Notes under the pieces: generated by a model
What the model saw: only the letters and a program-made list of their open reading frames with translations
Told to the model about the DNA's origin: nothing
Database searches by the model: none
Assembly: GCF_003590945.1 (NCBI RefSeq)
Contig: NZ_QYUK01000016.1
Coordinates: forward strand, 372,001 to 436,000
DNA from: Oleomonas cavernae
GTDB taxonomy: Bacteria > Pseudomonadota > Alphaproteobacteria > Zavarziniales > Zavarziniaceae
DNA: 64,000 nt
Direction of reading: 5' to 3'
Translations under genes and position numbers: made by a program
Shown: positions 1 through 64,000 of the stretch, in pieces
How the letters are laid out: every line of letters begins with the position of its first letter
Numbering within the stretch: position 1 is the stretch's first letter

Positions 1-284
1 AGGTCGGCGCGCAGCGAGCGGGTCAGCATGGCCACCGCCGGCGTCGGCATCGGGCCGACCAGCATCACATCCATGCCCACGGCGACGAAGCCTGCCTGCA
101 GCGCCGCCTCGAGCATGTAGCCCGACAGGCGCGTGTCCTTGCCGATCACCACGCGCGGCCGGTGCGCGCCCTTCTGGAACAGCCGCCCGGCCGCCTGGCC
201 CACCGCCAGGGCCAGTTCGGCCGTCATCGGATCGGTATTGGCGAGGCCGCGGATCCCGTCGGTGCCGAACAGCTTGCGCGTCAT
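1..284 (-). CDS. glmM: Phosphoglucosamine mutase, N-terminal part (cut by window edge)
   Basis: Encodes the first 94 residues of GlmM, which interconverts glucosamine-6-phosphate and glucosamine-1-phosphate on the way to UDP-GlcNAc for peptidoglycan and LPS. The protein opens with [13 protein letters not shown], the hallmark N-terminus of the family, followed by the conserved [13 protein letters not shown] stretch and a GPMPTPAVA stretch. The window ends just before the active-site phosphoserine loop, so catalysis cannot be checked. The ATG at 282-284 gives exactly the family's usual N-terminus. It lies downstream of folP on the same strand with about 100 bp between them; ftsH-folP-glmM is a widespread gene order. 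Confidence 0.96.
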
Positions 285-387
285 TTATCTCAGGCCCTCA
301 AGCGCCGGGCGGCCGCATCCACGGCCTGGGCTCGCTTCGCTGAAGCTTCGCGGGGCCGCAATGGCCCATTGATCATCGTTGTTGGTA

Positions 388-1404
388 TCACAGGACAGAC
401 AGGGCACGCCAGATTGTCACGGCCTGCACGGTCTCGGCCACGTCATGCACGCGCAGGATCCGGGCACCGCGGTCCAGGCCCGCCATCGCGGCCGCCAGCG
501 AGCCGGGCAGTCGGCCATCGGCGGGGATGTCGCCATTCAGCCGACCGATGAAGGACTTGCGGCTGACCCCCAGCAGGATCGGCAGACGCAGGGCATGGAG
601 CGCGTGCAGCCCGTCGATCAGGGCCAGGTTATGGGCCACGGTCTTGGCAAAGCCGATGCCGGGATCGACGATCAGCCGCCCCCGGTCGATGCCCGCCGCC
701 TGGGCCAGGGCGCAGCTCGACGCCAGTTCCGCGACCACCTCGAACAGCACGTCGCCATAGCGCGGATCCTGCTGCATGGTCTGGGGCGTGCCCCTGGTGT
801 GCATCAGGATCACCGGGCAGCCGATCGTCGCCAGATAGGGCGCCGCCGCAGGGTCGAAGGCCAGGGCCGAGACATCGTTGACGATCGTGGCCCCGGCGGC
901 GAGCGCCGCCTGCATGACGGCGGCCTTGCGGGTATCGACCGACACGGGCACGCCGAACGGCGCCGCCGCGGCGATCACCGGGCAGACCCGGTCGATTTCT
1001 TCCTGGACCGAAACCTCGGCCGAGCCGGGGCGGGTCGACTCGCCACCGATGTCCAGGATATCGGCTCCGGCCGCGACCAGCCGCTCGGCATGCTGGACGC
1101 CGGCCGCCCCCTGGAACCGCCCGCCGTCCGAGAAACTGTCGGGCGTCACGTTGACGATGCCCATGACCAGCGGCCGCTCGCCGGGCAGGCCCAGGGCGGC
1201 CAGCGGATCGGCCGGCGGGGTGTAACCGGGCGCGGCATCGAGGGGCAGGATGTCGCGGTGGACCGCGCCCCCGGCGCGGCGCGCGCGGGCATGCCTTGTG
1301 AAGGCCAGGCCCGGGGCCAGGGCCAGGGCGAGGCCGGCGCCGATCAGCGCCTGCGCTTCGGCGCCGCGCACGAGCCCCAGGGGCGATATCTGTTCGTCGA
1401 TCAT
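388..1404 (-). CDS. folP: Dihydropteroate synthase
   Basis: Condenses 6-hydroxymethyl-dihydropterin diphosphate with p-aminobenzoate to make dihydropteroate in folate synthesis; it is the sulfonamide target. Family marks are visible: VMGIVNVTPDSFSDGG (pterin/phosphate loop), DIGGESTRPGS, a VSVDT segment and a late LLGVSRKSFIG segment. The frame is open further upstream to about 1479, but that extension reads through a GC-rich intergenic repeat, so I take the ATG at 1402-1404 (MIDEQISPLG), giving 338 aa. An N-terminal extension of about 100 residues before the TIM barrel is common in alphaproteobacterial FolP. Co-directional between ftsH and glmM. Confidence 0.95.
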   Translation of the reverse strand: MIDEQISPLGLVRGAEAQALIGAGLALALAPGLAFTRHARARRAGGAVHRDILPLDAAPGYTPPADPLAALGLPGERPLVMGIVNVTPDSFSDGGRFQGAAGVQHAERLVAAGADILDIGGESTRPGSAEVSVQEEIDRVCPVIAAAAPFGVPVSVDTRKAAVMQAALAAGATIVNDVSALAFDPAAAPYLATIGCPVILMHTRGTPQTMQQDPRYGDVLFEVVAELASSCALAQAAGIDRGRLIVDPGIGFAKTVAHNLALIDGLHALHALRLPILLGVSRKSFIGRLNGDIPADGRLPGSLAAAMAGLDRGARILRVHDVAETVQAVTIWRALSVL

Positions 1405-1417
1405 CGCTGGATGGATC

Positions 1418-1512
1418 CCCTCGCCCCCGCAGGGGGAGAGGGTCAGGGTGAGGGGGTGTCCGGGCCCTGCGCCCCTCACCCCGGCCCTCTCCCCGCAAGC
1501 GGGGCGAGGGAG
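1418..1512. repeat. GC-rich intergenic palindromic repeat (family A)
   Basis: Between folP and ftsH lie two inverted, G/C-biased arms: ccccgcagggggagagggtc near 1426 and a matching ccctctccccgcaagcgggg near 1485. The same arrangement recurs between tolB and tolA at 8231-8374. It could act as a transcription terminator or mRNA stabiliser, but its recurrence fits a dispersed REP-like element. It reads as protein in some frames, which would wrongly lengthen folP. Confidence 0.75.
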
Positions 1513-1522
1513 CGGTTCGCGC

Positions 1523-3454
<1,932 letters not shown>

Positions 3455-3565
3455 GTGACTGGACCTTTCCTACCGGCACGCCGCCGGCGTTCCGCGCGAT
3501 CGCGGCAACTCATACGTCTTCATAAAATAATGTGCTGCCGCCGGTAAACAACACCTTGCCCGGAT

Positions 3566-4828
3566 TCAGGCAGAAATCACTTGTGCTGCACGATAACGCA
3601 CATTGGCTGCCGTTGGATCCCCGAAATCGAGCGCGGGGACGGCAATCAGGCCCGCAGCGTCGAAAATCGCCGGCATCACCGCCCGCCGCGGCGGCGAAAG
3701 ACGAGGCATCCCCTGGGCCTGATGGGCCCCCAAGGCGCGCACGGTCACGGGCCGGGGGCCTGCCTGAACCTCGAACCGCCCGTCCCACAGCCCCAGCTCG
3801 CCGGCGCCCAGGGGCAGATCGGGGCCGAGCCAGCGCGCCTCGCGCAGCACGGTGACCCGCTCCCGGCCGGCCAGGAAGCGGCACGCCCCCAGGGTGCCGC
3901 CGGGAAAGGCCTCGCCCGTATCGGCCAGGATTTCGGCCAGGCGGGCCAGGCGATCCCGCCGCGGGGCATATTGCCCGCCGCCCACGGCCGTGATCAGCCG
4001 CGCCAGCACCCGTTCGACGATCGGCGCCGGCTGCCCGGCCAGTGCCGCCCGGACGATCGTCCCCTCGCCCCAGGGCGACAGGCGCAGGGCATCGACCGCC
4101 AGGTGCCGCACCGCCACCGCGACAGCCTCCCGGTCCCGGCGCAGGCGCGATGCCGTGTCGGCCAGGCGCCCAGCGGTCAATTCCAGGGTCGCCATGGCCC
4201 GGCGCGTCGACACCCGCTGGAACCGGTCGTCCTGGTTCATCGGGTCGGCCACCGGGGCCAGGCCCGCGTCCAGGACCAGCCGCAGCAGGTCTTCGCGCGC
4301 GATTTCCAGCACGGGCCGCAGCAGCCGCACGCCGTCCACCAGGCGCAGGGGCGCCATGGCCGCCAGCCCGTCGAGGCCGCTGCCGCGCAGCAGGCGCAGG
4401 AGCACCGTCTCGGCCTGGTCATCGCGGCTGTGCCCGGTCAGCAGGTGCAGCACCCCGGCCTGGCGGCACCAGGCGGTGAGCAATTCGTAGCGGGCCGCGC
4501 GGGCAGCCGCTTCCAGGTCGGCATCGCCCAGCGCCCACCCCACCCGCAGCGTGACATGGGCGTGCCCCAGGGCCAGGGCCGCCTGGGCGACGTAGCCGGC
4601 TTCGGCGGCCGCTTCGGGGCGCAGGCCGTGATCGACGGTCAAGACCGTCAGCCGGGCCCCGCGCGATTGGGCCCAGGCATCGCACAGCAGCATCAGGCCC
4701 AGGCTGTCGGCCCCGCCGGACACCGCGACGGCCAGATGGGGGCTGGCCTCGAACGGGCCGAAACCGTCGAGCGTCTCGGCCACCCGCTCGAAGATCTCCC
4801 TGAGGTGGAGGTCCTCGTCGCTCAACAC
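3566..4828 (-). CDS. tilS: tRNA(Ile)-lysidine synthase
   Basis: Adds lysine to C34 of tRNA-Ile(CAU) so that it reads AUA and is charged with isoleucine. The N-terminal PP-loop ATPase motif SGGADS sits at about residues 37-42, and the downstream family signatures TVDHGLR and TGHSRDDQAETVLLRLLRG are present. The product has 420 aa, a normal length that includes the C-terminal substrate-binding domains. The apparent start is a GTG at 4826-4828, with a TTG as the next codon; neither has a strong Shine-Dalgarno sequence, so the exact start is open. It lies between cpoB and ftsH, a conserved alphaproteobacterial position. Confidence 0.94.
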   Translation of the reverse strand: MLSDEDLHLREIFERVAETLDGFGPFEASPHLAVAVSGGADSLGLMLLCDAWAQSRGARLTVLTVDHGLRPEAAAEAGYVAQAALALGHAHVTLRVGWALGDADLEAAARAARYELLTAWCRQAGVLHLLTGHSRDDQAETVLLRLLRGSGLDGLAAMAPLRLVDGVRLLRPVLEIAREDLLRLVLDAGLAPVADPMNQDDRFQRVSTRRAMATLELTAGRLADTASRLRRDREAVAVAVRHLAVDALRLSPWGEGTIVRAALAGQPAPIVERVLARLITAVGGGQYAPRRDRLARLAEILADTGEAFPGGTLGACRFLAGRERVTVLREARWLGPDLPLGAGELGLWDGRFEVQAGPRPVTVRALGAHQAQGMPRLSPPRRAVMPAIFDAAGLIAVPALDFGDPTAANVRYRAAQVISA

Positions 4829-4870
4829 CGGCCTAGACCGATTTTTCCGAATGGCGCGCCATCTTCAATC

Positions 4871-4976
4871 GTCATGACCGGGCTTGTCCCGGTCATCCAC
4901 GTCGGGACGAGCCACTTCCGTTGAAGAAAGAGGCAGCTTGCCGACGTGGATGGCCGGGACTTCGCCCGGCCATGAC
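4871..4976. repeat. Intergenic palindromic repeat (family B)
   Basis: Between cpoB and tilS. The left arm (about 4871-4905, starting gtcatgaccgggcttgtccc) and the right arm (about 4941-4976, ending gcccggccatgac) are roughly inverted copies, each with its own small hairpin. Such mobile palindromic units are common between genes in Alphaproteobacteria. The remaining intergenic sequence shows no gene. Confidence 0.75.
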
Positions 4977-5022
4977 GAGTTTGGGGGTGAGCACGGCAAG
5001 AAGACCGCCCAAGGAACCGGCC

Positions 5023-5919
5023 CTAGGGGCAGCCGGCGGCTTTGCGCTCGCGGTCGGCCCGGCTCTTGATGGTTTGGCTGGCGTCGGCGTAGCGGGTGGG
5101 CAGTTCGGCCAGGACCTGGCAGCCTTTGTCCTTCTGGTTCATCTGGATCAGGCTCATGCCCAGCTTGAGGAAGCTGTCGGGCGCCTTGGCGCTGCCCGGA
5201 TAGGTCTTGATGCCGTCGAGGAAGGCCTTGGCCGCGAGATCGTAGTTGCCGCGGACATAATAGGTCTCGCCCAGCCAGTACTGGGCATTGCCCGCCAGCT
5301 TGTCCGAGCCGAAGGCGGCGATGAAGGACTTGAGCTCGCCTTCCGCCTGGTCGTATTCGCCGCGGCGCAGCGAGCCCAAGGCCTTGTCATAGGCGGTCAG
5401 CGCCGCCGGCGAGGACGAGGCCGGGCTGGGCCCGCCGGGATTGCCGCCGCCGGTGGCGGGCGGCGGGGCGGCCGGGGTGGCCGCCGCGGTCGTCGCGGGC
5501 GGCGGGCTCGAGGGCGCAGGGGCCGCGCCAGCACCAGCGGCACCAGCCCCGGCCGCGGGGGCGCCGCCGGCCAGCACGCCGGTGGCCTGCTCGAGCCGGT
5601 TCAGGCGGAATTCGGTGTCTTCCTGGAGGTTCTTCAGCTTGGCATCGACCTGTTCGGCCGAATTCTGCGCTTCCTCGATCTTGCCGGTCATCCGGCGGAT
5701 CTCTTCTTCCAGGGCCGACAGGCGCAGTTCCAACTGGGCGGCGGCGCCCGGCGCCACGGTGCTCTGGGCCAGGTGCAGTTCGGTCACCGTTTGCGACATC
5801 TGCGCCAGTTGCTCGCGCAGGGCGCCCAGGTCGGCGGGGGCCTGGGCCAGGGCCGGCCACGCCAGGCCCGCCATCAGCGCGGCGCCGGCGACGACATGAC
5901 GAAGAGTGCGGCTCACCAT
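5023..5919 (-). CDS. cpoB: Tol-Pal system coordinator CpoB (YbgF)
   Basis: Periplasmic protein that links peptidoglycan synthesis with Tol-Pal constriction during division. The 298-aa product starts with a signal peptide (cleavage near WPALA-QA, about residue 26), followed by a coiled-coil trimerisation segment rich in Gln/Leu/Glu (about 30-110). A low-complexity Ala/Pro linker follows (about 115-175). The C-terminal TPR domain includes GNAQYWLGETYYVRGNYDLA, the typical YbgF/CpoB repeat. It is last in the tolQ-R-A-B-pal-cpoB cluster. The start ATG at 5917-5919 gives a proper signal sequence. Confidence 0.95.
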   Translation of the reverse strand: MVSRTLRHVVAGAALMAGLAWPALAQAPADLGALREQLAQMSQTVTELHLAQSTVAPGAAAQLELRLSALEEEIRRMTGKIEEAQNSAEQVDAKLKNLQEDTEFRLNRLEQATGVLAGGAPAAGAGAAGAGAAPAPSSPPPATTAAATPAAPPPATGGGNPGGPSPASSSPAALTAYDKALGSLRRGEYDQAEGELKSFIAAFGSDKLAGNAQYWLGETYYVRGNYDLAAKAFLDGIKTYPGSAKAPDSFLKLGMSLIQMNQKDKGCQVLAELPTRYADASQTIKSRADRERKAAGCP

Positions 5920-6021
5920 CAGGGTTTTCCTCGAATCGGTCGCGACAACGCGTGGCCCGCGTCTCGCTACTCGTTTTAGATAACGTTCAAGTGGGGCAAA
6001 AGCGCGGCGTCGGCCCGATCA

Positions 6022-6058
6022 AAGAAAAAGCCCGCCCCGGTATGCCGGAGCGGGCCTT
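6022..6058 (-). terminator. Rho-independent terminator after pal
   Basis: On the minus strand an 11-bp GC-rich stem (arms 6045-6055 and 6030-6040, one mismatch) with a 4-nt loop is followed by CTTTTTCTTT. It lies 34 bp past the pal stop codon and should separate pal from cpoB transcription at least partly. Confidence 0.85.
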
Positions 6059-6091
6059 CTCGATCGGCGGTGGCGCGAACGCCGGCCGTGA

Positions 6092-6577
6092 TCAGTTCAC
6101 GCGGCTGAAGCCACGACGGTTCTGGGCCCACGAGGTCTCGTCCGAACCGACCGCGAAGGGGCGGTCCTTGCCGTAGGACACGGTCTGCAGGCGGTTGGCG
6201 TCGACGCCCAACGAGATCAGGTAGGCGCGGGCCGAATTGGCACGACGCTCGCCCAGGGCTAGGTTGTACTCGCGGGTGCCGCGCTCGTCGCAATGACCTT
6301 CGACGGTCAGGGTGACGGCCGGATACTTGGCCAGCCAGGCCGCCTGGGCCTGCAGGGTGCGCTGGCCTTCCGAGGTCAGGGTCGAGCTGTCGGTGTCGAA
6401 GAACACGCTGTCGCCAGCCGAAGCCGCGAGGCCTTCCTGCGTGGCGCCGAGGTCGCCGGGGGTGGTCACGCCGGTGTTGGCACCGCTACCAGCGGGCTCG
6501 GAGGACGAGCAGGCCGCGACGATAAACAGGGCGGCGACAAGGCTGGCGATCTTGTAACCGGGATGAGTGAAGCGCAT
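6092..6577 (-). CDS. pal: Peptidoglycan-associated lipoprotein Pal
   Basis: Outer-membrane lipoprotein that tethers the outer membrane to peptidoglycan and binds TolB. The 161-aa form starts at the ATG 6575-6577, preceded by CAGGAG. It has a signal peptide with lipobox ending VAAC (lipidated Cys at about 23), a Ser/Gly-rich linker and an OmpA-like domain with FDTDSSTLTSEGQ and EGHCDERGTREYNLALGERR, the peptidoglycan-binding signature. A longer open frame upstream to 6715 lacks family similarity and would bury the signal peptide. It lies downstream of tolB with about 190 bp between them, so it may have its own promoter there. Confidence 0.97.
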   Translation of the reverse strand: MRFTHPGYKIASLVAALFIVAACSSSEPAGSGANTGVTTPGDLGATQEGLAASAGDSVFFDTDSSTLTSEGQRTLQAQAAWLAKYPAVTLTVEGHCDERGTREYNLALGERRANSARAYLISLGVDANRLQTVSYGKDRPFAVGSDETSWAQNRRGFSRVN

Positions 6578-6765
6578 AGCAATAGGACTCCTGGAGGTGC
6601 AGCGCTGTCGAGCGCGCCGGGCGGGTGGTATTCGCTTGGTTGCGAAACTAGCAGTTCGCACTTGCGAAATCCACAGCCCGCATAGCGCGGAAGGACGCAG
6701 GGGCATGGTTAACACCCCTGCTATCCTTGGTTCTAGTGCATATCCGCAACACTGTGCCCTATTTG

Positions 6766-8103
6766 TCAGGGATTCAGCGGCGACCAGGCCGGGTCTGAGC
6801 CGTCGAGCGGGGTCGGCAGCAGCCGCTCGTTGAACCCGGTGACGTCGACCGTATAGAGCTTGACCGAGCCCGAAGCGCCCGGCGATTGGCGGAAAAAGGC
6901 GATAACCCGGCCGTTTGGCGCCCAGGTCGGGGCTTCGTCCAGGAAGCTTTCGGTCAGGATGCGCTCGCCCGAGCCGTCCGGCGCCATCACGCCGATCGAG
7001 AAACGGCCACCCTTCATCTTGGTGAAAGCAATGAGATCACCGCGGGGTGACCATACCGGGGTAGCATAGCGGCCATCGCCGAACGAGATGCGCTTACCCC
7101 CGCCGCCGCCCGCGCCCATGATGTAGAGCTGCTGCGAACCGCCCGCGTCGGAGTTGTAGACGATCTGGCCGCCGTCGGGCGAATAGCTGGGCGAGGTTTC
7201 GATCGCCCCGCCCGAGGTCAGCCGGGTGATCTTGCGGGTGCGCAGGTCGACATTATAGAGGTCGGTATTGCCGTCCTTGGCCATGGACATGACCACGCGG
7301 TTGCCGTCGGGCGAGAAGCGCGGGGCAAAGGTCATGCCCGGGAAATCGCCCAGCACTTCCTGCTGGCCTGAGTCGATGTTGAACAGATAGACCCGCGGCT
7401 TGTCGTTGAAATAGGACATGTAGGTGATGGTCTGGTCGCGCGGCGAGAACCGCGGCGTGAGCACCAGATCCTTGCCCGAGGTCAGGAAGCGATGGTTGGC
7501 ACCGTCCTGGTCCATGATCGCGAGGCGCTTGACCCGCCGGTTCTTCGGCCCCGATTCCGAGACATAGACGATCCGCGTATCGAAATAGCCTTCCTCGCCG
7601 GTCAGGCGCTTGTAGATCGTGTCGGCAATGATATGCGCGACCCGGCGCCAGTTGGCCGAATCGGCCGTGAAGGCGGTGCCGGTGAGCTGTTGCTCGGAGT
7701 TGGCATCCCAAAGGCGGAATTCGAAGGCGGTCTTGCCCCCTTGCGGGGTGACCTTGCCGGCGACAAGGGAATCGGCACCGGCGCTGCGCCAGTTTGCCAG
7801 CGCCGGCTGGCTCTGAATCTGGTCGGGGGTCTGCGGAAAGGTGCCGGGCGGAAGGGGCTTGAACAGGCCCGAGCGTTCCAGATCGGCGCTGATGACCTGA
7901 GCGACCTGGGCACCGAGATCGCCACCGGCGAAACTCGGCACGGCAATTGGGATTGGCTGAAAATTGCCGCCACCAACAATAATTTGCGTTGGGCTCTGGG
8001 CCATGGCCGGGCCGGCAAATGCCAGCCCTAGTGCTGCTGCCACTCCCAGTACCAGCACTTTCAATCTTGGGCGGGCATGCGTCGCGGTCATCGATCTATC
8101 CAT
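6766..8103 (-). CDS. tolB: Tol-Pal translocation protein TolB
   Basis: Periplasmic beta-propeller that shuttles between Pal and TolA. The 445-aa product has a signal peptide ending near FAGPAMAQ (about 36), an N-terminal alpha/beta domain and then six WD40-like PD40 repeats visible as recurring SPDG/SPRGD units (for example [32 protein letters not shown]). Length and order are normal. The start is ATG 8101-8103; an internal ATG four codons later is an alternative. It is separated from tolA by a palindromic repeat. Confidence 0.97.
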
Positions 8104-8230
8104 CGCAGGTCGTCACCGAATCAGTTTGCCGAAGCTAGGCAGGAAAAATGGCAAAGGCGGGGCGGCTATACCACCTCACCCGCAACCAAATCGGGTCCGC
8201 CCGAACACTTTCGCGAAAACTGTGCTTTTT

Positions 8231-8374
8231 CTCCCTCTCCGCCCTTCAGGGGGGAGAGGGCCGGGGTGAGGTGGGTTCTCGGGCCAAGCGGTGCCTGTTG
8301 GAGCCACCACCTCACCCTTCCCCTCGCTACGCGACGGGCCCCTTCCCTCTCCCCCGCAAGCGGCGGAGAGGGAG
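8231..8374. repeat. GC-rich intergenic palindromic repeat (family A)
   Basis: A second copy of the element seen at 1418-1512, lying between the tolB start and the tolA stop. The arms contain ccctctccgcccttcagggg near 8233 and ccctctcccccgcaagcggc near 8345, with a ggtgaggtgg/ccacctcaccc inner arm. It may weaken read-through from tolA into tolB. Nothing else was seen in this 273-bp gap. Confidence 0.75.
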
Positions 8375-8376
8375 CA

Positions 8377-9351
8377 TCAGCCGCCGACGCCGACATCGCC
8401 AGGGGTAAAGACAATCTCCAAATACTGCCAGCGGGCGTATTTTTCGGGATTGAGATTCTTCAGTGGGTTGCAGCTCGGCTTGAAAAAGGCGGTGTAGGCA
8501 TCACGGAAGAAGGAGCTGTACCGATCGCTACCGGCGCCGGTCCCGCTAACGAATTCGGGATTTCCGATCATCACCCCTGTCCTGTCATAGCGAACCCTGA
8601 AGATTACAGTGGAGCCGGCAAATGCAGTCGATCCTGGATCAACCCGGCGACACGACTGCAATTGCTGGACAATTTTGCTGACCTCCGAGCTGCTCAGCGG
8701 CTTGCTCGGATCGTTGTTGTTCTGCGTTTCCTTGTTCGGCTTGTCCGAGGCCTCGGCCTTGGGCGGCGGCGCCCCCGGCTTCTCCGTCGAGCGGTCGTTG
8801 AGCAAGGCGTCGAGGTCCGACAGGACGTCGGGCTTCTGTTCCGTCGGCTTGGTCGGCTTGGGCTTGGCCGGCTTGGGTTTCTCCGGCTCCTTGGGTTTCT
8901 CGGGCGGCTTGGGCTTTTCCGGTTCCTTGGGCTTTTCCGGCGTCGGCTTTTCGGGCTTGGGCGGGGTCGGCTCGGGGACCTGGCTTTGCACCGGATCGGG
9001 CGGCGGCACGTCCTGGGCGACCTGGGGCGGCGCCGGCTTGCTCTGCGGTGTCGGCGGCTTGGGCGGGGTCGGCGTGGGCGGTTCGGGCGTGGGCGGGGTC
9101 ACGCTGGGCGGCGGCGGGGTCTCGCGCACCGTCTCGCTGGGCGGCAGCGGCTTGCTGGTGGGGGCCGGCGGCACCGGCGTCTGCACGCGCTTAGGGGGCG
9201 CCGGGTTGGCCCGTTCGGTGATGACGTCGACGATCTCGACCGAAATGATCTCGGGCTCGGGCAGCGGCCGGGCGAGTTGCGGCAGGCCGAACACCAGGAG
9301 GGCGATCAGCAGGAGATGCAGGATACCGGATGCAATCGCGCCCTTACGCAT
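8377..9351 (-). CDS. tolA: TolA-like energy-transducing envelope protein
   Basis: Inner-membrane protein that spans the periplasm and connects TolQR with TolB/Pal. The 324-aa product has an N-terminal TM anchor (about residues 7-24) and a long Pro/Lys/Glu-rich extended domain (about 50-210) with tandem EKPKEPEKPKPP-like repeats. The C-terminal globular domain (about 225-324) contains a paired-Cys segment and a GDVGVGG end. The linker is proline-rich rather than the Ala-rich helix of E. coli TolA, as often in Alphaproteobacteria. Position directly after tolQ-tolR supports TolA over TonB. Confidence 0.93.
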   Translation of the reverse strand: MRKGAIASGILHLLLIALLVFGLPQLARPLPEPEIISVEIVDVITERANPAPPKRVQTPVPPAPTSKPLPPSETVRETPPPPSVTPPTPEPPTPTPPKPPTPQSKPAPPQVAQDVPPPDPVQSQVPEPTPPKPEKPTPEKPKEPEKPKPPEKPKEPEKPKPAKPKPTKPTEQKPDVLSDLDALLNDRSTEKPGAPPPKAEASDKPNKETQNNNDPSKPLSSSEVSKIVQQLQSCRRVDPGSTAFAGSTVIFRVRYDRTGVMIGNPEFVSGTGAGSDRYSSFFRDAYTAFFKPSCNPLKNLNPEKYARWQYLEIVFTPGDVGVGG

Positions 9352-9388
9352 GATGCCGCCTTGGGCTCCTCGACTATTACGCTACGCG

Positions 9389-9823
9389 TTACTGGGCCGG
9401 CGGCAGCGCGATCAGCGCCACCTTGGTGAAGCCCGCGGCCTTGATCAGGCCCATGGTCTCCATCACCTTGCCGTAATTGATCGCCTGGTCGCCGCGGACA
9501 TAGATGCGCGTCTCGGGCCCGCCGGGTGCGGCCGCCTTCAACTGGTCGACCAGGGTGGCCGTGCCCACTTCCGCGTCGCCGATGAAGATCTTGCCCTGGC
9601 CGTCGACCGAGACGATCACCGGCTTGTCGTCCTGGGGCAGGCTGTCGGCCTGGGTGGTGGGGAGGTCGACGTTCACGCCCACGGTGAGCAGCGGGGCCGC
9701 CACCATGAACACGATCAGCAGCACCAGCATGACGTCGACCATGGGCGTCACGTTGATGTCGGCCATGGGGGCGCGGCTGCGCCGGCTGCGCCGGCCGCCG
9801 CCACCGCCGAGCGAGGCACCCAT
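9389..9823 (-). CDS. tolR: Tol-Pal proton channel subunit TolR (ExbD family)
   Basis: Partner of TolQ in the proton-driven motor. The 144-aa product has a short cytosolic N-terminus and a single TM containing the functional Asp in VDVMLVLLIVFMVAAPL. The periplasmic ExbD/TolR domain includes VSVDGQGKIFIG and IYVRGDQAINYGKVMETM. The length is standard. It starts at ATG 9821-9823, only 3 bp after the tolQ stop, which points to translational coupling. Confidence 0.96.
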   Translation of the reverse strand: MGASLGGGGGRRSRRSRAPMADINVTPMVDVMLVLLIVFMVAAPLLTVGVNVDLPTTQADSLPQDDKPVIVSVDGQGKIFIGDAEVGTATLVDQLKAAAPGGPETRIYVRGDQAINYGKVMETMGLIKAAGFTKVALIALPPAQ

Positions 9824-9826
9824 GGC

Positions 9827-10588
9827 TCAAGGCCTCCGTTCGTCGAGTTGGCGGGAGAGGATGGCCGAGAATTCATCGGCGAAACTCTCCAGCCGGCCCT
9901 CGAAACGGCCGACATCGGACGACAGCTTGTTGTAGGCGATGACCGCGGGGATGGCCGCGACCAGGCCCAAGGCGGTGGCAAACAGCGCCTCGGCGATGCC
10001 CGGCGCCACCACCGAGAGCGAGGTGTTCTTCGACAGGGCGATGGCCGAGAAGGAATTCATGATGCCCCACACCGTGCCGAACAGGCCGACGAAGGGCGCG
10101 GTCGAGCCGACCGTGGCGAGGAAGCCTAAGTAGCGTTCCAGCCCGTCGAGCTCGCGGTTCAGGGCCACGCGCATGACCTTGGAGATGCGCTCGCCCAGGC
10201 CGGTGGCGAGGTTCGCCGCCGGCTGGGTCAGGCGGTCGGTCGCCCGGCGCCATTCGCGCATGGCGGCGACGAAGACCAGGGCCATGGGATGTTCCGGCCG
10301 GCCGGCGATGCGGTCGTAGAGATCGTCGATCGAGTTGCCGGACCAGAAGGCTTCCTCGAACTGGTCGGCCTGGACCTGGACCCGGCGCAGCCGGCGCAGC
10401 TTGTCGATGATGATCGCCCAGGACCAGAACGAGGCCAGGATGAGCAGGACGACCACGATCTTGACGATCCAGTCGGCCTGCAGGAACAGGCCCAGGATCG
10501 ACATGTCCGGCGGGGTGGCGCCGCCCAGGCCGGTGGCGGCGATATCGCCCACGGGCGAGGTCAGGGGGGTCGCGGTCTCAGGGTTCAT
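9827..10588 (-). CDS. tolQ: Tol-Pal proton channel subunit TolQ (MotA/ExbB family)
   Basis: Polytopic subunit of the TolQR motor. The 253-aa product has an N-terminal TM (about 36-58), a long cytosolic loop and the paired TM segments typical of the family, with [13 protein letters not shown] in TM2 and a Pro/Ala-rich TM3 ([15 protein letters not shown]). The start ATG overlaps the ybgC stop by 4 bp, giving a tightly coupled ybgC-tolQ-tolR-tolA operon. Confidence 0.97.
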
Positions 10589-11070
10589 CCGTGTTTTCCC
10601 GTATCACGAGGCATGTTTTGGGTCTCGAAGGGGGCGAAAGCGTGGCGAACCGGGTCCGGAAAGCGGCGCGGACGCCCGTTTCGGTCCAGGCAGGCGAGAC
10701 GAACCTGCGCCTGTGTCATAATTTCCTCACCCCGGCGCACGATCTGGACCGACTCCATGCTGGCGCCTTTCAGCACCTTCAGCCGGGTCTCGACCACCAG
10801 GGCATCGTCCAGCCGGGCCGGACGGGCATAGTCGATGTCGATGCGCTTGACCACGAAGGCCAGCGGGTCGTCGCCCTCCATCATAGCATTCTGGTCGATG
10901 CCGATCAGCCGGGCGAAATCGCTGCGCGCCCGTTCCATGAATTTGAGGTAATTGGCGTGATAGACGATGCCGCCGGCATCGGTGTCCTCGAAGAACACCC
11001 GCACGGGCAGCCAATGGGCGCCCTCGGCCAGGCTGCCCTGCTGCGGCGTGAGCGTCGCCCAATCAGGCAT
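10585..11070 (-). CDS. ybgC: Tol-Pal-associated acyl-CoA thioesterase YbgC
   Basis: Hot-dog-fold thioesterase acting on acyl-CoA or acyl-ACP, conserved at the head of tol-pal operons. The 161-aa product has the catalytic Asp motif [20 protein letters not shown] at about 29-48. The C-terminal part is standard for the 4-hydroxybenzoyl-CoA thioesterase subfamily. It overlaps the ruvB stop and the tolQ start, so the Holliday-junction genes and the tol genes may share transcripts. Confidence 0.95.
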
Positions 11071-12121
11071 CGTCCACCTCGCCCAGGAGGGGAAGCTGCG
11101 CGATATCGGCCCGCTCGGGCATCGCCAGGCCTAGATGCTTGAACGCCGCCTGGGTCAGCATGCGGCCGCGCGGCGTGCGCTGGAGCAGGCCCTGCTGGAT
11201 CAGGTAGGGCTCGATGATTTCCTCGATCGCATCACGCGGTTCCGACAGGGCGGCGGCCATGGTCTCGACCCCCACCGGCCCGCCGCCGTAGTCGCGCGCG
11301 ATTGCCGACAGATAGCGGTGATCCATCGCGTCCAGCCCGCGGCCGTCGACCTCGAGGCGGACCAGGGCGGCATCGGCCACCTTGGCATCGACCGCCTTGG
11401 CCCCGGCGACCAGGGCGAAATCGCGCACCCGGCGCAGCAGGCGGCCGGCGATGCGTGGCGTGCCCCGGGCCCGCCTGGCGATTTCCCGGGCGCCGTCCGC
11501 CGTCATCTCGACATTCAGGATATGGGCGCCCCGGCGCACGATCAGTTCCAGTTCCGCGACCTCGTAGAAATTGAGCCGGATCGGGATGCCGAAGCGGTCG
11601 CGCAGGGGCGTGGTCAGCAGGCCGGAACGGGTGGTGGCCCCCACCAGGGTGAAGGGCGGCAGGTCGATCTTCACCGACCGCGCCGCCGGCCCCTCGCCGA
11701 TCATCAGGTCGAGCTGGTAGTCCTCCATCGCCGGATAGAGGATTTCCTCGACCGCCGGGTTGAGGCGGTGGATCTCGTCGATGAACAGAACGTCGCGCGG
11801 CTCCAGGTTGGTGAGCAAGGCGGCCAGGTCGCCGGCCCGGGCGATCACCGGGCCTGACGTGGACTTGAAGCCCACGCCCAGTTCCCGCGCCATGATCTGG
11901 GCCAGCGTGGTCTTGCCCAGGCCCGGCGGCCCGAAGAACAGCACGTGATCCAAGGCGTCGCCGCGCACCCTGGCCGCCTCGATGAACACCTTCAGGTTCT
12001 CGCGCGCCTTGGCCTGCCCGACGAATTCATCCAGCCGGGCCGGGCGCAGGCTGGCCTCGAGTTGGTCGTCCTCGCGCCGGGCACCCGAGACGACGCGATC
12101 GGGGGCGGCGGGTACGCTCAT
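11063..12121 (-). CDS. ruvB: Holliday junction branch-migration helicase RuvB
   Basis: AAA+ motor that drives branch migration with RuvA. The 352-aa product shows Walker A GPPGLGKT (64-71), Walker [11 protein letters not shown], a sensor-1 ATTRSG segment, the arginine-finger region and the C-terminal winged helix with [10 protein letters not shown]. Size and motifs are normal. The start overlaps the ruvA stop by 4 bp and the end overlaps ybgC by 8 bp, so it belongs to a compact ruvC-ruvA-ruvB-ybgC transcription unit. Confidence 0.98.
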
Positions 12122-12735
12122 CGGGCCAGTTCCTTCAGCCCGCCGCGGATCAGCGCCGCCACTTCAGGCTCGGGCCCCAGCTTCGACAGGGCCGCGGTGA
12201 CGGCGACCGAGGCCTCGACCGGCTTGTAGCCCAGGTTGACCAGGGCCGAGACCGCCTCGGCCAGCGGCCCGGCTGCCATCTTGGTCGCACCGGGCGCCGC
12301 AGCCGCCACGGCGATGAAACCGCCACCGTCGCCGGCCGGCGTCTTGTCTTTGAGTTCCGTCACCAGGCGCAGGGCCAGCTTCGGCCCGACACCGCTGGCC
12401 CGGCCCAGGGCCGCCTTGTCGCCCAGGGTCACCGCGCGGGTGATCTCGGCCGGACTCAGCGTGTCGAGGATCGCCAGCGCGACCTTGGCGCCGACGCCCT
12501 GCACGGTCTGCAGAATGCGGAACCAGTCGCGTTCCGCCTTGTCCAGGAAGCCGAACAGGCGGATCGAATCCTCGCGCATCTGGGTCTCGACCACCAGGGC
12601 CACCGCCTCGCCCCGGCCCGGCAGGCGGCGCAGGGTGCGGGCGGAACAGGTGGCGACATAGCCGACGCCGCCGCAGTCGATCATGGCCCAGTCGTCGCCG
12701 GTCTCGTCCAGCAGGCCGGAAAGCTTGCCGATCAT
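12118..12735 (-). CDS. ruvA: Holliday junction DNA-binding protein RuvA
   Basis: Tetrameric junction-binding protein that loads RuvB. The 205-aa product begins [11 protein letters not shown], with an OB-fold domain I, a double helix-hairpin-helix domain II ([16 protein letters not shown] and [16 protein letters not shown]) and a C-terminal RuvB-interacting domain with [10 protein letters not shown]. It is coupled to ruvC upstream and ruvB downstream by ATGA overlaps. Confidence 0.97.
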
Positions 12736-13244
12736 GATGCCCCCGCTGCGATCGCGGCGCGGGCATAGGCGCGGTTGCTGGCCGCGTGATGGGCATGACA
12801 GATGGCGACCGCCAGGGCGTCCGCCGCATCGGCCCCGGTGATCTCCACCGCCGGCAGCAGGATCTTCACCATATGGTGGATCTGCGCCTTTTCGGCATGG
12901 CCGGCACCGACCACCGATTTCTTGATGTGGTTGGGCGCATATTCGCCGACCGACAGGCCCGAGAGGGCGGGCGCCAGCAGCACGACGCCGCGCACCTGGC
13001 CCAGCTTCAGGGTCGAGACCGGGTTCTTGTTGACGAAGGTCTCCTCGACCGCGGCGGCCTGCGGGCGATAACGCTCGATCACCGCCATCACGCCTTCGAA
13101 GATCTGGCGCAGGCGGGCCGAAAGCTCATCCTTGGGATCGGAGACCACGGTGCCGTTGGCGACATGGCTCAGGCGCGAACCCACAGCCTCGATCACGCCC
13201 CAGCCGGTGCGCTGAAGTCCTGGATCGAGACCGATGAACCGCAT
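12732..13244 (-). CDS. ruvC: Crossover junction endodeoxyribonuclease RuvC
   Basis: Cuts Holliday junctions with symmetric nicks. The 170-aa product starts [16 protein letters not shown], giving the first catalytic Asp at position 7. The EETFVNKN segment holds the active-site Glu, and [15 protein letters not shown] carries the C-terminal acidic residues. It is first of the ruvC-ruvA-ruvB run and starts at ATG 13242-13244. A palindromic repeat and the 3' end of the YebC gene lie upstream. Confidence 0.97.
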
Positions 13245-13273
13245 TGACTCCTCTACCCTCTCGTCAACCCTAT

Positions 13274-13366
13274 TTCGTCATCCCGGCCTTGAGCCGGGAT
13301 CTTTCGACCAGTGCTCTCAAAGCCTTCGTGTCACAAGATCCCGGCTCTGCGGCCGGGATGACGAAT
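13274..13366. repeat. Intergenic palindromic repeat (family C)
   Basis: Between the YebC gene and ruvC. The left arm cgtcatcccggccttgagcc and the right arm ggctctgcggccgggatgac are inverted copies. A closely related copy sits at 38644-38746 beside the IS3 element. Recurrence at two unrelated places identifies it as a dispersed element. The rest of this 150-bp gap is featureless. Confidence 0.8.
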
Positions 13367-13394
13367 TTTCAAACAACTCTGAGAACACACTGCG

Positions 13395-14141
13395 TCACGC
13401 CGACAGCCTCGCCATGATGTCGTCCGACACCTCGAAGTTGGCGTAGACGTTCTGCACGTCGTCGTTGTCGTCCAGCATGTCGATCATCTTCAGCAGGCTG
13501 CGCGCCGTATCCTCGTCGACCGCGGCGGTGACCATCGGCTTGAACACCAGCCTGGCGCCGTCGGCCGGGCCGAAGGTCTCTTCCAGGGCGTCGCGCACGG
13601 TGCCCAGATCGTCGATCGAGGTCAGGATCTCGTGGACTTCCTCGCCCGAGACGCAATCCTCGGCCCCGGCGTCGATCGCGGCTTCGAGCATCGCGTCGGC
13701 GCTGGCGGCGGCGAGCTTGTAGCTGATCTGGCCGACCCGGTTGAACATGTGGGCGACCGAACCGGTTGACCCTAAGTTGCCGCCGAACTTGGTGAAGATC
13801 GAGCGCACTTCCGAGGCGGTGCGGTTGCGGTTGTCGGTCAGGCCTTCGACCACCAGGGCGACGCCGGCCGGGCCGTAGCCCTCGTAGCGCACTTCCTCGT
13901 AGTTCTCGCCGTCGCCCCCGGCCGCCTTCTTGATCGCGCGGTCGATATTGTCCTTGGGCATGTTCTCGGCCCGGGCGGCGATGATCGCGGCGCGCAGGCG
14001 CGGGTTCATATTGGGGTCGGGCAGACCCATCTTGGCGGCGACGGTGATTTCGCGCGCGAGCTTGGAGAACATCTTCGAGCGCTTGGCGTCCTGCGCGCCC
14101 TTGCGGTGCATGATGTTCTTGAACTGGGAATGACCTGCCAT
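13395..14141 (-). CDS. yebC: YebC/PmpR family protein
   Basis: Member of a widely conserved family known both as DNA-binding transcriptional regulators (PmpR) and, for some members, as ribosome-associated factors that relieve stalling at proline runs. The 248-aa product starts [21 protein letters not shown], the invariant family N-terminus. It has a conserved central [21 protein letters not shown] and the domain-3 signature around [14 protein letters not shown] gene of this family next to ruvCAB is common. Promoter elements are not obvious in the 155-bp upstream gap, where I see nothing else. Confidence 0.97.
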
Positions 14142-14296
14142 GATGCCTCCGAAGACCGCAGCGCGCGCCGGCTGATGGGTGCTGCACCGCGGGTATGACT
14201 AATCGTGCCGATGATTTGGCGCAGAAAATACCATATGTTGTGGCTGGTCAGTACATCCCGTTTCGCGATCTACCAACCCAATATGGCGAGAATGGG

Positions 14297-15111
14297 TCAG
14301 TCGGGAGGCCACTGGGGCTTCAGCCGGCCGCCGACGCGGATCGGTTCGACCCTGGTGGCGAGGCCCGTGCGGTCGTCGGTGTCGACCACCACGCCGCACA
14401 CCGTCGCCTCGCCCGCCGCCGGCTCGAAGCGGCCGCCGGGGATCTTGCGCACGAAGCGGTTCACCGGCTCGACCTTGTCCATGCCGATCACCGAGTCGTA
14501 GTCGCCGCACATGCCGGCGTCGGTCTGATAGGCGGTGCCGCCGTTCAGGACCTGGGCATCGGCCGTGGGAATATGGGAATGGGTGCCCACCACCAGGCTG
14601 ACCCGGCCGTCGCAGAAATGACCCATGGCCATCTTCTCCGAGGTCGCCTCGGCATGGACGTCGATGATGATGGCGTTGACCGTGGGGCCCAGGCGCACCT
14701 TCGACAGCTCGGCCTCGACCGCGGCGAAGGGATCGTCCAGCGGGTCCATGAAGATCCGCCCCATGACGTTCACCACCATCACCTTGCGGCCGCCGGCCAC
14801 CTCGTAGATGCCCGCCCCCGGCCCGGGGCCGAGGCGGGGAAGTTGCGCGGGCGCAGCAGCCTGGGGTCGCTGCCGATATAGGACAGGGTTTCCTTCTGGT
14901 CCCAGACATGATTGCCGGTCGAGATGCAGTCGACGCCCAGGGCATAGAATTCCTTGGCGATCTGGCCGGTGATGCCGAAGCCGCCGGCGGCGTTTTCGCC
15001 GTTCACCACGATGAAATCGGGCTTCAGGCGCGCGCGCATCTCGGGCAGGTGACGGGTCAGCCCGTCGCGGCCTGCCCGGCCCACCACGTCACCCAGAAAC
15101 AGCAGCCTCAT
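14297..15111 (-). CDS. ymdB: YmdB-family metallophosphoesterase, apparent single-base frameshift
   Basis: Family of dinuclear-metal phosphoesterases with 2',3'-cyclic nucleotide phosphodiesterase activity in B. subtilis. The frame from 15111 gives the N-terminus MRLLFLGDVVGRAGRDGL with VNGENAAGGFGIT and STGNHVWDQKE (metal ligands). From about 14800 another frame continues with VNVMGRIFMDPLDDPF, VDVHAEATSEK and VVGTHSHIPTADAQVL (His ligands). One extra G in the ccccc run at 14815-14819 would join them into 271 aa, the family length, reading PGRGAGIYEVAGG across the joint. The stop of the cyclo-ligase gene overlaps its ATG by 4 bp. A sequencing error is more likely than real inactivation. Confidence 0.9.
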
Positions 15112-15683
15112 GGCTTGATCTCGATCGCCTCTTGTTCGGTCACGACCCAGTCGAGGGCCGCGTCATTCACCGCGCGGGGCACCGATGCCACTTCCTGGAC
15201 GCAAAAAGCAAGCCCGATAGCGACAAAGCCGGGCCTCGCCGCACGCAGGGCGGGCAGGGTGCGGTCGTAAAAGCCGCCGCCCTGGCCCAGCCGGCCGCCC
15301 TGCCGGTCGAAGCCGACCAGGGGCACCAGGACCACGTCGGGCAGCAATTCACCGCCCTCGACCGGCACGGGGATGTCGAATTCCCCCGCCTCCAGCGCCA
15401 GGCCGTCCTCCCAGGCGCGGAACACCAGAGGCCGGCCGGGTGCCACCACCACCGGCAGGCACAGGGGATGGCCGCGGCCGGCCAGGGCCCGCAGGGCCGG
15501 CAAGGGGTCGATCTCGCTGCCGTGGGCGACATAGCCGGCGATGGTTTCCCCGGGCAGCAGGGGCAAGGCCCCGAGATGACGGACCAGGGCCGCGGCGGCA
15601 TCGGCAGCACCGCCGGCATGGGCCAGTTTGCGCCGCTCCCGCAAGGTCTTGCGCAGGCCGGCCTTCGCGTCGTCGATATCCAT
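15108..15683 (-). CDS. fau: 5-formyltetrahydrofolate cyclo-ligase
   Basis: Converts 5-formyl-THF (folinate) to 5,10-methenyl-THF using ATP, salvaging a stored folate form. The 191-aa product has a basic N-terminal helix with LRERRK, a central YVAHGSEIDP, the ATP/phosphate signature GFDRQGGRLGQGGGFYDRTL (about 128-147) and a C-terminal DWVVTE. The length is normal. It lies just downstream of the 6S-RNA-like element, as in many Proteobacteria, and overlaps the ymdB-like gene by 4 bp. Confidence 0.95.
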   Translation of the reverse strand: MDIDDAKAGLRKTLRERRKLAHAGGAADAAAALVRHLGALPLLPGETIAGYVAHGSEIDPLPALRALAGRGHPLCLPVVVAPGRPLVFRAWEDGLALEAGEFDIPVPVEGGELLPDVVLVPLVGFDRQGGRLGQGGGFYDRTLPALRAARPGFVAIGLAFCVQEVASVPRAVNDAALDWVVTEQEAIEIKP

Positions 15684-15724
15684 GAGGGCCGGGAAATCTG
15701 GTCAAGCGGAAGCGGTTGGAGACT

Positions 15725-15900
15725 AGAGGGTGTGGCGGGACCACCGAAGCCGCTGGCGTTCCGATCCTCTGTGGCCTGCATCAGCAGGTGGGCACCGTGT
15801 GCATCGGACCAGGATCCGGGCAGGGACAGCTCCCAAGAGTCGGTTATTGGCCCCAGGGATTGCAGTGCCTAGGCGCACCCAGCAGTACCCGCCACGGCTC
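15725..15900 (-). ncRNA. ssrS: 6S RNA candidate
   Basis: A gene-free stretch immediately upstream of the cyclo-ligase gene, the classic 6S RNA position. In the minus-strand transcript, ends GUGGCGGG (from 15888-15895) and CCCGCCAC (15732-15739) form an 8-bp closing stem, and next inward GCUGG pairs with CCAGC. A terminal hairpin GGGA-GCUG-UCCC sits near the centre, and a CCUGC-UGAU-GCAGG hairpin falls on the 3' side of the central open region, as in 6S RNAs. The transcript would be about 165-175 nt, the usual 6S size. Exact ends are estimated. 6S RNA binds sigma70-RNA polymerase in stationary phase. Sequence identity to known alphaproteobacterial 6S RNAs was not tested. Confidence 0.62.
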
Positions 15901-15912
15901 CATACTTAAGGG

Positions 15913-16254
15913 CTACGGCCCCGGGCTGCAAGACATGTAGAGGCTGCCGCCGGGCACGACGAGGTAGACATTGCCGCCTTCGACATAGGCCGGGCGGCCG
16001 GCGAAGGGGCCGCTGTCGAAGACGATCTCGTGCCCGGAACGATGATAGGCACCGCGGTTGCCGGCACGATCGGCATAGACGCCGGCATCGATGATGATGA
16101 GATCGATGACACTGTAGCCCGCCGCGTAGGAGCATCGGTAGGAGGCCGGGCCGAGGTCGACCCCCTGGGCGGGCGGCAGGTCGGCCGGCACCTCGGCCCC
16201 GGCCGGCGCCGCGGTTGCCAGACACATCGCCAGGATCGTCAATTGCCGTCGCAT
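15913..16254 (-). CDS. Small predicted secreted protein
   Basis: Unrecognised 113-aa protein. The ATG at 16252-16254 gives MRRQLTILAMCLATAAPAGAEV, a clear Sec signal peptide with cleavage after AGA. The mature part (about 93 aa) contains two Cys (in ASYRCSYAAGYSV and near the C-terminus in YMSCSPGP) that could form a disulphide bond, and many small and Tyr residues. Longer upstream starts would bury the signal peptide. It lies between the 6S RNA candidate and the divergent yceI gene; the 91-bp gap to yceI must hold both promoters. Function unknown. Confidence 0.65.
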   Translation of the reverse strand: MRRQLTILAMCLATAAPAGAEVPADLPPAQGVDLGPASYRCSYAAGYSVIDLIIIDAGVYADRAGNRGAYHRSGHEIVFDSGPFAGRPAYVEGGNVYLVVPGGSLYMSCSPGP

Positions 16255-16345
16255 GGGAGACCCCGCTTGCTGCATGTCGTTCCCGCAGGCCAGATTAGCG
16301 CCGGTCGTGCTACCATCACCATGAGGGCGACAGGAAAGAACGGCG

Positions 16346-16960
16346 ATGAAGCATTTCTCCCGATTGATCTCGACCACGCTGACCCTGCTGTGCTTCTCCG
16401 CCCTGCCCGCGGCCGCCGGATCGCTCTACACGATCAGGCCCGGCACCACCACCATCGGCTTTTCCGTCGATCACCTGGGCATGTTCACCACGGAAGGCAA
16501 TTTCGCGCAATTCGAGGGCAAGCTGCTGCTCGACCTCGACAACCCCGAGCGAAGCCGGGTCGAGGTGAAGGTCGATACCGGCTCGGTCGAGGTCAATTCG
16601 GCCGAGGCCAGGCAGATGCTGCTCTCGCCCGACTATTTCGACCCCGGGCAATTCCCCCAGATGCGCTTCAAGGCCGTCTCGGTCGAAAAGCGCGACGGCA
16701 ACAAGGTGCGCATCACCGGCGAGTTGACCGTGCGCGGCATCACCAAGCCCCAGGTCCTGGACGCCGAGCTGACCGAACGCCGCTTCGATCCCGCCGTGGG
16801 TGCCGAAGTCGCCAATTTCGTCGTCACCGGCACCATGGAACGCTCGGCCTTCGGCATGGACAGCGACGAGGATTTCGTTTCCGACGACGTGGTCTTGACG
16901 ATCAGCGCCCATATCCAGCTGGCCAGCACCGACAATGCCACGCCGCCGCCCGGCAACTGA
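16346..16960 (+). CDS. YceI family periplasmic lipid-binding protein
   Basis: Lipocalin-like beta-barrel that binds isoprenoid or polyprenyl chains in the periplasm. The 204-aa product has a signal peptide (cleavage near LPAAAG, about 25) followed by YTIRPGTTTIGFSVDHLGMF, the standard YceI opening, then FEGKLLLDLDNPERSRVEV, ITGELTVRGITKP and a C-terminal MERSAFGMDS. Normal length. The 3' end overlaps the start of the cytochrome b561 gene by 26 bp. yceI-cytochrome b561 pairs are common and suggest joint work on a membrane quinone or isoprenoid. Confidence 0.93.
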   Translation: MKHFSRLISTTLTLLCFSALPAAAGSLYTIRPGTTTIGFSVDHLGMFTTEGNFAQFEGKLLLDLDNPERSRVEVKVDTGSVEVNSAEARQMLLSPDYFDPGQFPQMRFKAVSVEKRDGNKVRITGELTVRGITKPQVLDAELTERRFDPAVGAEVANFVVTGTMERSAFGMDSDEDFVSDDVVLTISAHIQLASTDNATPPPGN

Positions 16961-17495
16961 ACGCACCGCCCGCTGGAGCACCGCGCAGCGCCGCCTGCAT
17001 TGGGCGGGCGTGGCCCTGGTCCTGGCCGCCCTGATCCTGGCCTGGGTCATGACCAATATCGAGTTGCGCGCCCTGTTGTGGCGCTTCTGGCTCTACCAGG
17101 CCCACAAGACCGTCGGCCTGCTGGTCCTGGCCCTGGTCGTCGGGCGCATCTGGTTGCGCGTCACGCGCTACAGGCCGCCCCTGCCCCCGGCGATCCCCCT
17201 GTGGCAGCGCCGGGCGGCCGACGCCGGCCATGCCCTGCTCTACGGCCTGCTGACGCTGGTGCCAGCATTGGGGCTGCTGGTCGCCGACACGGCACCGATC
17301 AATGTGCCGACCCTGGTGTTCGGCCTGGTCAAGCTGCCCAGCCTGATCGGCCCGTCCAAGGAGTTGTACGACGTCGTGCGCCCGCTGCACGAACTGGCGG
17401 CCTACGGCCTGCTGGCGCTGGCGACCGGCCACGGCCTGATGGCCCTCCACCACCACCGCCGCGGCCTCAGCGTACTGCGCCGGATGTGGTGGTGA
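16935..17495 (+). CDS. Cytochrome b561 family protein
   Basis: Four-TM haem-b membrane protein that moves electrons between quinones and periplasmic acceptors. The 186-aa product has His residues placed as haem ligands in RRLHWAG (TM1), YQAHKTVGLL (TM2), AGHALLYGLL (TM3) and RPLHELAAYGLL (TM4), and ends in a basic tail. It overlaps yceI by 26 bp, so the two are probably co-translated. Its stop codon abuts that of the convergent zapA (TGATCA at 17493-17498). Confidence 0.93.
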   Translation: MPRRRPATERTARWSTAQRRLHWAGVALVLAALILAWVMTNIELRALLWRFWLYQAHKTVGLLVLALVVGRIWLRVTRYRPPLPPAIPLWQRRAADAGHALLYGLLTLVPALGLLVADTAPINVPTLVFGLVKLPSLIGPSKELYDVVRPLHELAAYGLLALATGHGLMALHHHRRGLSVLRRMWW

Positions 17496-17870
17496 TCAGG
17501 CGGGTTCGAAGCGGGCGACCAGTTGCTCGACCCGGGCGGCGGCCTTTTCCAGGCCCTGGGCGGCCCGGGCTTCCAGGCTGGAGGCGCGGGCGGCGAGTTC
17601 GCCGTGCAGGCGCGTCACCTCGGTGCGAAGCTGGTCGTTCTCGCTCTGCAGGGCTTCGATCTCGGTCAGCCGGTCCGAGAGGTCGTCGGCGGCCAGCAGC
17701 GCGGCCATCAGCAGAACCTGCGCCTCGGCCACCTGGGCGTTGGCGGGCAGGCCCAGCATCTCGACCTTCGACTGCAGATATTCGGCGAGATCGTTGATCT
17801 TGGTTTCGTCGCCCGGCTGGCACGAGACGCGGTAGGCGCGGCCGTTGACCGTGACACTGATCTGACGCAT
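17496..17870 (-). CDS. zapA: Cell division protein ZapA
   Basis: Binds and bundles FtsZ at the division ring. The 124-aa product starts MRQISVTVNGRAYRVSC followed by DETKINDLAEYLQSKVEML, the ZapA fold, then a long coiled coil (about 60-118). In many Proteobacteria zapA precedes 6S RNA and the cyclo-ligase gene. Here yceI, the b561 gene and the small secreted gene have come between. Only 11 bp separate it from the coiled-coil gene upstream, so both are one operon. Confidence 0.93.
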   Translation of the reverse strand: MRQISVTVNGRAYRVSCQPGDETKINDLAEYLQSKVEMLGLPANAQVAEAQVLLMAALLAADDLSDRLTEIEALQSENDQLRTEVTRLHGELAARASSLEARAAQGLEKAAARVEQLVARFEPA

Positions 17871-17881
17871 GGGGCGCGGCC

Positions 17882-18418
17882 TTATTCGGCGATGGCGCGG
17901 TCGAGCCGCGCGATGGTCTGATCCAGGCGCTTGGCCGCGGCTTCATTGGCGTTCTCGAGCCGGAACAGCTCGGCCTGGCGCTGGGCACCCTGGGCCTCGG
18001 CCTTGGCCAGCGACGCCTTCAGCGCGGCATTCTCGGCCGCCAGGCCTTCGACATCCGTCTTCACCTCGGCCAGTTCCGCGCGCGCCTCGTCCAATTCGCG
18101 CAGGGCTTCCTCGGCGAAGGCTTCCGCATCGGCGAGGCGGGTGTCCACGGCGGCAACCGGCGCCGACGCCCGCAGATCGGCGTTTTCCGCCGCCAATTCG
18201 CCCAGCCGCGCTTCCAGCGCCCGGTTGTCGCCGCGCGCCTCCTCCAGCGCCACCGCGAGCTGGTCGAGATCCGCCGTCAGCCGGTCGTATTCGCCGACCA
18301 GGGCGGCATGCACGGCGCCGTCGACCGTGCCGCCCGCCGGCTGAATGGTATCGGCAATCGCGTCGAAGCGATCGAGAACGGCGGCAAGGCGCGCTTCGGC
18401 AGCGGCGAGTCGGTCCAT
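17882..18418 (-). CDS. Coiled-coil protein upstream of zapA (DUF4164-like)
   Basis: A 178-aa acidic, Ala/Glu/Leu-rich protein that is coiled coil along most of its length, with no signal peptide or TM. The C-terminal part (FRLENANEAAAKRLDQTIAR) resembles the short DUF4164 proteins encoded beside zapA in many Alphaproteobacteria. This one is about twice their usual length because of an added N-terminal coiled-coil segment. The neighbourhood suggests a role at the FtsZ ring, but this is inference. The ATG at 18416-18418 is the first in the frame. Confidence 0.75.
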   Translation of the reverse strand: MDRLAAAEARLAAVLDRFDAIADTIQPAGGTVDGAVHAALVGEYDRLTADLDQLAVALEEARGDNRALEARLGELAAENADLRASAPVAAVDTRLADAEAFAEEALRELDEARAELAEVKTDVEGLAAENAALKASLAKAEAQGAQRQAELFRLENANEAAAKRLDQTIARLDRAIAE

Positions 18419-18602
18419 GGCAGGCCCTTAAACTCAATATGTGCAGCCCCTGCCGCACGAATCACCCCATAGGATGTGGCGCGGCGGGGCGCTGGTCAAT
18501 TCTCGGCATGGCACGGTTGCCGCGCCGGTGCATTGAAATGCCGCCGGCGGCGGCCCAAGTGAGCGCAACGCCCGTCCGCTGGCCAGGTCTGGAGTTTACG
18601 GC

Positions 18603-19652
18603 ATGGTTTCGTTTTCCGTTCTCGATCTCGCCCCCGTCGTCGAAGGCACCACACCTGCCGATGCCCTGCGCAACACGCTGGACCTTGCCCAGCATGTCGA
18701 ACACTGGGGTTACCGCCGCTATTGGCTGGCCGAGCACCACAACATGATCGGCATCGCCAGCGCCGCCACCGCTGTGGTGATCGGCCATGTCGCCGGCGGC
18801 ACCAGGTCGATCCGTGTCGGCGCCGGCGGCATCATGCTGCCCAACCATTCGCCCCTGGTGATCGCCGAACAGTTCGGCACCCTCGAATCGCTCTATCCCG
18901 GCCGCATCGATTTAGGCCTGGGCCGCGCGCCCGGCTCGGACCAGCAGACGGCACGGGCCATGCGCCGCGACCTGATGACCAGCGGCGACCGCTTCCCCCA
19001 GGACGTGCTGCAACTCCAGGCCCTGCTGGGCCCGGTGCAGCCGGGCCAGGCGGTCCAGGCGGTGCCCGGCGGCGGCACCAACGTGCCCCTGTGGATCCTG
19101 GGCTCCAGCCTGTTCGGGGCGCAACTGGCCGCCGAACTGGGCCTGCCCTATGCCTTCGCCTCGCATTTCGCGCCCGACGCCCTGCTCGAGGCGATCGAGA
19201 TCTATCGCGGCGAGTTCAAGCCGTCGGCGCAACTGACCAGGCCCCATGTCATGCTGGGGGTGAATGTCGTCGCCGCCGATACGGACGGCGAGGCCAAGCG
19301 CCTCTTCACCTCGGTCCAGCAGCAGTTCACCAACATGTTCCGCGGCACCCGCGGCAAGCTGCAACCGCCCATCGACGATATCGAGGCCTATTGGTCGCCG
19401 GTCGAGCGGATCCAGGCCTCGCGCATGCTGACCTGTTCCTTCGTCGGCGGGCCGCAGACTGTGCGGGCCGATCTCGCCCGCTTCATCGAACGCACGGGCG
19501 CCGATGAATTGATGGTCGCCTCGGCGATCTACGACCATGCGGCGCGGTTGAACTCCTACGCCCTGCTGGCCGAATTGGCCGAAAGCCTGGCCGACGAGAG
19601 CGACACGCTGTCGGACAGCGGCCGTCAGGCGGCGGAGGCGGTACCCCAGTAG
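18603..19652 (+). CDS. LLM-class flavin-dependent oxidoreductase (YhbW-like)
   Basis: Luciferase-like monooxygenase, TIM-barrel fold, using FMNH2; substrate unknown. The 349-aa product opens [15 protein letters not shown], with the family marks [45 protein letters not shown] and [12 protein letters not shown] typical of the MsnO8/YhbW group. Length is normal. Its last 28 bp overlap the 3' end of the convergent methyltransferase gene. The 184-bp gap upstream separates it from the divergent coiled-coil gene and should carry its promoter. Confidence 0.92.
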
Positions 19653-20245
19653 TTATAGCCGGCGATGCGCGGGGTCGATGGCAGGTACATGGTCTCCAGG
19701 TCGTCGATCCTGAAGCCGCCCTGGCGGATCACTGCCGGGATGTCACGGGTCAGGTGACAGCCGCCGAACAGCACTTTCCACACCGGGTTGACCCGGGCCT
19801 GCCACTGCCCCACGCCCTTGTCGGGGGCCGCCCCGTGCTCGCAGAACAAGAGCTTGCCGCCGGGCTTCAGCACCCGCCGCATGCCTTCCAGCGCCGTCAC
19901 CGGATCGGGGATCGTGCACAGGCTGTAGGTGATCAGCACGGTATCGACACTGGCGTCATCGAGCGGGATGCGCTCGCCCGGCAGGCCGATGAACTCGACC
20001 GGAAAGCCGACCTGGGCCGCGCGCTTGCCAGCGATCCGCCACGAGCGTTCCGACGGGTCGAGGCCGATCACTTTGGTCACCTTGGCGGCATCGTAATAGG
20101 GCAGGTTCAGGCCGGTGCCGATGCCGATTTCCAGCACCGTCCCCTCGGCCCTGGGCACCACCTTGCGCCGCTGGTAGCGGATCGGCTTGGTGCCGCAGGC
20201 GCAATTGATGATGTGCGGCACCACGTGGCGCTCGTAGAAGCCCAT
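19625..20245 (-). CDS. Class I SAM-dependent methyltransferase (UbiE/METTL7-like)
   Basis: 206 aa with the Rossmann SAM-binding motif [15 protein letters not shown] (about 38-52), motif II around [11 protein letters not shown] and motif [18 protein letters not shown], followed by [16 protein letters not shown] short Cys pair near the N-terminus (NCACG) is shared by METTL7-like proteins. The substrate is unknown; lipids or thiols are methylated by relatives. It lies downstream of an SDR gene with a 52-bp gap and overlaps the monooxygenase gene tail to tail. Confidence 0.87.
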
Positions 20246-20297
20246 GACACTTCCCCCTGGATTTGGGCAAGAGGGTGCACGCGGCGGATCGCCGCCG

Positions 20298-21047
20298 TCA
20301 ACCGCGCCCGATGAAGGGCATGTTGGTCGCGGCGATGGTCAGGAACTGGACATTGGTGTCGAGCGGCAGGTTGGCCATGAACACCACCGCCTCGGCCGCC
20401 TTGGCCGCCTGCATCCGCGGCTCGGGCGCGATCCGCCCGTCGGCCTGGAGCATGCCGGTGGCCATCCCCTGGGTCATCTCGGTCGCGGCATTGCCGATGT
20501 CGATCTGGCCGCAGGCGATGCTGAACGGCCGGCCGTCGAGCGAGATCGACCGGGTCAGGCCGGTGATGGCGTGCTTGGACGCGGTATAGGCGACCGAGCG
20601 GGGCCTGGGCACATGGGCCGAGATCGAGCCGTTGTTGACGATCCGCCCGCCTTGCGGCACCTGCGCCTTCATCGCCTTGAACGCCGCCTGGGCGCACAGG
20701 AAGCAGCCGGTCAGGTTGACCTCGATCAGCGCCCGCCATTTCGCCGCCGGCACCTCCTCGACCGAGCCCGAGGCATCGAAGCTGCCGGCATTGTTGAACA
20801 GCACGTCGATGCGGCCGAAACGCGCCAGGGCCGCCGCGAACAGGGCCGCGACGGCGCCCTCGTCGGTCACGTCGGTCGGCACCGCCAGCGTCCTGGCCGG
20901 ATCGGCGCACAGGGCCTGCGTCGCTGCAAGGGCGTCCGCCCGCCGTCCCGCCAGGACGACACTGTCGCCCTGGGCCGCAAAGGCGATCGCGGTGGCCCGG
21001 CCGATGCCCGAGCCTGCCCCGGTGACGACGACGACCTTGGCGCTCAT
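20298..21047 (-). CDS. Short-chain dehydrogenase/reductase
   Basis: NAD(P)-dependent classical SDR of 249 aa. The cofactor motif TGAGSGIG sits at 9-16, NNAG near 89-92, and the catalytic Ser-Tyr-Lys in NNGSIS and YTASKHA. An Arg in AGRRADAL suggests NADP(H). The C-terminal segment [19 protein letters not shown] is usual for the family. Probably co-transcribed with the methyltransferase gene downstream. Substrate unknown. Confidence 0.92.
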
Positions 21048-21422
21048 GCAACCTCCGTCAATACAAACGTGAAGACTTCACCGGCCGCCTGATCCCCGAC
21101 AAGCACCGGCGATGATGCGGCTCCCCCCGGCGGGAGAACAGCGAAAATCCTGCAATCGAAAATGGTTTCGGCCACCCCAAAGCCCGTTTCAGCAGTATGG
21201 CGGGCCGGCTTTTGCGGTCGATGCCGCAGAGCAAAACGAGGTCTGGAATGAAGCCGGCCCGATCTGTAGGCTGCTTCCGGGCGATGCGTGGGCGGGCACG
21301 GAATGTTAAGGTTCCCTTGGGCACAGATCTCTGCTGCCGGAACGGACGGTCGCCCGGGATTCGTCGCCTATGGCTTTCAGGCGCCGACCCCGTATCGGGC
21401 AGCGTAGTAGGGGCAGGAAGTC
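21048..21422. other. Intergenic region between divergent SDR and glycosyltransferase genes
   Basis: A 375-bp gap that must hold promoters for two divergent operons. Short open frames exist on both strands, but none shows family motifs, signal peptides or a convincing ribosome site. An aggggcaggaag stretch about 15 bp before 21423 is a plausible Shine-Dalgarno region for the first glycosyltransferase. No repeat or hairpin stands out. Confidence 0.6.
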
Positions 21423-22706
21423 ATGTCAGCGCCTGTGTCAGCACACGACATCGAGCTGGTGTCGCCGCCGGGCCGAGGCCCGCGCATCCTGATCTACAGC
21501 CATGACACCTTCGGCCTGGGCCACCTGCGCCGCTCCCGCGCCATTGCCAATCGCCTGATCCAGAGCCATCCCGACGCCTCGATCCTGATCATTTCCGGCT
21601 CGCCGGTGATCGGCAGCTTCGACTTTGCCCATGGCGTCGACTATGTCCGGGTGCCCGGCGTGGTGAAGCTGCCGGATGGCTCCTACACCACCCACAGCCT
21701 GAACATGGCCCTGGACCAGGCGGTGGCCATGCGCCAGGGCATCATCCTGGAAAGCTGCCGCACCCTGTCGCCGGATCTCGTCATCGTCGACAAGGAGCCG
21801 ACGGGCTTCCGGGGCGAATTGCTGCCGGCCCTGGCCAAGCTGAAGGCCGACGGCGCCCGCATCGTCCTGGGCGTGCGCGACGTGATGGACGCGCCCGAAG
21901 CCCTGGTCCCGGAATGGGAGCGCAAGGGTGCGATCAGTGCCCTGGTCGAGTTCTACGACGCCATCTGGGTCTACGGCCTGCAGGATTTCTATGAACCGCT
22001 GGCCGCCCTGCCGCTGCCCCCGGCCTTCCGCCAGCGCATTTCCTATACCGGCTATCTGCGCCGCGAGGTGCCGACCAGGCGGCCGCTGACCCGCTATCCG
22101 CGGCTGACCCGGCGGCCCTTCATCCTGGTCACGCCGGGCGGCGGCGGCGACGGCCACGAGATGATCGACTGGGTCCTGTCGGCCTACGAGCACGACCGGC
22201 ACCTGCCCAACCCCGCCCTGATCGTCTTCGGCCCGTTCCTGGCCCGCGAAAGCCGGGCGCGCTTCCTCGAACGCATCGCCCTCTTGCCGGATGTGGAGGC
22301 CCTGACCTTCGATTCAGGCATGGAGCACCTGATGAACGCTGCCGCCAGCGTCATTTCCATGGGCGGCTACAACACCTTTTGCGAGATCCTGTCGCTGGAC
22401 AAGCGGGCCTTGATCATTCCCCGGCGCTCGCCCCGGCTGGAGCAGACAATCCGCACCGAACAGGCCTGTCGCCTGGGCCTGATCCAGTACCTCGACGGCG
22501 CCAACCTGCACCCGGGCGCGGTGCGCGACCCGATGGAAATGGCCCAGGCCATTCGCGCCCTGCCCGACCAGCCGCTGCCCTCGTCCGCCTTCCTGCCCAA
22601 CATGCTGGACGGCCTGCCCCGCATCGACACGCTGACGGCGCCCTGGCTGGGCCGCCCCCAAATGACGGTCCGGCGGCGGGTCGCCCGGACCGGTGTGGCC
22701 GAATGA
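21423..22706 (+). CDS. Glycosyltransferase, GT28/MurG-like (COG4671-type)
   Basis: A 427-aa predicted GT-B glycosyltransferase. The N-terminal half contains YSHDTFGLGHLRRSRAIANRL, the nucleotide-sugar enzyme opening of this family. The C-terminal half has ILVTPGGGGDGHEM and GGYNTFCEILSLDKRALIIPR, the donor-binding region. No TM or signal, so it acts at the cytosolic membrane face. It is first of a four-gene glycosyltransferase operon, and its stop overlaps the next start (ATGA at 22703-22706). The fourth gene has a related N-terminal domain. The glycan product is unknown. Confidence 0.88.
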   Translation: MSAPVSAHDIELVSPPGRGPRILIYSHDTFGLGHLRRSRAIANRLIQSHPDASILIISGSPVIGSFDFAHGVDYVRVPGVVKLPDGSYTTHSLNMALDQAVAMRQGIILESCRTLSPDLVIVDKEPTGFRGELLPALAKLKADGARIVLGVRDVMDAPEALVPEWERKGAISALVEFYDAIWVYGLQDFYEPLAALPLPPAFRQRISYTGYLRREVPTRRPLTRYPRLTRRPFILVTPGGGGDGHEMIDWVLSAYEHDRHLPNPALIVFGPFLARESRARFLERIALLPDVEALTFDSGMEHLMNAAASVISMGGYNTFCEILSLDKRALIIPRRSPRLEQTIRTEQACRLGLIQYLDGANLHPGAVRDPMEMAQAIRALPDQPLPSSAFLPNMLDGLPRIDTLTAPWLGRPQMTVRRRVARTGVAE

Positions 22707-23922
22707 CGGCTGCGGCCGGGTCGCGACTGGCCATCATCGTCAAGGGCTATCCCCGGCTGTCGGAAACCTTCATCGCCCAGGAACTGCTGGCCCTGGAACA
22801 GGCCGGGCTGGCCCTCGAGATCTGGTCGCTGCGCCGGCCGACCGACCCCGACGTGCACCAGCTCCACCGCCAGATCCAGGCGCCGGCCCACTACCTGCCG
22901 GAATATCTGTACCAGGAGCCGCTACGCGTCCTCAAAGGCCTCGCCGCCGGCCTGGGCCGGGCGCGCTTGCCGCGGCTGATGGCGGTCTTCCTGCGCGACC
23001 TGTGGCGCGATCCCACGGCCAACCGGCTGCGCCGCCTGGGCCAGGCCCTGGTCCTGGCGCGCGAACTGCCGGCGACGGTCGGGCACCTCCACGTCCATTT
23101 CCTGCACACGCCGGCCTCCGTCGCCCGCTATGCCGCCCTGCTCACCGGCCGGCGCTACAGTTTCTCGGCCCATGCCAAGGATATCTGGACCACGCCGGCC
23201 TGGGAGAAGCGCGAGAAGATCGCCGACAGCGCCTGGGGCGTCACCTGCACCTGCCAGGGACACGAGGCCCTGGCGCCGCTGGCCCCGCCCGGGCGCGTCT
23301 CGCTGGTCTATCACGGGCTGGACCTGGGCCGCTTTCCCCGCCGCCCGAGCGGCCCGACGCCCCGCCGGGACACCCCGTCAACTTGATCACCGTCGGCCGG
23401 GCCGTGCCCAAGAAGGGCTTCGACGACCTGCTGGCGGCGCTCGGCCGGTTGCCGGCCGCGTTGAACTGGCGCCTGGTCCACATCGGCGGGGGCAGCCTGC
23501 GCACCGCCCTCGAACAGCAGGCGGTGCGGCTTGGCCTGGGCGACCGGGTGACCTGGGCCGGCGCCCTGCCCCAGGCCGAGGTGATCGCGGCCCTGCGCCA
23601 GGCCGACATCTTCGTTCTGCCGTGCAAGGAGGGGGCCGACGGCGACCGCGACGGCCTGCCCAATGTCATCATGGAGGCGGCGACCCAGGGCCTGCCCATC
23701 GTCTCGACCCGGTTTGCCGGTGTGCCCGAATTCGTCCGCGAGGGGATCGAGGGCCTGCTGGTGCCGCCGAACGATCCGCCCGCGCTCGCCCGGGCGCTCG
23801 AGAGCCTGATCCTGGACGGCCCCCAACGGCGGCGCCTGGGCGCCGGTGCCCTGGCGCGGGTCCGGGCCGCCTTCTCCTTCGAGGCCGGGATCGCGGCGCT
23901 GCTGGCGAAGTTTCGCCCATGA
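22703..23922 (+). CDS. Glycosyltransferase family 4 protein, apparent single-base frameshift
   Basis: Frame one (22703 to about 23339) gives MTAAAGSRLAIIVKGYPRLSE, FLHTPASVARYAALLTGR, YSFSAHAKDIW and VYHGLDLGRFP, the acceptor-side domain of GT4 enzymes. Frame two (about 23340 to 23922) continues with LITVGRAVPKKGFDDLL and KEGADGDRDGLPNVIMEA, the E-x7-E donor motif region, then GVPEFVREGIEGLLVPP. One additional C in the cccc run at 23336-23339 joins the two into 406 aa, a normal GT4 length. It is coupled by ATGA overlaps on both sides. A sequence error is likelier than a dead gene. Confidence 0.87.
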
Positions 23923-25042
23923 CCGCCGCCATAGCCTTCTACGCCCCGCTGAAAAGCCCGGACGACCCGGTGCCGTCGGGCGACCGGGAGATGGCGCGCC
24001 TGCTGTTTGCGGCGCTGGCCCGCGCCGGCTATGCCCCCGAGCTGGCCTCGCGGCTGCGGCTCTACAACGGCCGGGGCGATGCCGACCTGGCCATGGCGCA
24101 GGAAGCCGCGGCGGTGGGGCGGCGATGGCCCTGGCCGATGCCTATCTGGCCCGGCCGCCGGCCGAGCGCCCGCGCCTGTGGTTCACCTATCATGTCTATT
24201 ACAAGGCGCCCGACCTGATCGGCCCCGTCGTCGCCCGGCGCCTGGGGATTCCCTATCTCGTCGCCGAAGGCTCGCGCTCGCCCAAGCGGGCGGCGGGGCC
24301 CTGGGCGCGCGGCCACGCCCAGGCGGAAGCAGCACTCGATGCTGCCCGGGTCATCCTGGTGCTGAACGAGCGCGACCGCCCGGCCCTGGCGGCGGCGCAG
24401 CCGGCGAGCCAGCGCCTGGTCCCGTTCCCGCCCTTCCTCGATCCGGCCGTCTGGCCCGCCGCCCCGCGGGAAGCGACAGCGGGGCCGCTGCGCCTGCTGA
24501 CCGTCGCCATGATGCGCGCGGGCGACAAGCGCGCGTCCTACGATCTGCTGGCCCAGGCCCTGGAACTGGCCGCCGACCTGCCCTGGACCCTGGACATCGT
24601 CGGCGACGGCCCGGCCCGGGCCGCGGTCGAGGCGCGCTTTTCAGGCCTCGGCGACCGGGTGCGCTGGCACGGCCTGGTGACCGACCGCGCGGTGCTGGGC
24701 AGTTACTATGCCGGTGCCGACCTGCTGGTCTGGCCGGCGGTGAACGAGGCCTTTGGCATGATCTTCCTCGAGGCGGCGCTGCACGGCTGTCCGGCCCTGG
24801 CGGGCGATTTCGGCGGCGTGCGCGGCGTTGTCCGGCCGGGCGAGACGGGGGTGATCGTTGCCCCGGGCGACGCCTCGGCCCTGGCGGCCGCGCTGGTCGA
24901 CCTCGCCCAACCGGGGCGCCTGGCGCCGCTGTCGGCCGCCGCCCGGCGCTTCGTCCTTGGCGAGCGGACGCTCGATGTCGCGGCGGCACGGCTTGCCGCC
25001 ATCATCGCCGAGACCCTCTCGGCATGGGAGGGCCGGGCATGA
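23919..25042 (+). CDS. Glycosyltransferase (GT-B, group 1), apparent single-base frameshift
   Basis: Starts at ATG 23919-23921, overlapping the previous stop. The first frame reads MTAAIAFYAPLKSPDDPVPSG and SGDREMARLLFAALARAGY to about 24115. A second frame continues with ADAYLARPPAERPRLWFTYH, ERDRPALAAAQPASQ, VGDGPARAAVEARF and NEAFGMIFLEAALHGCPALA, the typical GT4 donor loop. One extra G in gggg at 24116-24119 joins them into 374 aa. A related enzyme in the same operon as two other glycosyltransferases suggests stepwise assembly of a surface glycan. Confidence 0.86.
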
Positions 25043-26945
25043 GCCTGTCGGTCCTGATCGCCGTCACCCATCTGCTGGGCGTCGGCCACCTGGCCCGGGC
25101 CGCCGCACTCGGCCGTGGCCTCGCCGCGGCCGGGCACCGGGTGACCCTGGTCACCGGCGGGCGGCCCAGCACTCTGATCCGGCTGGCGGGGTCGAGGTGG
25201 TGCAACTGCCCCCGGTTCACTGCCGGGGGGTGGACTTCCGCACCCTGCTGGGCGACGACGGCCAGCCCATTGGCGATCGGGTGCGGGCGGCCCGGATCGA
25301 GGCCATGCTGGGCGCGCTGGCGAAGGCCGCGCCCGACGTGGTGGTGACGGAGACCTTCCCCTTCGGCCGGCGGCAACTGGCCGCGGAGTTCCTGGCCCTG
25401 CTCGAGACGGCCGAGGCCCGGCCCCGGCGGCCGGCGATCCTGGCCTCGATCCGGGATATCCTCAATCCGCCGTCCAGCGCCGCCAAGGCCGTCGAGGCGC
25501 AGGAACGCCTGGGCCGCCACTACGACGGCGTCCTGGTCCATGGCGACCGGGCCGTCGCCCCCCTGGATGCCTCCTGGCCGGTCGATCCGGCCCTGGCGCG
25601 GATGCTGCACTACACCGGCTATGTCGTCGAGCAGGCGCCGGGTGACGGCCCCGCCCCGGCGCCGGGCCATGACATCCTGGTTTCGGGCGGGGGCAGTGCT
25701 GCCAGCCTGCCGCTGTTCCGGGCCGCGGTCGCGGCGGCGGCAACCTGGCCGGGGCCGCAGCGCTGGCGCCTGCTGGTGGGCCAGGGCGTGCCCCAGGCCG
25801 ATTTCGATGCCCTGGCCGCCCATCAGGGCGAGGGCCTGGTGGTCGAGCGGGCGCGGCCCGATTTCACGCGCCTGCTGGCCGGCGCCGCTCTCTCGGTCAG
25901 CCAGGCGGGCTACAACACCGCGATCGACATCGCCGTCGCCCGGGTGCCGGCGGTGGTCGTGCCGTTCGAACAGGGCCACGAGGCCGAACAGCGCCTGCGT
26001 GCAGAGTGCTTCGCCGCCAGCGGCCTGGTCGGCATCGTGGCCGAACAGGATCTCACCCCCGAAAGCCTGGCCCGCGCGGTCGCCGAGACCCTGGCCAGGC
26101 CGCGACCGGCACGGTGCCCGCTGAACCTCGACGGCATCGCGGGCAGCATCCGCGTGATCGAGGATCATGCCGGCCGCGCGGCAGCCTTGGACCGGGCCCT
26201 GGCGCGCGCCGCCGCCACGGGCAAGGTGATCGAGTTCTGGTGGCGGGACGACGACGCGGTCGAACCCGGGCCGAAACTGGACCGTCTGCTGGACCTTGCC
26301 GGCCGCCACGGCGTGCCGCTGGCCCTGGCGGTGATTCCGCAAGGGGCGACGGCGGCGCTGGCCAGCCGCCTGGCCGATTTGCCGGTGGCGGTCCTGGTCC
26401 ATGGCCTCGCCCATCGCAACAATGCCCCGCCCGGGACCAAGAAACAGGAACTGGGCCATCTGCCGCCGGCCGCGCTGGCGGCAGACCTTGCCGTGGCGCG
26501 CGCGCATCTGGCGGATCTGTTCGGGGATCGGCTGCTGCCCGTCCTGGTGCCGCCCTGGAACCGCATCGAGCCTGAGTTGGTGCCGCTGCTGCCGGCGGCG
26601 GGGTTCGCCGGCCTGTCGAGCTATGGCCGGCAGCCGGCGGCGGCGGTGCCGGGCCTGGTCCAGGCCAATAGCCATGTCGATCCGATCGATTGGCGGGGCG
26701 GCGGCGGCCTGGTGTCGCCCGTGGCCTTGTTCGCCGATCTGGCGGCGCACATCGAGGCGATCGTCGACGGCAGCGCCCCGGCCGAACCGATCGGCCTGCT
26801 GACCCACCATCTCGTCCAGGACGCCTGGACCTGGGCCTGGATCGAGCGGTTCGTTGCTTTGGTGCAATCTGGCCGCGGCACCCGCTTCATTTCGGCGCAA
26901 CAAGTGTTCAAGCCAGATTGCCCCCCGGCCGTTGATTACCTTTAA
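25039..26945 (+). CDS. Glycosyltransferase fused to polysaccharide-deacetylase-like domain, apparent frameshift
   Basis: Corrected length 635 aa. Residues about 1-375 form a GT28-like transferase (start MSLSVLIAVTHLLGVGHLAR; later LSVSQAGYNTAIDIAVARVP and VVPFEQGHEAEQ). Residues about 390-635 resemble a polysaccharide deacetylase (NodB/CE4 fold): EFWWRDDDAVEPG with the Asp pair, VLVHGLAHRNNAP for metal-binding His, and VLVPPWNRIEPEL. One extra G in gggg at 25188-25191 is needed to join LIRLAG to VEVVQLPPV. The fusion implies that sugar transfer and N-deacetylation occur together. It ends 36 bp before the ABC ATPase gene. Confidence 0.83.
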
Positions 26946-26981
26946 TGGCGGGGTAACCTCGATTGGGATCGCTGGCGCGGA

Positions 26982-28864
26982 ATGGCTGAACACCTCGAAC
27001 CTGATCGCCACCTGCTTCGCGTCCAGAACCTGAACGTCGAATTCACGGGCGAGACCGGCATGGTCCATGCCGTGCGCGGGGCCGGTTTCGACCTGCACGC
27101 CGGCAAGACCTTTGCCGTGGTCGGCGAGTCCGGCTCGGGCAAGTCGGTGACGGCCCAGGCGATCATGGGGATCCTGCCGCACAACGGCCGCATCACCGGC
27201 GGCTCGCTGCTGTTCCGACAGGGGCCGGGCGACGGCATGATCGACCTGGCGCGCCTGCCGCGGGAATCGACGGCGATGCGGGCGATCCGCGGCGACCGCA
27301 TCGCCATGATCTTCCAGGAGCCGATGTCGTCCTTCTCGCCGGTGCACAGCATCGGCAACCAGGTGACCGAGGCCCTGCGCATTCACACCAAGGTCTCGGC
27401 GAAAGACGCCGCCGCCGCCGCCATGGCCCTGTTCGAACGGGTGGGTTTTCACAACCCCAAGGCCATGCTCACCACCTATCCGTTCGAACTGTCGGGCGGC
27501 ATGCGCCAGCGGGCAATGATCGCGATGGCCCTGATCTGCAACCCCGCCCTGCTGATCGCCGACGAGCCGACGACCGCGCTCGACGTCACCACCCAGGCGC
27601 AGATCCTGCAACTGATCAAGGATCTCCAGGCGGAACGGGGCATGGCGGTGATGCTGATCACCCATGACCTGGGCGTGGTCGCCAGCATGGCCGACGAGAT
27701 AGCCGTCATGTACCGCGGCGAGGTGATGGAAAGCGGCAGCCGCGAACAAATCTTCCGCGCGCCCCGCCACCCCTACCTGCAAGCCCTGATGCGCGCGGTG
27801 CCCCGCTTCCACATGGAACAGGGCGAACGCCTCATCCCGTTGCGCGAAATCAAGCTGCCGGCGGACGCACTCAACGCCGTGGCCAGGCCGTCCGCCGCCC
27901 CGCGCGACGTCCTCTCGGTCGAGCGGGTCTCGAAGAGCTTCATGCCCCGGGGCAGCCTGTGGTCGCGCTATGTCACCTCGATCCATGCCCTGACCGATGT
28001 CAGCTTCGCCCTGAAGGCCGGCTGCACCCTGGGCCTGGTGGGCGAGTCCGGCTCGGGCAAGACCACGCTGGCCCGCATCATCATGCGCGCGCTGCACCCC
28101 GACAGCGGCCGCGTCTGCTTCGACGACGGCAGCGGCCCGCTGGACCTGGCCACCCTGGACGCGGCGCGCCTGAAGGCCTTCCGCCGCACCGTGCAGTTCG
28201 TCTTCCAGGACCCCCATTCCAGCCTCAACCCGCGCATGACCGTGCAGGACATCCTGACCGAGCCGCTGGGCATCCACGGCATCGGCACCCCGGCCGAGCG
28301 CCTGGAGCGGGTAGCCGGCCTGGTCGAACTGGTGGGCCTGCACCGCCGCCACCTGAAGCGTTACCCGCATTCCTTCTCGGGCGGCCAGCGCCAGCGCATC
28401 GGCCTGGCCCGGGCGCTGGCGCTGTCGCCTTCGGTGATCATCTGCGACGAGCCGACCTCGGCCCTCGACGTCTCGGTCCAGGCCCAGGTGCTGAACCTGC
28501 TGCACGACCTGCAGGCCCAGCTCGGCCTGTCCTATCTGTTCGTCTCCCACAATCTGGCGGTGGTCGACTACATGGCCGACGACATCGTCGTGCTGTGCCG
28601 CGGCCTGGTGGTGGAGCGGGCGCCGCGCGAACGCCTGTTCCGCGCGCCCCGGCATCCCTATACTCAGGCCCTGATCGCCGCCGTGCCCGAGCCCGACATC
28701 GACTACCCGCTCGATTCCGCCGGCGTCAAGGCCGGTATCGGCCCCGCCGACTGGCCGGCGCCGTTCCGCATCGGCCGGGATCCGGCACAAAGCCGGATGG
28801 TCGAGGTGGCGCCCGAGCACTTCGTGCGCATCGGCGACGAGACGATGGGGGGCTCGAGGCATGA
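26982..28864 (+). CDS. yejF: Peptide ABC importer, fused double ATPase (YejF/DppDF-type), 3' frameshift
   Basis: Energises uptake of peptides or similar solutes. It contains two full ABC domains. Domain 1 has Walker A GESGSGKS (near residue 48), signature LSGGMRQR and Walker [11 protein letters not shown]. Domain 2 has [16 protein letters not shown] and [12 protein letters not shown]. The oligopeptide-transporter C-terminal stretches RAPRHPY occur after each domain. The open frame runs on past 28864 only because one G appears to be missing in gggggg at 28847-28852. With it restored, the protein ends GGLEA (627 aa) and its TGA overlaps the next ATG (28861-28864). The gene symbol is by similarity of layout only. 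Confidence 0.9.
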
Positions 28865-30776
28865 GCCGCATCCTCGCCGCCCTGCTACTTCTAGTATCTC
28901 ACGCGCTGAGCGGCACGGCCCTGGCGGACGGTCCGCCCGAGGTGCCGATGCTGGCGCCGCTGGTGGCCGCGGGCAAGCTGCCGCCGGTCGGCGAGCGCCT
29001 GCCCAAGGTGCCGCTGGTCTCGGATTTCGCCAGCTTCGGCCGCACGCTCGGCAGCTATGGCGGCGAGATCCGCATGCTGACGGCCAAGGCACGCGACCTG
29101 CGCTATGTCTCGGTCAACGGCTATGCCCGGCTGATGGTCTACGACCAGAACCTGGCCCTGAAACCCGATATCCTGGAGCGGGTCGACAACGAGGGCGACC
29201 GGGTCTTCACCTTCACCCTGCGCGAAGGCCACCGCTGGTCCGACGGCGCCCCTTCACCACCGAGGATTTCCGCTATTACTGGGAAGACATCGCCAACAAC
29301 AAGCAACTGTCCAAGGCCGGGCCGCCGGAGCTGTTCCGCGCCGACGGCCAATTGCCCAGGGTCGACATCCTGGGGCCCTACCAGATCCGCTATAGCTGGG
29401 ACAAGCCGAACCCCGGCTTCCTGCCGTCCCTGGCCCTGCCGCGGCCGATCTTCATCTATGCCCCGGCGCATTACCTGCACCAGTTCCATGCCCGCTACGG
29501 CGACAAGGATGCGCTGGCGGCCGAGGCGTCACGCCGCAGCCTGAGTTCCTGGGCCGCCCTGCACAACAAGCTGAACGAGCCCTATGACGCCAGCAATGTC
29601 GACATGCCCACGCTGGACCCCTGGGTGGTCAAGACGGCACCGCCGGCGTCGCGTTTCGTGTTCGAGCGCAACCCCTATTTCCACCGGGTCGATCCGGCCG
29701 GGCGGCAGTTGCCCTATATCGACCGCGTCATCGTCTCGATCACCGCCCCCAGCCTGTTCGCCGCCCGCGCCAATGCCGGCGACGTCGACCTGCAGACCCG
29801 GGGCCTGGCCATGAGCGACGTACCCGTCCTGAAGGAAGGCGAGGCGATGCACGGCTACCGCACCCTGCTGTGGCCGATGGCGCAGGGCTCGGCCTTCGCC
29901 CTCTACCCCAACCTGACCACCAGCGACCCGGTCTGGCGCAAGGTGGTGCGGGACGTGCGCTTCCGGCGCGCCCTGTCCCTGGCCATCGATCGCCACACCC
30001 TGAACAACGCCCTGTGGTTCGGCTTAGGGATCGAGGGCAACAACGGCCTGATGCCCGATTCCGCGCTCTACGCCGACGACAACCGGACCAAGTGGGCGCA
30101 CTACGACCCCGCCGAGGCCAACCGCCTGCTGGACGAGATGGGCCTGGATCAGCGCGACAGCGCCGGCACGCGACTGCTGCCCGACGGGCGGCCGCTGCGC
30201 GTCATCGTCGAGGTCGACGGCAACGCCGGCGTGCTGATCGACGCGCTCGAGATCACCGAGGAATTCTGGGCCGATGTGGGCGTGCGCCTGTTCATCAAGC
30301 CGGGCGACATCGGCAATATCCGGCAGCGTTCCTATGCCGGGCAGACCGTGATGGTGGCCGGCACCGGCTTCGACAACGCCCTGGTAACGCCCCTGATGTC
30401 GCCGCGCGAGCTGGCGCCGATCCAGCAGGCCAATGCCGCCTGGCCCAAATGGGGCCAGTATTTCGAGACCAACGGCAAGCTGGGCGAGGCACCCGACACG
30501 CCCAAGGCCAAGCGCCTGATGGAACTCTACGAGCAGTGGTGCATGAGTTCGAGCGAGGCGGAAAAGGCCCGCGCCTGGTCCGAGATGCTGAACCTGCACG
30601 CCGACAATCAATGGGTCATCGGCACGGTGTCGGGCGACCTGCAGCCCATCGTGGTCAACAACCGCCTGCGCAACATTCCCGACCGGGCGTTCTTCTCGTG
30701 GGAGCCGACGGCCCTGCTGGGGGCCTATCGCATCGACGAATTCTATTTCGCCGATGGCGCGCAAGGGGGCTCGTAA
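28861..30776 (+). CDS. yejA: Peptide ABC importer substrate-binding protein (family 5), apparent frameshift
   Basis: Periplasmic binding protein (SBP_bac_5 / cluster C). It starts [20 protein letters not shown], a signal peptide, then GSYGGEIRMLTAKARD and FTLREGHRWSDGAP. After the joint comes FTTEDFRYYWEDIANNKQL, RYSWDKPNPGFLPSLALPR, VRFRRALSLAIDRHTLN and YDPAEANRLLDEMGL, all typical of the family. One extra C in cccc at 29249-29252 restores DGAPFTTEDF and gives 638 aa. It is coupled to the ATPase gene upstream, with 9 bp to the first permease gene. Confidence 0.9.
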
Positions 30777-30785
30777 GGGGGGCTC

Positions 30786-31805
30786 ATGACACGCTATTTC
30801 CTGCGCCGGCTGGCCACCATGGCGGTCACCCTGCTGATCATCTCCGCCCTGGTCTTCATCGTGATCAAGCTGCCGCCCGGCGACTTCCTCACCCTGCGGA
30901 TCGACGAGCTGATGGCGGAAGGCGACGCCGCCAGCGCCGCCAAGGCGGACTTCCTGCGCGCCGAATACGGCCTCGACAAGCCGGGCTGGCAGCAATACCT
31001 GACCTGGATCGGGCTGTGGCAGGGGCCGCACGGCTTCTCGGGCCTGCTGCAGGGCGACTGGGGCTGGTCCTTCGAATACGAACGCCCGGTGATCGAGGTG
31101 GTCGGCGACTCGCTGTTCATGACCATCGTGGTCAACATCGCCGCCCTGCTGTTCATCCACCTGGTGGCGATCCCCATCGCCCTCTATACCGCGACCCACA
31201 AGAACACCGCGGCCAGCCATCTGGTCACCCTGCTCGGCTATCTGGGCCTGGCCACCCCCAGCTTCCTGCTGGCCCTGCTGCTGCTGTTCTACCTCAACCG
31301 ATGGTTCGGCCTGTCGATCGGCGGCATGATGGATCCCGCCTTCGAGGGCGAGCCCTGGTCGCTGGCCAAGCTGGGCTCGGTCGCCGGCCATATGGTGGTG
31401 CCGGTGGTGGTCATCGGCCTGGCCGGCACGGCGGCGATGATCCGCCGGATGAAGGCCAACCTGCTCGACGAGTTGCACAAGCAGTACACGGTAACCGCCA
31501 AGGCCAAGGGCCTGCCGCCGACCCGGGCCCTGCTGAAATATCCCTTCCGCATGGCGCTCAATCCCTTCATCGCCGATATCGGCAATATGCTGCCCGGGCT
31601 GATCTCGGGCTCGGTCCTGGTCTCGCTGGTCCTGAGCCTGCCCACCGTCGGCCCGATCCTGGTCCAGGCCCTGCGCATGCAGGACCAGTACCTGGCCGGC
31701 TTCATCCTGTTGTTCGTCGCCGTGCTGACGGTGGCCGGCATGCTGATCGCGGACCTGGTGCTGGCGCTGGTCGACCCGCGCATCCGCTTCGGCGGCAGGG
31801 CTTAA
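30786..31805 (+). CDS. yejB: Peptide ABC importer permease (YejB/DppB-type)
   Basis: Inner-membrane permease of 339 aa. It starts MTRYFLRRLATMAVTLLIIS, the usual first TM, followed by a large periplasmic loop containing LRAEYGLDKPGWQQYLTW and GDWGWSFEYERPV. The EAA-type coupling segment lies near VTAKAKGLPPTRALLKYPF. The YejB-specific long insertion after TM1 is present. It is separated by 3 bp from the second permease gene. Confidence 0.93.
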   Translation: MTRYFLRRLATMAVTLLIISALVFIVIKLPPGDFLTLRIDELMAEGDAASAAKADFLRAEYGLDKPGWQQYLTWIGLWQGPHGFSGLLQGDWGWSFEYERPVIEVVGDSLFMTIVVNIAALLFIHLVAIPIALYTATHKNTAASHLVTLLGYLGLATPSFLLALLLLFYLNRWFGLSIGGMMDPAFEGEPWSLAKLGSVAGHMVVPVVVIGLAGTAAMIRRMKANLLDELHKQYTVTAKAKGLPPTRALLKYPFRMALNPFIADIGNMLPGLISGSVLVSLVLSLPTVGPILVQALRMQDQYLAGFILLFVAVLTVAGMLIADLVLALVDPRIRFGGRA

Positions 31806-31808
31806 GTC

Positions 31809-32963
31809 ATGGCCGGCGAGATCGAGCACTATGTCAACCCCGCGCCGTTCAACCCGCACGACGGCGAGGCCCTGACCGCGAACGAGGAGCGTTACTACCG
31901 CGCCTCGTCGTTCCGGCTGATCTGGTGGAAATTCAAGGCGCACCGGGTGGCGCTGGTCTCGCTGATCTTCCTGGGCATACTTTACCTGTCGCTGCCCTTC
32001 GTCGAGGTTTTCGCCCCTTACGGCCTGAGCCAGCGCCACGGCGACCACATCTATGCCCCGCCCCAGAGCGTGCATTTCTTTCACCAGGGAAGCTTCGTCG
32101 GCCCCTTCGTCTATCCCTATCGCTTCGAATTCGATCTCGACCGGTTCCAGCGCCGCTACATCTACGATTACACCCAGCCCCAGCCCTTGCGCTTCTTCTG
32201 CCGGGGCGAGCCCTATCGGCTGTTCGGCCTGATCGATGCCGACTTCCACCTGATGTGTGCGCCCCAGGGCGGCACCGCCTTCCTGCTGGGCACCGACCGC
32301 ATGGGCCGGGACATGCTGTCGCGCATCACCTATGGCGCGCGCATCTCGCTCACCGTCGGCCTGGTCGGCATCGCCATCTCCTTCGCCATCGGCCTGATCC
32401 TGGGCGGGCTGGCCGGCTATCTCGGCGGCTGGGTCGACTATGCCGTGCAGCGCACGATCGAGGTCCTGCGCTCGCTGCCGGAACTGCCGCTGTGGCTGGC
32501 CCTGTCGGCGGCGCTGCCGCCGCACTGGAGCCCGATCCTGATCTTCTTCGGCATCACCATCATTCTGGGCCTGCTGGACTGGCCGGGCTTGGCGATTGCC
32601 GTGCGCGCCAAGCTCCTGTCCCTGCGGGCCGAGGATTACGTCCGCGCGGCCGAGGTCATGGGCGCCTCGCGCAGCCGCATCATCGGTCGCCACCTGATCC
32701 CCAATTTCATGAGCCATCTGATCGCCAGCGCCACCCTGTCGATCCCGGCCATGATCCTGGGCGAGACGGCACTGTCGTTCCTGGGCCTGGGCCTGCGCCC
32801 GCCGGTCACCAGTTGGGGCGTGCTGCTGAACGAGGCGCAGAACCTGGCGGCCGTCACCCTCTATCCCTGGCTGATGGTGCCGATGATTCCGGTCATGCTG
32901 GTGGTGCTGGCCTTCAACTTCATGGGCGACGGCATGCGCGACGCCGCCGACCCCTATCACTAG
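31809..32963 (+). CDS. yejE: Peptide ABC importer permease (YejE/DppC-type)
   Basis: Second permease, 384 aa. A cytosolic N-terminal part (about 1-45) with NEERYYRASSFRLIWWKFKA precedes TM1. A long periplasmic domain follows, as in YejE, with FLLGTDRMGRDMLSRITYGAR (the conserved DppC signature). The coupling loop reads YVRAAEVMGASRSRIIGRHLIPNF split over the EAA motif. It closes the four-gene importer cassette. Its stop overlaps the stop of the convergent methyltransferase gene by 3 bp. Confidence 0.93.
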   Translation: MAGEIEHYVNPAPFNPHDGEALTANEERYYRASSFRLIWWKFKAHRVALVSLIFLGILYLSLPFVEVFAPYGLSQRHGDHIYAPPQSVHFFHQGSFVGPFVYPYRFEFDLDRFQRRYIYDYTQPQPLRFFCRGEPYRLFGLIDADFHLMCAPQGGTAFLLGTDRMGRDMLSRITYGARISLTVGLVGIAISFAIGLILGGLAGYLGGWVDYAVQRTIEVLRSLPELPLWLALSAALPPHWSPILIFFGITIILGLLDWPGLAIAVRAKLLSLRAEDYVRAAEVMGASRSRIIGRHLIPNFMSHLIASATLSIPAMILGETALSFLGLGLRPPVTSWGVLLNEAQNLAAVTLYPWLMVPMIPVMLVVLAFNFMGDGMRDAADPYH

Positions 32964-33439
32964 GCGCGCCGGTACAGGAAATAGCGCCCCTCGGGCACGC
33001 CGGCCGGCAGGGTCAGCGGGCGCAGGTCGGGAAGCTCCAGCGGACTGCCGCTGGCGGCAATGCCGCCCGGCGCCAGCAGGTCCCGGATCAGCGCCGGCAG
33101 CCAGCCGGCCAGCCGGCGGTCGCCTTCCACGGTGCCGGTGGCGATATCGGCATGAACCAGCGCGGCGCCGATGCCGGCGAAGGCCCGGGCGGTTTCATCG
33201 ATCTCGCCCAGGACCAGATCGCCTGGCGGCGGGATCGACGCGGAATGGGCGGCGAGCGCCCGGTCGAAGGCGATGATGCGCCGATCGGGAAAGGTCTCGC
33301 GCAGGTGGTGATAGGTGCGGCCGTTGCCCAGGCCCAGTTCCAGGATCGGCCCGGGCAGGCCGTCGATCAACGAGGCGGCGGCGGCGATGACATCGCGCTG
33401 CGCCATCATGCGCCGGATGAAGCTGTCGAGTCGGCTCAT
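32960..33439 (-). CDS. Class I SAM-dependent methyltransferase-like protein
   Basis: A 159-aa small Rossmann-fold protein with the SAM motif GPILELGLGNGRTYHHL, motif II DRRIIAFDRAL and ALVHADIATG. It ends with a Tyr/Arg-rich YFLYRRA. The ATG at 33437-33439 is preceded by AAGGA, which decides the start against longer frames to 33511 that overlap the divergent phosphatase promoter. Short for a methyltransferase; it lacks an obvious substrate domain. Divergent from the histidine phosphatase gene with a 52-bp gap. Confidence 0.8.
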   Translation of the reverse strand: MSRLDSFIRRMMAQRDVIAAAASLIDGLPGPILELGLGNGRTYHHLRETFPDRRIIAFDRALAAHSASIPPPGDLVLGEIDETARAFAGIGAALVHADIATGTVEGDRRLAGWLPALIRDLLAPGGIAASGSPLELPDLRPLTLPAGVPEGRYFLYRRA

Positions 33440-33491
33440 CGGAAAGTCCTTGAGGTTACGGCGCCGGGCGCGGCCTGCTAGCTTGGCCGTC

Positions 33492-34082
33492 ATGGCACCC
33501 TTTCCCGACATCTACCTTGTGCGCCATGGCGAGACCCAGTGGAACCTGGAAAAGCGCTTCCAGGGCATGCGCGACTCGCCCTTGACCGCTACCGGGCGCG
33601 CCCAGGCGAGCACTGTGGCCCGGATCCTGGCCAGGGAATTGGGGGACGGCCATCGCACGGCCCTCCAGACCAGCCCGCTGCCCCGGGCGGTCGAGACGGC
33701 GGCGATCATTCACGGCACCCTGGCCGGGCTGCCCCCTGCCCCCGTGCCGGCCCTGCGCGAGCTTCACCTGGGCCTATGGGAAGGCCTGCGCCGGGCCGAG
33801 ATCAAGGCCGGCTGGCCGGCCCTGCTGGCCGGGGTGCCCAAAGCCGAGTGGTATTTCGCCGCCCCCGGCGGCGAGGGCTATGACGCCGCCCTGGCCCGGG
33901 TCGAGGCCTGGCTGCACGGCCTCACCGGCCCGGTCGTCGCCGTCTCTCACAGCGTCACCGGCCGCCTGATCCGCGGCCTGTACGCGGGGCTGCCGCGGCC
34001 CGCGACGCTGGCCCTGCCGGCACCCCAGGACAGTGTCTGGCACCTCGGACGTCATGGCATGGTGGAGTTGGGCGAGGCTTGA
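33492..34082 (+). CDS. Histidine phosphatase family protein
   Basis: Phosphoglycerate-mutase-like phosphatase of 196 aa. The catalytic motif LVRHGETQWN at about 8-17 carries the phospho-accepting His. The fold continues with TGRAQASTVARIL, LQTSPLPRAVETA, LRELHLGLWEGL (catalytic Glu) and VVAVSHSVTGRLIRGL (second His). The start ATG 33492-33494 gives the usual short N-terminus. The last codons of the gene lie in a 52-bp segment duplicated at 36176. Substrate unknown (phosphosugars, nucleotides or cobalamin intermediates in relatives). Confidence 0.93.
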   Translation: MAPFPDIYLVRHGETQWNLEKRFQGMRDSPLTATGRAQASTVARILARELGDGHRTALQTSPLPRAVETAAIIHGTLAGLPPAPVPALRELHLGLWEGLRRAEIKAGWPALLAGVPKAEWYFAAPGGEGYDAALARVEAWLHGLTGPVVAVSHSVTGRLIRGLYAGLPRPATLALPAPQDSVWHLGRHGMVELGEA

Positions 34083-34124
34083 GAGACGTTTCGAAGGGTT
34101 CGTTTCGGTCTACGGTTAGGTGAC
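34073..34124 (+). repeat. Direct repeat, left copy (phosphatase 3' end)
   Basis: About 52 bp, including the phosphatase stop codon, recur at 36176-36227 in the same orientation. The central stretch beginning gagagacgtttcgaaggg is identical over more than 30 bp, and the outer parts differ at a few sites. The two copies bracket about 2.05 kb of atypical DNA. No integrase gene lies between them. Confidence 0.85.
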
Positions 34125-34143
34125 CCGGTCGAGCAGATTGCGT

Positions 34144-34214
34144 GGTTCGACAGGCTCACCATGAGGAAAGTCCTTTTGCCACAGAGATTCTCATCCTGAG
34201 CCTGTCGAAGAACC
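34144..34214. repeat. Intergenic inverted repeat
   Basis: Arms ggttcgacaggctcaccatg (34144 on) and cctgagcctgtcgaagaacc (ending 34214) are inverted copies separated by about 24 bp of A/T-richer sequence. This palindromic unit type is common between genes of Alphaproteobacteria. It is the only structure in the 204-bp gap besides the direct repeat. Confidence 0.75.
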
Positions 34215-34286
34215 CCTAAATCGTGGCCTTTCCCCGCTTTTTCGGTCCCCGCTTTTTCGCGATGTCGGACCAGACGAACTCCAATA

Positions 34287-35366
34287 CTACGGACTCGGAT
34301 CGAGTGAGAGATCCACATCAAAGGCTTTCGGCGGCTGGGGCTGGAAGCTTTCCGCCAGGGCTAATGCTTTAGCGCGGTCCTGACTGTCGAGCGGTTCAAC
34401 GGCCTCTTGCATAGCGATCGCAGCAAGGTGTTTTGCGCGTCCGCTGATGGCCCTAGCTTGGGCAATATAGGCCCACCCAGCCGCCGCAATTGGATCGCGA
34501 AGTGACCCGTTGTCCGTGGCCAAGAGGTGAGCCAGCTTTTGCATGCCATCAATGAGTCCCGCGCGAGCGCTAATCTGAAGCCACTTATAGGCAGCGGTAT
34601 TGTCTTGCCTGAGGGAGACCACCCTGGCTGATGGTGAACCGGCTTCCAAAGGCCCGCCGGCCTGATAGGCGCTGCCTAAGATATAGGCTATCCCCGCTCG
34701 ATGCTGCGCTGCCAGAACAGGTAAATCGACAGGGCGCATGCCGGCGTCGTTTTTCCTCGCTTCGGCTTCTATTGAGTCTGCAAGAATGTTCAATTCGATA
34801 AATTTTTCGTCATTCTTTTTGATATAGGTACCATCCAAATAAAATGTAGCTATATGCCGCAGCGGAGTCATGTGTCGAAGGAACCCGCTTGACCATTCGT
34901 GCGCCTTATTAAACCAAAAATAGGATCTAGGTAAACTTTCCTTCTGAGCTATAGCCTCCCAATAAACTTTTCCTAGCAAAGCCGCTGCATCAGCAGACCC
35001 TCTGCAAGCTGATCTATGCACTAGCTGCAAACCCTGCTGCTTATCAGAGGCATTTTGATGAAGATAATATAACCTAAATCCCAATTCATACATAGCTATT
35101 ACATCCCCGGATGCCTGTCGTTCATCAAGTATACCTTCTACTTTGCCCCAATCTTTTCCATTCCTCCTCCAGAGGTCGGTTGTGTACAGAACAGGACTTA
35201 TAGAGATATGAAACGAACCTGGCGCTAAGTCTAGGGACGAGCAACCGTATCGCTCGCACCCTTTGCATGCTGTCCGCTGGCTTGCGATAGCATGTGAAAA
35301 AATTACGAACGCAAGCAAAAAAAATATGGTCGCGGTGAGTGCGACGAAAGGGAGAGGTCGGCGCAT
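34287..35366 (-). CDS. Membrane-anchored protein with Sel1-like/TPR helical repeats
   Basis: A 359-aa protein from the ATG 35364-35366. It has an N-terminal TM/signal anchor (FVALTATIFFLLAFVIFSHA) and then Cys-rich ACKGCERYGCSS. Helical repeats of Sel1 type follow (for example QLVHRSACRGSADAAALLGK, AAYKWLQISARAGLIDGMQK, and a C-terminal IAAAGWAYIAQARAISGRA). Base composition is clearly more AT-rich than the neighbours, with codons such as ATA and AAA, so the gene is probably acquired. An upstream GTG at 35402 falls inside an orphan IS end and is unlikely to be the start. Specific function unknown. Confidence 0.7.
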   Translation of the reverse strand: MRRPLPFVALTATIFFLLAFVIFSHAIASQRTACKGCERYGCSSLDLAPGSFHISISPVLYTTDLWRRNGKDWGKVEGILDERQASGDVIAMYELGFRLYYLHQNASDKQQGLQLVHRSACRGSADAAALLGKVYWEAIAQKESLPRSYFWFNKAHEWSSGFLRHMTPLRHIATFYLDGTYIKKNDEKFIELNILADSIEAEARKNDAGMRPVDLPVLAAQHRAGIAYILGSAYQAGGPLEAGSPSARVVSLRQDNTAAYKWLQISARAGLIDGMQKLAHLLATDNGSLRDPIAAAGWAYIAQARAISGRAKHLAAIAMQEAVEPLDSQDRAKALALAESFQPQPPKAFDVDLSLDPSP

Positions 35367-35392
35367 TCTAACAACTTTCAATTCAGCGTTCC

Positions 35393-35438
35393 TGGACTGC
35401 ACCCCTTCGGTGAGTCAGTCAAATTGGAGTTAAATTGG
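35393..35438 (+). repeat. Orphan IS3-type terminal repeat
   Basis: Starts TGGACTGCACCCC, as does the left end of the complete IS at 37180, and matches its first 32 bp with one mismatch. It then continues with a stretch like the inner part of that element's right end (AGTTAAATTGGGGA). No transposase is attached. It lies 27 bp upstream of the Sel1-like gene start and may contribute to its expression. Confidence 0.75.
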
Positions 35439-35552
35439 GGAAAGACCACGTTTTTTCGCCGCCAATCTCCTCTTGATCAGGGGCGCCAGGCGCACAGCGA
35501 TAAATCGTGGTCTGTCGCTATTCCCCACTCTCGTAACAGCGCGTGGGCTATG

Positions 35553-36068
35553 TTATGTCGCGAAATGGCTCACGGCATCGCCCGCCATGCGGGCGATGCA
35601 CCATCGGCCATAGAGCGCCGCCAGCGGCAGGGCGAGCCAACCTAACGGGCCGGGCGGCAGGTCATAGTTGATCCAGACCGTGAGCCGACAGCCTTGGCCG
35701 GACGGGACAATGTCGAAGCCCATGGCGTAGCCGCCGATGATGAGGAGGCGCACCGGCCCCGCAGTTTGCCAGGCCTTGCGCGAAGGCGGCACGCGCTCGG
35801 TCACCACCTCGTCGACGGACAGCGAGACGCCGAAGGCCGAGCCGCCCATGCGGATATGCGATCCGACCGCTTGGCCGCGCCCGGCGTCGAACGCGTAGGT
35901 CATCTGACCGCCCCCCATCATCGCGGATGGCTTCTGCATGTGCTCGGCGAGCCGGGTCTGGTCGTCCAGGTGCGCGAAGACCGCGTCCGGAGGCGCGGTG
36001 ACGGCAACGGTGCGTGCAAGATGGTGGCGGAGTCTCCTGGCGGGCGAGGGCATGGGCGTCTCCGGCAA
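35553..36068 (-). CDS. SRPBCC (START/polyketide-cyclase-like) family protein
   Basis: A 171-aa protein with the hot-pocket helix-grip fold expected from VAVTAPPDAVFAHLDDQTRL at the N-terminus (the common SRPBCC opening), central beta strands with GSHIRMGGSAFG and a hydrophobic end with LPLAALYGRWC. Such proteins bind hydrophobic ligands; the ligand is unknown. The start at 36068 is uncertain, since another frame opens at 36090 with an unrelated sequence. It lies between the two copies of the 52-bp repeat, in DNA of normal high GC, unlike the Sel1-like gene. Confidence 0.7.
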   Translation of the reverse strand: MPETPMPSPARRLRHHLARTVAVTAPPDAVFAHLDDQTRLAEHMQKPSAMMGGGQMTYAFDAGRGQAVGSHIRMGGSAFGVSLSVDEVVTERVPPSRKAWQTAGPVRLLIIGGYAMGFDIVPSGQGCRLTVWINYDLPPGPLGWLALPLAALYGRWCIARMAGDAVSHFAT

Positions 36069-36175
36069 TTGTCACCGCAGGCTCACTCATGGCGCCCTTT
36101 CGAGCCTTGACCTAAATCACGCGGCGACCCTCGCCGCCGGTGCGGCCATCGACGGGAATTAGGGGCCAGGCTGAC

Positions 36176-36227
36176 CGAGGCCTGAGAGACGTTTCGAAGG
36201 GTTCGTTTCGGTCTGCCGGTAGGTGAC
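36176..36227 (+). repeat. Direct repeat, right copy
   Basis: Second copy of the segment at 34073-34124, same orientation, here without an attached phosphatase gene. It ends in an AT-rich stretch (about 36228-36265) upstream of the GST gene. Nothing else was seen between 36069 and 36334 apart from this copy. Confidence 0.85.
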
Positions 36228-36334
36228 TCTGATAAAATATTCAACTATGATACTATTATCATATAAGCGTGGAGGCGATCTCTCGAACCTCGCTTCGCGA
36301 CCTCGTTCCTGACGACCGGAGGGCCCCACTTCGA

Positions 36335-37174
36335 ATGCCTATCGTCACGCCCACCAACACCGAGGTTCTCTCGCTGCGGGGTTTGCACCTCTACCACTAC
36401 GCACTGTCGAACTGCTCCCAGAAGGCACGCATGACTCTGGAAGAGAAGGGACAGCGGTGGACGAGCCACCACCTGGACTTGTCGCGGAACGAACACGTCA
36501 CACCGGAATACATTGGCATCAATCCGAACGGTGTCGTGCCCACGCTGGTGCATGACGGCAAGGTGGTCGTCGAGTCGAGCGACATCATTGACTACCTCGA
36601 CGTGACCTTCCCCACGCCGCCCCTGAAGCCCTCCGATCCGGCCGAACTCGCTCGCATGGAATCGTGGATCGAGTTGTGGGATGCCATCCAGGCCGCCCTC
36701 AAGACGCTGTCGCACGAGTTCCTTTTCAAGGTCCGGAAGGGCAACGCCCGCCGAGAGCTCGCACGTTACGAGCGCATTCATAAGAACGAACACTTGATTG
36801 GCTTTCTGCGCGAGTTCACCTCGCCGGCAGGCCTCTCGCCGCAACGGATTTGCGGCGCTCATGCCGAGGCGACCGCCGCGCTCGCACGCCTCAACCGCCG
36901 ATTGAGCGAACGCGAGTGGCTGGCCGGCGACGCCTTTTCCCTGGCCGATCTCGCCTGGTCCGTGAACCTGCATCGCTTCAACCTGATGAGATTCCCGATG
37001 CACGATTTGCACGGTCTGCGGCGCTGGTTCGCGGCCGTCGCGGGCCGCCCCAGTTTTCAACGGGCTGTCGTCGGCTTCGAACCGACGTCGATCCGCATCT
37101 TCTTCCGCCTGTACGCGCTTACCCGCGAACTCGCCGGCAGCGGCCCACGCTCGCAGCGCTGGCAAGGGCGCTAA
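36335..37174 (+). CDS. Glutathione S-transferase family protein
   Basis: A 279-aa GST-like protein. The N-terminal thioredoxin fold has LYHYALSNCSQKARMTLEEK, where the Ser/Cys of SNCS is the likely thiol site. NPNGVVPTLVHDG carries the cis-Pro, and VVESSDIIDYLD the glutathione-binding Glu-Ser. The C-terminal helical domain includes WLAGDAFSLADLAWSVNLHR. It is longer than a typical GST because of a helical insertion around 120-160. The start ATG 36335 follows GGAGG; an in-frame ATG at 36269 is an alternative. The stop is 5 bp before the IS3 element, so the insertion may have altered its C-terminus. Confidence 0.85.
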   Translation: MPIVTPTNTEVLSLRGLHLYHYALSNCSQKARMTLEEKGQRWTSHHLDLSRNEHVTPEYIGINPNGVVPTLVHDGKVVVESSDIIDYLDVTFPTPPLKPSDPAELARMESWIELWDAIQAALKTLSHEFLFKVRKGNARRELARYERIHKNEHLIGFLREFTSPAGLSPQRICGAHAEATAALARLNRRLSEREWLAGDAFSLADLAWSVNLHRFNLMRFPMHDLHGLRRWFAAVAGRPSFQRAVVGFEPTSIRIFFRLYALTRELAGSGPRSQRWQGR

Positions 37175-37210
37175 ACCCCTGGACTGCACCCCCTCGGTGA
37201 GTCAGTCAAA

Positions 37211-38200
37211 TCAGGGACAGTTGGTTGTGACCAAGCCCTCAGGCTGCTGCGCAGCAGCCTGAGGGCTTGACCGGGTTTCGAACTCCACCGGCGAGGTATA
37301 GGCCAGCGCCGAGTGGAGCCGTTGCCGATTGTAGACCGCTTCGATGAATTCGCCGATAGCGGCCGTGGCGTGCCCGAGGTCACGGTAGTCGCCGCCGTCG
37401 ACCTCTTCCTGCTTCAGCGTCTTCATGAAACTCTCGGCCATGGCATTGTCGTAAGGGCAGCCGGCCCGGCTCATGCTGGGCTGGATGCCGTGGGCTTGCA
37501 GGCGCTCGATGTAATCACCGCAGGCATATTGGACGCCCCGGTCGGAATGGTGCACCAGCCCGCCGGGAAGCACCTCTCGGCCGTCGAGCGCCATCTGCAA
37601 GGCTGCCAGGGCCAGTTCGGCCCGCAGGTGGTCGGCCATCGCCCAGCCCACGACCTTGCGGCTGAAGGCATCGAGCACCACCGCCAGGTAGACGAAGGCC
37701 TCGGCCAGCCGGACATAGGTGATGTCGGCCACCCAAAGCTGGTTGACCGCCAGCGGGACCAGCCGGCGCGCCAGGTTCGGCCAGAGCCGCCAGTCGTGTC
37801 GGGAGTCCGTCGTCGCCGGCTTGAACGCTGCCTTGCGCAGGCACAGCAGATTGTCCTCGCGCATCAGGCGCACCACGCGCTTGTGGTTGACCGCCCAGCC
37901 CTCACGTCGGAGCAGGGCCGTGAGCCGCCGGTAGCCGTAGTGACGGTGGGTCAGCGCCAGGTGCTGAAGCACGTCGCGCAGCGCCGTTTCTTCACGGCCG
38001 GGACAGTTCTCGGCCCAGCCCCGGTAGTAGGCGCCACGGCTGACATCGGCCAGGGCACACATCCGCTCGACCGTGGCCGTCACCCCGGCCCCTCGCCTTG
38101 CCGGCGCGTCATCGCTTGGATATAGGCGAAGACGCCGTCGCGCCAGGCGCGTCGCTCGCCTGCCGTGACGCCTCGAGATGCCGCAAGGCGTGCTTGAAAA
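37211..38200 (-). CDS. IS3-family transposase OrfB (integrase core), apparent frameshift
   Basis: DDE catalytic subunit. The recognisable part includes MCALADVSRGAYYRGW, HRHYGYRRLTALLRREGW, the first catalytic Asp in LWVADITYVRL, the second in LVHHSDRGVQYA and the Glu in NAMAESFMKTLKQEE, followed by YNRQRLHSALAYTSP. Its 5' part (DGVFAYIQAMTRRQ, about 38100-38150) is in the -1 frame relative to orfA, as expected for IS3, but one G seems to be missing in the C/G runs at 38083-38092, putting the rest out of frame. With that base restored, orfA, the slippery site and orfB form the usual arrangement. Confidence 0.88.
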   Translation of the reverse strand, partial: FSSTPCGISRRHGRRATRLARRRLRLYPSDDAPARRGAGVTATVERMCALADVSRGAYYRGWAENCPGREETALRDVLQHLALTHRHYGYRRLTALLRREGWAVNHKRVVRLMREDNLLCLRKAAFKPATTDSRHDWRLWPNLARRLVPLAVNQLWVADITYVRLAEAFVYLAVVLDAFSRKVVGWAMADHLRAELALAALQMALDGREVLPGGLVHHSDRGVQYACGDYIERLQAHGIQPSMSRAGCPYDNAMAESFMKTLKQEEVDGGDYRDLGHATAAIGEFIEAVYNRQRLHSALAYTSPVEFETRSSPQAAAQQPEGLVTTNCP

Positions 38201-38519
38201 AATCCAGGTCCAGCTGCTGCTGGCCGACCTTGCGCTCGAGCGCGGCGATCTGCCGGCGCGCCTGCTCCAGGTCGCTGGCGCTCGACGCCGGCCCCCGCGC
38301 CGCCGCCAGGATCCGCGCCTCCGCCTGCTTCGGCCGTCCCGGTCCCGGGCGCAGCGCCAGTTCACCGCCCGCGCGGAAATGATCCCGCCAGCGGTACAGC
38401 AGTCCTCGCTTGATCGACAACTCCCGGGCCAGTGCCGAACCGCTCTCGCCCGCCGCCAATCGTTCAACCACCGCCAGCTTGAAGGCCCGGCTGAACCGCC
38501 GCCTCGTCTCTCGGGTCAT
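38109..38519 (-). CDS. IS3-family transposase OrfA (helix-turn-helix)
   Basis: A 136-aa DNA-binding subunit. An N-terminal HTH of transposase-8 type is visible: RRRFSRAFKLAVVERLAAGE and ALARELSIKRGLLYRWRDHF. A leucine-zipper-like coiled coil follows (LEQARRQIAALERKVGQQQ), typical for OrfA multimerisation. The frameshift window lies in the codons for DLDFFKH. It ends at 38109 within the orfB coding region. Confidence 0.9.
   Translation of the reverse strand: MTRETRRRFSRAFKLAVVERLAAGESGSALARELSIKRGLLYRWRDHFRAGGELALRPGPGRPKQAEARILAAARGPASSASDLEQARRQIAALERKVGQQQLDLDFFKHALRHLEASRQASDAPGATASSPISKR
38196..38202 (-). other. Programmed -1 frameshift slippery site in IS3 element
   Basis: On the minus strand the sequence ATTTTTTC codes for Asp-Phe-Phe in orfA. 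A run of six T followed by C allows -1 slippage into the orfB frame, as in other IS3 elements, to make the OrfAB transposase. I inferred this from position and frame only. Confidence 0.6.
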
Positions 38520-38643
38520 GCGTTCTCCTCAGCGAGAACTGTCCCCAATTTAACTGACTCAATCTAGGGGTTCACTCCAAACCCAGCCAAATCCGGGACA
38601 ATCACGATCTGTCCCCGATTTCGGTTTTCAGATGAAGTGAAAA

Positions 38644-38746
38644 CTCGTCATCCCGGCCGAAGAGCCGGGATCTCGCGACGTTTGAGCGCCGGGAACACTG
38701 GTCAAAAGATCCCGGCTCTGCGCTCCGCTCCGGCCGGGATGACGAT
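38644..38746. repeat. Intergenic palindromic repeat (family C)
   Basis: Between the IS3 right end and the cyclase gene. Arms cgtcatcccggccgaagagc and ctccggccgggatgacga are inverted and match the element at 13274-13366. Internal gatcccggctctgc also recurs. No gene lies in 38580-38757. Confidence 0.8.
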
Positions 38747-38757
38747 GTTTGGCGACG

Positions 38758-40428
38758 CTAAACTGCCGCCGCGTCCTCCAGGCGGTGGATGCCGATCGCC
38801 TCGTCCATGTCGCGCATGTGCACGACCTTGGCCTCGTGACGCGGGAGGCTGATGCCTGAGGCCTTGACCGTCGCCGCCGAGATCAGGCAGTCGGCGAGCA
38901 GTTCCTTGGTCGCGGCCTCCAGCCGGCTGGCGATGCTGACGGTATCGCCCATGGCGGTGACCAGCAGCCCGCGCGCCACGTCGCCGACCTCGGCGATCAC
39001 CGCCTGGCCGGTGTGGATGCCGATGCCGATGCGCAAGGGAAAGGGCAGCGCCGCGCCGAAGCGCTGGTTCATCCCGGTTGCGACCGCCAGCATCGCCCGG
39101 GCGGCGGCGATGGCATGGGCGGCCCCGGCGCCCGAGCGGTCCGAGAGGCCGAACACCGCCATCAGCCGGTCGGTCATGAAACTGTCGACCCGACCGCCGT
39201 GGGCCTCGGCCGCCTGGCTCATTTCCCGCAGGAAGGCGTTGATCAGCAGGGTGATGTCATAGGGCAGCAGCCGGCGGGTCAGGCCGTTGAAGGCGCGGAT
39301 GTCGACGAACAGCACCGTCACCTCGCGCTGGGCGCCCCAGCGATAGGCCTCGTCCAGGCTTTCCTGCTTGGCATTGCGCGGCGGGATCGGCAGCAGGATC
39401 TGGGTCGCGATGTCCTGCACCGGCCGCAACTGGCAGGCCAGGCGGACATTACCCGGCGCCGCGAGCTGGGTCAGCATGGCGCGTTCGACCGCCTCGGGCG
39501 GAGGCAGATGCTCGGCCCCGTCGGTCACGGCGATGCGGCAGGTCGAGCAGCGGCCGCGGCCGCCGCAGATGGCGGGGTGAGGGATGCCCTTGATGCGGCT
39601 GGCCTCCAGCACGGTGGTGCCCCGGGTGACGCGGACGTCACCGTGGCCGACATAGCGGATGGTGATGCGGCCCGAGCGCCGGCGCGCGATTTCGCGGCCG
39701 AACATGGTCAGGACAACCAACCCAACGATCGCGGCGAAAACCAGCCTCCCGTCGAAAACGATGCCATCGAGCGCCGCCTCGGTCGACGGGTTGGCGACGG
39801 TTGGCGCTATGCGGGCGAGGGCCTCGCGCGCCGAAGCGACGAAGCCGGCGATGGCAAGGGCCGGCACCAGCGCGGCAAAGGCGATCCAGGCCGCGCGCCA
39901 GCGGGGATAGAAAGCCCGGGTGCGCAGGACATGGGAGACGCCGATGCAGCCGTGGGTCCAGGTACACAGCAGCAGGATGATCTGGGCGATCGCATTGCCG
40001 CTCCAGATCTGCGGCAGCACCGCCGCGTAGGAGATGTCGCTGCCATAACCGACGGCGGCGAAGCGCGTGTTGACCGCGTGGCCGATCAGCAGGTAGGGCA
40101 CCGCCAGGCCCAGGACGATCTGCACCGCCTCGTCGAGCGGCATCAGGATGATGCGGCGGCGGGCCAGGCGCTTGAGCACCAGGGCCAGGTGGCAGGCAAA
40201 GGCGGCATAGAGCAGCACCGTCCCCGGCGGCGATTGCCAGACCGCGACCCGCCAGCCCTGCACCAGGGTCATCCACTGCAGGCCGGCGATGCCGATCGCG
40301 TGGTTGATCAGGTGGGTGGTGACGAAGGCAAACAGCACGAGGCCCGACCACAGCCGCAATTCCCGCTCCCAGGGCAGGGAGCGCTTGGGCTTTGCCACCG
40401 AATCCGGGGGCGCGTCGAGGTCAGACAT
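38758..40428 (-). CDS. Membrane class III nucleotidyl cyclase with haem-type TM domain and 2Fe-2S ferredoxin domain
   Basis: A 556-aa fusion. Residues about 25-245 hold six TM helices with spaced His (THLINHAIG, AFACHLALVL, LLIGHAVNTR, CTWTHGCIG), like the succinate-dehydrogenase/CyaC-type dihaem anchor known as a redox sensor in Sinorhizobium CyaC. Residues about 260-350 are a plant-type ferredoxin domain with Cys in AICGGRGRCSTCRI and VRLACQL. Residues about 370-550 are a class III cyclase domain (VTVLFVDIRAFNGLTR, RVDSFMTDRLMAVFG, TAMGDTVSIASRLEAATK). Both metal Asp are present. The purine-selecting Lys (usual VDKF/VIKF) is Ser, and the transition-state Asn (usual VNxASR) is Ser, so activity or substrate may be unusual. 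It lies 24 bp after a cyclic-nucleotide-binding gene. Confidence 0.88.
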   Translation of the reverse strand: MSDLDAPPDSVAKPKRSLPWERELRLWSGLVLFAFVTTHLINHAIGIAGLQWMTLVQGWRVAVWQSPPGTVLLYAAFACHLALVLKRLARRRIILMPLDEAVQIVLGLAVPYLLIGHAVNTRFAAVGYGSDISYAAVLPQIWSGNAIAQIILLLCTWTHGCIGVSHVLRTRAFYPRWRAAWIAFAALVPALAIAGFVASAREALARIAPTVANPSTEAALDGIVFDGRLVFAAIVGLVVLTMFGREIARRRSGRITIRYVGHGDVRVTRGTTVLEASRIKGIPHPAICGGRGRCSTCRIAVTDGAEHLPPPEAVERAMLTQLAAPGNVRLACQLRPVQDIATQILLPIPPRNAKQESLDEAYRWGAQREVTVLFVDIRAFNGLTRRLLPYDITLLINAFLREMSQAAEAHGGRVDSFMTDRLMAVFGLSDRSGAGAAHAIAAARAMLAVATGMNQRFGAALPFPLRIGIGIHTGQAVIAEVGDVARGLLVTAMGDTVSIASRLEAATKELLADCLISAATVKASGISLPRHEAKVVHMRDMDEAIGIHRLEDAAAV

Positions 40429-40452
40429 GGCGAGGCGGCGGGTGAAAGAGGT

Positions 40453-40881
40453 TCAACTGTTCGCCACCGTCCGCTGGAGCCGGTGCGCCAGTTCGCGCGC
40501 GACGGCCAGGGAAAATCGGGCATTGTCCTGCATCAGGCGGAAGAAGCTCTCCCGGCTGAGGCGCAGCAGCACCAGGTCGGTCAGCGCCAGCACCGAAACC
40601 GTCCGCGGGCTGTCGCACAGGATGCCGACCTCGCCCACCACGGCGCCGGCCCCCTCGCGCCCCAGCGAACGGTTGCCCTTCTCGTTCTCGATCAGAAACT
40701 CGACCTCGCCCGACAGCACCACGAAGACCGCGTCCGACGGATCGCCGCCGTGACAGAGAAACTCCCCCTGCTCGATGAAGACCTCCTCGCTCAGGCAGGC
40801 CATCAGCCGCATCGAGCCGGGCTCGGCGCCCTGAAAGATCGGGATTTGCTGCAAGGCCAAGATTTCGGATTCGAGCGCCAT
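40453..40881 (-). CDS. Cyclic-nucleotide-binding domain protein (Crp-type sensor without HTH)
   Basis: A 142-aa stand-alone cNMP-binding beta-roll. The phosphate-binding cassette reads GAVVGEVGILCDSPRTVSVLA, with the Gly-Glu pair and the Arg that contacts the cyclic phosphate. Earlier strands include FLCHGGDPSDAVFVVLSGEV. No DNA-binding, kinase or TM domain is attached, so it should act by protein contact. It sits between the ATPase-degenerate ABC gene and the cyclase gene with short gaps (68 and 24 bp), suggesting that it senses the nucleotide made by the cyclase and regulates a neighbouring membrane protein. That coupling is inference. Confidence 0.9.
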   Translation of the reverse strand: MALESEILALQQIPIFQGAEPGSMRLMACLSEEVFIEQGEFLCHGGDPSDAVFVVLSGEVEFLIENEKGNRSLGREGAGAVVGEVGILCDSPRTVSVLALTDLVLLRLSRESFFRLMQDNARFSLAVARELAHRLQRTVANS

Positions 40882-40949
40882 GGAATCCTCCGCCCCTCGC
40901 GGTCGTCATCACCTTGAATACAGGCTGTCGGCCCGCCCTGTCACTAGAC

Positions 40950-43556
40950 TCAGCCGGCGGCAGCGGCCGATTTGTGCTCGGCCGCGGCCCCGTTGGACAC
41001 CAGGCGGGCGTCCTTGAACTGGAACACGCTGTCGAAACCCTCGGCCATCTTGGCTTCGCTGGTGGTCACCACCAGGGTCTTGCCCGCCATGGCCTGGCGC
41101 ACGCCCGCCAGCAGCGCCTGCGCCTCGGCCGGGGCGAGATTGCCGATGGTGCCGTCCAGCACCAGGATATCGGGCCGCACGACGAGCGCCCGGGCGACGC
41201 CGAACTTGATCCGCGGCAAGGGTTGCAGCAGGCGGCCGCCCTTGCCGACCTCGACGTCCAGCCCCAGGCCGAAGACCGCGTCGTCCAGGCCGATCTCGCT
41301 GATCACGCCGGCGATGATCGGCGAAATCTTCTTCTGCGCGCCCATGACACCGCTGGCGACCCGGCCGAACAGCAAGTTGTCGATGACCGGCGCCTCGCGC
41401 ATGAAGGCATCGTAGTCGTAGAATTCGATGTCGTCGTTGTAGTCCTGCGGCAGGTGCTGTTTGAAGCTGGCCCGGGCGCGCAGCAGCCTGGTAGCGAATT
41501 CCGGGGTGATCAGGCCTAAGCGGTGGCGCGGCTCGACATAGTCGAAGGCCAGCGCGATCAGTTGGGTGCGGATCGCCGCGGAAACCCCCTGGCCGGGGCT
41601 GGCCTGGCCCAGGGCATCGATCACCGCGCGCAGATCGTCGAGCTGCGACGGCGCGATGAAGGAATAGCGTTCGAACACCGGGTGATCCGGCGGCAGGCCG
41701 CCGAAGGTCTCCAACGCCATTTCTGCGATCTGGCGGCCGAAGGAGATCAGCGGCTGGAGCAGCCCCTCGGCTTCCAGGATGGTCAGGGTATAGCTGTCCC
41801 TGGCCAGGCCGCCGGCGGACAGCTTTGGCCCGACGGGAATGCCGAACAGCAGGTTCTCGCTGATCGTCGCATGGGCGCCGTAGCGGTCGGCGTCGAAGCG
41901 TTCGACCACCTTGCCCAGGTTGGCGGCGATGATCCGTTCCTGCACCAGCCGGCGCGCGGCGACGAAACAGTCGGCGACGTCCGGCATCATCGCCGGCTTC
42001 AGCCGCTGATTGAGGCCCAGGCGGCGGACCTCCTCCAGGGCACCGACAGCCTTCACCGCCTCGCCCAGGCACTGGTTCACCTGGTCCGGCCCTTGGATGC
42101 CCAGGGCGCCGTAGTCCAGGTCGCCTGCTGGATCGCCCGACCGGCGGGCGGCAAACAGGAGGTTGTCGCGCAAGGTCCCGGGCTGAAGGTCGGGGCCTGC
42201 GCCGCAATAGATCAGATGCCGCGTGAACACCGGTTCGGAGAAATGGGCGAGATCGACATCGCCCACCAGGATCCGGCCCTCGTAGGCGGTGATCTGGCGC
42301 CCTAGCAGCTTACCCACGATGTCGCGGGCGCTGCCCGGGTTGCCCAGCAGGGCGGCATGGCCGGGCCGCGGCAAGGTCAGCGACAGCCGGTCGAGCTGGG
42401 CGCCGCTGCGGCCATCGCCGACGGTGACGGCCTGGAATTCGATCGGCGCCTCAGGCCCGGGAAAGGCCGGCGAGACGCCGCTGTCGAAGGGCGGCAGCAA
42501 CGACGACGGCGAGAACTGGCTGATCACCTGCTCGTATTTGATGGCGACATCCTGGCGCTGCTGATCCCAGTCGATCAGCTCCTTGATGGGCGGCGGCAGG
42601 TCGCGATAGGCGGCGATCACCGCCACCAGCTGGCCGATGTCCATCTCGCCGCGCAGGGCGAAATAGCCGCCGGCCGCGTAGAAGATGAAGGGCGTGACCT
42701 GGGAGAGCAGGTTGTTCAGGAACTTGACCGCGAACTTGCGCTTGAACAGCCGGGTGCGGATGCCGAACAAGGTGCCCAGCCGCTGGTCGATATCGGCATC
42801 GACATAGGCCGAGGCGCCGTAGGTGTGCACCGTCGGCGCGGATTCGACCACCTCGCCGATGCGCCCGGCCAGGCGCCGGGATTCGATCTGGCGCAGGCGC
42901 CCCAGGCGCAGCTGCTCGCGCCGCAGGATGGGAATCGCCACGGCCTGGACGGCGACGATGAGGAAGGTCGCCAGGCCCATCCAGACGCTTTGGAAGAAGA
43001 TGAAGATCAGTGCCGTCGCCGCCTGGGTGCCCAGGAACACCGGCTGGATGAAGGCATCGCCCACGAAGCCGCCGATCGGGTCGACCTCGTCCTTGATCAT
43101 GCTCGCGACCTCGGCCGGCTTCACCGCCGCGATATCCTCGGGCCGGAAGCGCAGCAGCAGGATGAACAGGTCGTGGCGCATGCGGCGCAGCATGGCCTCG
43201 CCCAGCACCCCCTTCTTGACATTGATGTAGTACTTGAAGGCACCGTTGATCAGGACCAGGACCAGGAACCAGCAACTGAGCACGATCAGGTAGGGCAGGC
43301 GCTCGAGAATCAAGCCGTCGCTGACGCTGAAGCTGCCGCCGCCCAGCAGGGCGGGCAGCTCGACATGCCAGTCGAACAGGACCGCGGTGACCTGACCGTC
43401 GGCGAAGGCATTTCCCTGGATCGCATTGTTGACGATCAGCTTGGGCACCTCGAGCGACACCCAGTAGAAGGGCAGCGACACGAGGATGACGGCCAGAAGC
43501 AGGATCTGCTGCGCTTTGCTGTGGTGCCACGCGTATCGAAACAGGCTTGGGTCCAA
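40950..43556 (-). CDS. ABC-exporter-like membrane protein with degenerate, enlarged nucleotide-binding domain
   Basis: An 868-aa protein. Residues 1 to about 330 form an ABC exporter TMD (VEVPKLIVNNAI-like opening, several TM helices, ESAPTVHTYGAS in the coupling region). The C-terminal part (about 370-868) aligns to an ABC ATPase domain but is twice as long. The Walker A position reads LLGNPGSARDIVGKL, lacking GxGKS/T. There is no LSGGQ (LPRIKFGVARAL instead). Walker B is ILVLDGT, with the catalytic Glu replaced by Gly, and the switch His position reads VVTTSE. ENLLFG-like motifs occur three times (about 464, 590, 735), suggesting internal duplication. ATP hydrolysis looks unlikely. It is in a run with a cNMP-binding protein and a cyclase. 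Confidence 0.85.
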   Translation of the reverse strand: MDPSLFRYAWHHSKAQQILLLAVILVSLPFYWVSLEVPKLIVNNAIQGNAFADGQVTAVLFDWHVELPALLGGGSFSVSDGLILERLPYLIVLSCWFLVLVLINGAFKYYINVKKGVLGEAMLRRMRHDLFILLLRFRPEDIAAVKPAEVASMIKDEVDPIGGFVGDAFIQPVFLGTQAATALIFIFFQSVWMGLATFLIVAVQAVAIPILRREQLRLGRLRQIESRRLAGRIGEVVESAPTVHTYGASAYVDADIDQRLGTLFGIRTRLFKRKFAVKFLNNLLSQVTPFIFYAAGGYFALRGEMDIGQLVAVIAAYRDLPPPIKELIDWDQQRQDVAIKYEQVISQFSPSSLLPPFDSGVSPAFPGPEAPIEFQAVTVGDGRSGAQLDRLSLTLPRPGHAALLGNPGSARDIVGKLLGRQITAYEGRILVGDVDLAHFSEPVFTRHLIYCGAGPDLQPGTLRDNLLFAARRSGDPAGDLDYGALGIQGPDQVNQCLGEAVKAVGALEEVRRLGLNQRLKPAMMPDVADCFVAARRLVQERIIAANLGKVVERFDADRYGAHATISENLLFGIPVGPKLSAGGLARDSYTLTILEAEGLLQPLISFGRQIAEMALETFGGLPPDHPVFERYSFIAPSQLDDLRAVIDALGQASPGQGVSAAIRTQLIALAFDYVEPRHRLGLITPEFATRLLRARASFKQHLPQDYNDDIEFYDYDAFMREAPVIDNLLFGRVASGVMGAQKKISPIIAGVISEIGLDDAVFGLGLDVEVGKGGRLLQPLPRIKFGVARALVVRPDILVLDGTIGNLAPAEAQALLAGVRQAMAGKTLVVTTSEAKMAEGFDSVFQFKDARLVSNGAAAEHKSAAAAG

Positions 43557-43644
43557 ATCGACTCTCCGGGGCGGCTGGGCCTGCGCCGCGCCGGCATGGT
43601 CGCCCGCCTCGCGCAGGGATACAACCGCGACGCGGTCAACCCAC

Positions 43645-44505
43645 CTATGGGGCCGGCCGGGCCATGACGAGGTAGCCGTAGCCCCAGTCGACCGGCACCA
43701 GGCCGCAAGCCAGGTCGTCCAGCCGGCCGAGCAGCGCCGAATGGGTGACCGCCGATTCCGGCAGCATGCTCTCGACCGTCAGGCGCTCGACCGTGAAGCC
43801 GGCCTCGCCCAGGTCGCGGCGGATCTCGTCGCGCCGGTACAGATGGTAATAGAGGGCGATGGCGCTGCCGCCGGTCTGGCGCTCGTAGCAGATGTCGCCC
43901 GGCTCCAGTTCGCCCCGGGCGATCAGGGGCGCGCAGGCGGCCTGCACGGCGCGAAACCGCCGGGCGGCGTTGGGCAGGCCCAGGACCAGCCGCCCGCCGG
44001 GCGCCAGGCTGGCGCGCAAGGCCGACAGCAGGGCGATCCGCGCGGCATGGCCGGCGATGTGGCCCAGCACGCCGAACCCCAGCAGGACAACGTTGAAGCC
44101 GCCCAGCGCCCCAACCTGCCGCCGGTAGGTCGCGTCGCCCGGATCGCAGACATGGACCCTGTCGGCCAGGCCCAGGCCCCGGGCGGCACCGGCCAGATGA
44201 TCGCGGGCCACGGCGCTGATATCGGCGGCCACCACTTCCGCCCCGCGATCCCGCGCCAAGGCAAAGCAGTAGCGCCCCTCGCCGGCGCCGTAGTCAAGCA
44301 ATCGCCCACCCGTCGGCAGGGTCTGGCGCAGCAGGCGCAGGGTGCGGCGATTGGGCATCGGGTAGCGGGACAGGTAGAGGCCCGAGGCAAAATAGGCGTC
44401 GTAGCTGCGGCCCATGTCGGGCAGCACGGGTGTCGCGCAAACACCCGCCGCCTCGGGGGGCGGCGCCACACCGGCAGGGGATCGACCGCTCGAAGAGATG
44501 GACAT
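43645..44505 (-). CDS. Class I SAM-dependent methyltransferase
   Basis: A 286-aa protein. After a Pro/Ala-rich N-terminus (about 1-30) comes YFASGLYLSRYPMPNRRT. The SAM motif reads LLDYGAGEGRYCFALARD (about 69-86), then VVAADISAVARDH, LLGFGVLGHIAGH and LAPGGRLVLGLPNA. The C-terminal YHLYRRDEIRRDLGEAGF is typical of small-molecule or lipid methyltransferases. It starts 10 bp after the stop of the NCS2 gene upstream, so it is likely in the same transcript. Substrate unknown. Confidence 0.88.
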   Translation of the reverse strand: MSISSSGRSPAGVAPPPEAAGVCATPVLPDMGRSYDAYFASGLYLSRYPMPNRRTLRLLRQTLPTGGRLLDYGAGEGRYCFALARDRGAEVVAADISAVARDHLAGAARGLGLADRVHVCDPGDATYRRQVGALGGFNVVLLGFGVLGHIAGHAARIALLSALRASLAPGGRLVLGLPNAARRFRAVQAACAPLIARGELEPGDICYERQTGGSAIALYYHLYRRDEIRRDLGEAGFTVERLTVESMLPESAVTHSALLGRLDDLACGLVPVDWGYGYLVMARPAP

Positions 44506-44515
44506 GGCGGCCCCC

Positions 44516-46228
44516 TCAATCCTTGAAGGTCAGGCGCAACTCGGCCTGGCGGCCCACCGTCCGGGTACGCACCGAATCGGCCAGGCGATTGATCAGGTAG
44601 CCGGCGAGGCGCTGGGGCGCCTGGTCGTCGTCGACCATTTCCTCGTGGCTGGGCGGGCGGCTGGCCAGCACCGGCAAGGTGCCGCGGTAGCGGATGATGA
44701 TCGCCAGGTTGTACTCGTCGAGCTGGGTTTCCAGCTCGATGGCCTCGCCGTCGGCGGCAATGAGGTCGCTTTCCTTCAGGAGCTCGAAGGCCTGCCAGGA
44801 AGCGAGTTCCGCCTTCTTCACCGCCTCGTGGCGGGCGCCCCAGATCCGCCCCTGCTGCTCGATGAAGGCGATCATGTCCTCGAAATGGGTTTGGGCGACC
44901 GGGAAGCTGTGCCGCGTCTTGCGGCGAATGCCCAGGCGGAACAAGGCCTGCAGCATCACGGCGACGGTCAGCGCCAGGGCGAATTGCGAGAAGGCGACGT
45001 AGTGGGCGCTGGGCAGCAGGCGGTTCAACTGCTCGTGAATATCGCCATAGGTGAGGCCGACCAGCAGGGCGACGCCGATGGCCAAGGTGCGGCGGTTGTC
45101 CAGCATGCGCGAGCCGATCATCTGGATCCCGCCGATGGTGGCGAAGGACGACAGGAACAGGAACAGGGCGCCCAGCACCTCGGGCGGCACGATCATCCAA
45201 GCGACGATGATCTTGGGGCAAAGGGCGAAGACGAACAGCAAGCCGGCCGTCCACACCGCCAAGTGCCGGCTGGTGCAACCGGACGCCAGCGCCAGGCTGG
45301 CAGCACCCCCGCTGGCAACCATGGGCATGGCATTGATCAGCGAGGCGAAGATCTGGGCGATGCCCTCGGCCCGCACGCCCCGGCCGACCGCGGCCAGGTC
45401 CGGCCGCTTGAAATCGGCGTCGTTGAAGCGCTGGGCCACGGTCTGCACCCCCATCGAGGTCAGCGACAGGGAAAAGCCGGTGATGATCGCCGGCACCAGG
45501 GCCTCCATCTCGAAGCGCCAGCCGAATTGCTGGAGCATCGGCACATGGAACAGCGCGGCACCGTCGAAGGCGGCGAGATCGGCCGGGGTCAGCAGCCCGG
45601 CGGCGATGCTGAGTCCCAGGCCGACACCAAGGCCGGTCACCGTGGCGAACAGCCGAAGCCGGCTCTTCACCCAGACATTGCAGACGATCATGACGGCAAG
45701 CGTCGCCGCGGCCACGCCGACCCTGTCGGGCGACGGCGCCGCAGCACCCGCTGACGAGAAGATCAGGTTGAGGCCGATGACGCCGAAGCCGGCCCCGATC
45801 AGCAGCATGGCCAGGCCCGCGACTTCGACCGTGAAGATGGCCTTCAGGCGCTGGATGACGAAGCTGAACACGATCATCGACAGGCCCGAGACCGCGAACA
45901 TGCCAAAGCCGCCGTCGAGGCCCGAGGTGGCGAGGCCGATCCCCAGGACGGGCAGCACCGAGGCGGTGCCCTGGACCGGCAGGAAGATGCCGGCGCCGAT
46001 GCCGAAGCGGCCCCAGGCCTGCAGCAGCAGGGCGACCGCCGAATAGATCAGGCAGGCCGCCGCCAGGTTCAGGAACGCCGCATGATCCATGCCGGCATTG
46101 CGTGCGAAGACCACCGGCACCGCCAGCAGGGCGCCCAGGAAGGCGACCTGCTGCAAGGCCAGCCCGAAGGCGAAGCGGGCCGGCGGAATATCCTCGAGCC
46201 AGTAGAGGAGCGTGTCGGGTCTGCGCAT
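44516..46228 (-). CDS. NCS2-family (uracil/xanthine) permease with GHKL-like C-terminal domain
   Basis: A 570-aa protein. Residues about 15-435 form 12-14 TM helices of NCS2/SulP-like fold (GAGIFLPVQGTASVLPVLG, SLTSMGVQTVAQRFNDADF). Residues about 440-570 are cytosolic. They resemble an RsbW-type GHKL ATPase domain in order, with HFEDMIAFIEQQGRIWGARH, EYNLAIIIRYRG and QRLAGYLINRLADSVRTRT before a last beta strand, but the ATP-binding Asn and DxG residues are not preserved. Normal NCS2 permeases end soon after the last TM. A paralogue with the same layout lies at 46973-48727. It may be a sensor rather than, or besides, a transporter. Confidence 0.85.
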   Translation of the reverse strand: MRRPDTLLYWLEDIPPARFAFGLALQQVAFLGALLAVPVVFARNAGMDHAAFLNLAAACLIYSAVALLLQAWGRFGIGAGIFLPVQGTASVLPVLGIGLATSGLDGGFGMFAVSGLSMIVFSFVIQRLKAIFTVEVAGLAMLLIGAGFGVIGLNLIFSSAGAAAPSPDRVGVAAATLAVMIVCNVWVKSRLRLFATVTGLGVGLGLSIAAGLLTPADLAAFDGAALFHVPMLQQFGWRFEMEALVPAIITGFSLSLTSMGVQTVAQRFNDADFKRPDLAAVGRGVRAEGIAQIFASLINAMPMVASGGAASLALASGCTSRHLAVWTAGLLFVFALCPKIIVAWMIVPPEVLGALFLFLSSFATIGGIQMIGSRMLDNRRTLAIGVALLVGLTYGDIHEQLNRLLPSAHYVAFSQFALALTVAVMLQALFRLGIRRKTRHSFPVAQTHFEDMIAFIEQQGRIWGARHEAVKKAELASWQAFELLKESDLIAADGEAIELETQLDEYNLAIIIRYRGTLPVLASRPPSHEEMVDDDQAPQRLAGYLINRLADSVRTRTVGRQAELRLTFKD

Positions 46229-46265
46229 CGGGTACTCGTTACAAAGGGGCTGTCAGATAACGCTG

Positions 46266-46976
46266 TCAGATAACGGGGAACAGGGTGGTTTCGCCCGGCG
46301 GGGTCTGCCACAGGTCGCCGGTATCGAGATCGAACCACCAGCCGTGCAGTTGCAGGGTGCCGGCCTCGACCCGCGCCTTCAGCCAGGGATAGGTCAGCAG
46401 GTTGGCGAGCGAGCCGGCGATCGCCGCCCGTTCGACCAGGAACGGATTTTCCTTGAGCTGGGCCAGGGCGATCTCCCGGCGCCCGCCCTCGCCGTTGTCG
46501 ACGTGGAGCTTGCAGGCATCCAGGGCGATTTCGACCCAGTCGCTGATGAAGTCGCGCGGCAGGCGCTGGCCGCCGGCGCTGCCGATCAGGGCCTTGATGC
46601 CGCCGCAGTGGGCGTGGCCCATGATCACGATGTGATCGACCTTGAGGTCGCGCACGGCATATTCGATCGCGGCACCCGTGCCGTGCAGGGAAGGGCCGGG
46701 CTGATAGGGCGGCACCAGGTTGGCGACGTTGCGCACGGTGAACAATTCGCCGGGGTCCGCGCCCGACAGGATGGCCGGATCGACCCGGCTGTCCGAGCAG
46801 GAGATCATCAAGGTCGCCGGGGCCTGGCCGTCCTCGACCAGGGACCGCATCAGGTGGTGATTGTCGCCGTAATGCCGGGCCTTGAAGGCGCGGATGCCCT
46901 CGGTCAGATGGCTGATGTCGCGGCAGGTGCAGCCGGCGGGTCGATCGACGCTCAAGATATGTCCCCCATGGCTCAA
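46266..46976 (-). CDS. can: Beta-class carbonic anhydrase
   Basis: Interconverts CO2 and bicarbonate. The 236-aa product has the zinc-binding and catalytic residues of beta enzymes: MISCSDSRVDP (Cys, Asp-Arg dyad) and MGHAHCGGIKAL (His, Cys). FTVRNVANLVPPY and AAIEYAVRDLKVDHIV complete the fold. It has an extra N-terminal part with GCTCRD. Its start overlaps the stop of the upstream NCS2 gene by 4 bp. A 13-bp tandem duplication (46249-46274) covers its stop codon. SulP/NCS2-carbonic anhydrase pairs usually point to bicarbonate transport or CO2 sensing. Confidence 0.94.
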   Translation of the reverse strand: MSHGGHILSVDRPAGCTCRDISHLTEGIRAFKARHYGDNHHLMRSLVEDGQAPATLMISCSDSRVDPAILSGADPGELFTVRNVANLVPPYQPGPSLHGTGAAIEYAVRDLKVDHIVIMGHAHCGGIKALIGSAGGQRLPRDFISDWVEIALDACKLHVDNGEGGRREIALAQLKENPFLVERAAIAGSLANLLTYPWLKARVEAGTLQLHGWWFDLDTGDLWQTPPGETTLFPVI

Positions 46977-48727
46977 TGGTTGAAATGCAGGCGCAGGAAC
47001 GCGCTTTTCGTCGCCGGATCCGTGCCCGCTTTCAGGCGATCCGCCAGCCGCTGGATCAGCACGCCCGAGACATTCGCCATGGCGCTATCGATGGCCGTGT
47101 CGTCGTCGCTCTCCAGCAGGGCGGCAAGGTCGGGGGCCGTCGCCGGCACCAGGGGCAGCGGGGCGCCGGCATGGCGCAGTTCGATGTCGAGGCTCAACTC
47201 GTCGAAACTGCCCGTGATCGCCGTGACCATCCGCCCGCCGCCCGCGGCGCGGATCGCCTCGACCGCCTCGACCGCGGCCTGGGCGGCGCGGCTGACGGCG
47301 TCGCGCCGGGCCGCCCAGGCACCGCCCATCCGCTCGATGAACTCGGTGACCTGGATCTCGGGCGCCGGCGCCGTGGTGATCGCCTGGGTCTGCGTCTTGC
47401 GGATGCCTAAGCGGAAGATCTGGTTGAGCACGATCGCCAGCAGGCCGGTGACGATGAAGCCGCTGCCCACAAGCGGGTGCAGCGAGGCCGGCGCATGGCT
47501 CGCGACCCCCGGCATCATCAGGATGCCGACGCCGCAGACCAGCGAAATGCCGATGATGAAGACGCCGCGGGTATCGAGCTGGCGCGAGGCGACGAGGTCC
47601 ATCCCTGAGGCGATCAGGAAGGCCGCGGCATAGAATTCGATGGCGCCGATCACCGGGGTCGGGATCAGGGTCAGGGCCATGGTCACCTGGGGCAGGAAGG
47701 CGATCACGGCCAGGATGGCGGCGGTGGCCAGCCCGGCATAGCGGGTGGTGGCACGGCTGGCGTGGCACAGGCCGATATTGGCCGACGAGGTCGCGGTGGT
47801 CATGCCGCCCAGGGCGCTGCCGATCAGGTCGCCCAGGCCGTTCGCCTGCATGCCCCGGCCGGCCTGCCGCAGGTCGGGCCGGCGCCAGTCGGCATCGTCC
47901 ATCTTGTCCATCAGGATGAAGCTGCCGATCGAATCGATCTGGCCCAGCAGGGCGATGAAGGCGACGCCGATGACCGCGCCGATGGGCACGTCGAAGACCG
48001 GGGTGGCGAGCATCGGCAGGGCGAAAGCCGGCACCGCCAGCAGGCTGTCGCCGCCTGTGAGGCGGCCCATCAACAGCGCCGTGGCCACGCCGGCGGCGAT
48101 GCCGATCAGCAGCGCGAACAGTTTCACGCGCCGGCCGCCCCAGATCGACAGGGCCACGACGATCGCGAAGGTGGCGCCCGAGACCGCTAGGCTGTCGCCG
48201 TCCATTGCCTGGTCCGGCCCCAGGCCCAGGGCATGGGAGAAGGCCACGCGCACCAGCGAAAGGCCGCCGATCAGGACCACGAGGCCGGTGACGATGGGCG
48301 GGAACAGCCCGCGCAGGCGCGGCGCGAAGGGGGAGACGGCCAATGCCACGATGGCCGAGACCACGCTGATCAGCACCATGCCGCCGGCCCCGGTGACCGC
48401 CAGGATGGGGATCGCCAGGGGCAACACGAAGGGCGACGGTATTTGGACGATCAGCGCGCCCGCGCCCAGCTTTCCGCCCCAGGCCTGGAGTGCGGTGCCC
48501 AGGGCCATGGTGATGATGGTGGCGGCCAGCATGGCCCTGGTCTCGTCATGGCCGAGGCCGGCTCCCTTGGCGACCGCCAGGACATAGGCCGAGAGGCCGA
48601 GCGCCATGGCCGCATGCTGCAGCCCCAGGGTCAGCAGGGTGAAGGAGGATGGCCGTTGGTCCGCCGCCAGCGACAGTTCCTGGGGCCGGCGGCGGGGCCG
48701 CGATGGGGGCAGGCCGAAGCGACTCAT
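46973..48727 (-). CDS. NCS2-family permease with GHKL-like C-terminal domain
   Basis: A 584-aa paralogue of the protein at 44516. After a basic, Pro-rich N-terminus (FGLPPSRPRRRPQELS) come NCS2 TM helices (LTLGLQHAAMALGLSAYVLA, IVQIPSPFVLPLAIPILAVT, IGSALGGMTTATSSANIGLC). The C-terminal tail of about 130 aa starts at QVTEFIERMGGAWAARRDAV and ends with GVLIQRLADRLKAG and LRLHFNH. Tail layout resembles anti-sigma GHKL domains, but the ATP-binding motifs are weak. It is coupled to the carbonic anhydrase gene by a 4-bp overlap and divergent from the STAS gene; the 208-bp gap between them includes an AT-rich stretch suited to promoters. Confidence 0.86.
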   Translation of the reverse strand: MSRFGLPPSRPRRRPQELSLAADQRPSSFTLLTLGLQHAAMALGLSAYVLAVAKGAGLGHDETRAMLAATIITMALGTALQAWGGKLGAGALIVQIPSPFVLPLAIPILAVTGAGGMVLISVVSAIVALAVSPFAPRLRGLFPPIVTGLVVLIGGLSLVRVAFSHALGLGPDQAMDGDSLAVSGATFAIVVALSIWGGRRVKLFALLIGIAAGVATALLMGRLTGGDSLLAVPAFALPMLATPVFDVPIGAVIGVAFIALLGQIDSIGSFILMDKMDDADWRRPDLRQAGRGMQANGLGDLIGSALGGMTTATSSANIGLCHASRATTRYAGLATAAILAVIAFLPQVTMALTLIPTPVIGAIEFYAAAFLIASGMDLVASRQLDTRGVFIIGISLVCGVGILMMPGVASHAPASLHPLVGSGFIVTGLLAIVLNQIFRLGIRKTQTQAITTAPAPEIQVTEFIERMGGAWAARRDAVSRAAQAAVEAVEAIRAAGGGRMVTAITGSFDELSLDIELRHAGAPLPLVPATAPDLAALLESDDDTAIDSAMANVSGVLIQRLADRLKAGTDPATKSAFLRLHFNH

Positions 48728-48935
48728 CGGCCAGCCCGTGGCCGGCGGTCATCACTACGTGGGGCGGCATACCGATAAGCCGTTGCCTGCATGAGTACTT
48801 CCTGTCCAGCCCGTCGCCTTCGGCTGATGTCTCATCATGCAGCCGCTCCAAATCTATTGCCATTATGGTATTAATTTTTACCTTTTCGGCGACACTCTGC
48901 ACCACAATCGCGTGTTTTTTTGAGGATCCAAGACG

Positions 48936-49268
48936 ATGAGCATCACCTTCGAAGCGGGCGAAGCCACGCTTGTCGCCAATCTGCAGGGGCGGCTGGACAG
49001 CACGAATTCGGCGGCGGTGGAGGCGGAGCTGCTGGGCCGGATGAATGGCGGCGGGACCGGCCTGGTGCTGGATTTCTCGCGGCTCGACTATATTTCCAGC
49101 GCCGGCCTCAGGGTCGTGCTGGTGGTCGCCAAGCGCCTGAAGCAGGCCGGGAGCACCTTCATCCTCGCGGGCCTGCAACCCCATATCAAGGATGTGTTCG
49201 AGATTGCCGGCTTCCTCAGCATTCTCGACGTTGCCGGCAGCCGCGCCGAGGCGCTGGCCCGCCTCTGA
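48936..49268 (+). CDS. STAS-domain anti-sigma factor antagonist
   Basis: A 110-aa SpoIIAA/RsbV-like protein. Motifs are VANLQGRLDSTNSAAVEAEL and the phosphorylation-loop segment LDYISSAGLRVVLVVAKR, where the Ser of SSAG is the expected regulatory phosphosite, followed by a C-terminal IAGFLSILDVAG. In partner switching, a GHKL kinase phosphorylates this Ser and a SpoIIE phosphatase removes it. Both partner types are encoded next door on the other strand. The start follows gaggatcc. Its stop TGA is immediately followed by the TCA of the convergent phosphatase gene. Confidence 0.94.
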   Translation: MSITFEAGEATLVANLQGRLDSTNSAAVEAELLGRMNGGGTGLVLDFSRLDYISSAGLRVVLVVAKRLKQAGSTFILAGLQPHIKDVFEIAGFLSILDVAGSRAEALARL

Positions 49269-51194
49269 TCAGGAAACCGCCGCGACCGCCGGCCGGGGGC
49301 CGAGATAACGGATCACCAGGCAGGTGATATCGTCGGACTGTTCGGCCTGGCCGACGAACCGGTCGACCGCCCGGGTCACACTTTCGATGACGACATCCAC
49401 CGCCTGGGCATGGGCGGTGCCCAGTGCCGTGCGCAGGCGGGCCTCGGTGAATTCCTGGCCGCCGGCATCCATCGCCTCGGAGATGCCGTCGGTATAGAGG
49501 AACAGCGTGTCGCCCGCCTCCAGCCGGGTCGTCCGTTCGGTATAGGCCATGCCCGGCATGACCCCCAGGGCCATGCCGCCGGTCCGCGGCAGGTCGGTCA
49601 CGCTGCCGTCGCCCCGCCGGATCATCATCGGCGGGTTGTGGCCGCCGTTGGCATAGGCGAGGTCGCCGGTTTGGGTGTCGAGGATGCCGTAGAAGGTGGT
49701 GACGAACAGGTCCATCGGGTTCTGGTCGCACAGCAGCGTGTTGGCCCGGGCCAGGCAGGCCCCGGGCGCACGGTGTTCCCTGGCGCTCGATTGCAGCACG
49801 GTGCGCGAAATCGCCATGAAGAAGGCCGCCGGCACGCCCTTGCCCGAAACGTCGGCGATGACGATGCCCAGGTGACGCTGGTCGAGGGCGAAGAAATCAT
49901 AGAAGTCGCCGCCCAGCTCCCGCGCCGGCACCATCGTCGCCTTGCCGGTGTAGGAGGGATGGACGGGTAGCGCCTGCGGCAGGATCGCCGCCTGAAGGCT
50001 GCGCGCGGCATCCAGCTCGGTCTCGACCCGGCGTTTCGATTCCTCCAGCAGCGCGTTCTTCTGCTCGAGTTCCAGCGTGCGCGCGCGGACCTGGGCCTCC
50101 AGGTTCTGCTCGCGGGTCTGCACTTCGATCGCCATGTGCTGGAACACCCGGGCCAGGGTGCCCAATTCGTCCGGGGCGGCGGCCAGCCGGTCGATGCTCT
50201 GCGGCTGGAACACCCGGCGATCGATCTCACCGGCCGCCCGGGTCATGGCGACGACGGGCCGGGCGATCCGGCTGGCAAAGACCGCGGCGACGCTGACCCC
50301 GACCGCGAAGACCAGCGCCGCCGCCGCGGCACCGTAGAGCAGGTAGTCGAGCAGCATCAGGTCGAGGCGGCGGTTGGACATCTCCAGCACCGTCGCGCCG
50401 ATGGTAATCCCGGCGGTATCCCTGATCGGGGCCGACACCCACAGGCGGCCGTCCCGCAGGGTCGAGGCGGCCTGGCTGTTGGAGACCGCCGCCGCGGCCA
50501 TGTCGGCGACCGTACCCGGCGGCACCGCTTCCCCGACCCGGGCCAGCAGGCGGAAGGTATCGTCGAGCACCTGGATCGCCAGGATGTCGTCGCGATCGAG
50601 CAGCGCCTCGAGCAGGACCGGCAGGCTGTTCGCCGCCCGGACCGCATCGAGGACCGCGACCGGCTGGCCGGCGATCAGGGCGCGGTTGCCGGGCACGCGA
50701 ACCCCGACATAGCGGGTGCCGTCGACCGGGGCGCCGAAATCGACACTGAATTTCCGGCCCGAGGTCAGGGCGTCCAGCGCCTCCCGGGACAGGGTCGCGG
50801 GCAGGGATTCGCCGCGGATGACCGCGCCGTAATTGCCCACCGAATTGGCCAGCACGTTGCCCTCGGCATCGATCAGCCAGATCGAATCGAGATTGCTGCG
50901 TGCCGCGATTTCGGCGAGCTGGTCGCTGAGGTCGGCCGGGCTGGGTTCGCTCAGGTGGGCGACGGCAAGGGCCAGGGTCGCCAGGTCGTCGAGCAGGACG
51001 TCCTGCATCTCCTCGAGCGAGACCTCGGTCAGGCGCGCACTCTCGGCGACGATGCGGGCAACGCCGTGGGCCTGGTTTTCCGCCTGGGCGATCAGGGCCT
51101 GGCGTCCGAGCCAGCCGAACACCAGGCTGATCATCAGCACGGCCAGGGCGATGCAGCCGGCCACCATCAGGACAAGGCGGCGGGTCAAGGTCAC
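49269..51194 (-). CDS. Membrane sensor with HAMP and SpoIIE/PP2C phosphatase domain
   Basis: A 641-aa RsbU/RsbP-type phosphatase. It has TM1 at about 8-28, a periplasmic sensor of about 240 residues (dCache-like, with SIWLIDAEGNVLANSVGNYG) and TM2 around LLYGAAAAALVFAVGVSVAA. HAMP (RIARPVVAMTRAAGEIDRR) and a coiled coil (ELEQKNALLEESKRRVETEL) follow. The PP2C/SpoIIE domain has ELGGDFYDFF, ADVSGKGVPAAFFMA, LYTDGISEAMDAGG and QSDDITCLVIRY, all metal Asp present. The start is GTG at 51192-51194, overlapping the stop of the permease-ATPase gene. It would dephosphorylate the neighbouring STAS protein. Confidence 0.92.
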   Translation of the reverse strand: MTLTRRLVLMVAGCIALAVLMISLVFGWLGRQALIAQAENQAHGVARIVAESARLTEVSLEEMQDVLLDDLATLALAVAHLSEPSPADLSDQLAEIAARSNLDSIWLIDAEGNVLANSVGNYGAVIRGESLPATLSREALDALTSGRKFSVDFGAPVDGTRYVGVRVPGNRALIAGQPVAVLDAVRAANSLPVLLEALLDRDDILAIQVLDDTFRLLARVGEAVPPGTVADMAAAAVSNSQAASTLRDGRLWVSAPIRDTAGITIGATVLEMSNRRLDLMLLDYLLYGAAAAALVFAVGVSVAAVFASRIARPVVAMTRAAGEIDRRVFQPQSIDRLAAAPDELGTLARVFQHMAIEVQTREQNLEAQVRARTLELEQKNALLEESKRRVETELDAARSLQAAILPQALPVHPSYTGKATMVPARELGGDFYDFFALDQRHLGIVIADVSGKGVPAAFFMAISRTVLQSSAREHRAPGACLARANTLLCDQNPMDLFVTTFYGILDTQTGDLAYANGGHNPPMMIRRGDGSVTDLPRTGGMALGVMPGMAYTERTTRLEAGDTLFLYTDGISEAMDAGGQEFTEARLRTALGTAHAQAVDVVIESVTRAVDRFVGQAEQSDDITCLVIRYLGPRPAVAAVS

Positions 51195-52345
51195 GGCGCA
51201 TATCCATCGGTGGCGGCGCCGGGGCGCAGCATGACCAGCCGAACCAGGTTCCGCTCGCCGACCCGGTGGTAATAGGCCCGGTCGACCAGCTTGCCCACCA
51301 GATGGACGCCGAGCCCGCCCACCGCCCGGGTTTCCACCGGCTGGTCCAGAGCCGGCGGCGGCGCCTCGCGGAACGGATCGAAGGCGGGGCCGGCATCGCT
51401 GAGCTCGACACTGATGCAGCGCGGATCGACCAGGATGGCCACGCCCAGGGTGGAGCTGGGCACCGCGCCGTGCATCACCACATTGGTCACCAGTTCCTCG
51501 ACCGACATGGTCAGCTTGAAGACGGCGCCGGCGTCGAGAATGTCGTCGGCCGCACTCTCGATCGCGGCCTGGATCGGGGCGATGGCATCGAGCGATACGG
51601 GCAGGTCGAAGCGGCGCTCGAGAATGGTGTCTGCGGCCATCGGCATATCCCCGTCCGGCAGGATGATCAGGTTGAACTCGGCAAAGCCGCCGCGATCGGC
51701 CAGGGCTGCCCTGGCCCCGGCCCGTGAGCCGGCGCGCCGGCTGAGCCTGGCCTTGGCATGGCTCATGAGCCGGGCCAGCGGCCAGCAGAAGGCCAGGAAC
51801 CACGCCATGGTATAGAGATAGACCCAGACGATCGCGCCGGGATCGCCCACGGCGGCGATCACCGTATTGGCCCGCTGGACGATTTCCGGCACCCCGATCA
51901 CCGAGGCGGTGGACGAGGCCATCATGATGATCAGGAAATAGGTGGTCCAGGCCGGGATGAAGTAGAGCGCCTCGACCGTCTCGCCGCGGCGGTGGTGGCG
52001 GAAGGCGGACAGGGCATTGTCGGAGACGAAGCCGGCGACCGCGACCGACAAGGCGAGCGACGCCTTCAGCCAGCCGTCCAGCGGCACCACGGTATCGCCC
52101 AGCTCGACCTGCGGCGGCAGCGCATAGGCGAGGTAGTAGATCAGCACGAAGGTGGGCGGCAGGCGCGCGGCGGCGGTCAGGCCGGCGCCCAGGCGCGAGC
52201 CCGACAGGCGCAGCCGCGCCAGGCCCAGCCCCAGCGGCGTGCCGATCGCCATGGTCACGGCCGAGATCAGGATGTTCCACAGGAAGCCCTGCCCCAGGTA
52301 CGGGGTCCAGGTCCAGAGCATGGCGGCGGTCTCGCTGAACTTCAT
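51191..52345 (-). CDS. ABC permease (HisM-type) fused to RsbW-like GHKL ATPase domain
   Basis: A 384-aa fusion. Residues about 10-195 are an amino-acid ABC permease (GQGFLWNILISAVTMAIGTP, LPPTFVLIYYLAYALPP, SSTASVIGVPEIVQRANTV), with a shortened EAA coupling region (RRGETVEALYFIPAWTTYF). Residues about 240-376 form an anti-sigma-type GHKL domain with the N-box SVEELVTNVVMHG (Glu284, Asn288), the G1 box ELSDAGPAFDPF (Asp317-Ala-Gly) and the G2 box GGLGVHLVGKLVD (343-355). ATP binding should be intact. The start overlaps the preceding stop by 4 bp. A transport channel joined to a partner-switching kinase suggests direct signal transfer. Confidence 0.9.
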   Translation of the reverse strand: MKFSETAAMLWTWTPYLGQGFLWNILISAVTMAIGTPLGLGLARLRLSGSRLGAGLTAAARLPPTFVLIYYLAYALPPQVELGDTVVPLDGWLKASLALSVAVAGFVSDNALSAFRHHRRGETVEALYFIPAWTTYFLIIMMASSTASVIGVPEIVQRANTVIAAVGDPGAIVWVYLYTMAWFLAFCWPLARLMSHAKARLSRRAGSRAGARAALADRGGFAEFNLIILPDGDMPMAADTILERRFDLPVSLDAIAPIQAAIESAADDILDAGAVFKLTMSVEELVTNVVMHGAVPSSTLGVAILVDPRCISVELSDAGPAFDPFREAPPPALDQPVETRAVGGLGVHLVGKLVDRAYYHRVGERNLVRLVMLRPGAATDGYAP

Positions 52346-53931
52346 CGCCGCTGGAGCCGCCGCTCGACCAGGGTGAAGCCATGCACCACCGCCAGCACGA
52401 TCGCGATATAGGCGAGCAGGAGGATGTTCATCATCACCGGGCCGTTGCCATAGTCGGCGACGATCGAGGTGCTGACATGCACCAGTTCGGGCACCGCGAT
52501 GGCACTGGCCATGGCGGTGGCCTTGACCACGTTGACGCAGCTTCCCATCACGGCGGGAAACGCCAGGCGCGCAACCCGCCGCAGGCGTCCGGCCCCGGGC
52601 CCGACGGTGTCGGCCGCCTCGGCCAGGGCGACCGCATTGGCGGCCCCGGCGTAGAAGGAGAGGACGCCTGCGGCGGCGAGGAAGGCATTCAGCGACAGGC
52701 CCTGCGCCGCCAGCAGACCGCCGATTCCGAAGAACACCAGATAGAGCTGGAGCAGCGGCGGTGTCATGCGCATGAGCGCCAGGGCCAGGTGCACCAGCGG
52801 GGTGACCACGGCCAGGCGCCGGCGGATCAGGCCCGCCCCGGCGATGCCGACCAGCACGCTGCCGATCACCACGGCCAGCGCCAGCCCGATGGTCACCAGC
52901 AGCCCCCAGGCGAACTGCCCGCGATTATAGGCGTCATAGAAGGCGGTCAGGTCGATGCCGAAATCATCGCGCAGGGCCAGCGCAAGGCCGACCAGGCCGC
53001 TCAGTTCCTGGGCCTGGATCAGGTTCAGTTCGCGGCAGTCGGTGGGCCATTTGCCGTCGGCCTGGCGGCGGCAATGCCATTGCCCGTCGTCGTCCCGCGC
53101 CGACCAGCGGGCGGACGCCTCACCCAGGTAGGCCGACGGCGGCAGTCGCCATTTCGCCTCCAGCGCCAGCAGCCGGCCGTCGCGCAGCCAGCCGGCAACG
53201 GCCTCATCGAACAGGCCGGCCAGCCGGTCGTCGGCGGCGACGGCGACCGCCCAGGGCGCGACGAAATCGGCCGGCAGCAGGCGGTAGCCGGGCCAGGCCC
53301 CGCTGGCCATCTGATGCTGCAGGGCGGCCTCGTCATACAGCCAGCCGGCACAGCGGCCATCGCGCAACGCCAGTTCGGCGTCGCGGGTGTTGCCGAAGGC
53401 GCGGATATCGACCAGCAGCCGGGTCGCCGCCAGGCGGTTCCACAAGGCACCCTGGACGGCACAGAGCGTTTGCCCCCGCGTCTCCATCCAGCCGTGGATC
53501 GGGCTGCCGGCCGGGACCAGCACGCTGGCCCCGCCGCCGTAGTAGCCGGGCTCGATCATGCGGACCAGGCGGCGGCGGTCGACCGTGTCGCCCAGGGTGG
53601 CGACCAGCACGTCGACATCGCCGGCGGTCAGCTTCTGCAAGCGGTTGGAACTGGTCACCGGCACCAGGTGCAGCGCCACCCCCAGGGTCTCCGCCAGGCC
53701 GGCGGCCACGTCCACGTCGAAGCCGACGGTGGTGCCCGCGGCATCGCGGTACCCGAAGGGTTCGTAGTCGACCTTGACGCCGGCGATCAACTCGCCGCGC
53801 TGCCGGATCTCGTCCAGCCGGTCGGCCCTGGCCGGGCCGCTGGCCATGACACCCAGGACGACGAGAAGCACAAGGGCCGCGATCCGTTGCGTGAGAACCT
53901 CGGGCGAAGACAACGGAAAGGGAACCTCCAA
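52342..53931 (-). CDS. Periplasmic-binding-protein/ABC permease fusion (amino-acid type)
   Basis: A 529-aa protein. It has a signal/TM segment (about 14-36) and a family-3 amino-acid binding domain (about 37-265) with DEIRQRGELIAGVKVDYEPF, GFDVDVAAGLAETLGV and LTAGDVDVLVATLGDT. A linker with two Cys (QWHCRRQ, TDCREL) follows, then a HisM/GlnP permease (about 330-529) with FAWGLLVTIGLALAVVIGSV, LALMRMTPPLLQLYLVFFG and an EAA segment AEAADTVGPGAGRLRRVARL. SBP-permease fusions are known, but here no ABC ATPase gene lies in the locus. It pairs with the permease-ATPase fusion downstream. The start at 53931 may lie upstream of the real one (Met31 is too far inside the signal). Confidence 0.9.
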   Translation of the reverse strand: MEVPFPLSSPEVLTQRIAALVLLVVLGVMASGPARADRLDEIRQRGELIAGVKVDYEPFGYRDAAGTTVGFDVDVAAGLAETLGVALHLVPVTSSNRLQKLTAGDVDVLVATLGDTVDRRRLVRMIEPGYYGGGASVLVPAGSPIHGWMETRGQTLCAVQGALWNRLAATRLLVDIRAFGNTRDAELALRDGRCAGWLYDEAALQHQMASGAWPGYRLLPADFVAPWAVAVAADDRLAGLFDEAVAGWLRDGRLLALEAKWRLPPSAYLGEASARWSARDDDGQWHCRRQADGKWPTDCRELNLIQAQELSGLVGLALALRDDFGIDLTAFYDAYNRGQFAWGLLVTIGLALAVVIGSVLVGIAGAGLIRRRLAVVTPLVHLALALMRMTPPLLQLYLVFFGIGGLLAAQGLSLNAFLAAAGVLSFYAGAANAVALAEAADTVGPGAGRLRRVARLAFPAVMGSCVNVVKATAMASAIAVPELVHVSTSIVADYGNGPVMMNILLLAYIAIVLAVVHGFTLVERRLQRR

Positions 53932-54057
53932 CCTGGGGCCGGCAGCCGGAACGCCCGTTCCGGGGATCGGGCAGAACCGATCGGTACGCCTATTTTATGA
54001 ACAAATCCGATCCAAAGTGGTAGCAATTTGCGAATGGCCGCAGCGGAAGGGATCGTC

Positions 54058-54939
54058 GTGAACAGCAAAGGGTGGTCGAGGGTCTTGGCCGGGGCGCTGG
54101 CGCTTGTCCTTGCGCTGTCGGCGACGGCGTCGGCGGCGACGCTCGACCGGATCGCGCAGAGCGGGGTGCTGCGGGCCGGCACGCGGGCCGATGCCGTGCC
54201 TTTTGCCTTCCTGAACGACCAGGGCCAACTGGCCGGGTTCTCCGTCGATCTGCTGGAGGAGATCCGCGCCGCGGTCGAGGCCCGGCTGGGCCGCCCGGTG
54301 AAGCTGGAGCTTTCGGTCGTGACCCCGGCGAACCGCCTGCCCCTGGTCGCCGACGGCAAGCTGGACCTGGTGTGCGAGATCGCCACGCCGACCTGGGCGC
54401 GGGAGGCGACCATCGACTTTTCCGTGCCCTTCTTCCGGGACGGCACGCGCATCCTGGCCTTTCGCGACACGCTGCGGACCACGCCCAGCCTGAAGGACAT
54501 GGTGGTGGGGGTGGCGGAGGGGACGACGACCGCGACCATCCTGGAGGATGCCCTGCCCGGCATCGTGACCCGGGACTATCCCACCATGGACGATGCCTTC
54601 GCGGCCCTGATCAAGGGCGAGGTGCAAGGCGTTGCCAATATCGGCGTGATCCTGCTCGGCCTGTCGCGCAAGCTCGAGCCCAACCGCAGCGTGGTCCTGC
54701 TGCCCCGCGCGGCCCCGCTGGGCAACGAGGCCATGGCCTGCATCCTGCCGCAGGACGACAGCGCCTGGCGCGACCTGGTCAATCACGCGATCATGGACCT
54801 GACCCAGGGCCTGGCCGAGTACCGCGGCCGTTACATGGACATCCACCACAAGTGGTTCGGCCGCGACGGTGTGATGGTCTATCCGCTGGACCGCTCGACC
54901 CGCGACTACCTGCTCCAGTCCAACATCTGGGCCCAGTGA
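54058..54939 (+). CDS. Amino-acid-type periplasmic substrate-binding protein
   Basis: A 293-aa family-3 solute-binding protein. I chose the GTG at 54058-54060 because an AAGGGA site lies 7 bp upstream and it gives NSKGWSRVLAGALALVLALS, a clean signal peptide cleaved near ASA-A. The mature protein has LDRIAQSGVLRAGTRADAVP, GFSVDLLEEIRAAVEARLG, a DLVCEIATPTWAREATIDFS ligand region and GVAEGTTTATILED. In-frame ATGs upstream (54028, 54034) have no ribosome site. Divergent from the SBP-permease fusion; it may deliver ligand to it. Confidence 0.9.
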   Translation: MNSKGWSRVLAGALALVLALSATASAATLDRIAQSGVLRAGTRADAVPFAFLNDQGQLAGFSVDLLEEIRAAVEARLGRPVKLELSVVTPANRLPLVADGKLDLVCEIATPTWAREATIDFSVPFFRDGTRILAFRDTLRTTPSLKDMVVGVAEGTTTATILEDALPGIVTRDYPTMDDAFAALIKGEVQGVANIGVILLGLSRKLEPNRSVVLLPRAAPLGNEAMACILPQDDSAWRDLVNHAIMDLTQGLAEYRGRYMDIHHKWFGRDGVMVYPLDRSTRDYLLQSNIWAQ

Positions 54940-55013
54940 CGCCGATGGGATTGGCCCGGCAGCCCGTTTGCCGCTACCGTCACCTTCCGGTGGTTTAATC
55001 GAGAGGTCCCGCG

Positions 55014-55673
55014 ATGTCGCTCGCGCTCTATGGCCATCCTTTCTCCTCCTACACGCAGAAGGCGCTCATCGCGCTCTACGAGAACGGCACGCCCTTCGAG
55101 TTCCGCTGCATCGGGCCGGAGACGCCGCAGCACGCGGCCGAATGGCTGCGGCGCTGGCCGATCGCCAAGTTCCCGCTGCTGGTGGACGGCGCGCGCAGCA
55201 TCGCCGAGACCAGCATCATCATCGAGTACCTGGGGCTTGCCCATCCCGGACCGGTGCGCCTGCTCCCCGAGGATCCGATGGCCGCGCTGGAGGTGCGCTT
55301 CCTCGACCGCTTCTTCGACCTTCATGTGATGGAGGCAATGCAGGTCGCGGTGGACAGCGCGCTGAAGCGGATTCCGGCTACCCGTGAGGAGGGCCTGGCC
55401 CTGGCCGGGCAAAGGCTGGAGCGGGCCTATGCCTGGGCCGAAGGCCAGCTTGCCGGCAGGACCTGGGCCGCCGGCGCGGACTTCACGCTGGCGGACTGCG
55501 CGGCCGCGCCCTCGCTGTTCTATGCCGACTGGACGCACCCGATTGCCGAGGCCTACCCGGTGCTGCGCGCCTACCGTGCGCGGCTGCTCGCCCGCCCGTC
55601 CTTCGCCCGGGCGGTGGAGGAGGCGCGGCCGTTTCGCCCGCTGTTTCCGCTCGGCGCGCCGGACCGGGATTGA
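55014..55673 (+). CDS. Glutathione S-transferase family protein
   Basis: A 219-aa GST of usual size. The N-terminal domain has LALYGHPFSSYTQKALIALY (Ser-Ser-Tyr at the thiol site), WPIAKFPLLVDGARSIAETS (cis-Pro and the Glu-Thr glutathione contact) and a YLGLAHPG turn. The C-terminal helical domain has FFDLHVMEAMQVAVDSALKR and WAAGADFTLADCAAAPSLFY. It is preceded by gagaggtcccgcg. Single gene between the binding protein and the AraC regulator. The gap 55674-55790 contains nothing notable. Confidence 0.93.
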   Translation: MSLALYGHPFSSYTQKALIALYENGTPFEFRCIGPETPQHAAEWLRRWPIAKFPLLVDGARSIAETSIIIEYLGLAHPGPVRLLPEDPMAALEVRFLDRFFDLHVMEAMQVAVDSALKRIPATREEGLALAGQRLERAYAWAEGQLAGRTWAAGADFTLADCAAAPSLFYADWTHPIAEAYPVLRAYRARLLARPSFARAVEEARPFRPLFPLGAPDRD

Positions 55674-55790
55674 CGCCCGGCCTCCTGGGGCTCGGTCAAG
55701 CCTCCACGGTTTCCCGGTAGGCGGCGGCTGCAATTCGACCGCTGATCTTCACCGTGATCGCAGCATCCACTTGCCCATCCCAGGCCGAGG

Positions 55791-56864
55791 CTATCCCTCA
55801 ACCCTTGTCGGATGAGCCCTGCCGGTTTTTTTGCGTATGGCCGACGGCGTTTCATCGAACCAACGTCGGCACGATCGTGAGAAAGCCGACTGCTCGGGAA
55901 ATCCGAGCAGTCCTGAAATCTGGCCGAGCGGAACGTTCGTCTCTCGCAGGTATTGCAGCGCCAACTCCTGGCGCAGCGTTTCCTTGATGGCCTCGAACCC
56001 GGTGCCTTCCGCTTCCAGCCGGCGATGCAAGGTCCGGGGATGGATGGCGAGCATGGCGGCGATGCCCTCCATGCTCGCCTGTGGCGTGCCGAGCACCCGG
56101 CGCAGCGCGAGGCGCACCCGTGGGCTGACGCCGTCGCCCGGCACGCGGAAATGCCGGGCGAGGTAGTCCTCCGTGATCCGTCGCAGCGCAGGATTTGCCC
56201 CTCGCAATTCGGCCCCGAAGGCGGTGACGGGACCGTGCAGGGATGCGCGCTCCTGGCTGGCGATGACCGGGGCGCCGAAGAACCGACGATAACGGCTCAA
56301 CGGCGCGATCGGCGTGTGCGGGAGTGTGACGAGCTTCAGATCGTAGGGCGCGCCCAGCAAGGCCTTGGCGAGGAAATGGGCAGTGCCTAGGCACATGTCG
56401 ATGTTCTGCCGCTGCGGGGGATGCCCGGGAAGCAGAATGTCGAAGACCATTTCGACCGCCCCTTCGACCAGCGGGCTGTGCGGGTTCATCGTCAGTTTCA
56501 GTCCCTGGCTATGAACAAACATATATTGCGAAGCGATCTGGAAGGCTTCCGCGGCCGTTGCCGCATTCTGAATGACGACGCCGAGCGCGCCGAGGAAACC
56601 GAAATCCAGGGTCTCGGCAATGCGCAGGCCGAGGTCTCCACACCCGGTTTCCGCACTGCTGGCTTCGAGCAGGAGGTTCACCGCGCGCAGGTCCACCAAG
56701 GCATCGTCGTCCTCAAACGCCTTGGGCGCGATGTGATATCGCCGCAGGAACGGCGCGGGATCGGCACCAAGGCCGCGCATGACGGCCGCGTATGCCCTTA
56801 CGCTGCTGGCGCGCACGAAGAGAGTCATGTCATCCAGTGTCAAAAGATTGTCTGCCGGCGTCAA
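55791..56864 (-). CDS. AraC-family transcriptional regulator (arabinose-binding-like N-terminus)
   Basis: A 357-aa regulator. The N-terminal ligand domain of the Arabinose_bd type has FLRRYHIAPKAFEDDDALVD and FGFLGALGVVIQNAATAAEA. The C-terminal double HTH has MLAIHPRTLHRRLEAEGTGF and GQISGLLGFPEQSAFSRSCR, with RRWFDETPSAIRKK at the end. It is divergent from the five-gene operon starting at 56926, whose transcription it probably controls. Relatives regulate lipid, aromatic or virulence-lipase genes. The start at 56864 or Met13 (56828) is open. Confidence 0.92.
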   Translation of the reverse strand: MTPADNLLTLDDMTLFVRASSVRAYAAVMRGLGADPAPFLRRYHIAPKAFEDDDALVDLRAVNLLLEASSAETGCGDLGLRIAETLDFGFLGALGVVIQNAATAAEAFQIASQYMFVHSQGLKLTMNPHSPLVEGAVEMVFDILLPGHPPQRQNIDMCLGTAHFLAKALLGAPYDLKLVTLPHTPIAPLSRYRRFFGAPVIASQERASLHGPVTAFGAELRGANPALRRITEDYLARHFRVPGDGVSPRVRLALRRVLGTPQASMEGIAAMLAIHPRTLHRRLEAEGTGFEAIKETLRQELALQYLRETNVPLGQISGLLGFPEQSAFSRSCRRWFDETPSAIRKKTGRAHPTRVEG

Positions 56865-56925
56865 TACCGCAGGGGCGCAATCCAGCTATTGCTTCCTTCA
56901 GATGTGCTCCCGGGAGGAGACGCTG

Positions 56926-57891
56926 TTGAAAAAAATTCTCATTGTTGGTGCCGGCGCGGTCGGCGCGGTCTACGGCTGGCATCTGCATCGCGCGGGACAC
57001 GAGGTGCATTTCTTCGTCAAGCCGGCGTACCGCGACACCGTGTCGGCGGGGCTTGTGTTGCACCGCCTCGAGCACCGTGCCACGCGGCGCGAGGATTGGA
57101 GCGCACCGCGCGTGGCCGATCTGGCCACGGTCGCGGCCGAGCGCTGGGACCAGGTGTGGCTGACGCTGTCCTCGGATGCGCTGCGCGGCGAACTCGCCGC
57201 ACAACTGCTCGCCGCTGTCGGTGCGGCAACGGTCGTCTGTCTCCAGCCCGACCTGGAGGATGCCGACTATGTGCGCGCCCGCGTCGAGACGCCGGAACAG
57301 GTGGTCCACGGCCTTATCACCCTCATCAGCTACCAGTCGCCGTTGCCGGGCAGGGATGACCCGCCGGGTATCGCCTACTTCCTGCCGCCGTTCACACCGG
57401 CACCGTTTTCCGGATCGCCAGCGCGGTTGAGCGGGGTGGTCGACGCCTTGAACGCCGGTGGCATGGCGGCGCGTGCCGTGGCGGACGTGGCGCCCGCGGC
57501 GGCGGCTGCAACCGCGCTCTTGCAGCCCTTGATCGCCTCCCTCGAGCTCAATAACTGGCAGCTATCCACGGTGCCAGGCAGCGCACCGCTGCGCATCGGC
57601 CTGGATGCGGCACGCGAAGCGCTGGCCGTGGCGCGGCAAGTTACCGGCGCCCGGACGGCCAAGTTCCGTCCTCTGTTAGTGCCCTGGCTGTGGCGGTTGT
57701 TCCTGCCTCTCGCCGCGCGCCTGCTACCGCTGCCGCTGGAACCCTACCTGCACTACCACTTCTCCAAGGTCGGCGTGCAGACGCGACTGATGTTGGAGAC
57801 CTATATCCGCCTCGGCCGGCAGCATGGCCTCGAAACCCAGGCATTGCAGAAGCTGCTGCAGGCCCTGCCATCCCAGAGCAACAGAACCTGA
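56926..57891 (+). CDS. Ketopantoate-reductase-like NAD(P)-dependent reductase (ApbA/PanE superfamily)
   Basis: A 321-aa protein. The TTG at 56926-56928 follows GGGAGGAG and gives the immediate Rossmann motif KKILIVGAGAVGAVYGWHL, as in PanE. QVWLTLSSDALRGELAAQLL and a VVCLQPDLEDADYVRARVE segment follow. The C-terminal domain is helical and less like true PanE, so the substrate is probably not ketopantoate. Upstream ATGs at 56779 and 56902 lack ribosome sites and overlap the AraC gene. It is first of a compact operon and lies 1 bp from the hydrolase gene. Confidence 0.82.
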   Translation: MKKILIVGAGAVGAVYGWHLHRAGHEVHFFVKPAYRDTVSAGLVLHRLEHRATRREDWSAPRVADLATVAAERWDQVWLTLSSDALRGELAAQLLAAVGAATVVCLQPDLEDADYVRARVETPEQVVHGLITLISYQSPLPGRDDPPGIAYFLPPFTPAPFSGSPARLSGVVDALNAGGMAARAVADVAPAAAAATALLQPLIASLELNNWQLSTVPGSAPLRIGLDAAREALAVARQVTGARTAKFRPLLVPWLWRLFLPLAARLLPLPLEPYLHYHFSKVGVQTRLMLETYIRLGRQHGLETQALQKLLQALPSQSNRT

Positions 57892-57892
57892 C

Positions 57893-58801
57893 ATGTTGAA
57901 ATCTTTCCTAGGGCGGGCCGTGCGCGTCGGGGTCAAGCCGATCCTGCGCCCAAACTTCTCGGTTGCCTTCCAGCGTCGCTGGGTCAACGGGCTGACCGCC
58001 ATGCTGCCGCCGCCGCGGGGAACAAAAGTCCACCGGCAGCCTATGGGGGCCCTGCCGGCAGAATGCCTGACTTTCGGCGAACCCGCGGCGGACCTCGCGA
58101 TTCTTTATCTGCACGGGGGCGGTTACAACATCGGCTCGGCGCGCAGCTACCGCGTCGTCACGGGGCGCATCGCGCGGGCGGCCGGCGTTTGCGTCTATAC
58201 GCCGGACTACCGGTTGGCACCCGAGCACCCCCATCCCGCAGCGTTGGAAGACGCCCTTTCCGCTTACCGCTGGCTGCGGCAACAGGGGGTGCGCCATATC
58301 GCGCTGGCGGGCGACTCGGCTGGCGGCGGGCTCGTTCTCGCCACCGCCCTTGCCCTGCGCGATGCCGGCGATCAGAGGCCGGCCGCTCTCGCCTTGATGT
58401 CCCCCTGGACGGACCTCGCCACCCGGGGGGAAACCATGAAAACCCATGTGAAGCGAGATCCGTCACAGTCGCCGGACGGGCTTGCAAGATGGGCACGGGG
58501 CTATGCCAACGGCCTGCCGCTCGATCATCCGCTGTGCTCTCCGCTCTATGCCGATCTGCGGGGATTGCCGCCGATACTGGTTCATGTCGGCAGCGAGGAA
58601 ATCCTTCTGAGCGACTCCCTGCGGCTGCGCGAACGCGCCTTCGCGGCGGGTGTGGAGATCCAGGTACGCGAATTCGAAGGCCTGTGGCACGACTTCCAAC
58701 TACACACCGGCTTGCTCAGGGAAGCAGACGAGTCCCTGACAGAACTGGGGCAGTTTCTGCGCGAGCGTCTGGACGGTTGTCAGGTGAGGAATCCCGCATG
58801 A
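57893..58801 (+). CDS. Alpha/beta hydrolase, hormone-sensitive-lipase (GDXG) family
   Basis: An esterase/lipase of 302 aa. The oxyanion motif reads LYLHGGGYNIGSARSY (HGGG). The nucleophile elbow IALAGDSAGGGLVLA carries Ser, the catalytic Asp is probably in VHVGSEEILLSDSLR, and the His is in EGLWHDFQLH. The ATG 57893 is chosen because it follows the previous stop at once and matches the family N-terminus. Its stop overlaps the next ATG (58798-58801). It works in an operon with two oxidoreductases, perhaps on an ester or lactone substrate. Confidence 0.93.
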   Translation: MLKSFLGRAVRVGVKPILRPNFSVAFQRRWVNGLTAMLPPPRGTKVHRQPMGALPAECLTFGEPAADLAILYLHGGGYNIGSARSYRVVTGRIARAAGVCVYTPDYRLAPEHPHPAALEDALSAYRWLRQQGVRHIALAGDSAGGGLVLATALALRDAGDQRPAALALMSPWTDLATRGETMKTHVKRDPSQSPDGLARWARGYANGLPLDHPLCSPLYADLRGLPPILVHVGSEEILLSDSLRLRERAFAAGVEIQVREFEGLWHDFQLHTGLLREADESLTELGQFLRERLDGCQVRNPA

Positions 58802-59178
58802 TGACCTGGCTGACATTTGTCGCCGCCGCCGCTTTCCTGGGCGTGCTCACGGAGATACAGGCCGGCGCGCTGCGCCTGTGGATCTACACGCCGCGGCGCA
58901 TGGTGGTGATCAACGTCCTCGTCACCGTCGGACTGCTGTTCGGCACGACGGCCTGGCTGACCAGCGGGATCTCCCTGCCGATCCAGTTCCTGTGCGGCGC
59001 GCTTCTCGGCATTGCCTACGAGGCGCTGAATTTTGCCGGGCTCAACGGCTGGTACTTTCCTAATAACAAACTCTGGTTCCTGAAGGGCAGGGCGGCCTTG
59101 ACCGTCGGCGTTGGGGTAGCCTGGGGCCTGTATCCGGTGCTGACCAATCTGCTGGTCGGCGTTCTGAAACCGTCATGA
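58798..59178 (+). CDS. Small integral membrane protein
   Basis: A 126-aa protein with about four predicted TM helices (around 3-20, 36-54, 60-80, 100-122). Short loops include a conserved-looking AGLNGWYFPNNKLWFLKGR between helices 3 and 4. I do not recognise a family. It is coupled to the hydrolase gene (ATGA overlap) and to the CPBP gene (4-bp overlap at 59175-59178), so it is expressed with them. No catalytic residues are evident. Confidence 0.8.
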   Translation: MMTWLTFVAAAAFLGVLTEIQAGALRLWIYTPRRMVVINVLVTVGLLFGTTAWLTSGISLPIQFLCGALLGIAYEALNFAGLNGWYFPNNKLWFLKGRAALTVGVGVAWGLYPVLTNLLVGVLKPS

Positions 59179-60023
59179 TCCAGGACCGAAAACAACCCGG
59201 GCCGATCAGCGTCGACCCGCCCAAGCTCAACGACCTGGCCCGCTTGCTGTGGGACGCTTTCGTTGCGCCCTTCCGAGATCCCACGGGGATCCTGCTGGGC
59301 AGCGCCATCGTCGCCCTCATGCTTTGGGGCTATCACGGCAAGCTCGAACTGCTGGGCGCCGTGTGGGACGGATGGACCGGGCCGGGCAGCGACCCGGCGG
59401 CGCGCGCCAGGATCATCCCGGGGATTGCGTGGGATCAGGAGTGGCTCAGCTTCTGGGCGGGTGCCCTGCTTGTCGTCGGCATCCCCGCGATCGTGATCCG
59501 CTACGTGTTCAAACGCCGGCTGCGCGACTTCGGCCTCGGCCTGCCGCCGCCCGGCCTGCGGCGGCTCGCGCTGTTGTGCGCGATCGGGTTACTCACCGTC
59601 TCCTTCGGCACGTTCTATCTGTACGGTCACGACCCGGCCATGGCCGCGACCTATCCGTTTTTCCGCGATTTCGACGGCATCGGCCAGTTCGTGGTCTACG
59701 AAATCGGATACCTGCCGTTCTTCCTGGCCATCGAGTTCATCTTCCGCGGCTACCTGCTCTTCGGCATGTATCTGCTGCCGGCACCCAAGGCCGGCGCGGG
59801 CAGGGCGGGGCTGCCTGCCAACCTCGACTGGCGGATCCTGGTCCCAATGCTCGCCTACTCGGCATGGCACCTTGGCAAGCCGCTGCCGGAGCTGTGGGGA
59901 ACACTGGTGTGGGGGCCAGCCACCAGCGCGGTCGCGCTCACGACGCGCTCGATCTGGCCCATCGTCATCGTCCACTGGTTGCTCAACGTGTGGATGGACC
60001 TCGTGATCTGGCAGCAATGGTGA
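59175..60023 (+). CDS. CPBP-family intramembrane protease-like protein
   Basis: A 282-aa polytopic protein of the CAAX/Abi family. Three conserved motifs can be located: AIEFIFRGYLLFG (motif 1, normally EExxxR), MLAYSAWHLGKPLPE (motif 2, FxxxH position) and IVHWLLNVWMDLV (motif 3, HxxxN). In motif 1 the first Glu is Ile, leaving one Glu and Arg. Loss of a Glu may impair proteolysis. It lies in the middle of the AraC-linked operon, followed after 6 bp by an SDR gene. Confidence 0.82.
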   Translation: MIQDRKQPGPISVDPPKLNDLARLLWDAFVAPFRDPTGILLGSAIVALMLWGYHGKLELLGAVWDGWTGPGSDPAARARIIPGIAWDQEWLSFWAGALLVVGIPAIVIRYVFKRRLRDFGLGLPPPGLRRLALLCAIGLLTVSFGTFYLYGHDPAMAATYPFFRDFDGIGQFVVYEIGYLPFFLAIEFIFRGYLLFGMYLLPAPKAGAGRAGLPANLDWRILVPMLAYSAWHLGKPLPELWGTLVWGPATSAVALTTRSIWPIVIVHWLLNVWMDLVIWQQW

Positions 60024-60029
60024 AGAGCC

Positions 60030-60839
60030 GTGAACATTTCCACTGACAGTCCCCAGAACCGCGGATCCGTCTTGATCACCGGTGCCTCCGCCGGCATTGG
60101 CGCCGAGCTTGCCCGGACCTTCGCCCGCCATGGGCACAGCCTGATCCTGGTCGCCCGGCGCGCCGACAGGCTTGAAGCGCTGGCACAGGAACTGAGGCGG
60201 CAACACGGTATCGCGGTTGAGGTGATCCCGCAGGACCTGGGCCAGGCCGGGGCGGCCGCGACGCTGCATCGGGAGGTAGCCCGGCGCGGGCTGGCCGTGG
60301 ACATCCTGATCAACAATGCCGGCCTACTTTGCCGTGGCGCCTTCTGGGAAACCGATTTGGCCGAGCAGCAGGCCTTGCTCCAACTCAACATCGCCGTGCT
60401 GACGGAGCTGACGCACCTGTTTCTGCCAGCCATGATCGAGCAGGGCCGCGGCCGCCTTCTCAACCTCGCGTCCAGTGCAGCGTTCCAGCCGCTGCCCTGG
60501 GTCGCCACCTATGCGGCGAGCAAGGCCTATGTGCTTTCGTTCTCCGAAACGCTGTCCATCGAGCTGAAAGGCCAGGGGATATCGGTCACCGCCCTGTGCC
60601 CGGGCTTCACGGAAACCGACATGATCTCCCAGGACGGGGCCAAGACGTTCAAGGTCCCCGGTGTCAGGAACTTGACGCCGGCAAAGGTCGCCCAGCAGGC
60701 CTATGCCGCCTGCATGGCCGGCAAGCCGGTGTACATCAACGGGGGCATCACCCGCGCGCTGGTCCTGGCGAGCCAGCACTTGCCGCGCTGGCTGCAGCGC
60801 CGTTCGGCCGAACGGTTCGCCAAAGCCGCCATGCGCTGA
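60030..60839 (+). CDS. Short-chain dehydrogenase/reductase
   Basis: A 269-aa classical SDR. The GTG start at 60030-60032 follows a tgaagag site. The cofactor motif TGASAGIG and VARRADRLEALA (Arg suggests NADP) are followed by INNAGLLCRG and the catalytic Ser (LNLASSAAFQPL) and Tyr-Lys (YAASKAYVLSFSE). GFTETDM closes the substrate loop. Similar to DltE/YqjQ-type SDRs acting on lipids or acyl chains. Last gene of the operon; a 740-bp gene-poor stretch follows. Confidence 0.93.
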   Translation: MNISTDSPQNRGSVLITGASAGIGAELARTFARHGHSLILVARRADRLEALAQELRRQHGIAVEVIPQDLGQAGAAATLHREVARRGLAVDILINNAGLLCRGAFWETDLAEQQALLQLNIAVLTELTHLFLPAMIEQGRGRLLNLASSAAFQPLPWVATYAASKAYVLSFSETLSIELKGQGISVTALCPGFTETDMISQDGAKTFKVPGVRNLTPAKVAQQAYAACMAGKPVYINGGITRALVLASQHLPRWLQRRSAERFAKAAMR

Positions 60840-61104
60840 TCAGAGATGCGTCAGGTTACGAATCGCTGCGATCATGGCGGACGATGCAGGGCCTTGCCGC
60901 TCGAGCAAGTCGCCTATCCGGAGGACAGGTGCTTGCAATCGTCCCGCAGCACCTTGCGCGTCGGGGGGCGCGGACGCTGGCGATTGAAGGCGCCAGACAC
61001 GCGGGTTGACAAGCGCCAAGAAAGTGCATCAGGACTCGGACACGATCGATGTCGCGATGGCACGGGCACGCCGGGGGTCCGAGCTTGACCGTGGTGAATG
61101 ATTT
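60840..61104. other. Gene-poor stretch after the SDR gene
   Basis: About 265 bp without a recognisable gene. Short open frames on both strands show no motifs and overlap each other. It separates the AraC-linked operon from the acyl-CoA-dehydrogenase-like remnant, and together with 61351-61580 (AT-richer, also empty) marks a junction between blocks of different origin. Confidence 0.6.
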
Positions 61105-61137
61105 GGCGGTTGCCTCTCTGGCGGGAAGGCAACCGCC
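61105..61137 (-). terminator. Hairpin terminator
   Basis: A perfect 10-bp stem (ggcggttgcc 61105-61114 / ggcaaccgcc 61128-61137) with a 13-nt loop, 12 bp after the stop codon of the acyl-CoA-dehydrogenase-like remnant. The flanks are A/T-rich on both sides, so it may act in both directions. Confidence 0.7.
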
Positions 61138-61149
61138 CATTTTACGATG

Positions 61150-61350
61150 TCAGCTCCAAGCATGGAACGGCGGGGTGACGCCGTTGAGGAAGTAGCTGCC
61201 CAGGATCGCGTATTTCCAGCGTACCGGGTCGTGCAGGGTGTGGGTACGGGCATTTCGCCAGTGGCGGTCCCGGTTGTGTTCGGCCAGGATGGAACGGGTG
61301 CCGGTCAGTTCGAACAGTTTGTTGGTCGCACGGCTTCTCATAGCCATTGT
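61150..61350 (-). pseudogene. C-terminal remnant of an acyl-CoA-dehydrogenase/SfnB-like monooxygenase
   Basis: About 65 codons match the extreme C-terminus of acyl-CoA-dehydrogenase-like sulfur-acquisition oxidoreductases (SfnB / DszC-type): TNKLFELTGTRSILAEHN, then DRHWRNARTHTLHDPVRWKY and YFLNGVTPP before the stop. Full proteins are about 400 aa. Upstream of 61350 the similarity stops and the DNA becomes AT-rich with no continuation, so the rest has been deleted. Its own terminator hairpin follows at 61105-61137. Confidence 0.75.
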
Positions 61351-61580
61351 AATCAGGAACGACTCGGGTCTATGGCGAAGCAACCATATTTTTTGCGCTC
61401 GCAGCATGGCGCTTATTTTTTTGTAACATTTTTTATCTGTTTAATAAGCCTGTCGGCACTCGACAGGGTCGCCCCAGCGTTCGTCTGATCCAAAGGTGTG
61501 CAGGGCCGTGCATGGTTGCGTCGGATGACCGATATGGCCACATATCTGCCTTCCTTCTTAAGGGGACTATGTGAGGTCTG

Positions 61581-64000
61581 TCATTGTCTCGGCGATAGAC
61601 TGTCTGCCTGCCGCCAAGCGATGCACAGTTCAAGATAAGCGCGCGCATCGGCGCTCAGCCTCAAGACACCGGCCAATCTCGCGAGCTCCAATGTGCTGTC
61701 GGCGGCGGCGTCGATCCGCGCGGCATACTGGTCGTAGAGGGCAGCGATTTCGCTGCGCGAAATCTCCCGCAGAAGACGTTCGGTCCCAGCATTGAAGGGC
61801 AGTCGTCGTGCGTAACTTCCAGAGACCCAAGCGAAGGCCGTGCCGAATTCGTCGTGCTGTTCGACGTTGCCGAGGTTGGCGAGCACCCGAGCCTGAATCC
61901 GCTGCCCGGTGCGCTGCCAGCCGTGGGCCTGGGCGATCCGGCGGGCCAGCACGGCCAGGGGCATCGGGCCCGAGCCTGCAAGGGTCTCTACGATCATTTG
62001 GCGCAGAATGAGATCGTAGCTTTCGTCATAGAAGCGATCCGGGTCCAATTGCAAACCGGCGAAAGGTGCGGACGCTAAATCGTTGCCATGCCCCGCATCG
62101 CTTAAGCCGTCTTCGATGGCGATCGGCGCAGCTTCATGGCCGGCTGCCGTGGCTTCATCGGTGGAAGGCGCCGCATCGAATTCCTCAGAGACTGACTCCG
62201 AGATCCTATCGTCCGGGAGGACTTCCGCCGTTTCCTGCAGCGTACAGGCCATCGCCAATTCCCGCGCGTCCCTATCCTTCGCCAAGAGATCGCGGAGGGC
62301 TAGGTCGATCCGGTCAGCCACGATCCCACCGCTGCGGAACCAGTCCGTCGACCAGATGCGCAGGATGGTCCAGCCCAGGCGTTCAAGAACGGCTTGCCGG
62401 AGCTTGTCTCGGTCGCGGGCGGTAGCCGTGCGGTGGTACTGAGCGCCATCGCATTCAATACCGGCGAGCCAGCGGCCGGCGAAATCGGGATGGACGATAC
62501 CCAGGTCGATGCGGAAGCCCGAAACACCGATCTGCGAGCGAACATCCCAGCCCCGGGCATGCAGGGCGGCGGCGACCGCCTCCTCGAAGGGGCTTTCAAC
62601 CGGGCCGAGCGATCCCCGATCCCGTGCCGGCAGCGCGACGGGGCCACGTTCGGCGAAGTCGAGGAAGGCTTTGAGGTCTGCGACCCCGCGCGCCGAAGTC
62701 CGGGAAAGATCGATCTGATCGGCGCGTATCGAGGTGAAGACGTGCAGTTCGCTGCGGGCACGGGTAACCGCCACGTTTAGCCGCTTCTCGCCGCCGTCCC
62801 CGTTTATCGCGCCGAAGTTCATGGGCAGCTTCCCGGCGAGATCCGGCCCGAAGGTAATCGAGAACAACATCACATCCCGCTCGTCGCCCTGGATGTTTTC
62901 GAGGTTCTTCACGATCAGCGGTTCTTCCCGGTCATCGGCGAAGAACCATTCAAATTCTGGCCGCTTGCGGCGTTCCTCGTCCAGCAGATCCAGGATCAGG
63001 CTCTGCTGCTGCGCGTTGAAAGTAATGACACCGAGAGTCGGTCGCTTCGCCTCCGGCAGCGCAAGCCAGACCGCCAGCCTTTCGACGATCATCACCACCG
63101 AAGCCTTGGCCTCCACCTCGTTCACACGCCCCTTGCCGCGGGCATAGATCCCGTCGACACGATGAAGCTTGACGGCACTTCCCGCCCCGTCGGCGGCCGG
63201 AAATGTAACCAGATTATTTCCATAGTAGAAATGGTTCGAAAAGGCGATCAGGGTTTCATCACGGCTACGGTAGTGCCAATTGAGCTGGCGTGTCGGCACA
63301 CCGGCGGCGGCAACCTCATCAAGGATCGACGGCATGTCCTTTTCGTATTCCGCGACGTCATCGCCATCATCATCCACCCGGCCGAAGAAATTGGTGGGTG
63401 GAAGCTGGCGCGGATCCCCGACCACGATGGCCTGACGACCTCGTGCAATGGCGCCAATGGCATCCCAGGTCGTGATCTGGGACGCCTCGTCGAAGATCAC
63501 GAGATCGAATTGCGACTGTCCGGGCGGCAGGTATTGAGCAACCGACAGAGGCGACATCAAGACACAGGGCGCCAGCGTACTGAAGCTGTTCGGCATCTGG
63601 CCGATCAGGGCCCGGATCGGCATCGACGGCCGCTGCAGCCCCAGTTGGTGACGCAAGGCGCCGAGTTCGGAGTTCCGGGGCACGGCATCCCGCGCTGGCA
63701 GATTGTGGGCGATCCGCCGCATCACTTCCTGCGGCGCAAGCGACGCCGCGGCCTCGTCGAGCTGGCGGAAGCGCGCGATCAGATCCTCGTGCGACCAATG
63801 GGCGAAGCCGCGGAGTTCCGGGCTCGCATCCATCGCCAGCGGCAGCCACCAAGCCATATAAGCCGCCTCGAATGCCTTGGCCGTATCGGCGATCGCCACG
63901 CCGGCCTCCAGCACCTCGATCACCGGGGCAAGGCCGGAAGCATCTGCGGCGCTACGGCTTTCCTGCCATTTGGTCCAGTCGGAGAAACGGCCACGCTCGG
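61581..64000 (-). CDS. Large SF1 helicase with Vsr-like nuclease and DUF3320 domains (N-terminal part beyond window)
   Basis: At least 806 aa; the frame stays open to the window edge, so the N-terminus (probably a DUF4011 region and the helicase Walker A) is missing. Visible are helicase motif II FDLVIFDEASQIT, motif III IVVGDPRQLPP, ENIQGDERDVMLFS and motif VI KRLNVAVTRARSELHVF. Then comes a restriction-endonuclease-like (MTES_1575/Vsr-type) domain, with VESPFEEAVAAALHARGW, GFRIDLGIVHPD and GIECDGAQYHR carrying the acidic catalytic residues. A DUF3320-like C-terminal domain (LILRQMIVETLAGSGPMPLA) follows. Such proteins are frequent in defence islands. A convergent remnant lies downstream. 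Confidence 0.9.
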   Translation of the reverse strand, partial: ERGRFSDWTKWQESRSAADASGLAPVIEVLEAGVAIADTAKAFEAAYMAWWLPLAMDASPELRGFAHWSHEDLIARFRQLDEAAASLAPQEVMRRIAHNLPARDAVPRNSELGALRHQLGLQRPSMPIRALIGQMPNSFSTLAPCVLMSPLSVAQYLPPGQSQFDLVIFDEASQITTWDAIGAIARGRQAIVVGDPRQLPPTNFFGRVDDDGDDVAEYEKDMPSILDEVAAAGVPTRQLNWHYRSRDETLIAFSNHFYYGNNLVTFPAADGAGSAVKLHRVDGIYARGKGRVNEVEAKASVVMIVERLAVWLALPEAKRPTLGVITFNAQQQSLILDLLDEERRKRPEFEWFFADDREEPLIVKNLENIQGDERDVMLFSITFGPDLAGKLPMNFGAINGDGGEKRLNVAVTRARSELHVFTSIRADQIDLSRTSARGVADLKAFLDFAERGPVALPARDRGSLGPVESPFEEAVAAALHARGWDVRSQIGVSGFRIDLGIVHPDFAGRWLAGIECDGAQYHRTATARDRDKLRQAVLERLGWTILRIWSTDWFRSGGIVADRIDLALRDLLAKDRDARELAMACTLQETAEVLPDDRISESVSEEFDAAPSTDEATAAGHEAAPIAIEDGLSDAGHGNDLASAPFAGLQLDPDRFYDESYDLILRQMIVETLAGSGPMPLAVLARRIAQAHGWQRTGQRIQARVLANLGNVEQHDEFGTAFAWVSGSYARRLPFNAGTERLLREISRSEIAALYDQYAARIDAAADSTLELARLAGVLRLSADARAYLELCIAWRQADSLSPRQ

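Follow-up and report, generated by a model that had tools for sequence, protein, structure and literature searches.

Partner switches of the RsbV-RsbW-RsbU and SpoIIAA-SpoIIAB-SpoIIE type are built from a STAS protein with a conserved serine, an RsbW-type kinase with intact motifs and a SpoIIE-type phosphatase, and all three components are likewise found in the locus described here. The locus furthermore shares a binding protein, two permease halves and their gene order with amino-acid ABC importers of the HisQMP type, and with CbrA and other SLC5-STAC histidine kinases, which are regarded as transceptors (PMC13022988, PMC7096432), it has in common that a transporter scaffold is linked with a GHKL-fold kinase. 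Permeases of the NCS2/SLC23 family such as UraA and UapA have the Xan_ur_permease domain and the UraA fold in common with one of its proteins, G, and transporters of the SulP/SLC26 family are relevant for comparison by virtue of their C-terminal STAS domain. A review of the control of transporter activity mentions neither STAS domains nor partner switching (PMC10710835), and in the open-access literature, of which our coverage is incomplete, neither a link between SpoIIE and NCS2 proteins, nor fusions of permeases with RsbW, nor the present combination was found.

The locus spans positions 38758 to 54939 of the window, by which we mean the whole stretch of 64,000 nucleotides that was analysed, and belongs to a genome of 5.64 Mb. 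Its genes are labelled A to L and are collected in Table 1. The genes and domains named in an earlier reading of the letters alone (henceforth the sequence-only reading) are all present as open frames at the places claimed, in agreement with their Pfam matches, and the run of seven minus-strand genes with short gaps that it had described from 48727 down to 38758 is confirmed as G to A, with an overlap of 4 bases between G and F and gaps of 10 to 88 bases elsewhere, although this run includes the methyltransferase D, which had not been listed. An IS3-type transposase gene adjoins A, at 37211-38519. We consider it somewhat more likely than not that the K-J pair is a receptor without an ATPase that controls a partner switch, the STAS protein of which probably docks on the tails of the NCS2 permeases.

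Table 1. Genes of the locus, with positions in the window, strand and the evidence for each assignment
Gene	Positions	Strand	Description	Evidence
A	38758..40428	-	Membrane region, 2Fe-2S (Fer2) and class III cyclase (Guanylate_cyc); separate module	Pfam
B	40453..40881	-	cNMP-binding protein; separate module	Pfam cNMP_binding E 6e-21
C	40950..43556	-	ABC-exporter-like, with degenerate nucleotide-binding regions; separate module	Pfam: ABC_membrane only
D	43645..44505	-	Class I SAM methyltransferase, member of the conserved block	Pfam
E	44516..46228	-	Second NCS2 permease, with degenerate RsbW-like tail (44519-44917)	Xan_ur_permease E 2e-31
F	46266..46976	-	Beta-carbonic anhydrase	Pfam Pro_CA E 1e-43
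G	46973..48727	-	NCS2 permease with degenerate RsbW-like tail (46976-47374)	Xan_ur_permease E 4e-42
H	48936..49268	+	Single-domain STAS protein with conserved serine (YISSAGLR)	Pfam STAS E 1e-16
I	49269..51194	-	Membrane sensor region (weak dCache_1), HAMP and SpoIIE phosphatase	Pfam
J	51191..52345	-	HisM-type permease half with RsbW-type kinase domain (51194-51628); EAA loop deleted near 51957	
K	52342..53931	-	SBP_bac_3 fused to HisM-type permease half; EAA loop lost	Pfam E 3e-24; loop alignment
L	54028..54939	+	Second solute-binding protein (family 3), divergent from K	PDB 2ia4/8ovn E 1e-21

The partner switch and the NCS2 permeases

The kinase domain of J matches HATPase_c_2 (Pfam, E 6e-16) as well as RsbW 6m36 in a profile search (E 3e-12), and its ATP-site motifs are intact, comprising the E and N of the N-box, G.FDP and GGLG. 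The SpoIIE domain of I covers positions 2-191 of 192 (Pfam, E 6e-50), and the serine of the STAS protein H is invariant in 13 of the 13 sequences of its alignment. Judged by these motifs, the module has three parts of the RsbV/W/U type, namely a STAS protein bearing a candidate phosphorylatable serine, an RsbW kinase with intact motifs and a predicted SpoIIE phosphatase. H and I are furthermore the single STAS match and the single SpoIIE match of the whole genome, J is its best RsbW-type match, and the remaining HATPase_c_2 matches lie in open frames that are 332 to 1145 residues long, the majority having the size of histidine kinases; H is thus left without any other obvious kinase or phosphatase. 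Neither a sigma factor nor any other known target of such switches is present in the block.

The predicted model of G (pLDDT 69) has the UraA fold, with Foldseek matches to UapA and UraA at E values of 1e-14 to 1e-12. Since Foldseek with G returned matches to permease folds only, we assessed the tail by comparing profiles and by its secondary structure. The alignment of the tails with RsbW extends over 113 columns (hhalign, E 3e-5, probability 73%), the tail in the model of G follows the helix-strand order of the RsbW fold, and one of the tails, that of E, has a weak match to HATPase_c_2 (Pfam, E 0.022). The tails did not match the STAS profile, a comparison of the tail profile with the PDB gave nothing meaningful, and the ATP-site residues, i.e. 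the Asn of the N-box, DxG and GxG, are not kept in the alignments. On this profile evidence the tails are homologous to RsbW domains but degenerate, and the GHKL-like tails of the sequence-only reading are real with the same reservation. As for the permease proper, the substrate glutamates E241 and E290 of UraA are replaced by D and A in G (phmmer alignment); E had no match in the PDB by sequence, and its substrate-site residues were read solely through alignment with G.

The NCS2 tails constitute a rare family, with matches in 15 of 385 sampled Alphaproteobacteria and in 21 of 101 genomes in the family of G462, and most of the permeases that carry them stand alone. A STAS gene is found no more than 2 kb from the NCS2-tail gene in 15 of 61 loci, or in 9 of 55 when loci found through J are left out, and as the 61 loci are a non-random draw including several close relatives, the former count is a description and not a test. 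The company that the permeases keep is diverse. In two loci (L135, L175) a TRAP-type binding protein, a hybrid kinase, a response regulator, REC-SpoIIE, RsbW, STAS and the permease occur together, and in four others (L149, L181, L243, L245) permease, STAS and RsbW are found beside a Na/Pi cotransporter, a response regulator, a kinase and REC-SpoIIE. A Thiodictyon plasmid (L104) carries three copies of the permease with tail, one of them truncated, along with STAS, SpoIIE and RsbW, and in L174 permease and STAS occur alone. Since the input side varies while the pairing of STAS and permease recurs, we propose that the permease tail may be a docking site for the STAS protein.

The alternative that fares best is an ordinary partner switch, in which a sigma factor or another regulator is bound by J, acting as an RsbW anchored in the membrane, and is set free by H, the NCS2 genes being neighbours or regulated targets and not partners of H. 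This would be in agreement with the known partner switches of Gram-negative bacteria, whose targets are of this kind or unknown (FlgM, the target of SypA, Btr; PMC8256260), and with the fact that K-J-I is found also without NCS2-tail genes, there being no match to the NCS2 tail (E 1e-3) in three K-J-I genomes (G153, G265, G292), nor in the ATPase-bearing G140 and G240. The absence of NCS2-tail genes from several K-J-I genomes also means that the NCS2 permeases are not an obligatory output and that other outputs must exist. However, the occurrence of STAS genes beside NCS2-tail genes recurs in unrelated arrangements, and the tail is itself RsbW-like, which would be unneeded in a mere neighbour, and we therefore regard an ordinary switch as unlikely. 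With H docking on the tails, we infer that the NCS2 permeases may be an output of the switch.

K and J compared with ordinary importers

K and J appear to derive from an amino-acid ABC importer of the HisQMP type, and the view that they now form a putative receptor is well supported by their anatomy. The locus holds the binding protein and the two permease halves of such an importer, and in ordinary relatives within the class the order is binding protein, permease, permease, ATPase (L068, L069, L071, L072). We also considered class relatives of K and J as fusions to other outputs, but dropped this idea as the same four loci are ordinary importers with ATPase genes. The EAA loop is the part of ABC importer permeases that receives the ATPase. 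Relative to ordinary importers, 20 residues are missing around this loop in J, the region being 51 instead of 71 residues long, and 16-17 residues are missing in K, where it comprises 61 instead of 78. This loss, as read from alignment and not from the structure of a complex, is seen in 14 of 14 rows of J from loci lacking the ATPase (51-54 versus 71 residues), namely the window, L096-L100, the SpoIIE-linked L221, L222 and L225 and the cyclase-linked L070, L223, L224, L226 and L227, and in L070 the loop-less pair lies beside a class III cyclase. In all nine rows from ATPase-bearing loci, i.e. L228-L230 and six importers, the loop of J is kept. K shows the same pattern, and presence or absence of the loop goes with presence or absence of a HisP-type ATPase gene at 23 of 23 aligned loci; two further loop-less pairs exist outside the class (L261, L262).

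As the sequence-only reading had maintained, there is no importer ATPase gene in the block, and the nearest ones in the window, at 27000-28685, are 27-32% identical to HisP. The HisP-like genes in the stretches fetched around the loop-less loci are 27-35% identical, none exceeding 36%, and are sited elsewhere and not behind J, with absence of the ATPase being less certain in L225-L227, where the stretches are short at one end. The position that the ATPase gene holds in ordinary relatives is occupied by the RsbW-type kinase, either fused to J or as a gene of its own directly behind it. With a pLDDT of 51, the structure predicted for J is of low confidence and too poor for a fold search.

It could be argued that ligand is still transported by K and J, whether by means of an ATPase encoded elsewhere or in the manner of a facilitator gated by the binding protein, and that the RsbW domain serves solely for their regulation or localisation. 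The genome of the window does indeed contain more than 100 matches to an ABC ATPase, and conservation is high in the transmembrane parts of K and J, the residues around IPAWTTY being almost invariant. Continued transport is nevertheless improbable in view of the facts that the coupling loops are gone in all members lacking the ATPase and kept in all members having it, and that the best ATPases of the genome are at most 40-43% identical to the switch-associated HisP. It is likewise unlikely that an ATPase from elsewhere completes the importer, since the loops by which it would grip are missing in K as well as J.

Among the loci that look like intermediates, three, L228-L230, have a complete importer beside the partner switch. 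L230 carries, all on one strand, STAS, SpoIIE, the methyltransferase D, the binding protein L, K, J, HisP and a free RsbW, with both loops intact; in L229 the same parts form two facing groups, with HisP and both loops kept, and in L228 HisP, RsbW, K, J and L are found on one contig stretch, again with both loops. SpoIIE is kept in L221 and L222, where loops and ATPase are lost, and a stand-alone gene of 149 residues directly behind the permease encodes the kinase in L097 and L100. As J is thus split into permease and RsbW genes in the latter two loci, its kinase domain is a separable module. These arrangements suggest that the switch became associated with the importer while the latter was still functional, and that the motor was lost afterwards, although this sequence of steps is not proven by the trees of K and J, which have long branches and no root.

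Two units within the 16 kb

The 16 kb consist of two units, of which A-B-C is a separate module and L-K-J-I-H-G-D is the real unit. The latter recurs with unchanged gene order and strands in a Zavarzinia MAG, Kaistia soli, a Bosea MAG, Oryzicola mucosus and Corticibacterium, and in these five genera the proteins are 57-83% identical and the genes overlap. In Zavarzinia aquatilis, which together with the Zavarzinia MAG holds the nearest named relatives of J (75% identity), the block is on two contigs, L-K-J-I and H-G-D-F-E. The placement of D after E is a peculiarity of the window, and D adjoins G, SpoIIE, L or K in L066/L101, L131, L097-L100, L221, L222, L229 and L230.

Another genome of the same genus (G001, locus L076) has the orthologues of C (66%), B (60%) and A (54%) together but without the rest, and gave no match to the NCS2 tail. 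Conversely, G005 (L066/L101) and Z. aquatilis have the switch block and no A-B-C orthologues, the best matches to C in Z. aquatilis being only 33-34%. A is near B-C also in L033, and the C-B pair is widespread across Alphaproteobacteria. The Walker A motif GK[ST] is kept in none of 23 aligned homologues of C, drawn from across the class and from plasmids, and the signature and Walker B are altered too; the missing ATPase motifs that the sequence-only reading had pointed out in C are thus genuine but not peculiar to this locus. F and E are an extension of the block seen in Zavarzinia. F matches PDB 1ekj (E 6e-38) and retains the CSDSR and GH..C motifs, and a carbonic anhydrase is found directly upstream of an E-type permease (44-46% identical to E) in L187, L189, L234, L236 and L238, which belong to another family, whereas none was found adjoining the block in Hyphomicrobiales. 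The CO2 link accordingly concerns E and not the switch, contrary to the earlier suggestion that the carbonic anhydrase may tie the system to CO2/bicarbonate.

The notion that the entire 16 kb is one regulatory system, including cAMP signalling and CO2/bicarbonate, may seem attractive given that G to A lie on the same strand with short gaps and may be cotranscribed in this species. It is however very improbable and the single-unit model was rejected with respect to A-B-C, since the A-B-C orthologues and the switch block are found apart within the genus, the C-B pair is class-wide and a transposase gene borders A. The co-occurrence of the genes as a block, for which the sequence-only reading had proposed a check, stands for L-K-J-I-H-G-D, though split in Z. 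aquatilis, but not for A-B-C and F-E, which occur independently. Its view of transport scaffolds as sensors is supported with respect to a phosphorylation switch, as K and J have lost loops and ATPase and have RsbW instead, but not with respect to second messengers, as A-B-C occur apart. That the genes are neighbours without functional linkage, assembled by chance or transfer, would fit the patchy occurrence of the block across Alphaproteobacteria but is hardly credible, since an order and orientation kept in five genera at the above identities and with overlapping genes, along with the lone STAS and SpoIIE genes of the window genome, place the block beyond chance.

Proposed mechanism and relation to known systems

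With K-J as a receptor in control of the partner switch, binding domains loaded with ligand (K, perhaps L) would shift the conformation of K-J and thereby modulate the kinase domain. This domain of J would phosphorylate H on its conserved serine, and the membrane phosphatase I would reverse this phosphorylation under a signal of its own. A less supported step is that unphosphorylated H would dock on the degenerate tails of G and E and change the activity of these permeases, which would imitate in trans the STAS domain that the SulP transporters of the same fold carry in cis. D may modify the ligand or a component of the system. More generally, and quite tentatively, importers might become receptors through loss of the ATPase and coupling loops and gain of a serine kinase, and the switch might act directly on NCS2 permeases by way of a STAS protein docking on a pseudo-kinase tail.

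If true, this would be a way of turning transporters into sensors that has so far gone unrecognised. An origin of receptors from transporters is usually argued from single fusions, and here natural loci preserve what appear to be the steps, namely a complete importer beside the switch, loss of motor and loops, a kinase beside the permease and a fused kinase. The proposal that a transporter is controlled through reversible serine phosphorylation of a docking STAS protein would moreover provide a testable answer to the question of which targets orphan STAS and RsbW proteins may have in Gram-negative bacteria.

In contrast to the RsbV-RsbW-RsbU and SpoIIAA-SpoIIAB-SpoIIE systems, the kinase here either forms one polypeptide with a permease half of an ABC importer or is the product of a gene behind it, and no sigma-factor partner is known, the candidate output being a transporter with an RsbW-like tail. 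The differences from HisQMP-type importers are that the binding protein is fused to a permease half, that the coupling loops are lost and that RsbW replaces the ATPase gene. CbrA-type proteins combine a secondary transporter with a histidine kinase and a two-component output, whereas the present system combines an ABC importer scaffold with a serine-kinase partner switch, and Pfam indeed detects no SLC5, STAC or histidine kinase domains in J or K. Compared with UraA, the substrate glutamates are not kept in G, and whereas SulP transporters have their STAS domain within the same chain, E and G instead carry a degenerate RsbW-like tail and the STAS protein is encoded by a separate gene.

Signalling neighbours of loop-less pairs

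In five genomes (L070, L223, L224, L226, L227) a dCache class III cyclase gene and a methyltransferase gene are followed by a loop-less SBP-permease pair lacking an ATPase gene, and this cyclase is a second signalling neighbour for the receptor type proposed for the window's SBP-permease/permease pair, K-J.

Transporters near switch genes

RsbW/STAS genes also occur with a Na/Pi cotransporter gene beside or near them (L149, L181, L229, L243, L245); this cotransporter may be a further transporter that such switches act on or take their input from. A beta-carbonic anhydrase gene stands directly upstream of E-type NCS2 permeases in two families (L187, L189, L234, L236, L238 and the window), a possible case of an NCS2-type transporter related to bicarbonate. 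The NCS2/STAS/SpoIIE cluster of a Thiodictyon plasmid encloses an NHLP-type RiPP precursor gene.

Surroundings of genes A and C

The ABC-exporter-like protein C belongs to an alphaproteobacterial class-wide family with degenerate nucleotide-binding regions (window, L032, L033, L076-L095), whose members are nearly always adjoined by a cNMP-binding protein. Most relatives are a single piece, but the Sinorhizobium meliloti 1021 pSymB homologue is split over two frames. IS3-type transposase genes directly adjoin cyclase gene A.

Coordinates of the features discussed
Feature	Locus	Position
IS3-type transposase genes	window	37211-38519
C family member	window	40950-43556
Carbonic anhydrase/E-type permease	window	44516-46976
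Split C homologue	L035	12001-14677
RiPP precursor gene	L104	15565-15885
Na/Pi cotransporter gene	L229	17293-18855

Follow-up and report, generated by a model that had tools for sequence, protein, structure and literature searches.

A clade of operon-linked CyaC-type redox proteins with a conserved sensor and an altered, probably demoted, cyclase domain

CyaC-type redox cyclases are believed to signal the respiratory quinone state via cAMP. What could such a protein report if the residues that build the messenger are missing? This question is raised by a gene in the window, by which we mean the whole stretch of 64,000 nucleotides analysed here (Oleomonas cavernae, contig NZ_QYUK01000016.1, positions 372,001 to 436,000). 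The gene is the last of a tight minus-strand operon, in which the gene of an ABC-type protein is followed after 68 bp by that of a cNMP-binding protein and, after 24 bp, by the cyclase gene. The three products and the domains of the last one are as follows.

40950..43556, minus strand: ABC-type protein, 868 aa, with degenerate nucleotide-binding motifs (PF00664, E 1.7e-12; motif tables)
40453..40881, minus strand: stand-alone cNMP-binding protein, 142 aa, P0002 (PF00027, E 6e-21)
38758..40428, minus strand: CyaC-type redox protein, 556 aa, P0001 (open reading frame list; E 5.6e-195 to the Z. marina ortholog)
39664..40371, minus strand: membrane anchor, residues about 20-255, with His39, 43, 80, 117 and 159 kept (alignment; helices in the structure model)
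39421..39630, minus strand: Fer2 [2Fe-2S] domain, residues 267-336, with Cys288, 294, 297 and 332 (Pfam PF00111, E 8e-10)
38902..39327, minus strand: class III cyclase domain (Guanylate_cyc), residues 368-509 (Pfam PF00211, E 4.6e-12)

An Rfam scan of positions 33000-47000 of the window gave zero matches. IS3-type transposase reading frames, taken from the open reading frame list, lie at 37211-38519 on the minus strand, 0.24 kb downstream of the cyclase gene.

The N-terminal 250 residues of the cyclase protein form membrane-type helices in a structure model of the monomer, whose mean pLDDT of 63 led us to use it for the fold and the order of elements only. The top Foldseek match of this model was 1wc3 (E 1.8e-10), and a class III cyclase fold with its two metal Asp was recovered by Pfam, structure alignment and Foldseek. 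We compared 16 linked copies, i.e., those in an operon with the ABC/cNMP-binding pair, with 114 unlinked ones. His39, His80, His117 and His159 were invariant in all 16 linked and all 114 unlinked rows of the alignment, as were the four Cys of the Fer2 domain (130/130). In an earlier note on this DNA, the transmembrane haem domain and the ferredoxin domain had been described as looking intact. The anchor His resemble those of CyaC-type haem-b anchors; by analogy with CyaC (PMC10463352), the anchor would bind haem, and the same analogy suggests which His would serve as ligands.

The active site is different. We took the roles of its aligned positions to be those known from class III cyclases, which PMC4215837 states in part.

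39301..39303, minus strand: metal Asp376, kept (Asp in 16/16 linked and 114/114 unlinked copies)
39181..39183, minus strand: Ser416 at the base-contacting Lys position (Lys in 0/16 linked, 95/114 unlinked)
39169..39171, minus strand: metal Asp420, kept, within T-D-R (Asp in 16/16 linked, 114/114 unlinked)
38956..38958, minus strand: Thr491 at the second base-contact position (Thr in 5/16 linked, 105/114 unlinked)
38935..38937, minus strand: Ser498 at the transition-state Asn position (Asn in 0/16 linked, 110/114 unlinked)
38923..38925, minus strand: transition-state Arg502, kept in the window copy (Arg in 8/16 linked, 114/114 unlinked)

Unlike CyaC-type cyclases, the window cyclase lacks both the base-contacting Lys and the transition-state Asn, and the turn Thr419-Asp420-Arg421 replaces Gly-Asp-Gly. 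All of these substitutions, together with the retention of both metal Asp, had been proposed in the earlier note, with the reservation that its motif alignment might be off by register. The register was right: against the solved CyaB (3r5g) and cyanobacterial CyaC (1wc0), Ser416 aligned with the K of DKFVGD and Ser498 with the N of VNLASRLE / VNIAARLQ, the metal Asp fell at Asp376 and Asp420, and alignment to the CyaC relatives gave the same residue assignments. Asp495, within G-D-T-V, was tried as the base-specifying Asp and rejected, the solved cyclases placing this position at Thr491. Since Thr occupies it in 105 of the 114 unlinked copies, the pair in use in the CyaC family is Lys/Thr and not Lys/Asp. 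The ortholog from Z. marina, with an identity of 56% over the whole protein, 63% in the cyclase domain and 48% in the membrane part, carries the same Ser/Ser pair at the Lys and Asn positions. This pair, together with the absence of Lys and Asn from all 16 linked copies, argues against chance. The T-D-R turn was seen only in the window and Z. marina copies; it varies in the others.

The substitutions are not confined to this genome. At E <= 1e-60, the cyclase protein matched 108 of 385 genomes of the class. Among 116 loci with a cyclase match, the ABC protein adjoins in five (Z. marina, in two records, and three Labrys records); the other 111, some of which end at contig edges, have no ABC neighbour, and two of them (L085, L155) have a cNMP-binding match. 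Searches at E <= 1e-122, which find only copies close to that of the window and may miss more distant linked ones, extended this set. In the Labrys order (397 genomes), 10 genomes matched, seven of them new; the cNMP-binding gene adjoins the cyclase in all seven new loci and the ABC gene in six, L283 beginning inside the binding gene. One family of 109 genomes gave 13 matches, three already in the set and 10 new; in four of the new ones, the 1.5 kb flank contains the binding gene and a portion of the ABC gene, and in six it contains neither. In another family (18 genomes), the only match was the copy already in the set. Neighbourhoods were examined for most, not all, matched cyclase loci. Residue counts exclude the fragment L167, a duplicate record of the Z. 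marina locus (L172), two proteins without a cyclase domain (L173, L174) and a locus without a protein match (L062).

Across the linked copies, both metal Asp are present in 16 of 16, and the remaining catalytic positions have drifted. Seven kinds of residue occupy the Lys position (A7, S3, I2 and one each of Q, T, N and M) and five the Asn position (T6, A4, S3, M2, V); the Thr491 position reads T5, V3, M3, I3, L and A. The transition-state Arg is lost in 8/16 (R8, Q3, K2, G, A, S), and position 539 is Arg in only three of the 16. Unlinked copies have the two metal Asp and the Arg without exception (114 each), with Asn in 110 and His in four; they depart from Lys in 19/114 too (Lys in 95, Q10, A3, G3, N, E, S). 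Outside the clade, only four copies lack both Lys and Asn, and all four have His in place of the Asn. Two other CyaC-family branches (L163-L165, L168), with His in place of the Asn and either Ala or Gln for the Lys, have no ABC/cNMP-binding neighbours. Among the columns that are new to the clade are Asp513 (16/16 linked copies, most others having Gln or Glu) and Thr371 (15/16), which are possible contact sites.

In a tree computed without the motif columns (79 rows, every second canonical row being used), the 16 linked cyclases formed one clade (SH-aLRT 100). Its sister group comprised six unlinked copies (SH-aLRT 99), all with Lys/Thr/Asn/Arg and with no ABC or cNMP-binding reading frame in their 1.5 kb flanks. 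This tree, the second of those computed, omits L146, which has a long branch, and some near-duplicates. Linkage and Lys/Asn loss thus fall on the same single branch and have to be counted as one event, not as sixteen independent observations. The reading frame is open in all linked copies, and dN/dS of the cyclase domain was low in pairwise comparisons (0.035, 0.015 and 0.043 for three Labrys pairs, 0.048 for L282/L283 and 0.125 for L285/L286), similar to that of the membrane and Fer2 parts. The altered cyclase domains are thus kept by purifying selection even though their catalytic positions drift.

The two neighbours were analysed in the same way. The window ABC protein has GNPGSARD, LLQPLPR and LDGT where ATP-driven exporters have Walker A GK(S/T), the signature LSGGQ and Walker B D-E. 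In the linked ABC proteins, which group as a single clade (SH-aLRT 100), Arg stands in place of the Walker A Lys in 11/11 and the Walker A Ser/Thr is found in 0/11; unlinked ABC proteins have the Lys in 42/60 and the Ser/Thr in 4/60. The family as a whole (window 40950-43556, minus strand, and L205-L264), of about 900 aa, has lost Walker A, Walker B, signature and H-loop motifs of the ordinary kind, carries three (E/D)N(L/I)LFG-like motif copies per chain and nearly always adjoins, or is fused with, a small cNMP-binding protein: a cNMP-binding reading frame was present at 56 of the 60 unlinked loci examined and fused in the same frame at at least five. The same pair adjoins a soluble, Asn-retaining class III cyclase in three other lineages (L244, L260, L263), which accords with the pair responding to cyclases. 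At E <= 1e-60, the ABC family is present in 127/385 genomes of the class, including 96 of the 108 with CyaC and 31 of the 277 without it, mostly unlinked; these figures ignore kinship and genome size, and the control gene, present in just six of the 385 genomes, was too rare for the purpose.

The cNMP-binding protein of the window has an intact phosphate-binding cassette, GEVGILCDSPRTVSV, with the Glu and Arg (GEVGILCDSPRT) that characterise proteins with a cNMP-binding domain. Among the linked copies (12 rows from the motif table; L289, L290, L294 and L298 read from the sequences), the cassette Glu is kept in 12/16 and the Arg in 12/16, compared to 53/56 and 56/56 in unlinked copies; the phosphate Arg is thus lost in 4/16 and 0/56, respectively. 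In three of these four (L285, L286, L294), the cyclase Arg is absent as well, and in L298 it is kept. All six copies of the window subclade keep Arg502 and have an intact cassette in the partner.

Key parts of the active site are gone and the protein has nevertheless been kept intact by evolution, which suggests that the window protein probably relays its signal by another route or produces hardly any messenger. We see about an even chance that it is a redox sensor from a clade whose cyclase domain was released from efficient purine cyclase catalysis and now serves its neighbours as a signalling or scaffold element. This reading is based on the loss of Lys and Asn throughout the clade and of Arg502 in half of it while the two metal Asp and the positions that bind haem and FeS in CyaC-type proteins stayed invariant, on the maximal support of the clade and its canonical sister group, on the low dN/dS of the cyclase domain, on the loss of the phosphate Arg from linked binding proteins only, and on the Lys to Arg change in a single clade of linked ABC proteins. 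The window protein would be the redox-sensing member of a three-gene module, its cyclase domain being retained as a folded domain with both metal Asp, efficient purine catalysis having been given up. Electrons from the quinone pool would reach haem b and [2Fe-2S], whose redox state would rearrange the cyclase-domain dimer; the rearranged dimer would contact the cNMP-binding protein directly, and the latter would in turn act on the ABC-like membrane protein. The direct partners have a precedent in the redox-regulated CyaC of S. meliloti, which binds the regulators CycR and Clr (PMC10463352).

Some observations count against this reading. The window copy is among the less eroded, keeping the metal Asp, Thr491, Arg502 and its partner's cassette Glu and Arg, and the same holds for Arg502 and the partner cassette in the six copies of its subclade. 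Lys/Asn loss and linkage, being one event in the tree, cannot be counted as many independent observations. Ma1120 of Mycobacterium avium naturally has Ala in place of the Asn and is an active enzyme; absence of the Asn alone thus does not kill a class III enzyme (PMC4215837). We therefore grade the claim by copy. Selection on the clade as a whole seems not to keep efficient purine cyclase chemistry. Where a copy is eroded and the pocket of its receptor broken, signalling by contact is the simplest reading. The case is weaker for the window copy, which may instead be a cyclase that is slow or altered.

The latter alternative, a serious one to which we give somewhat less than an even chance, is that the window copy is a cyclase of weak activity or altered specificity, making little cAMP or another NMP (as its base pocket without Lys suggests) that is sensed locally by the cNMP-binding neighbour. 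It accords with the two metal Asp, Thr491 and Arg502 of the window copy, with the intact cassette of its partner and of all six subclade copies, and with the Asn-keeping soluble cyclases beside the same pair elsewhere. Ma1120 is again instructive, its K101E mutant losing 92% of adenylyl cyclase activity at pH 7.5 and retaining some (PMC4215837). More distant linked copies, however, have lost the Arg too, and the receptor phosphate Arg is gone in 4/16, so that the module seems not to need a cyclic nucleotide there. Besides, a new specificity would predict one residue at the Lys position, which is unfixed (A, S, I, Q, T, N, M). The earlier note had left two alternatives side by side, another product or poor activity, or a redox sensor acting by conformation on the adjacent cNMP-binding protein. 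The comparison favours the sensor acting by contact, since Lys/Asn loss is clade-wide and tied to the ABC/cNMP-binding linkage, Arg502 is lost in half of the clade and the partner phosphate Arg in a quarter of it, all under purifying selection; for the window copy, with its kept residues and partner pocket, the first alternative is still plausible.

It is also possible, though less likely than not, that the module, once a cAMP relay, has become a relay of pseudoenzymes. It would combine a redox pseudo-cyclase with a cNMP-binding protein, unable in some members of the clade to bind the cyclic nucleotide phosphate, and an ABC protein without an ordinary ATP site. If so, respiratory redox state would pass from protein to protein, and the clade would display the steps from enzyme to scaffold.

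Two other explanations are much less probable. Mammalian cyclases are C1/C2 heterodimers with the metal half in C1, and retention of the metal Asp in 16/16 while the other half erodes resembles a C1 role, the base and transition-state residues being supplied by another cyclase; further class III cyclase matches do exist in the window genome. We consider this unlikely, as the operon has no complementary partner and the window copy keeps Arg502, needless for a pure C1. That the cyclase part is a relic heading for loss, as its several eroded catalytic positions and the nearby transposase frames might suggest, is hardly credible given dN/dS values of 0.015-0.125, open frames in all linked copies and an identity between the window and Z. 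marina proteins that is higher in the cyclase domain (63%) than in the membrane part (48%).

Returning to the reading as a redox sensor with a demoted cyclase domain, its interest lies in a conserved clade in which the sensor is kept and the site that makes the messenger is dismantled. Its members line up as a natural series that starts with an enzyme and ends with what is probably none, and on this series the idea of contact signalling by cyclase domains can be put to the test. Co-occurrence, far above expectation although the genes are unlinked, further suggests the ABC/cNMP-binding pair as a partner of CyaC in other alphaproteobacteria, with the reservation on kinship and genome size that applies to those figures. 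Our search of the open-access literature, subscription papers being outside its scope, found no description of the cyclase clade or of the pair. The window genome also encodes another redox protein, which shares the membrane and Fer2 domains and has no cyclase domain (L173 5929-7041, minus strand); judging from its motifs, the adjoining gene (L173 3950-5932, minus strand) presumably encodes an MscS-type mechanosensitive channel. In two Labrys genomes, a redox protein of this cyclase-less kind is encoded about 9 kb away from the variant cyclase (L287 5896-7389 and L288 4875-6077, both minus strand).

Among known systems, Pycsar is similar in that a class III cyclase adjoins a cNMP-binding protein. 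By definition, the latter is fused in Pycsar to a TIR, membrane or other effector domain, whereas the P0002 protein is stand-alone (142 aa, PF00027 only, no TIR or other effector domain) and the window cyclase protein has a haem/FeS sensor. PADLOC PycC models did match it (E 8e-15), which we rejected as a general class III cyclase match.

Spirulina CyaC (1wc0) and P. aeruginosa CyaB (3r5g) share fold and register with the window cyclase; they are active-type catalytic domains with both Lys and Asn, which the window copy lacks. The Thr at their second base position matches that of unlinked alphaproteobacterial CyaC. Ma1120 is like the window copy in lacking the Asn, replaced by Ala, and keeping the Arg; unlike it, this active adenylyl cyclase has Lys101 and Asp157 (PMC4215837).

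The closest system is the redox-regulated class III adenylate cyclase CyaC of S. meliloti (SMc01818), which we compared by description. The domain order is the same, with a six-helix anchor carrying two haem b followed by [2Fe-2S] and cyclase domains (the last two as annotated here), and the conserved His and Cys positions are shared. The operon partners differ, an ABC-like and a cNMP-binding protein in the window vs. cycR/smc01817 in S. meliloti (PMC10463352), as does the catalytic set, the window copy being without the active-site Lys and Asn. Domain order and fold of the window protein are thus already known from CyaC, and what sets it apart is an altered cyclase domain that, judging from its residues, has probably been demoted.
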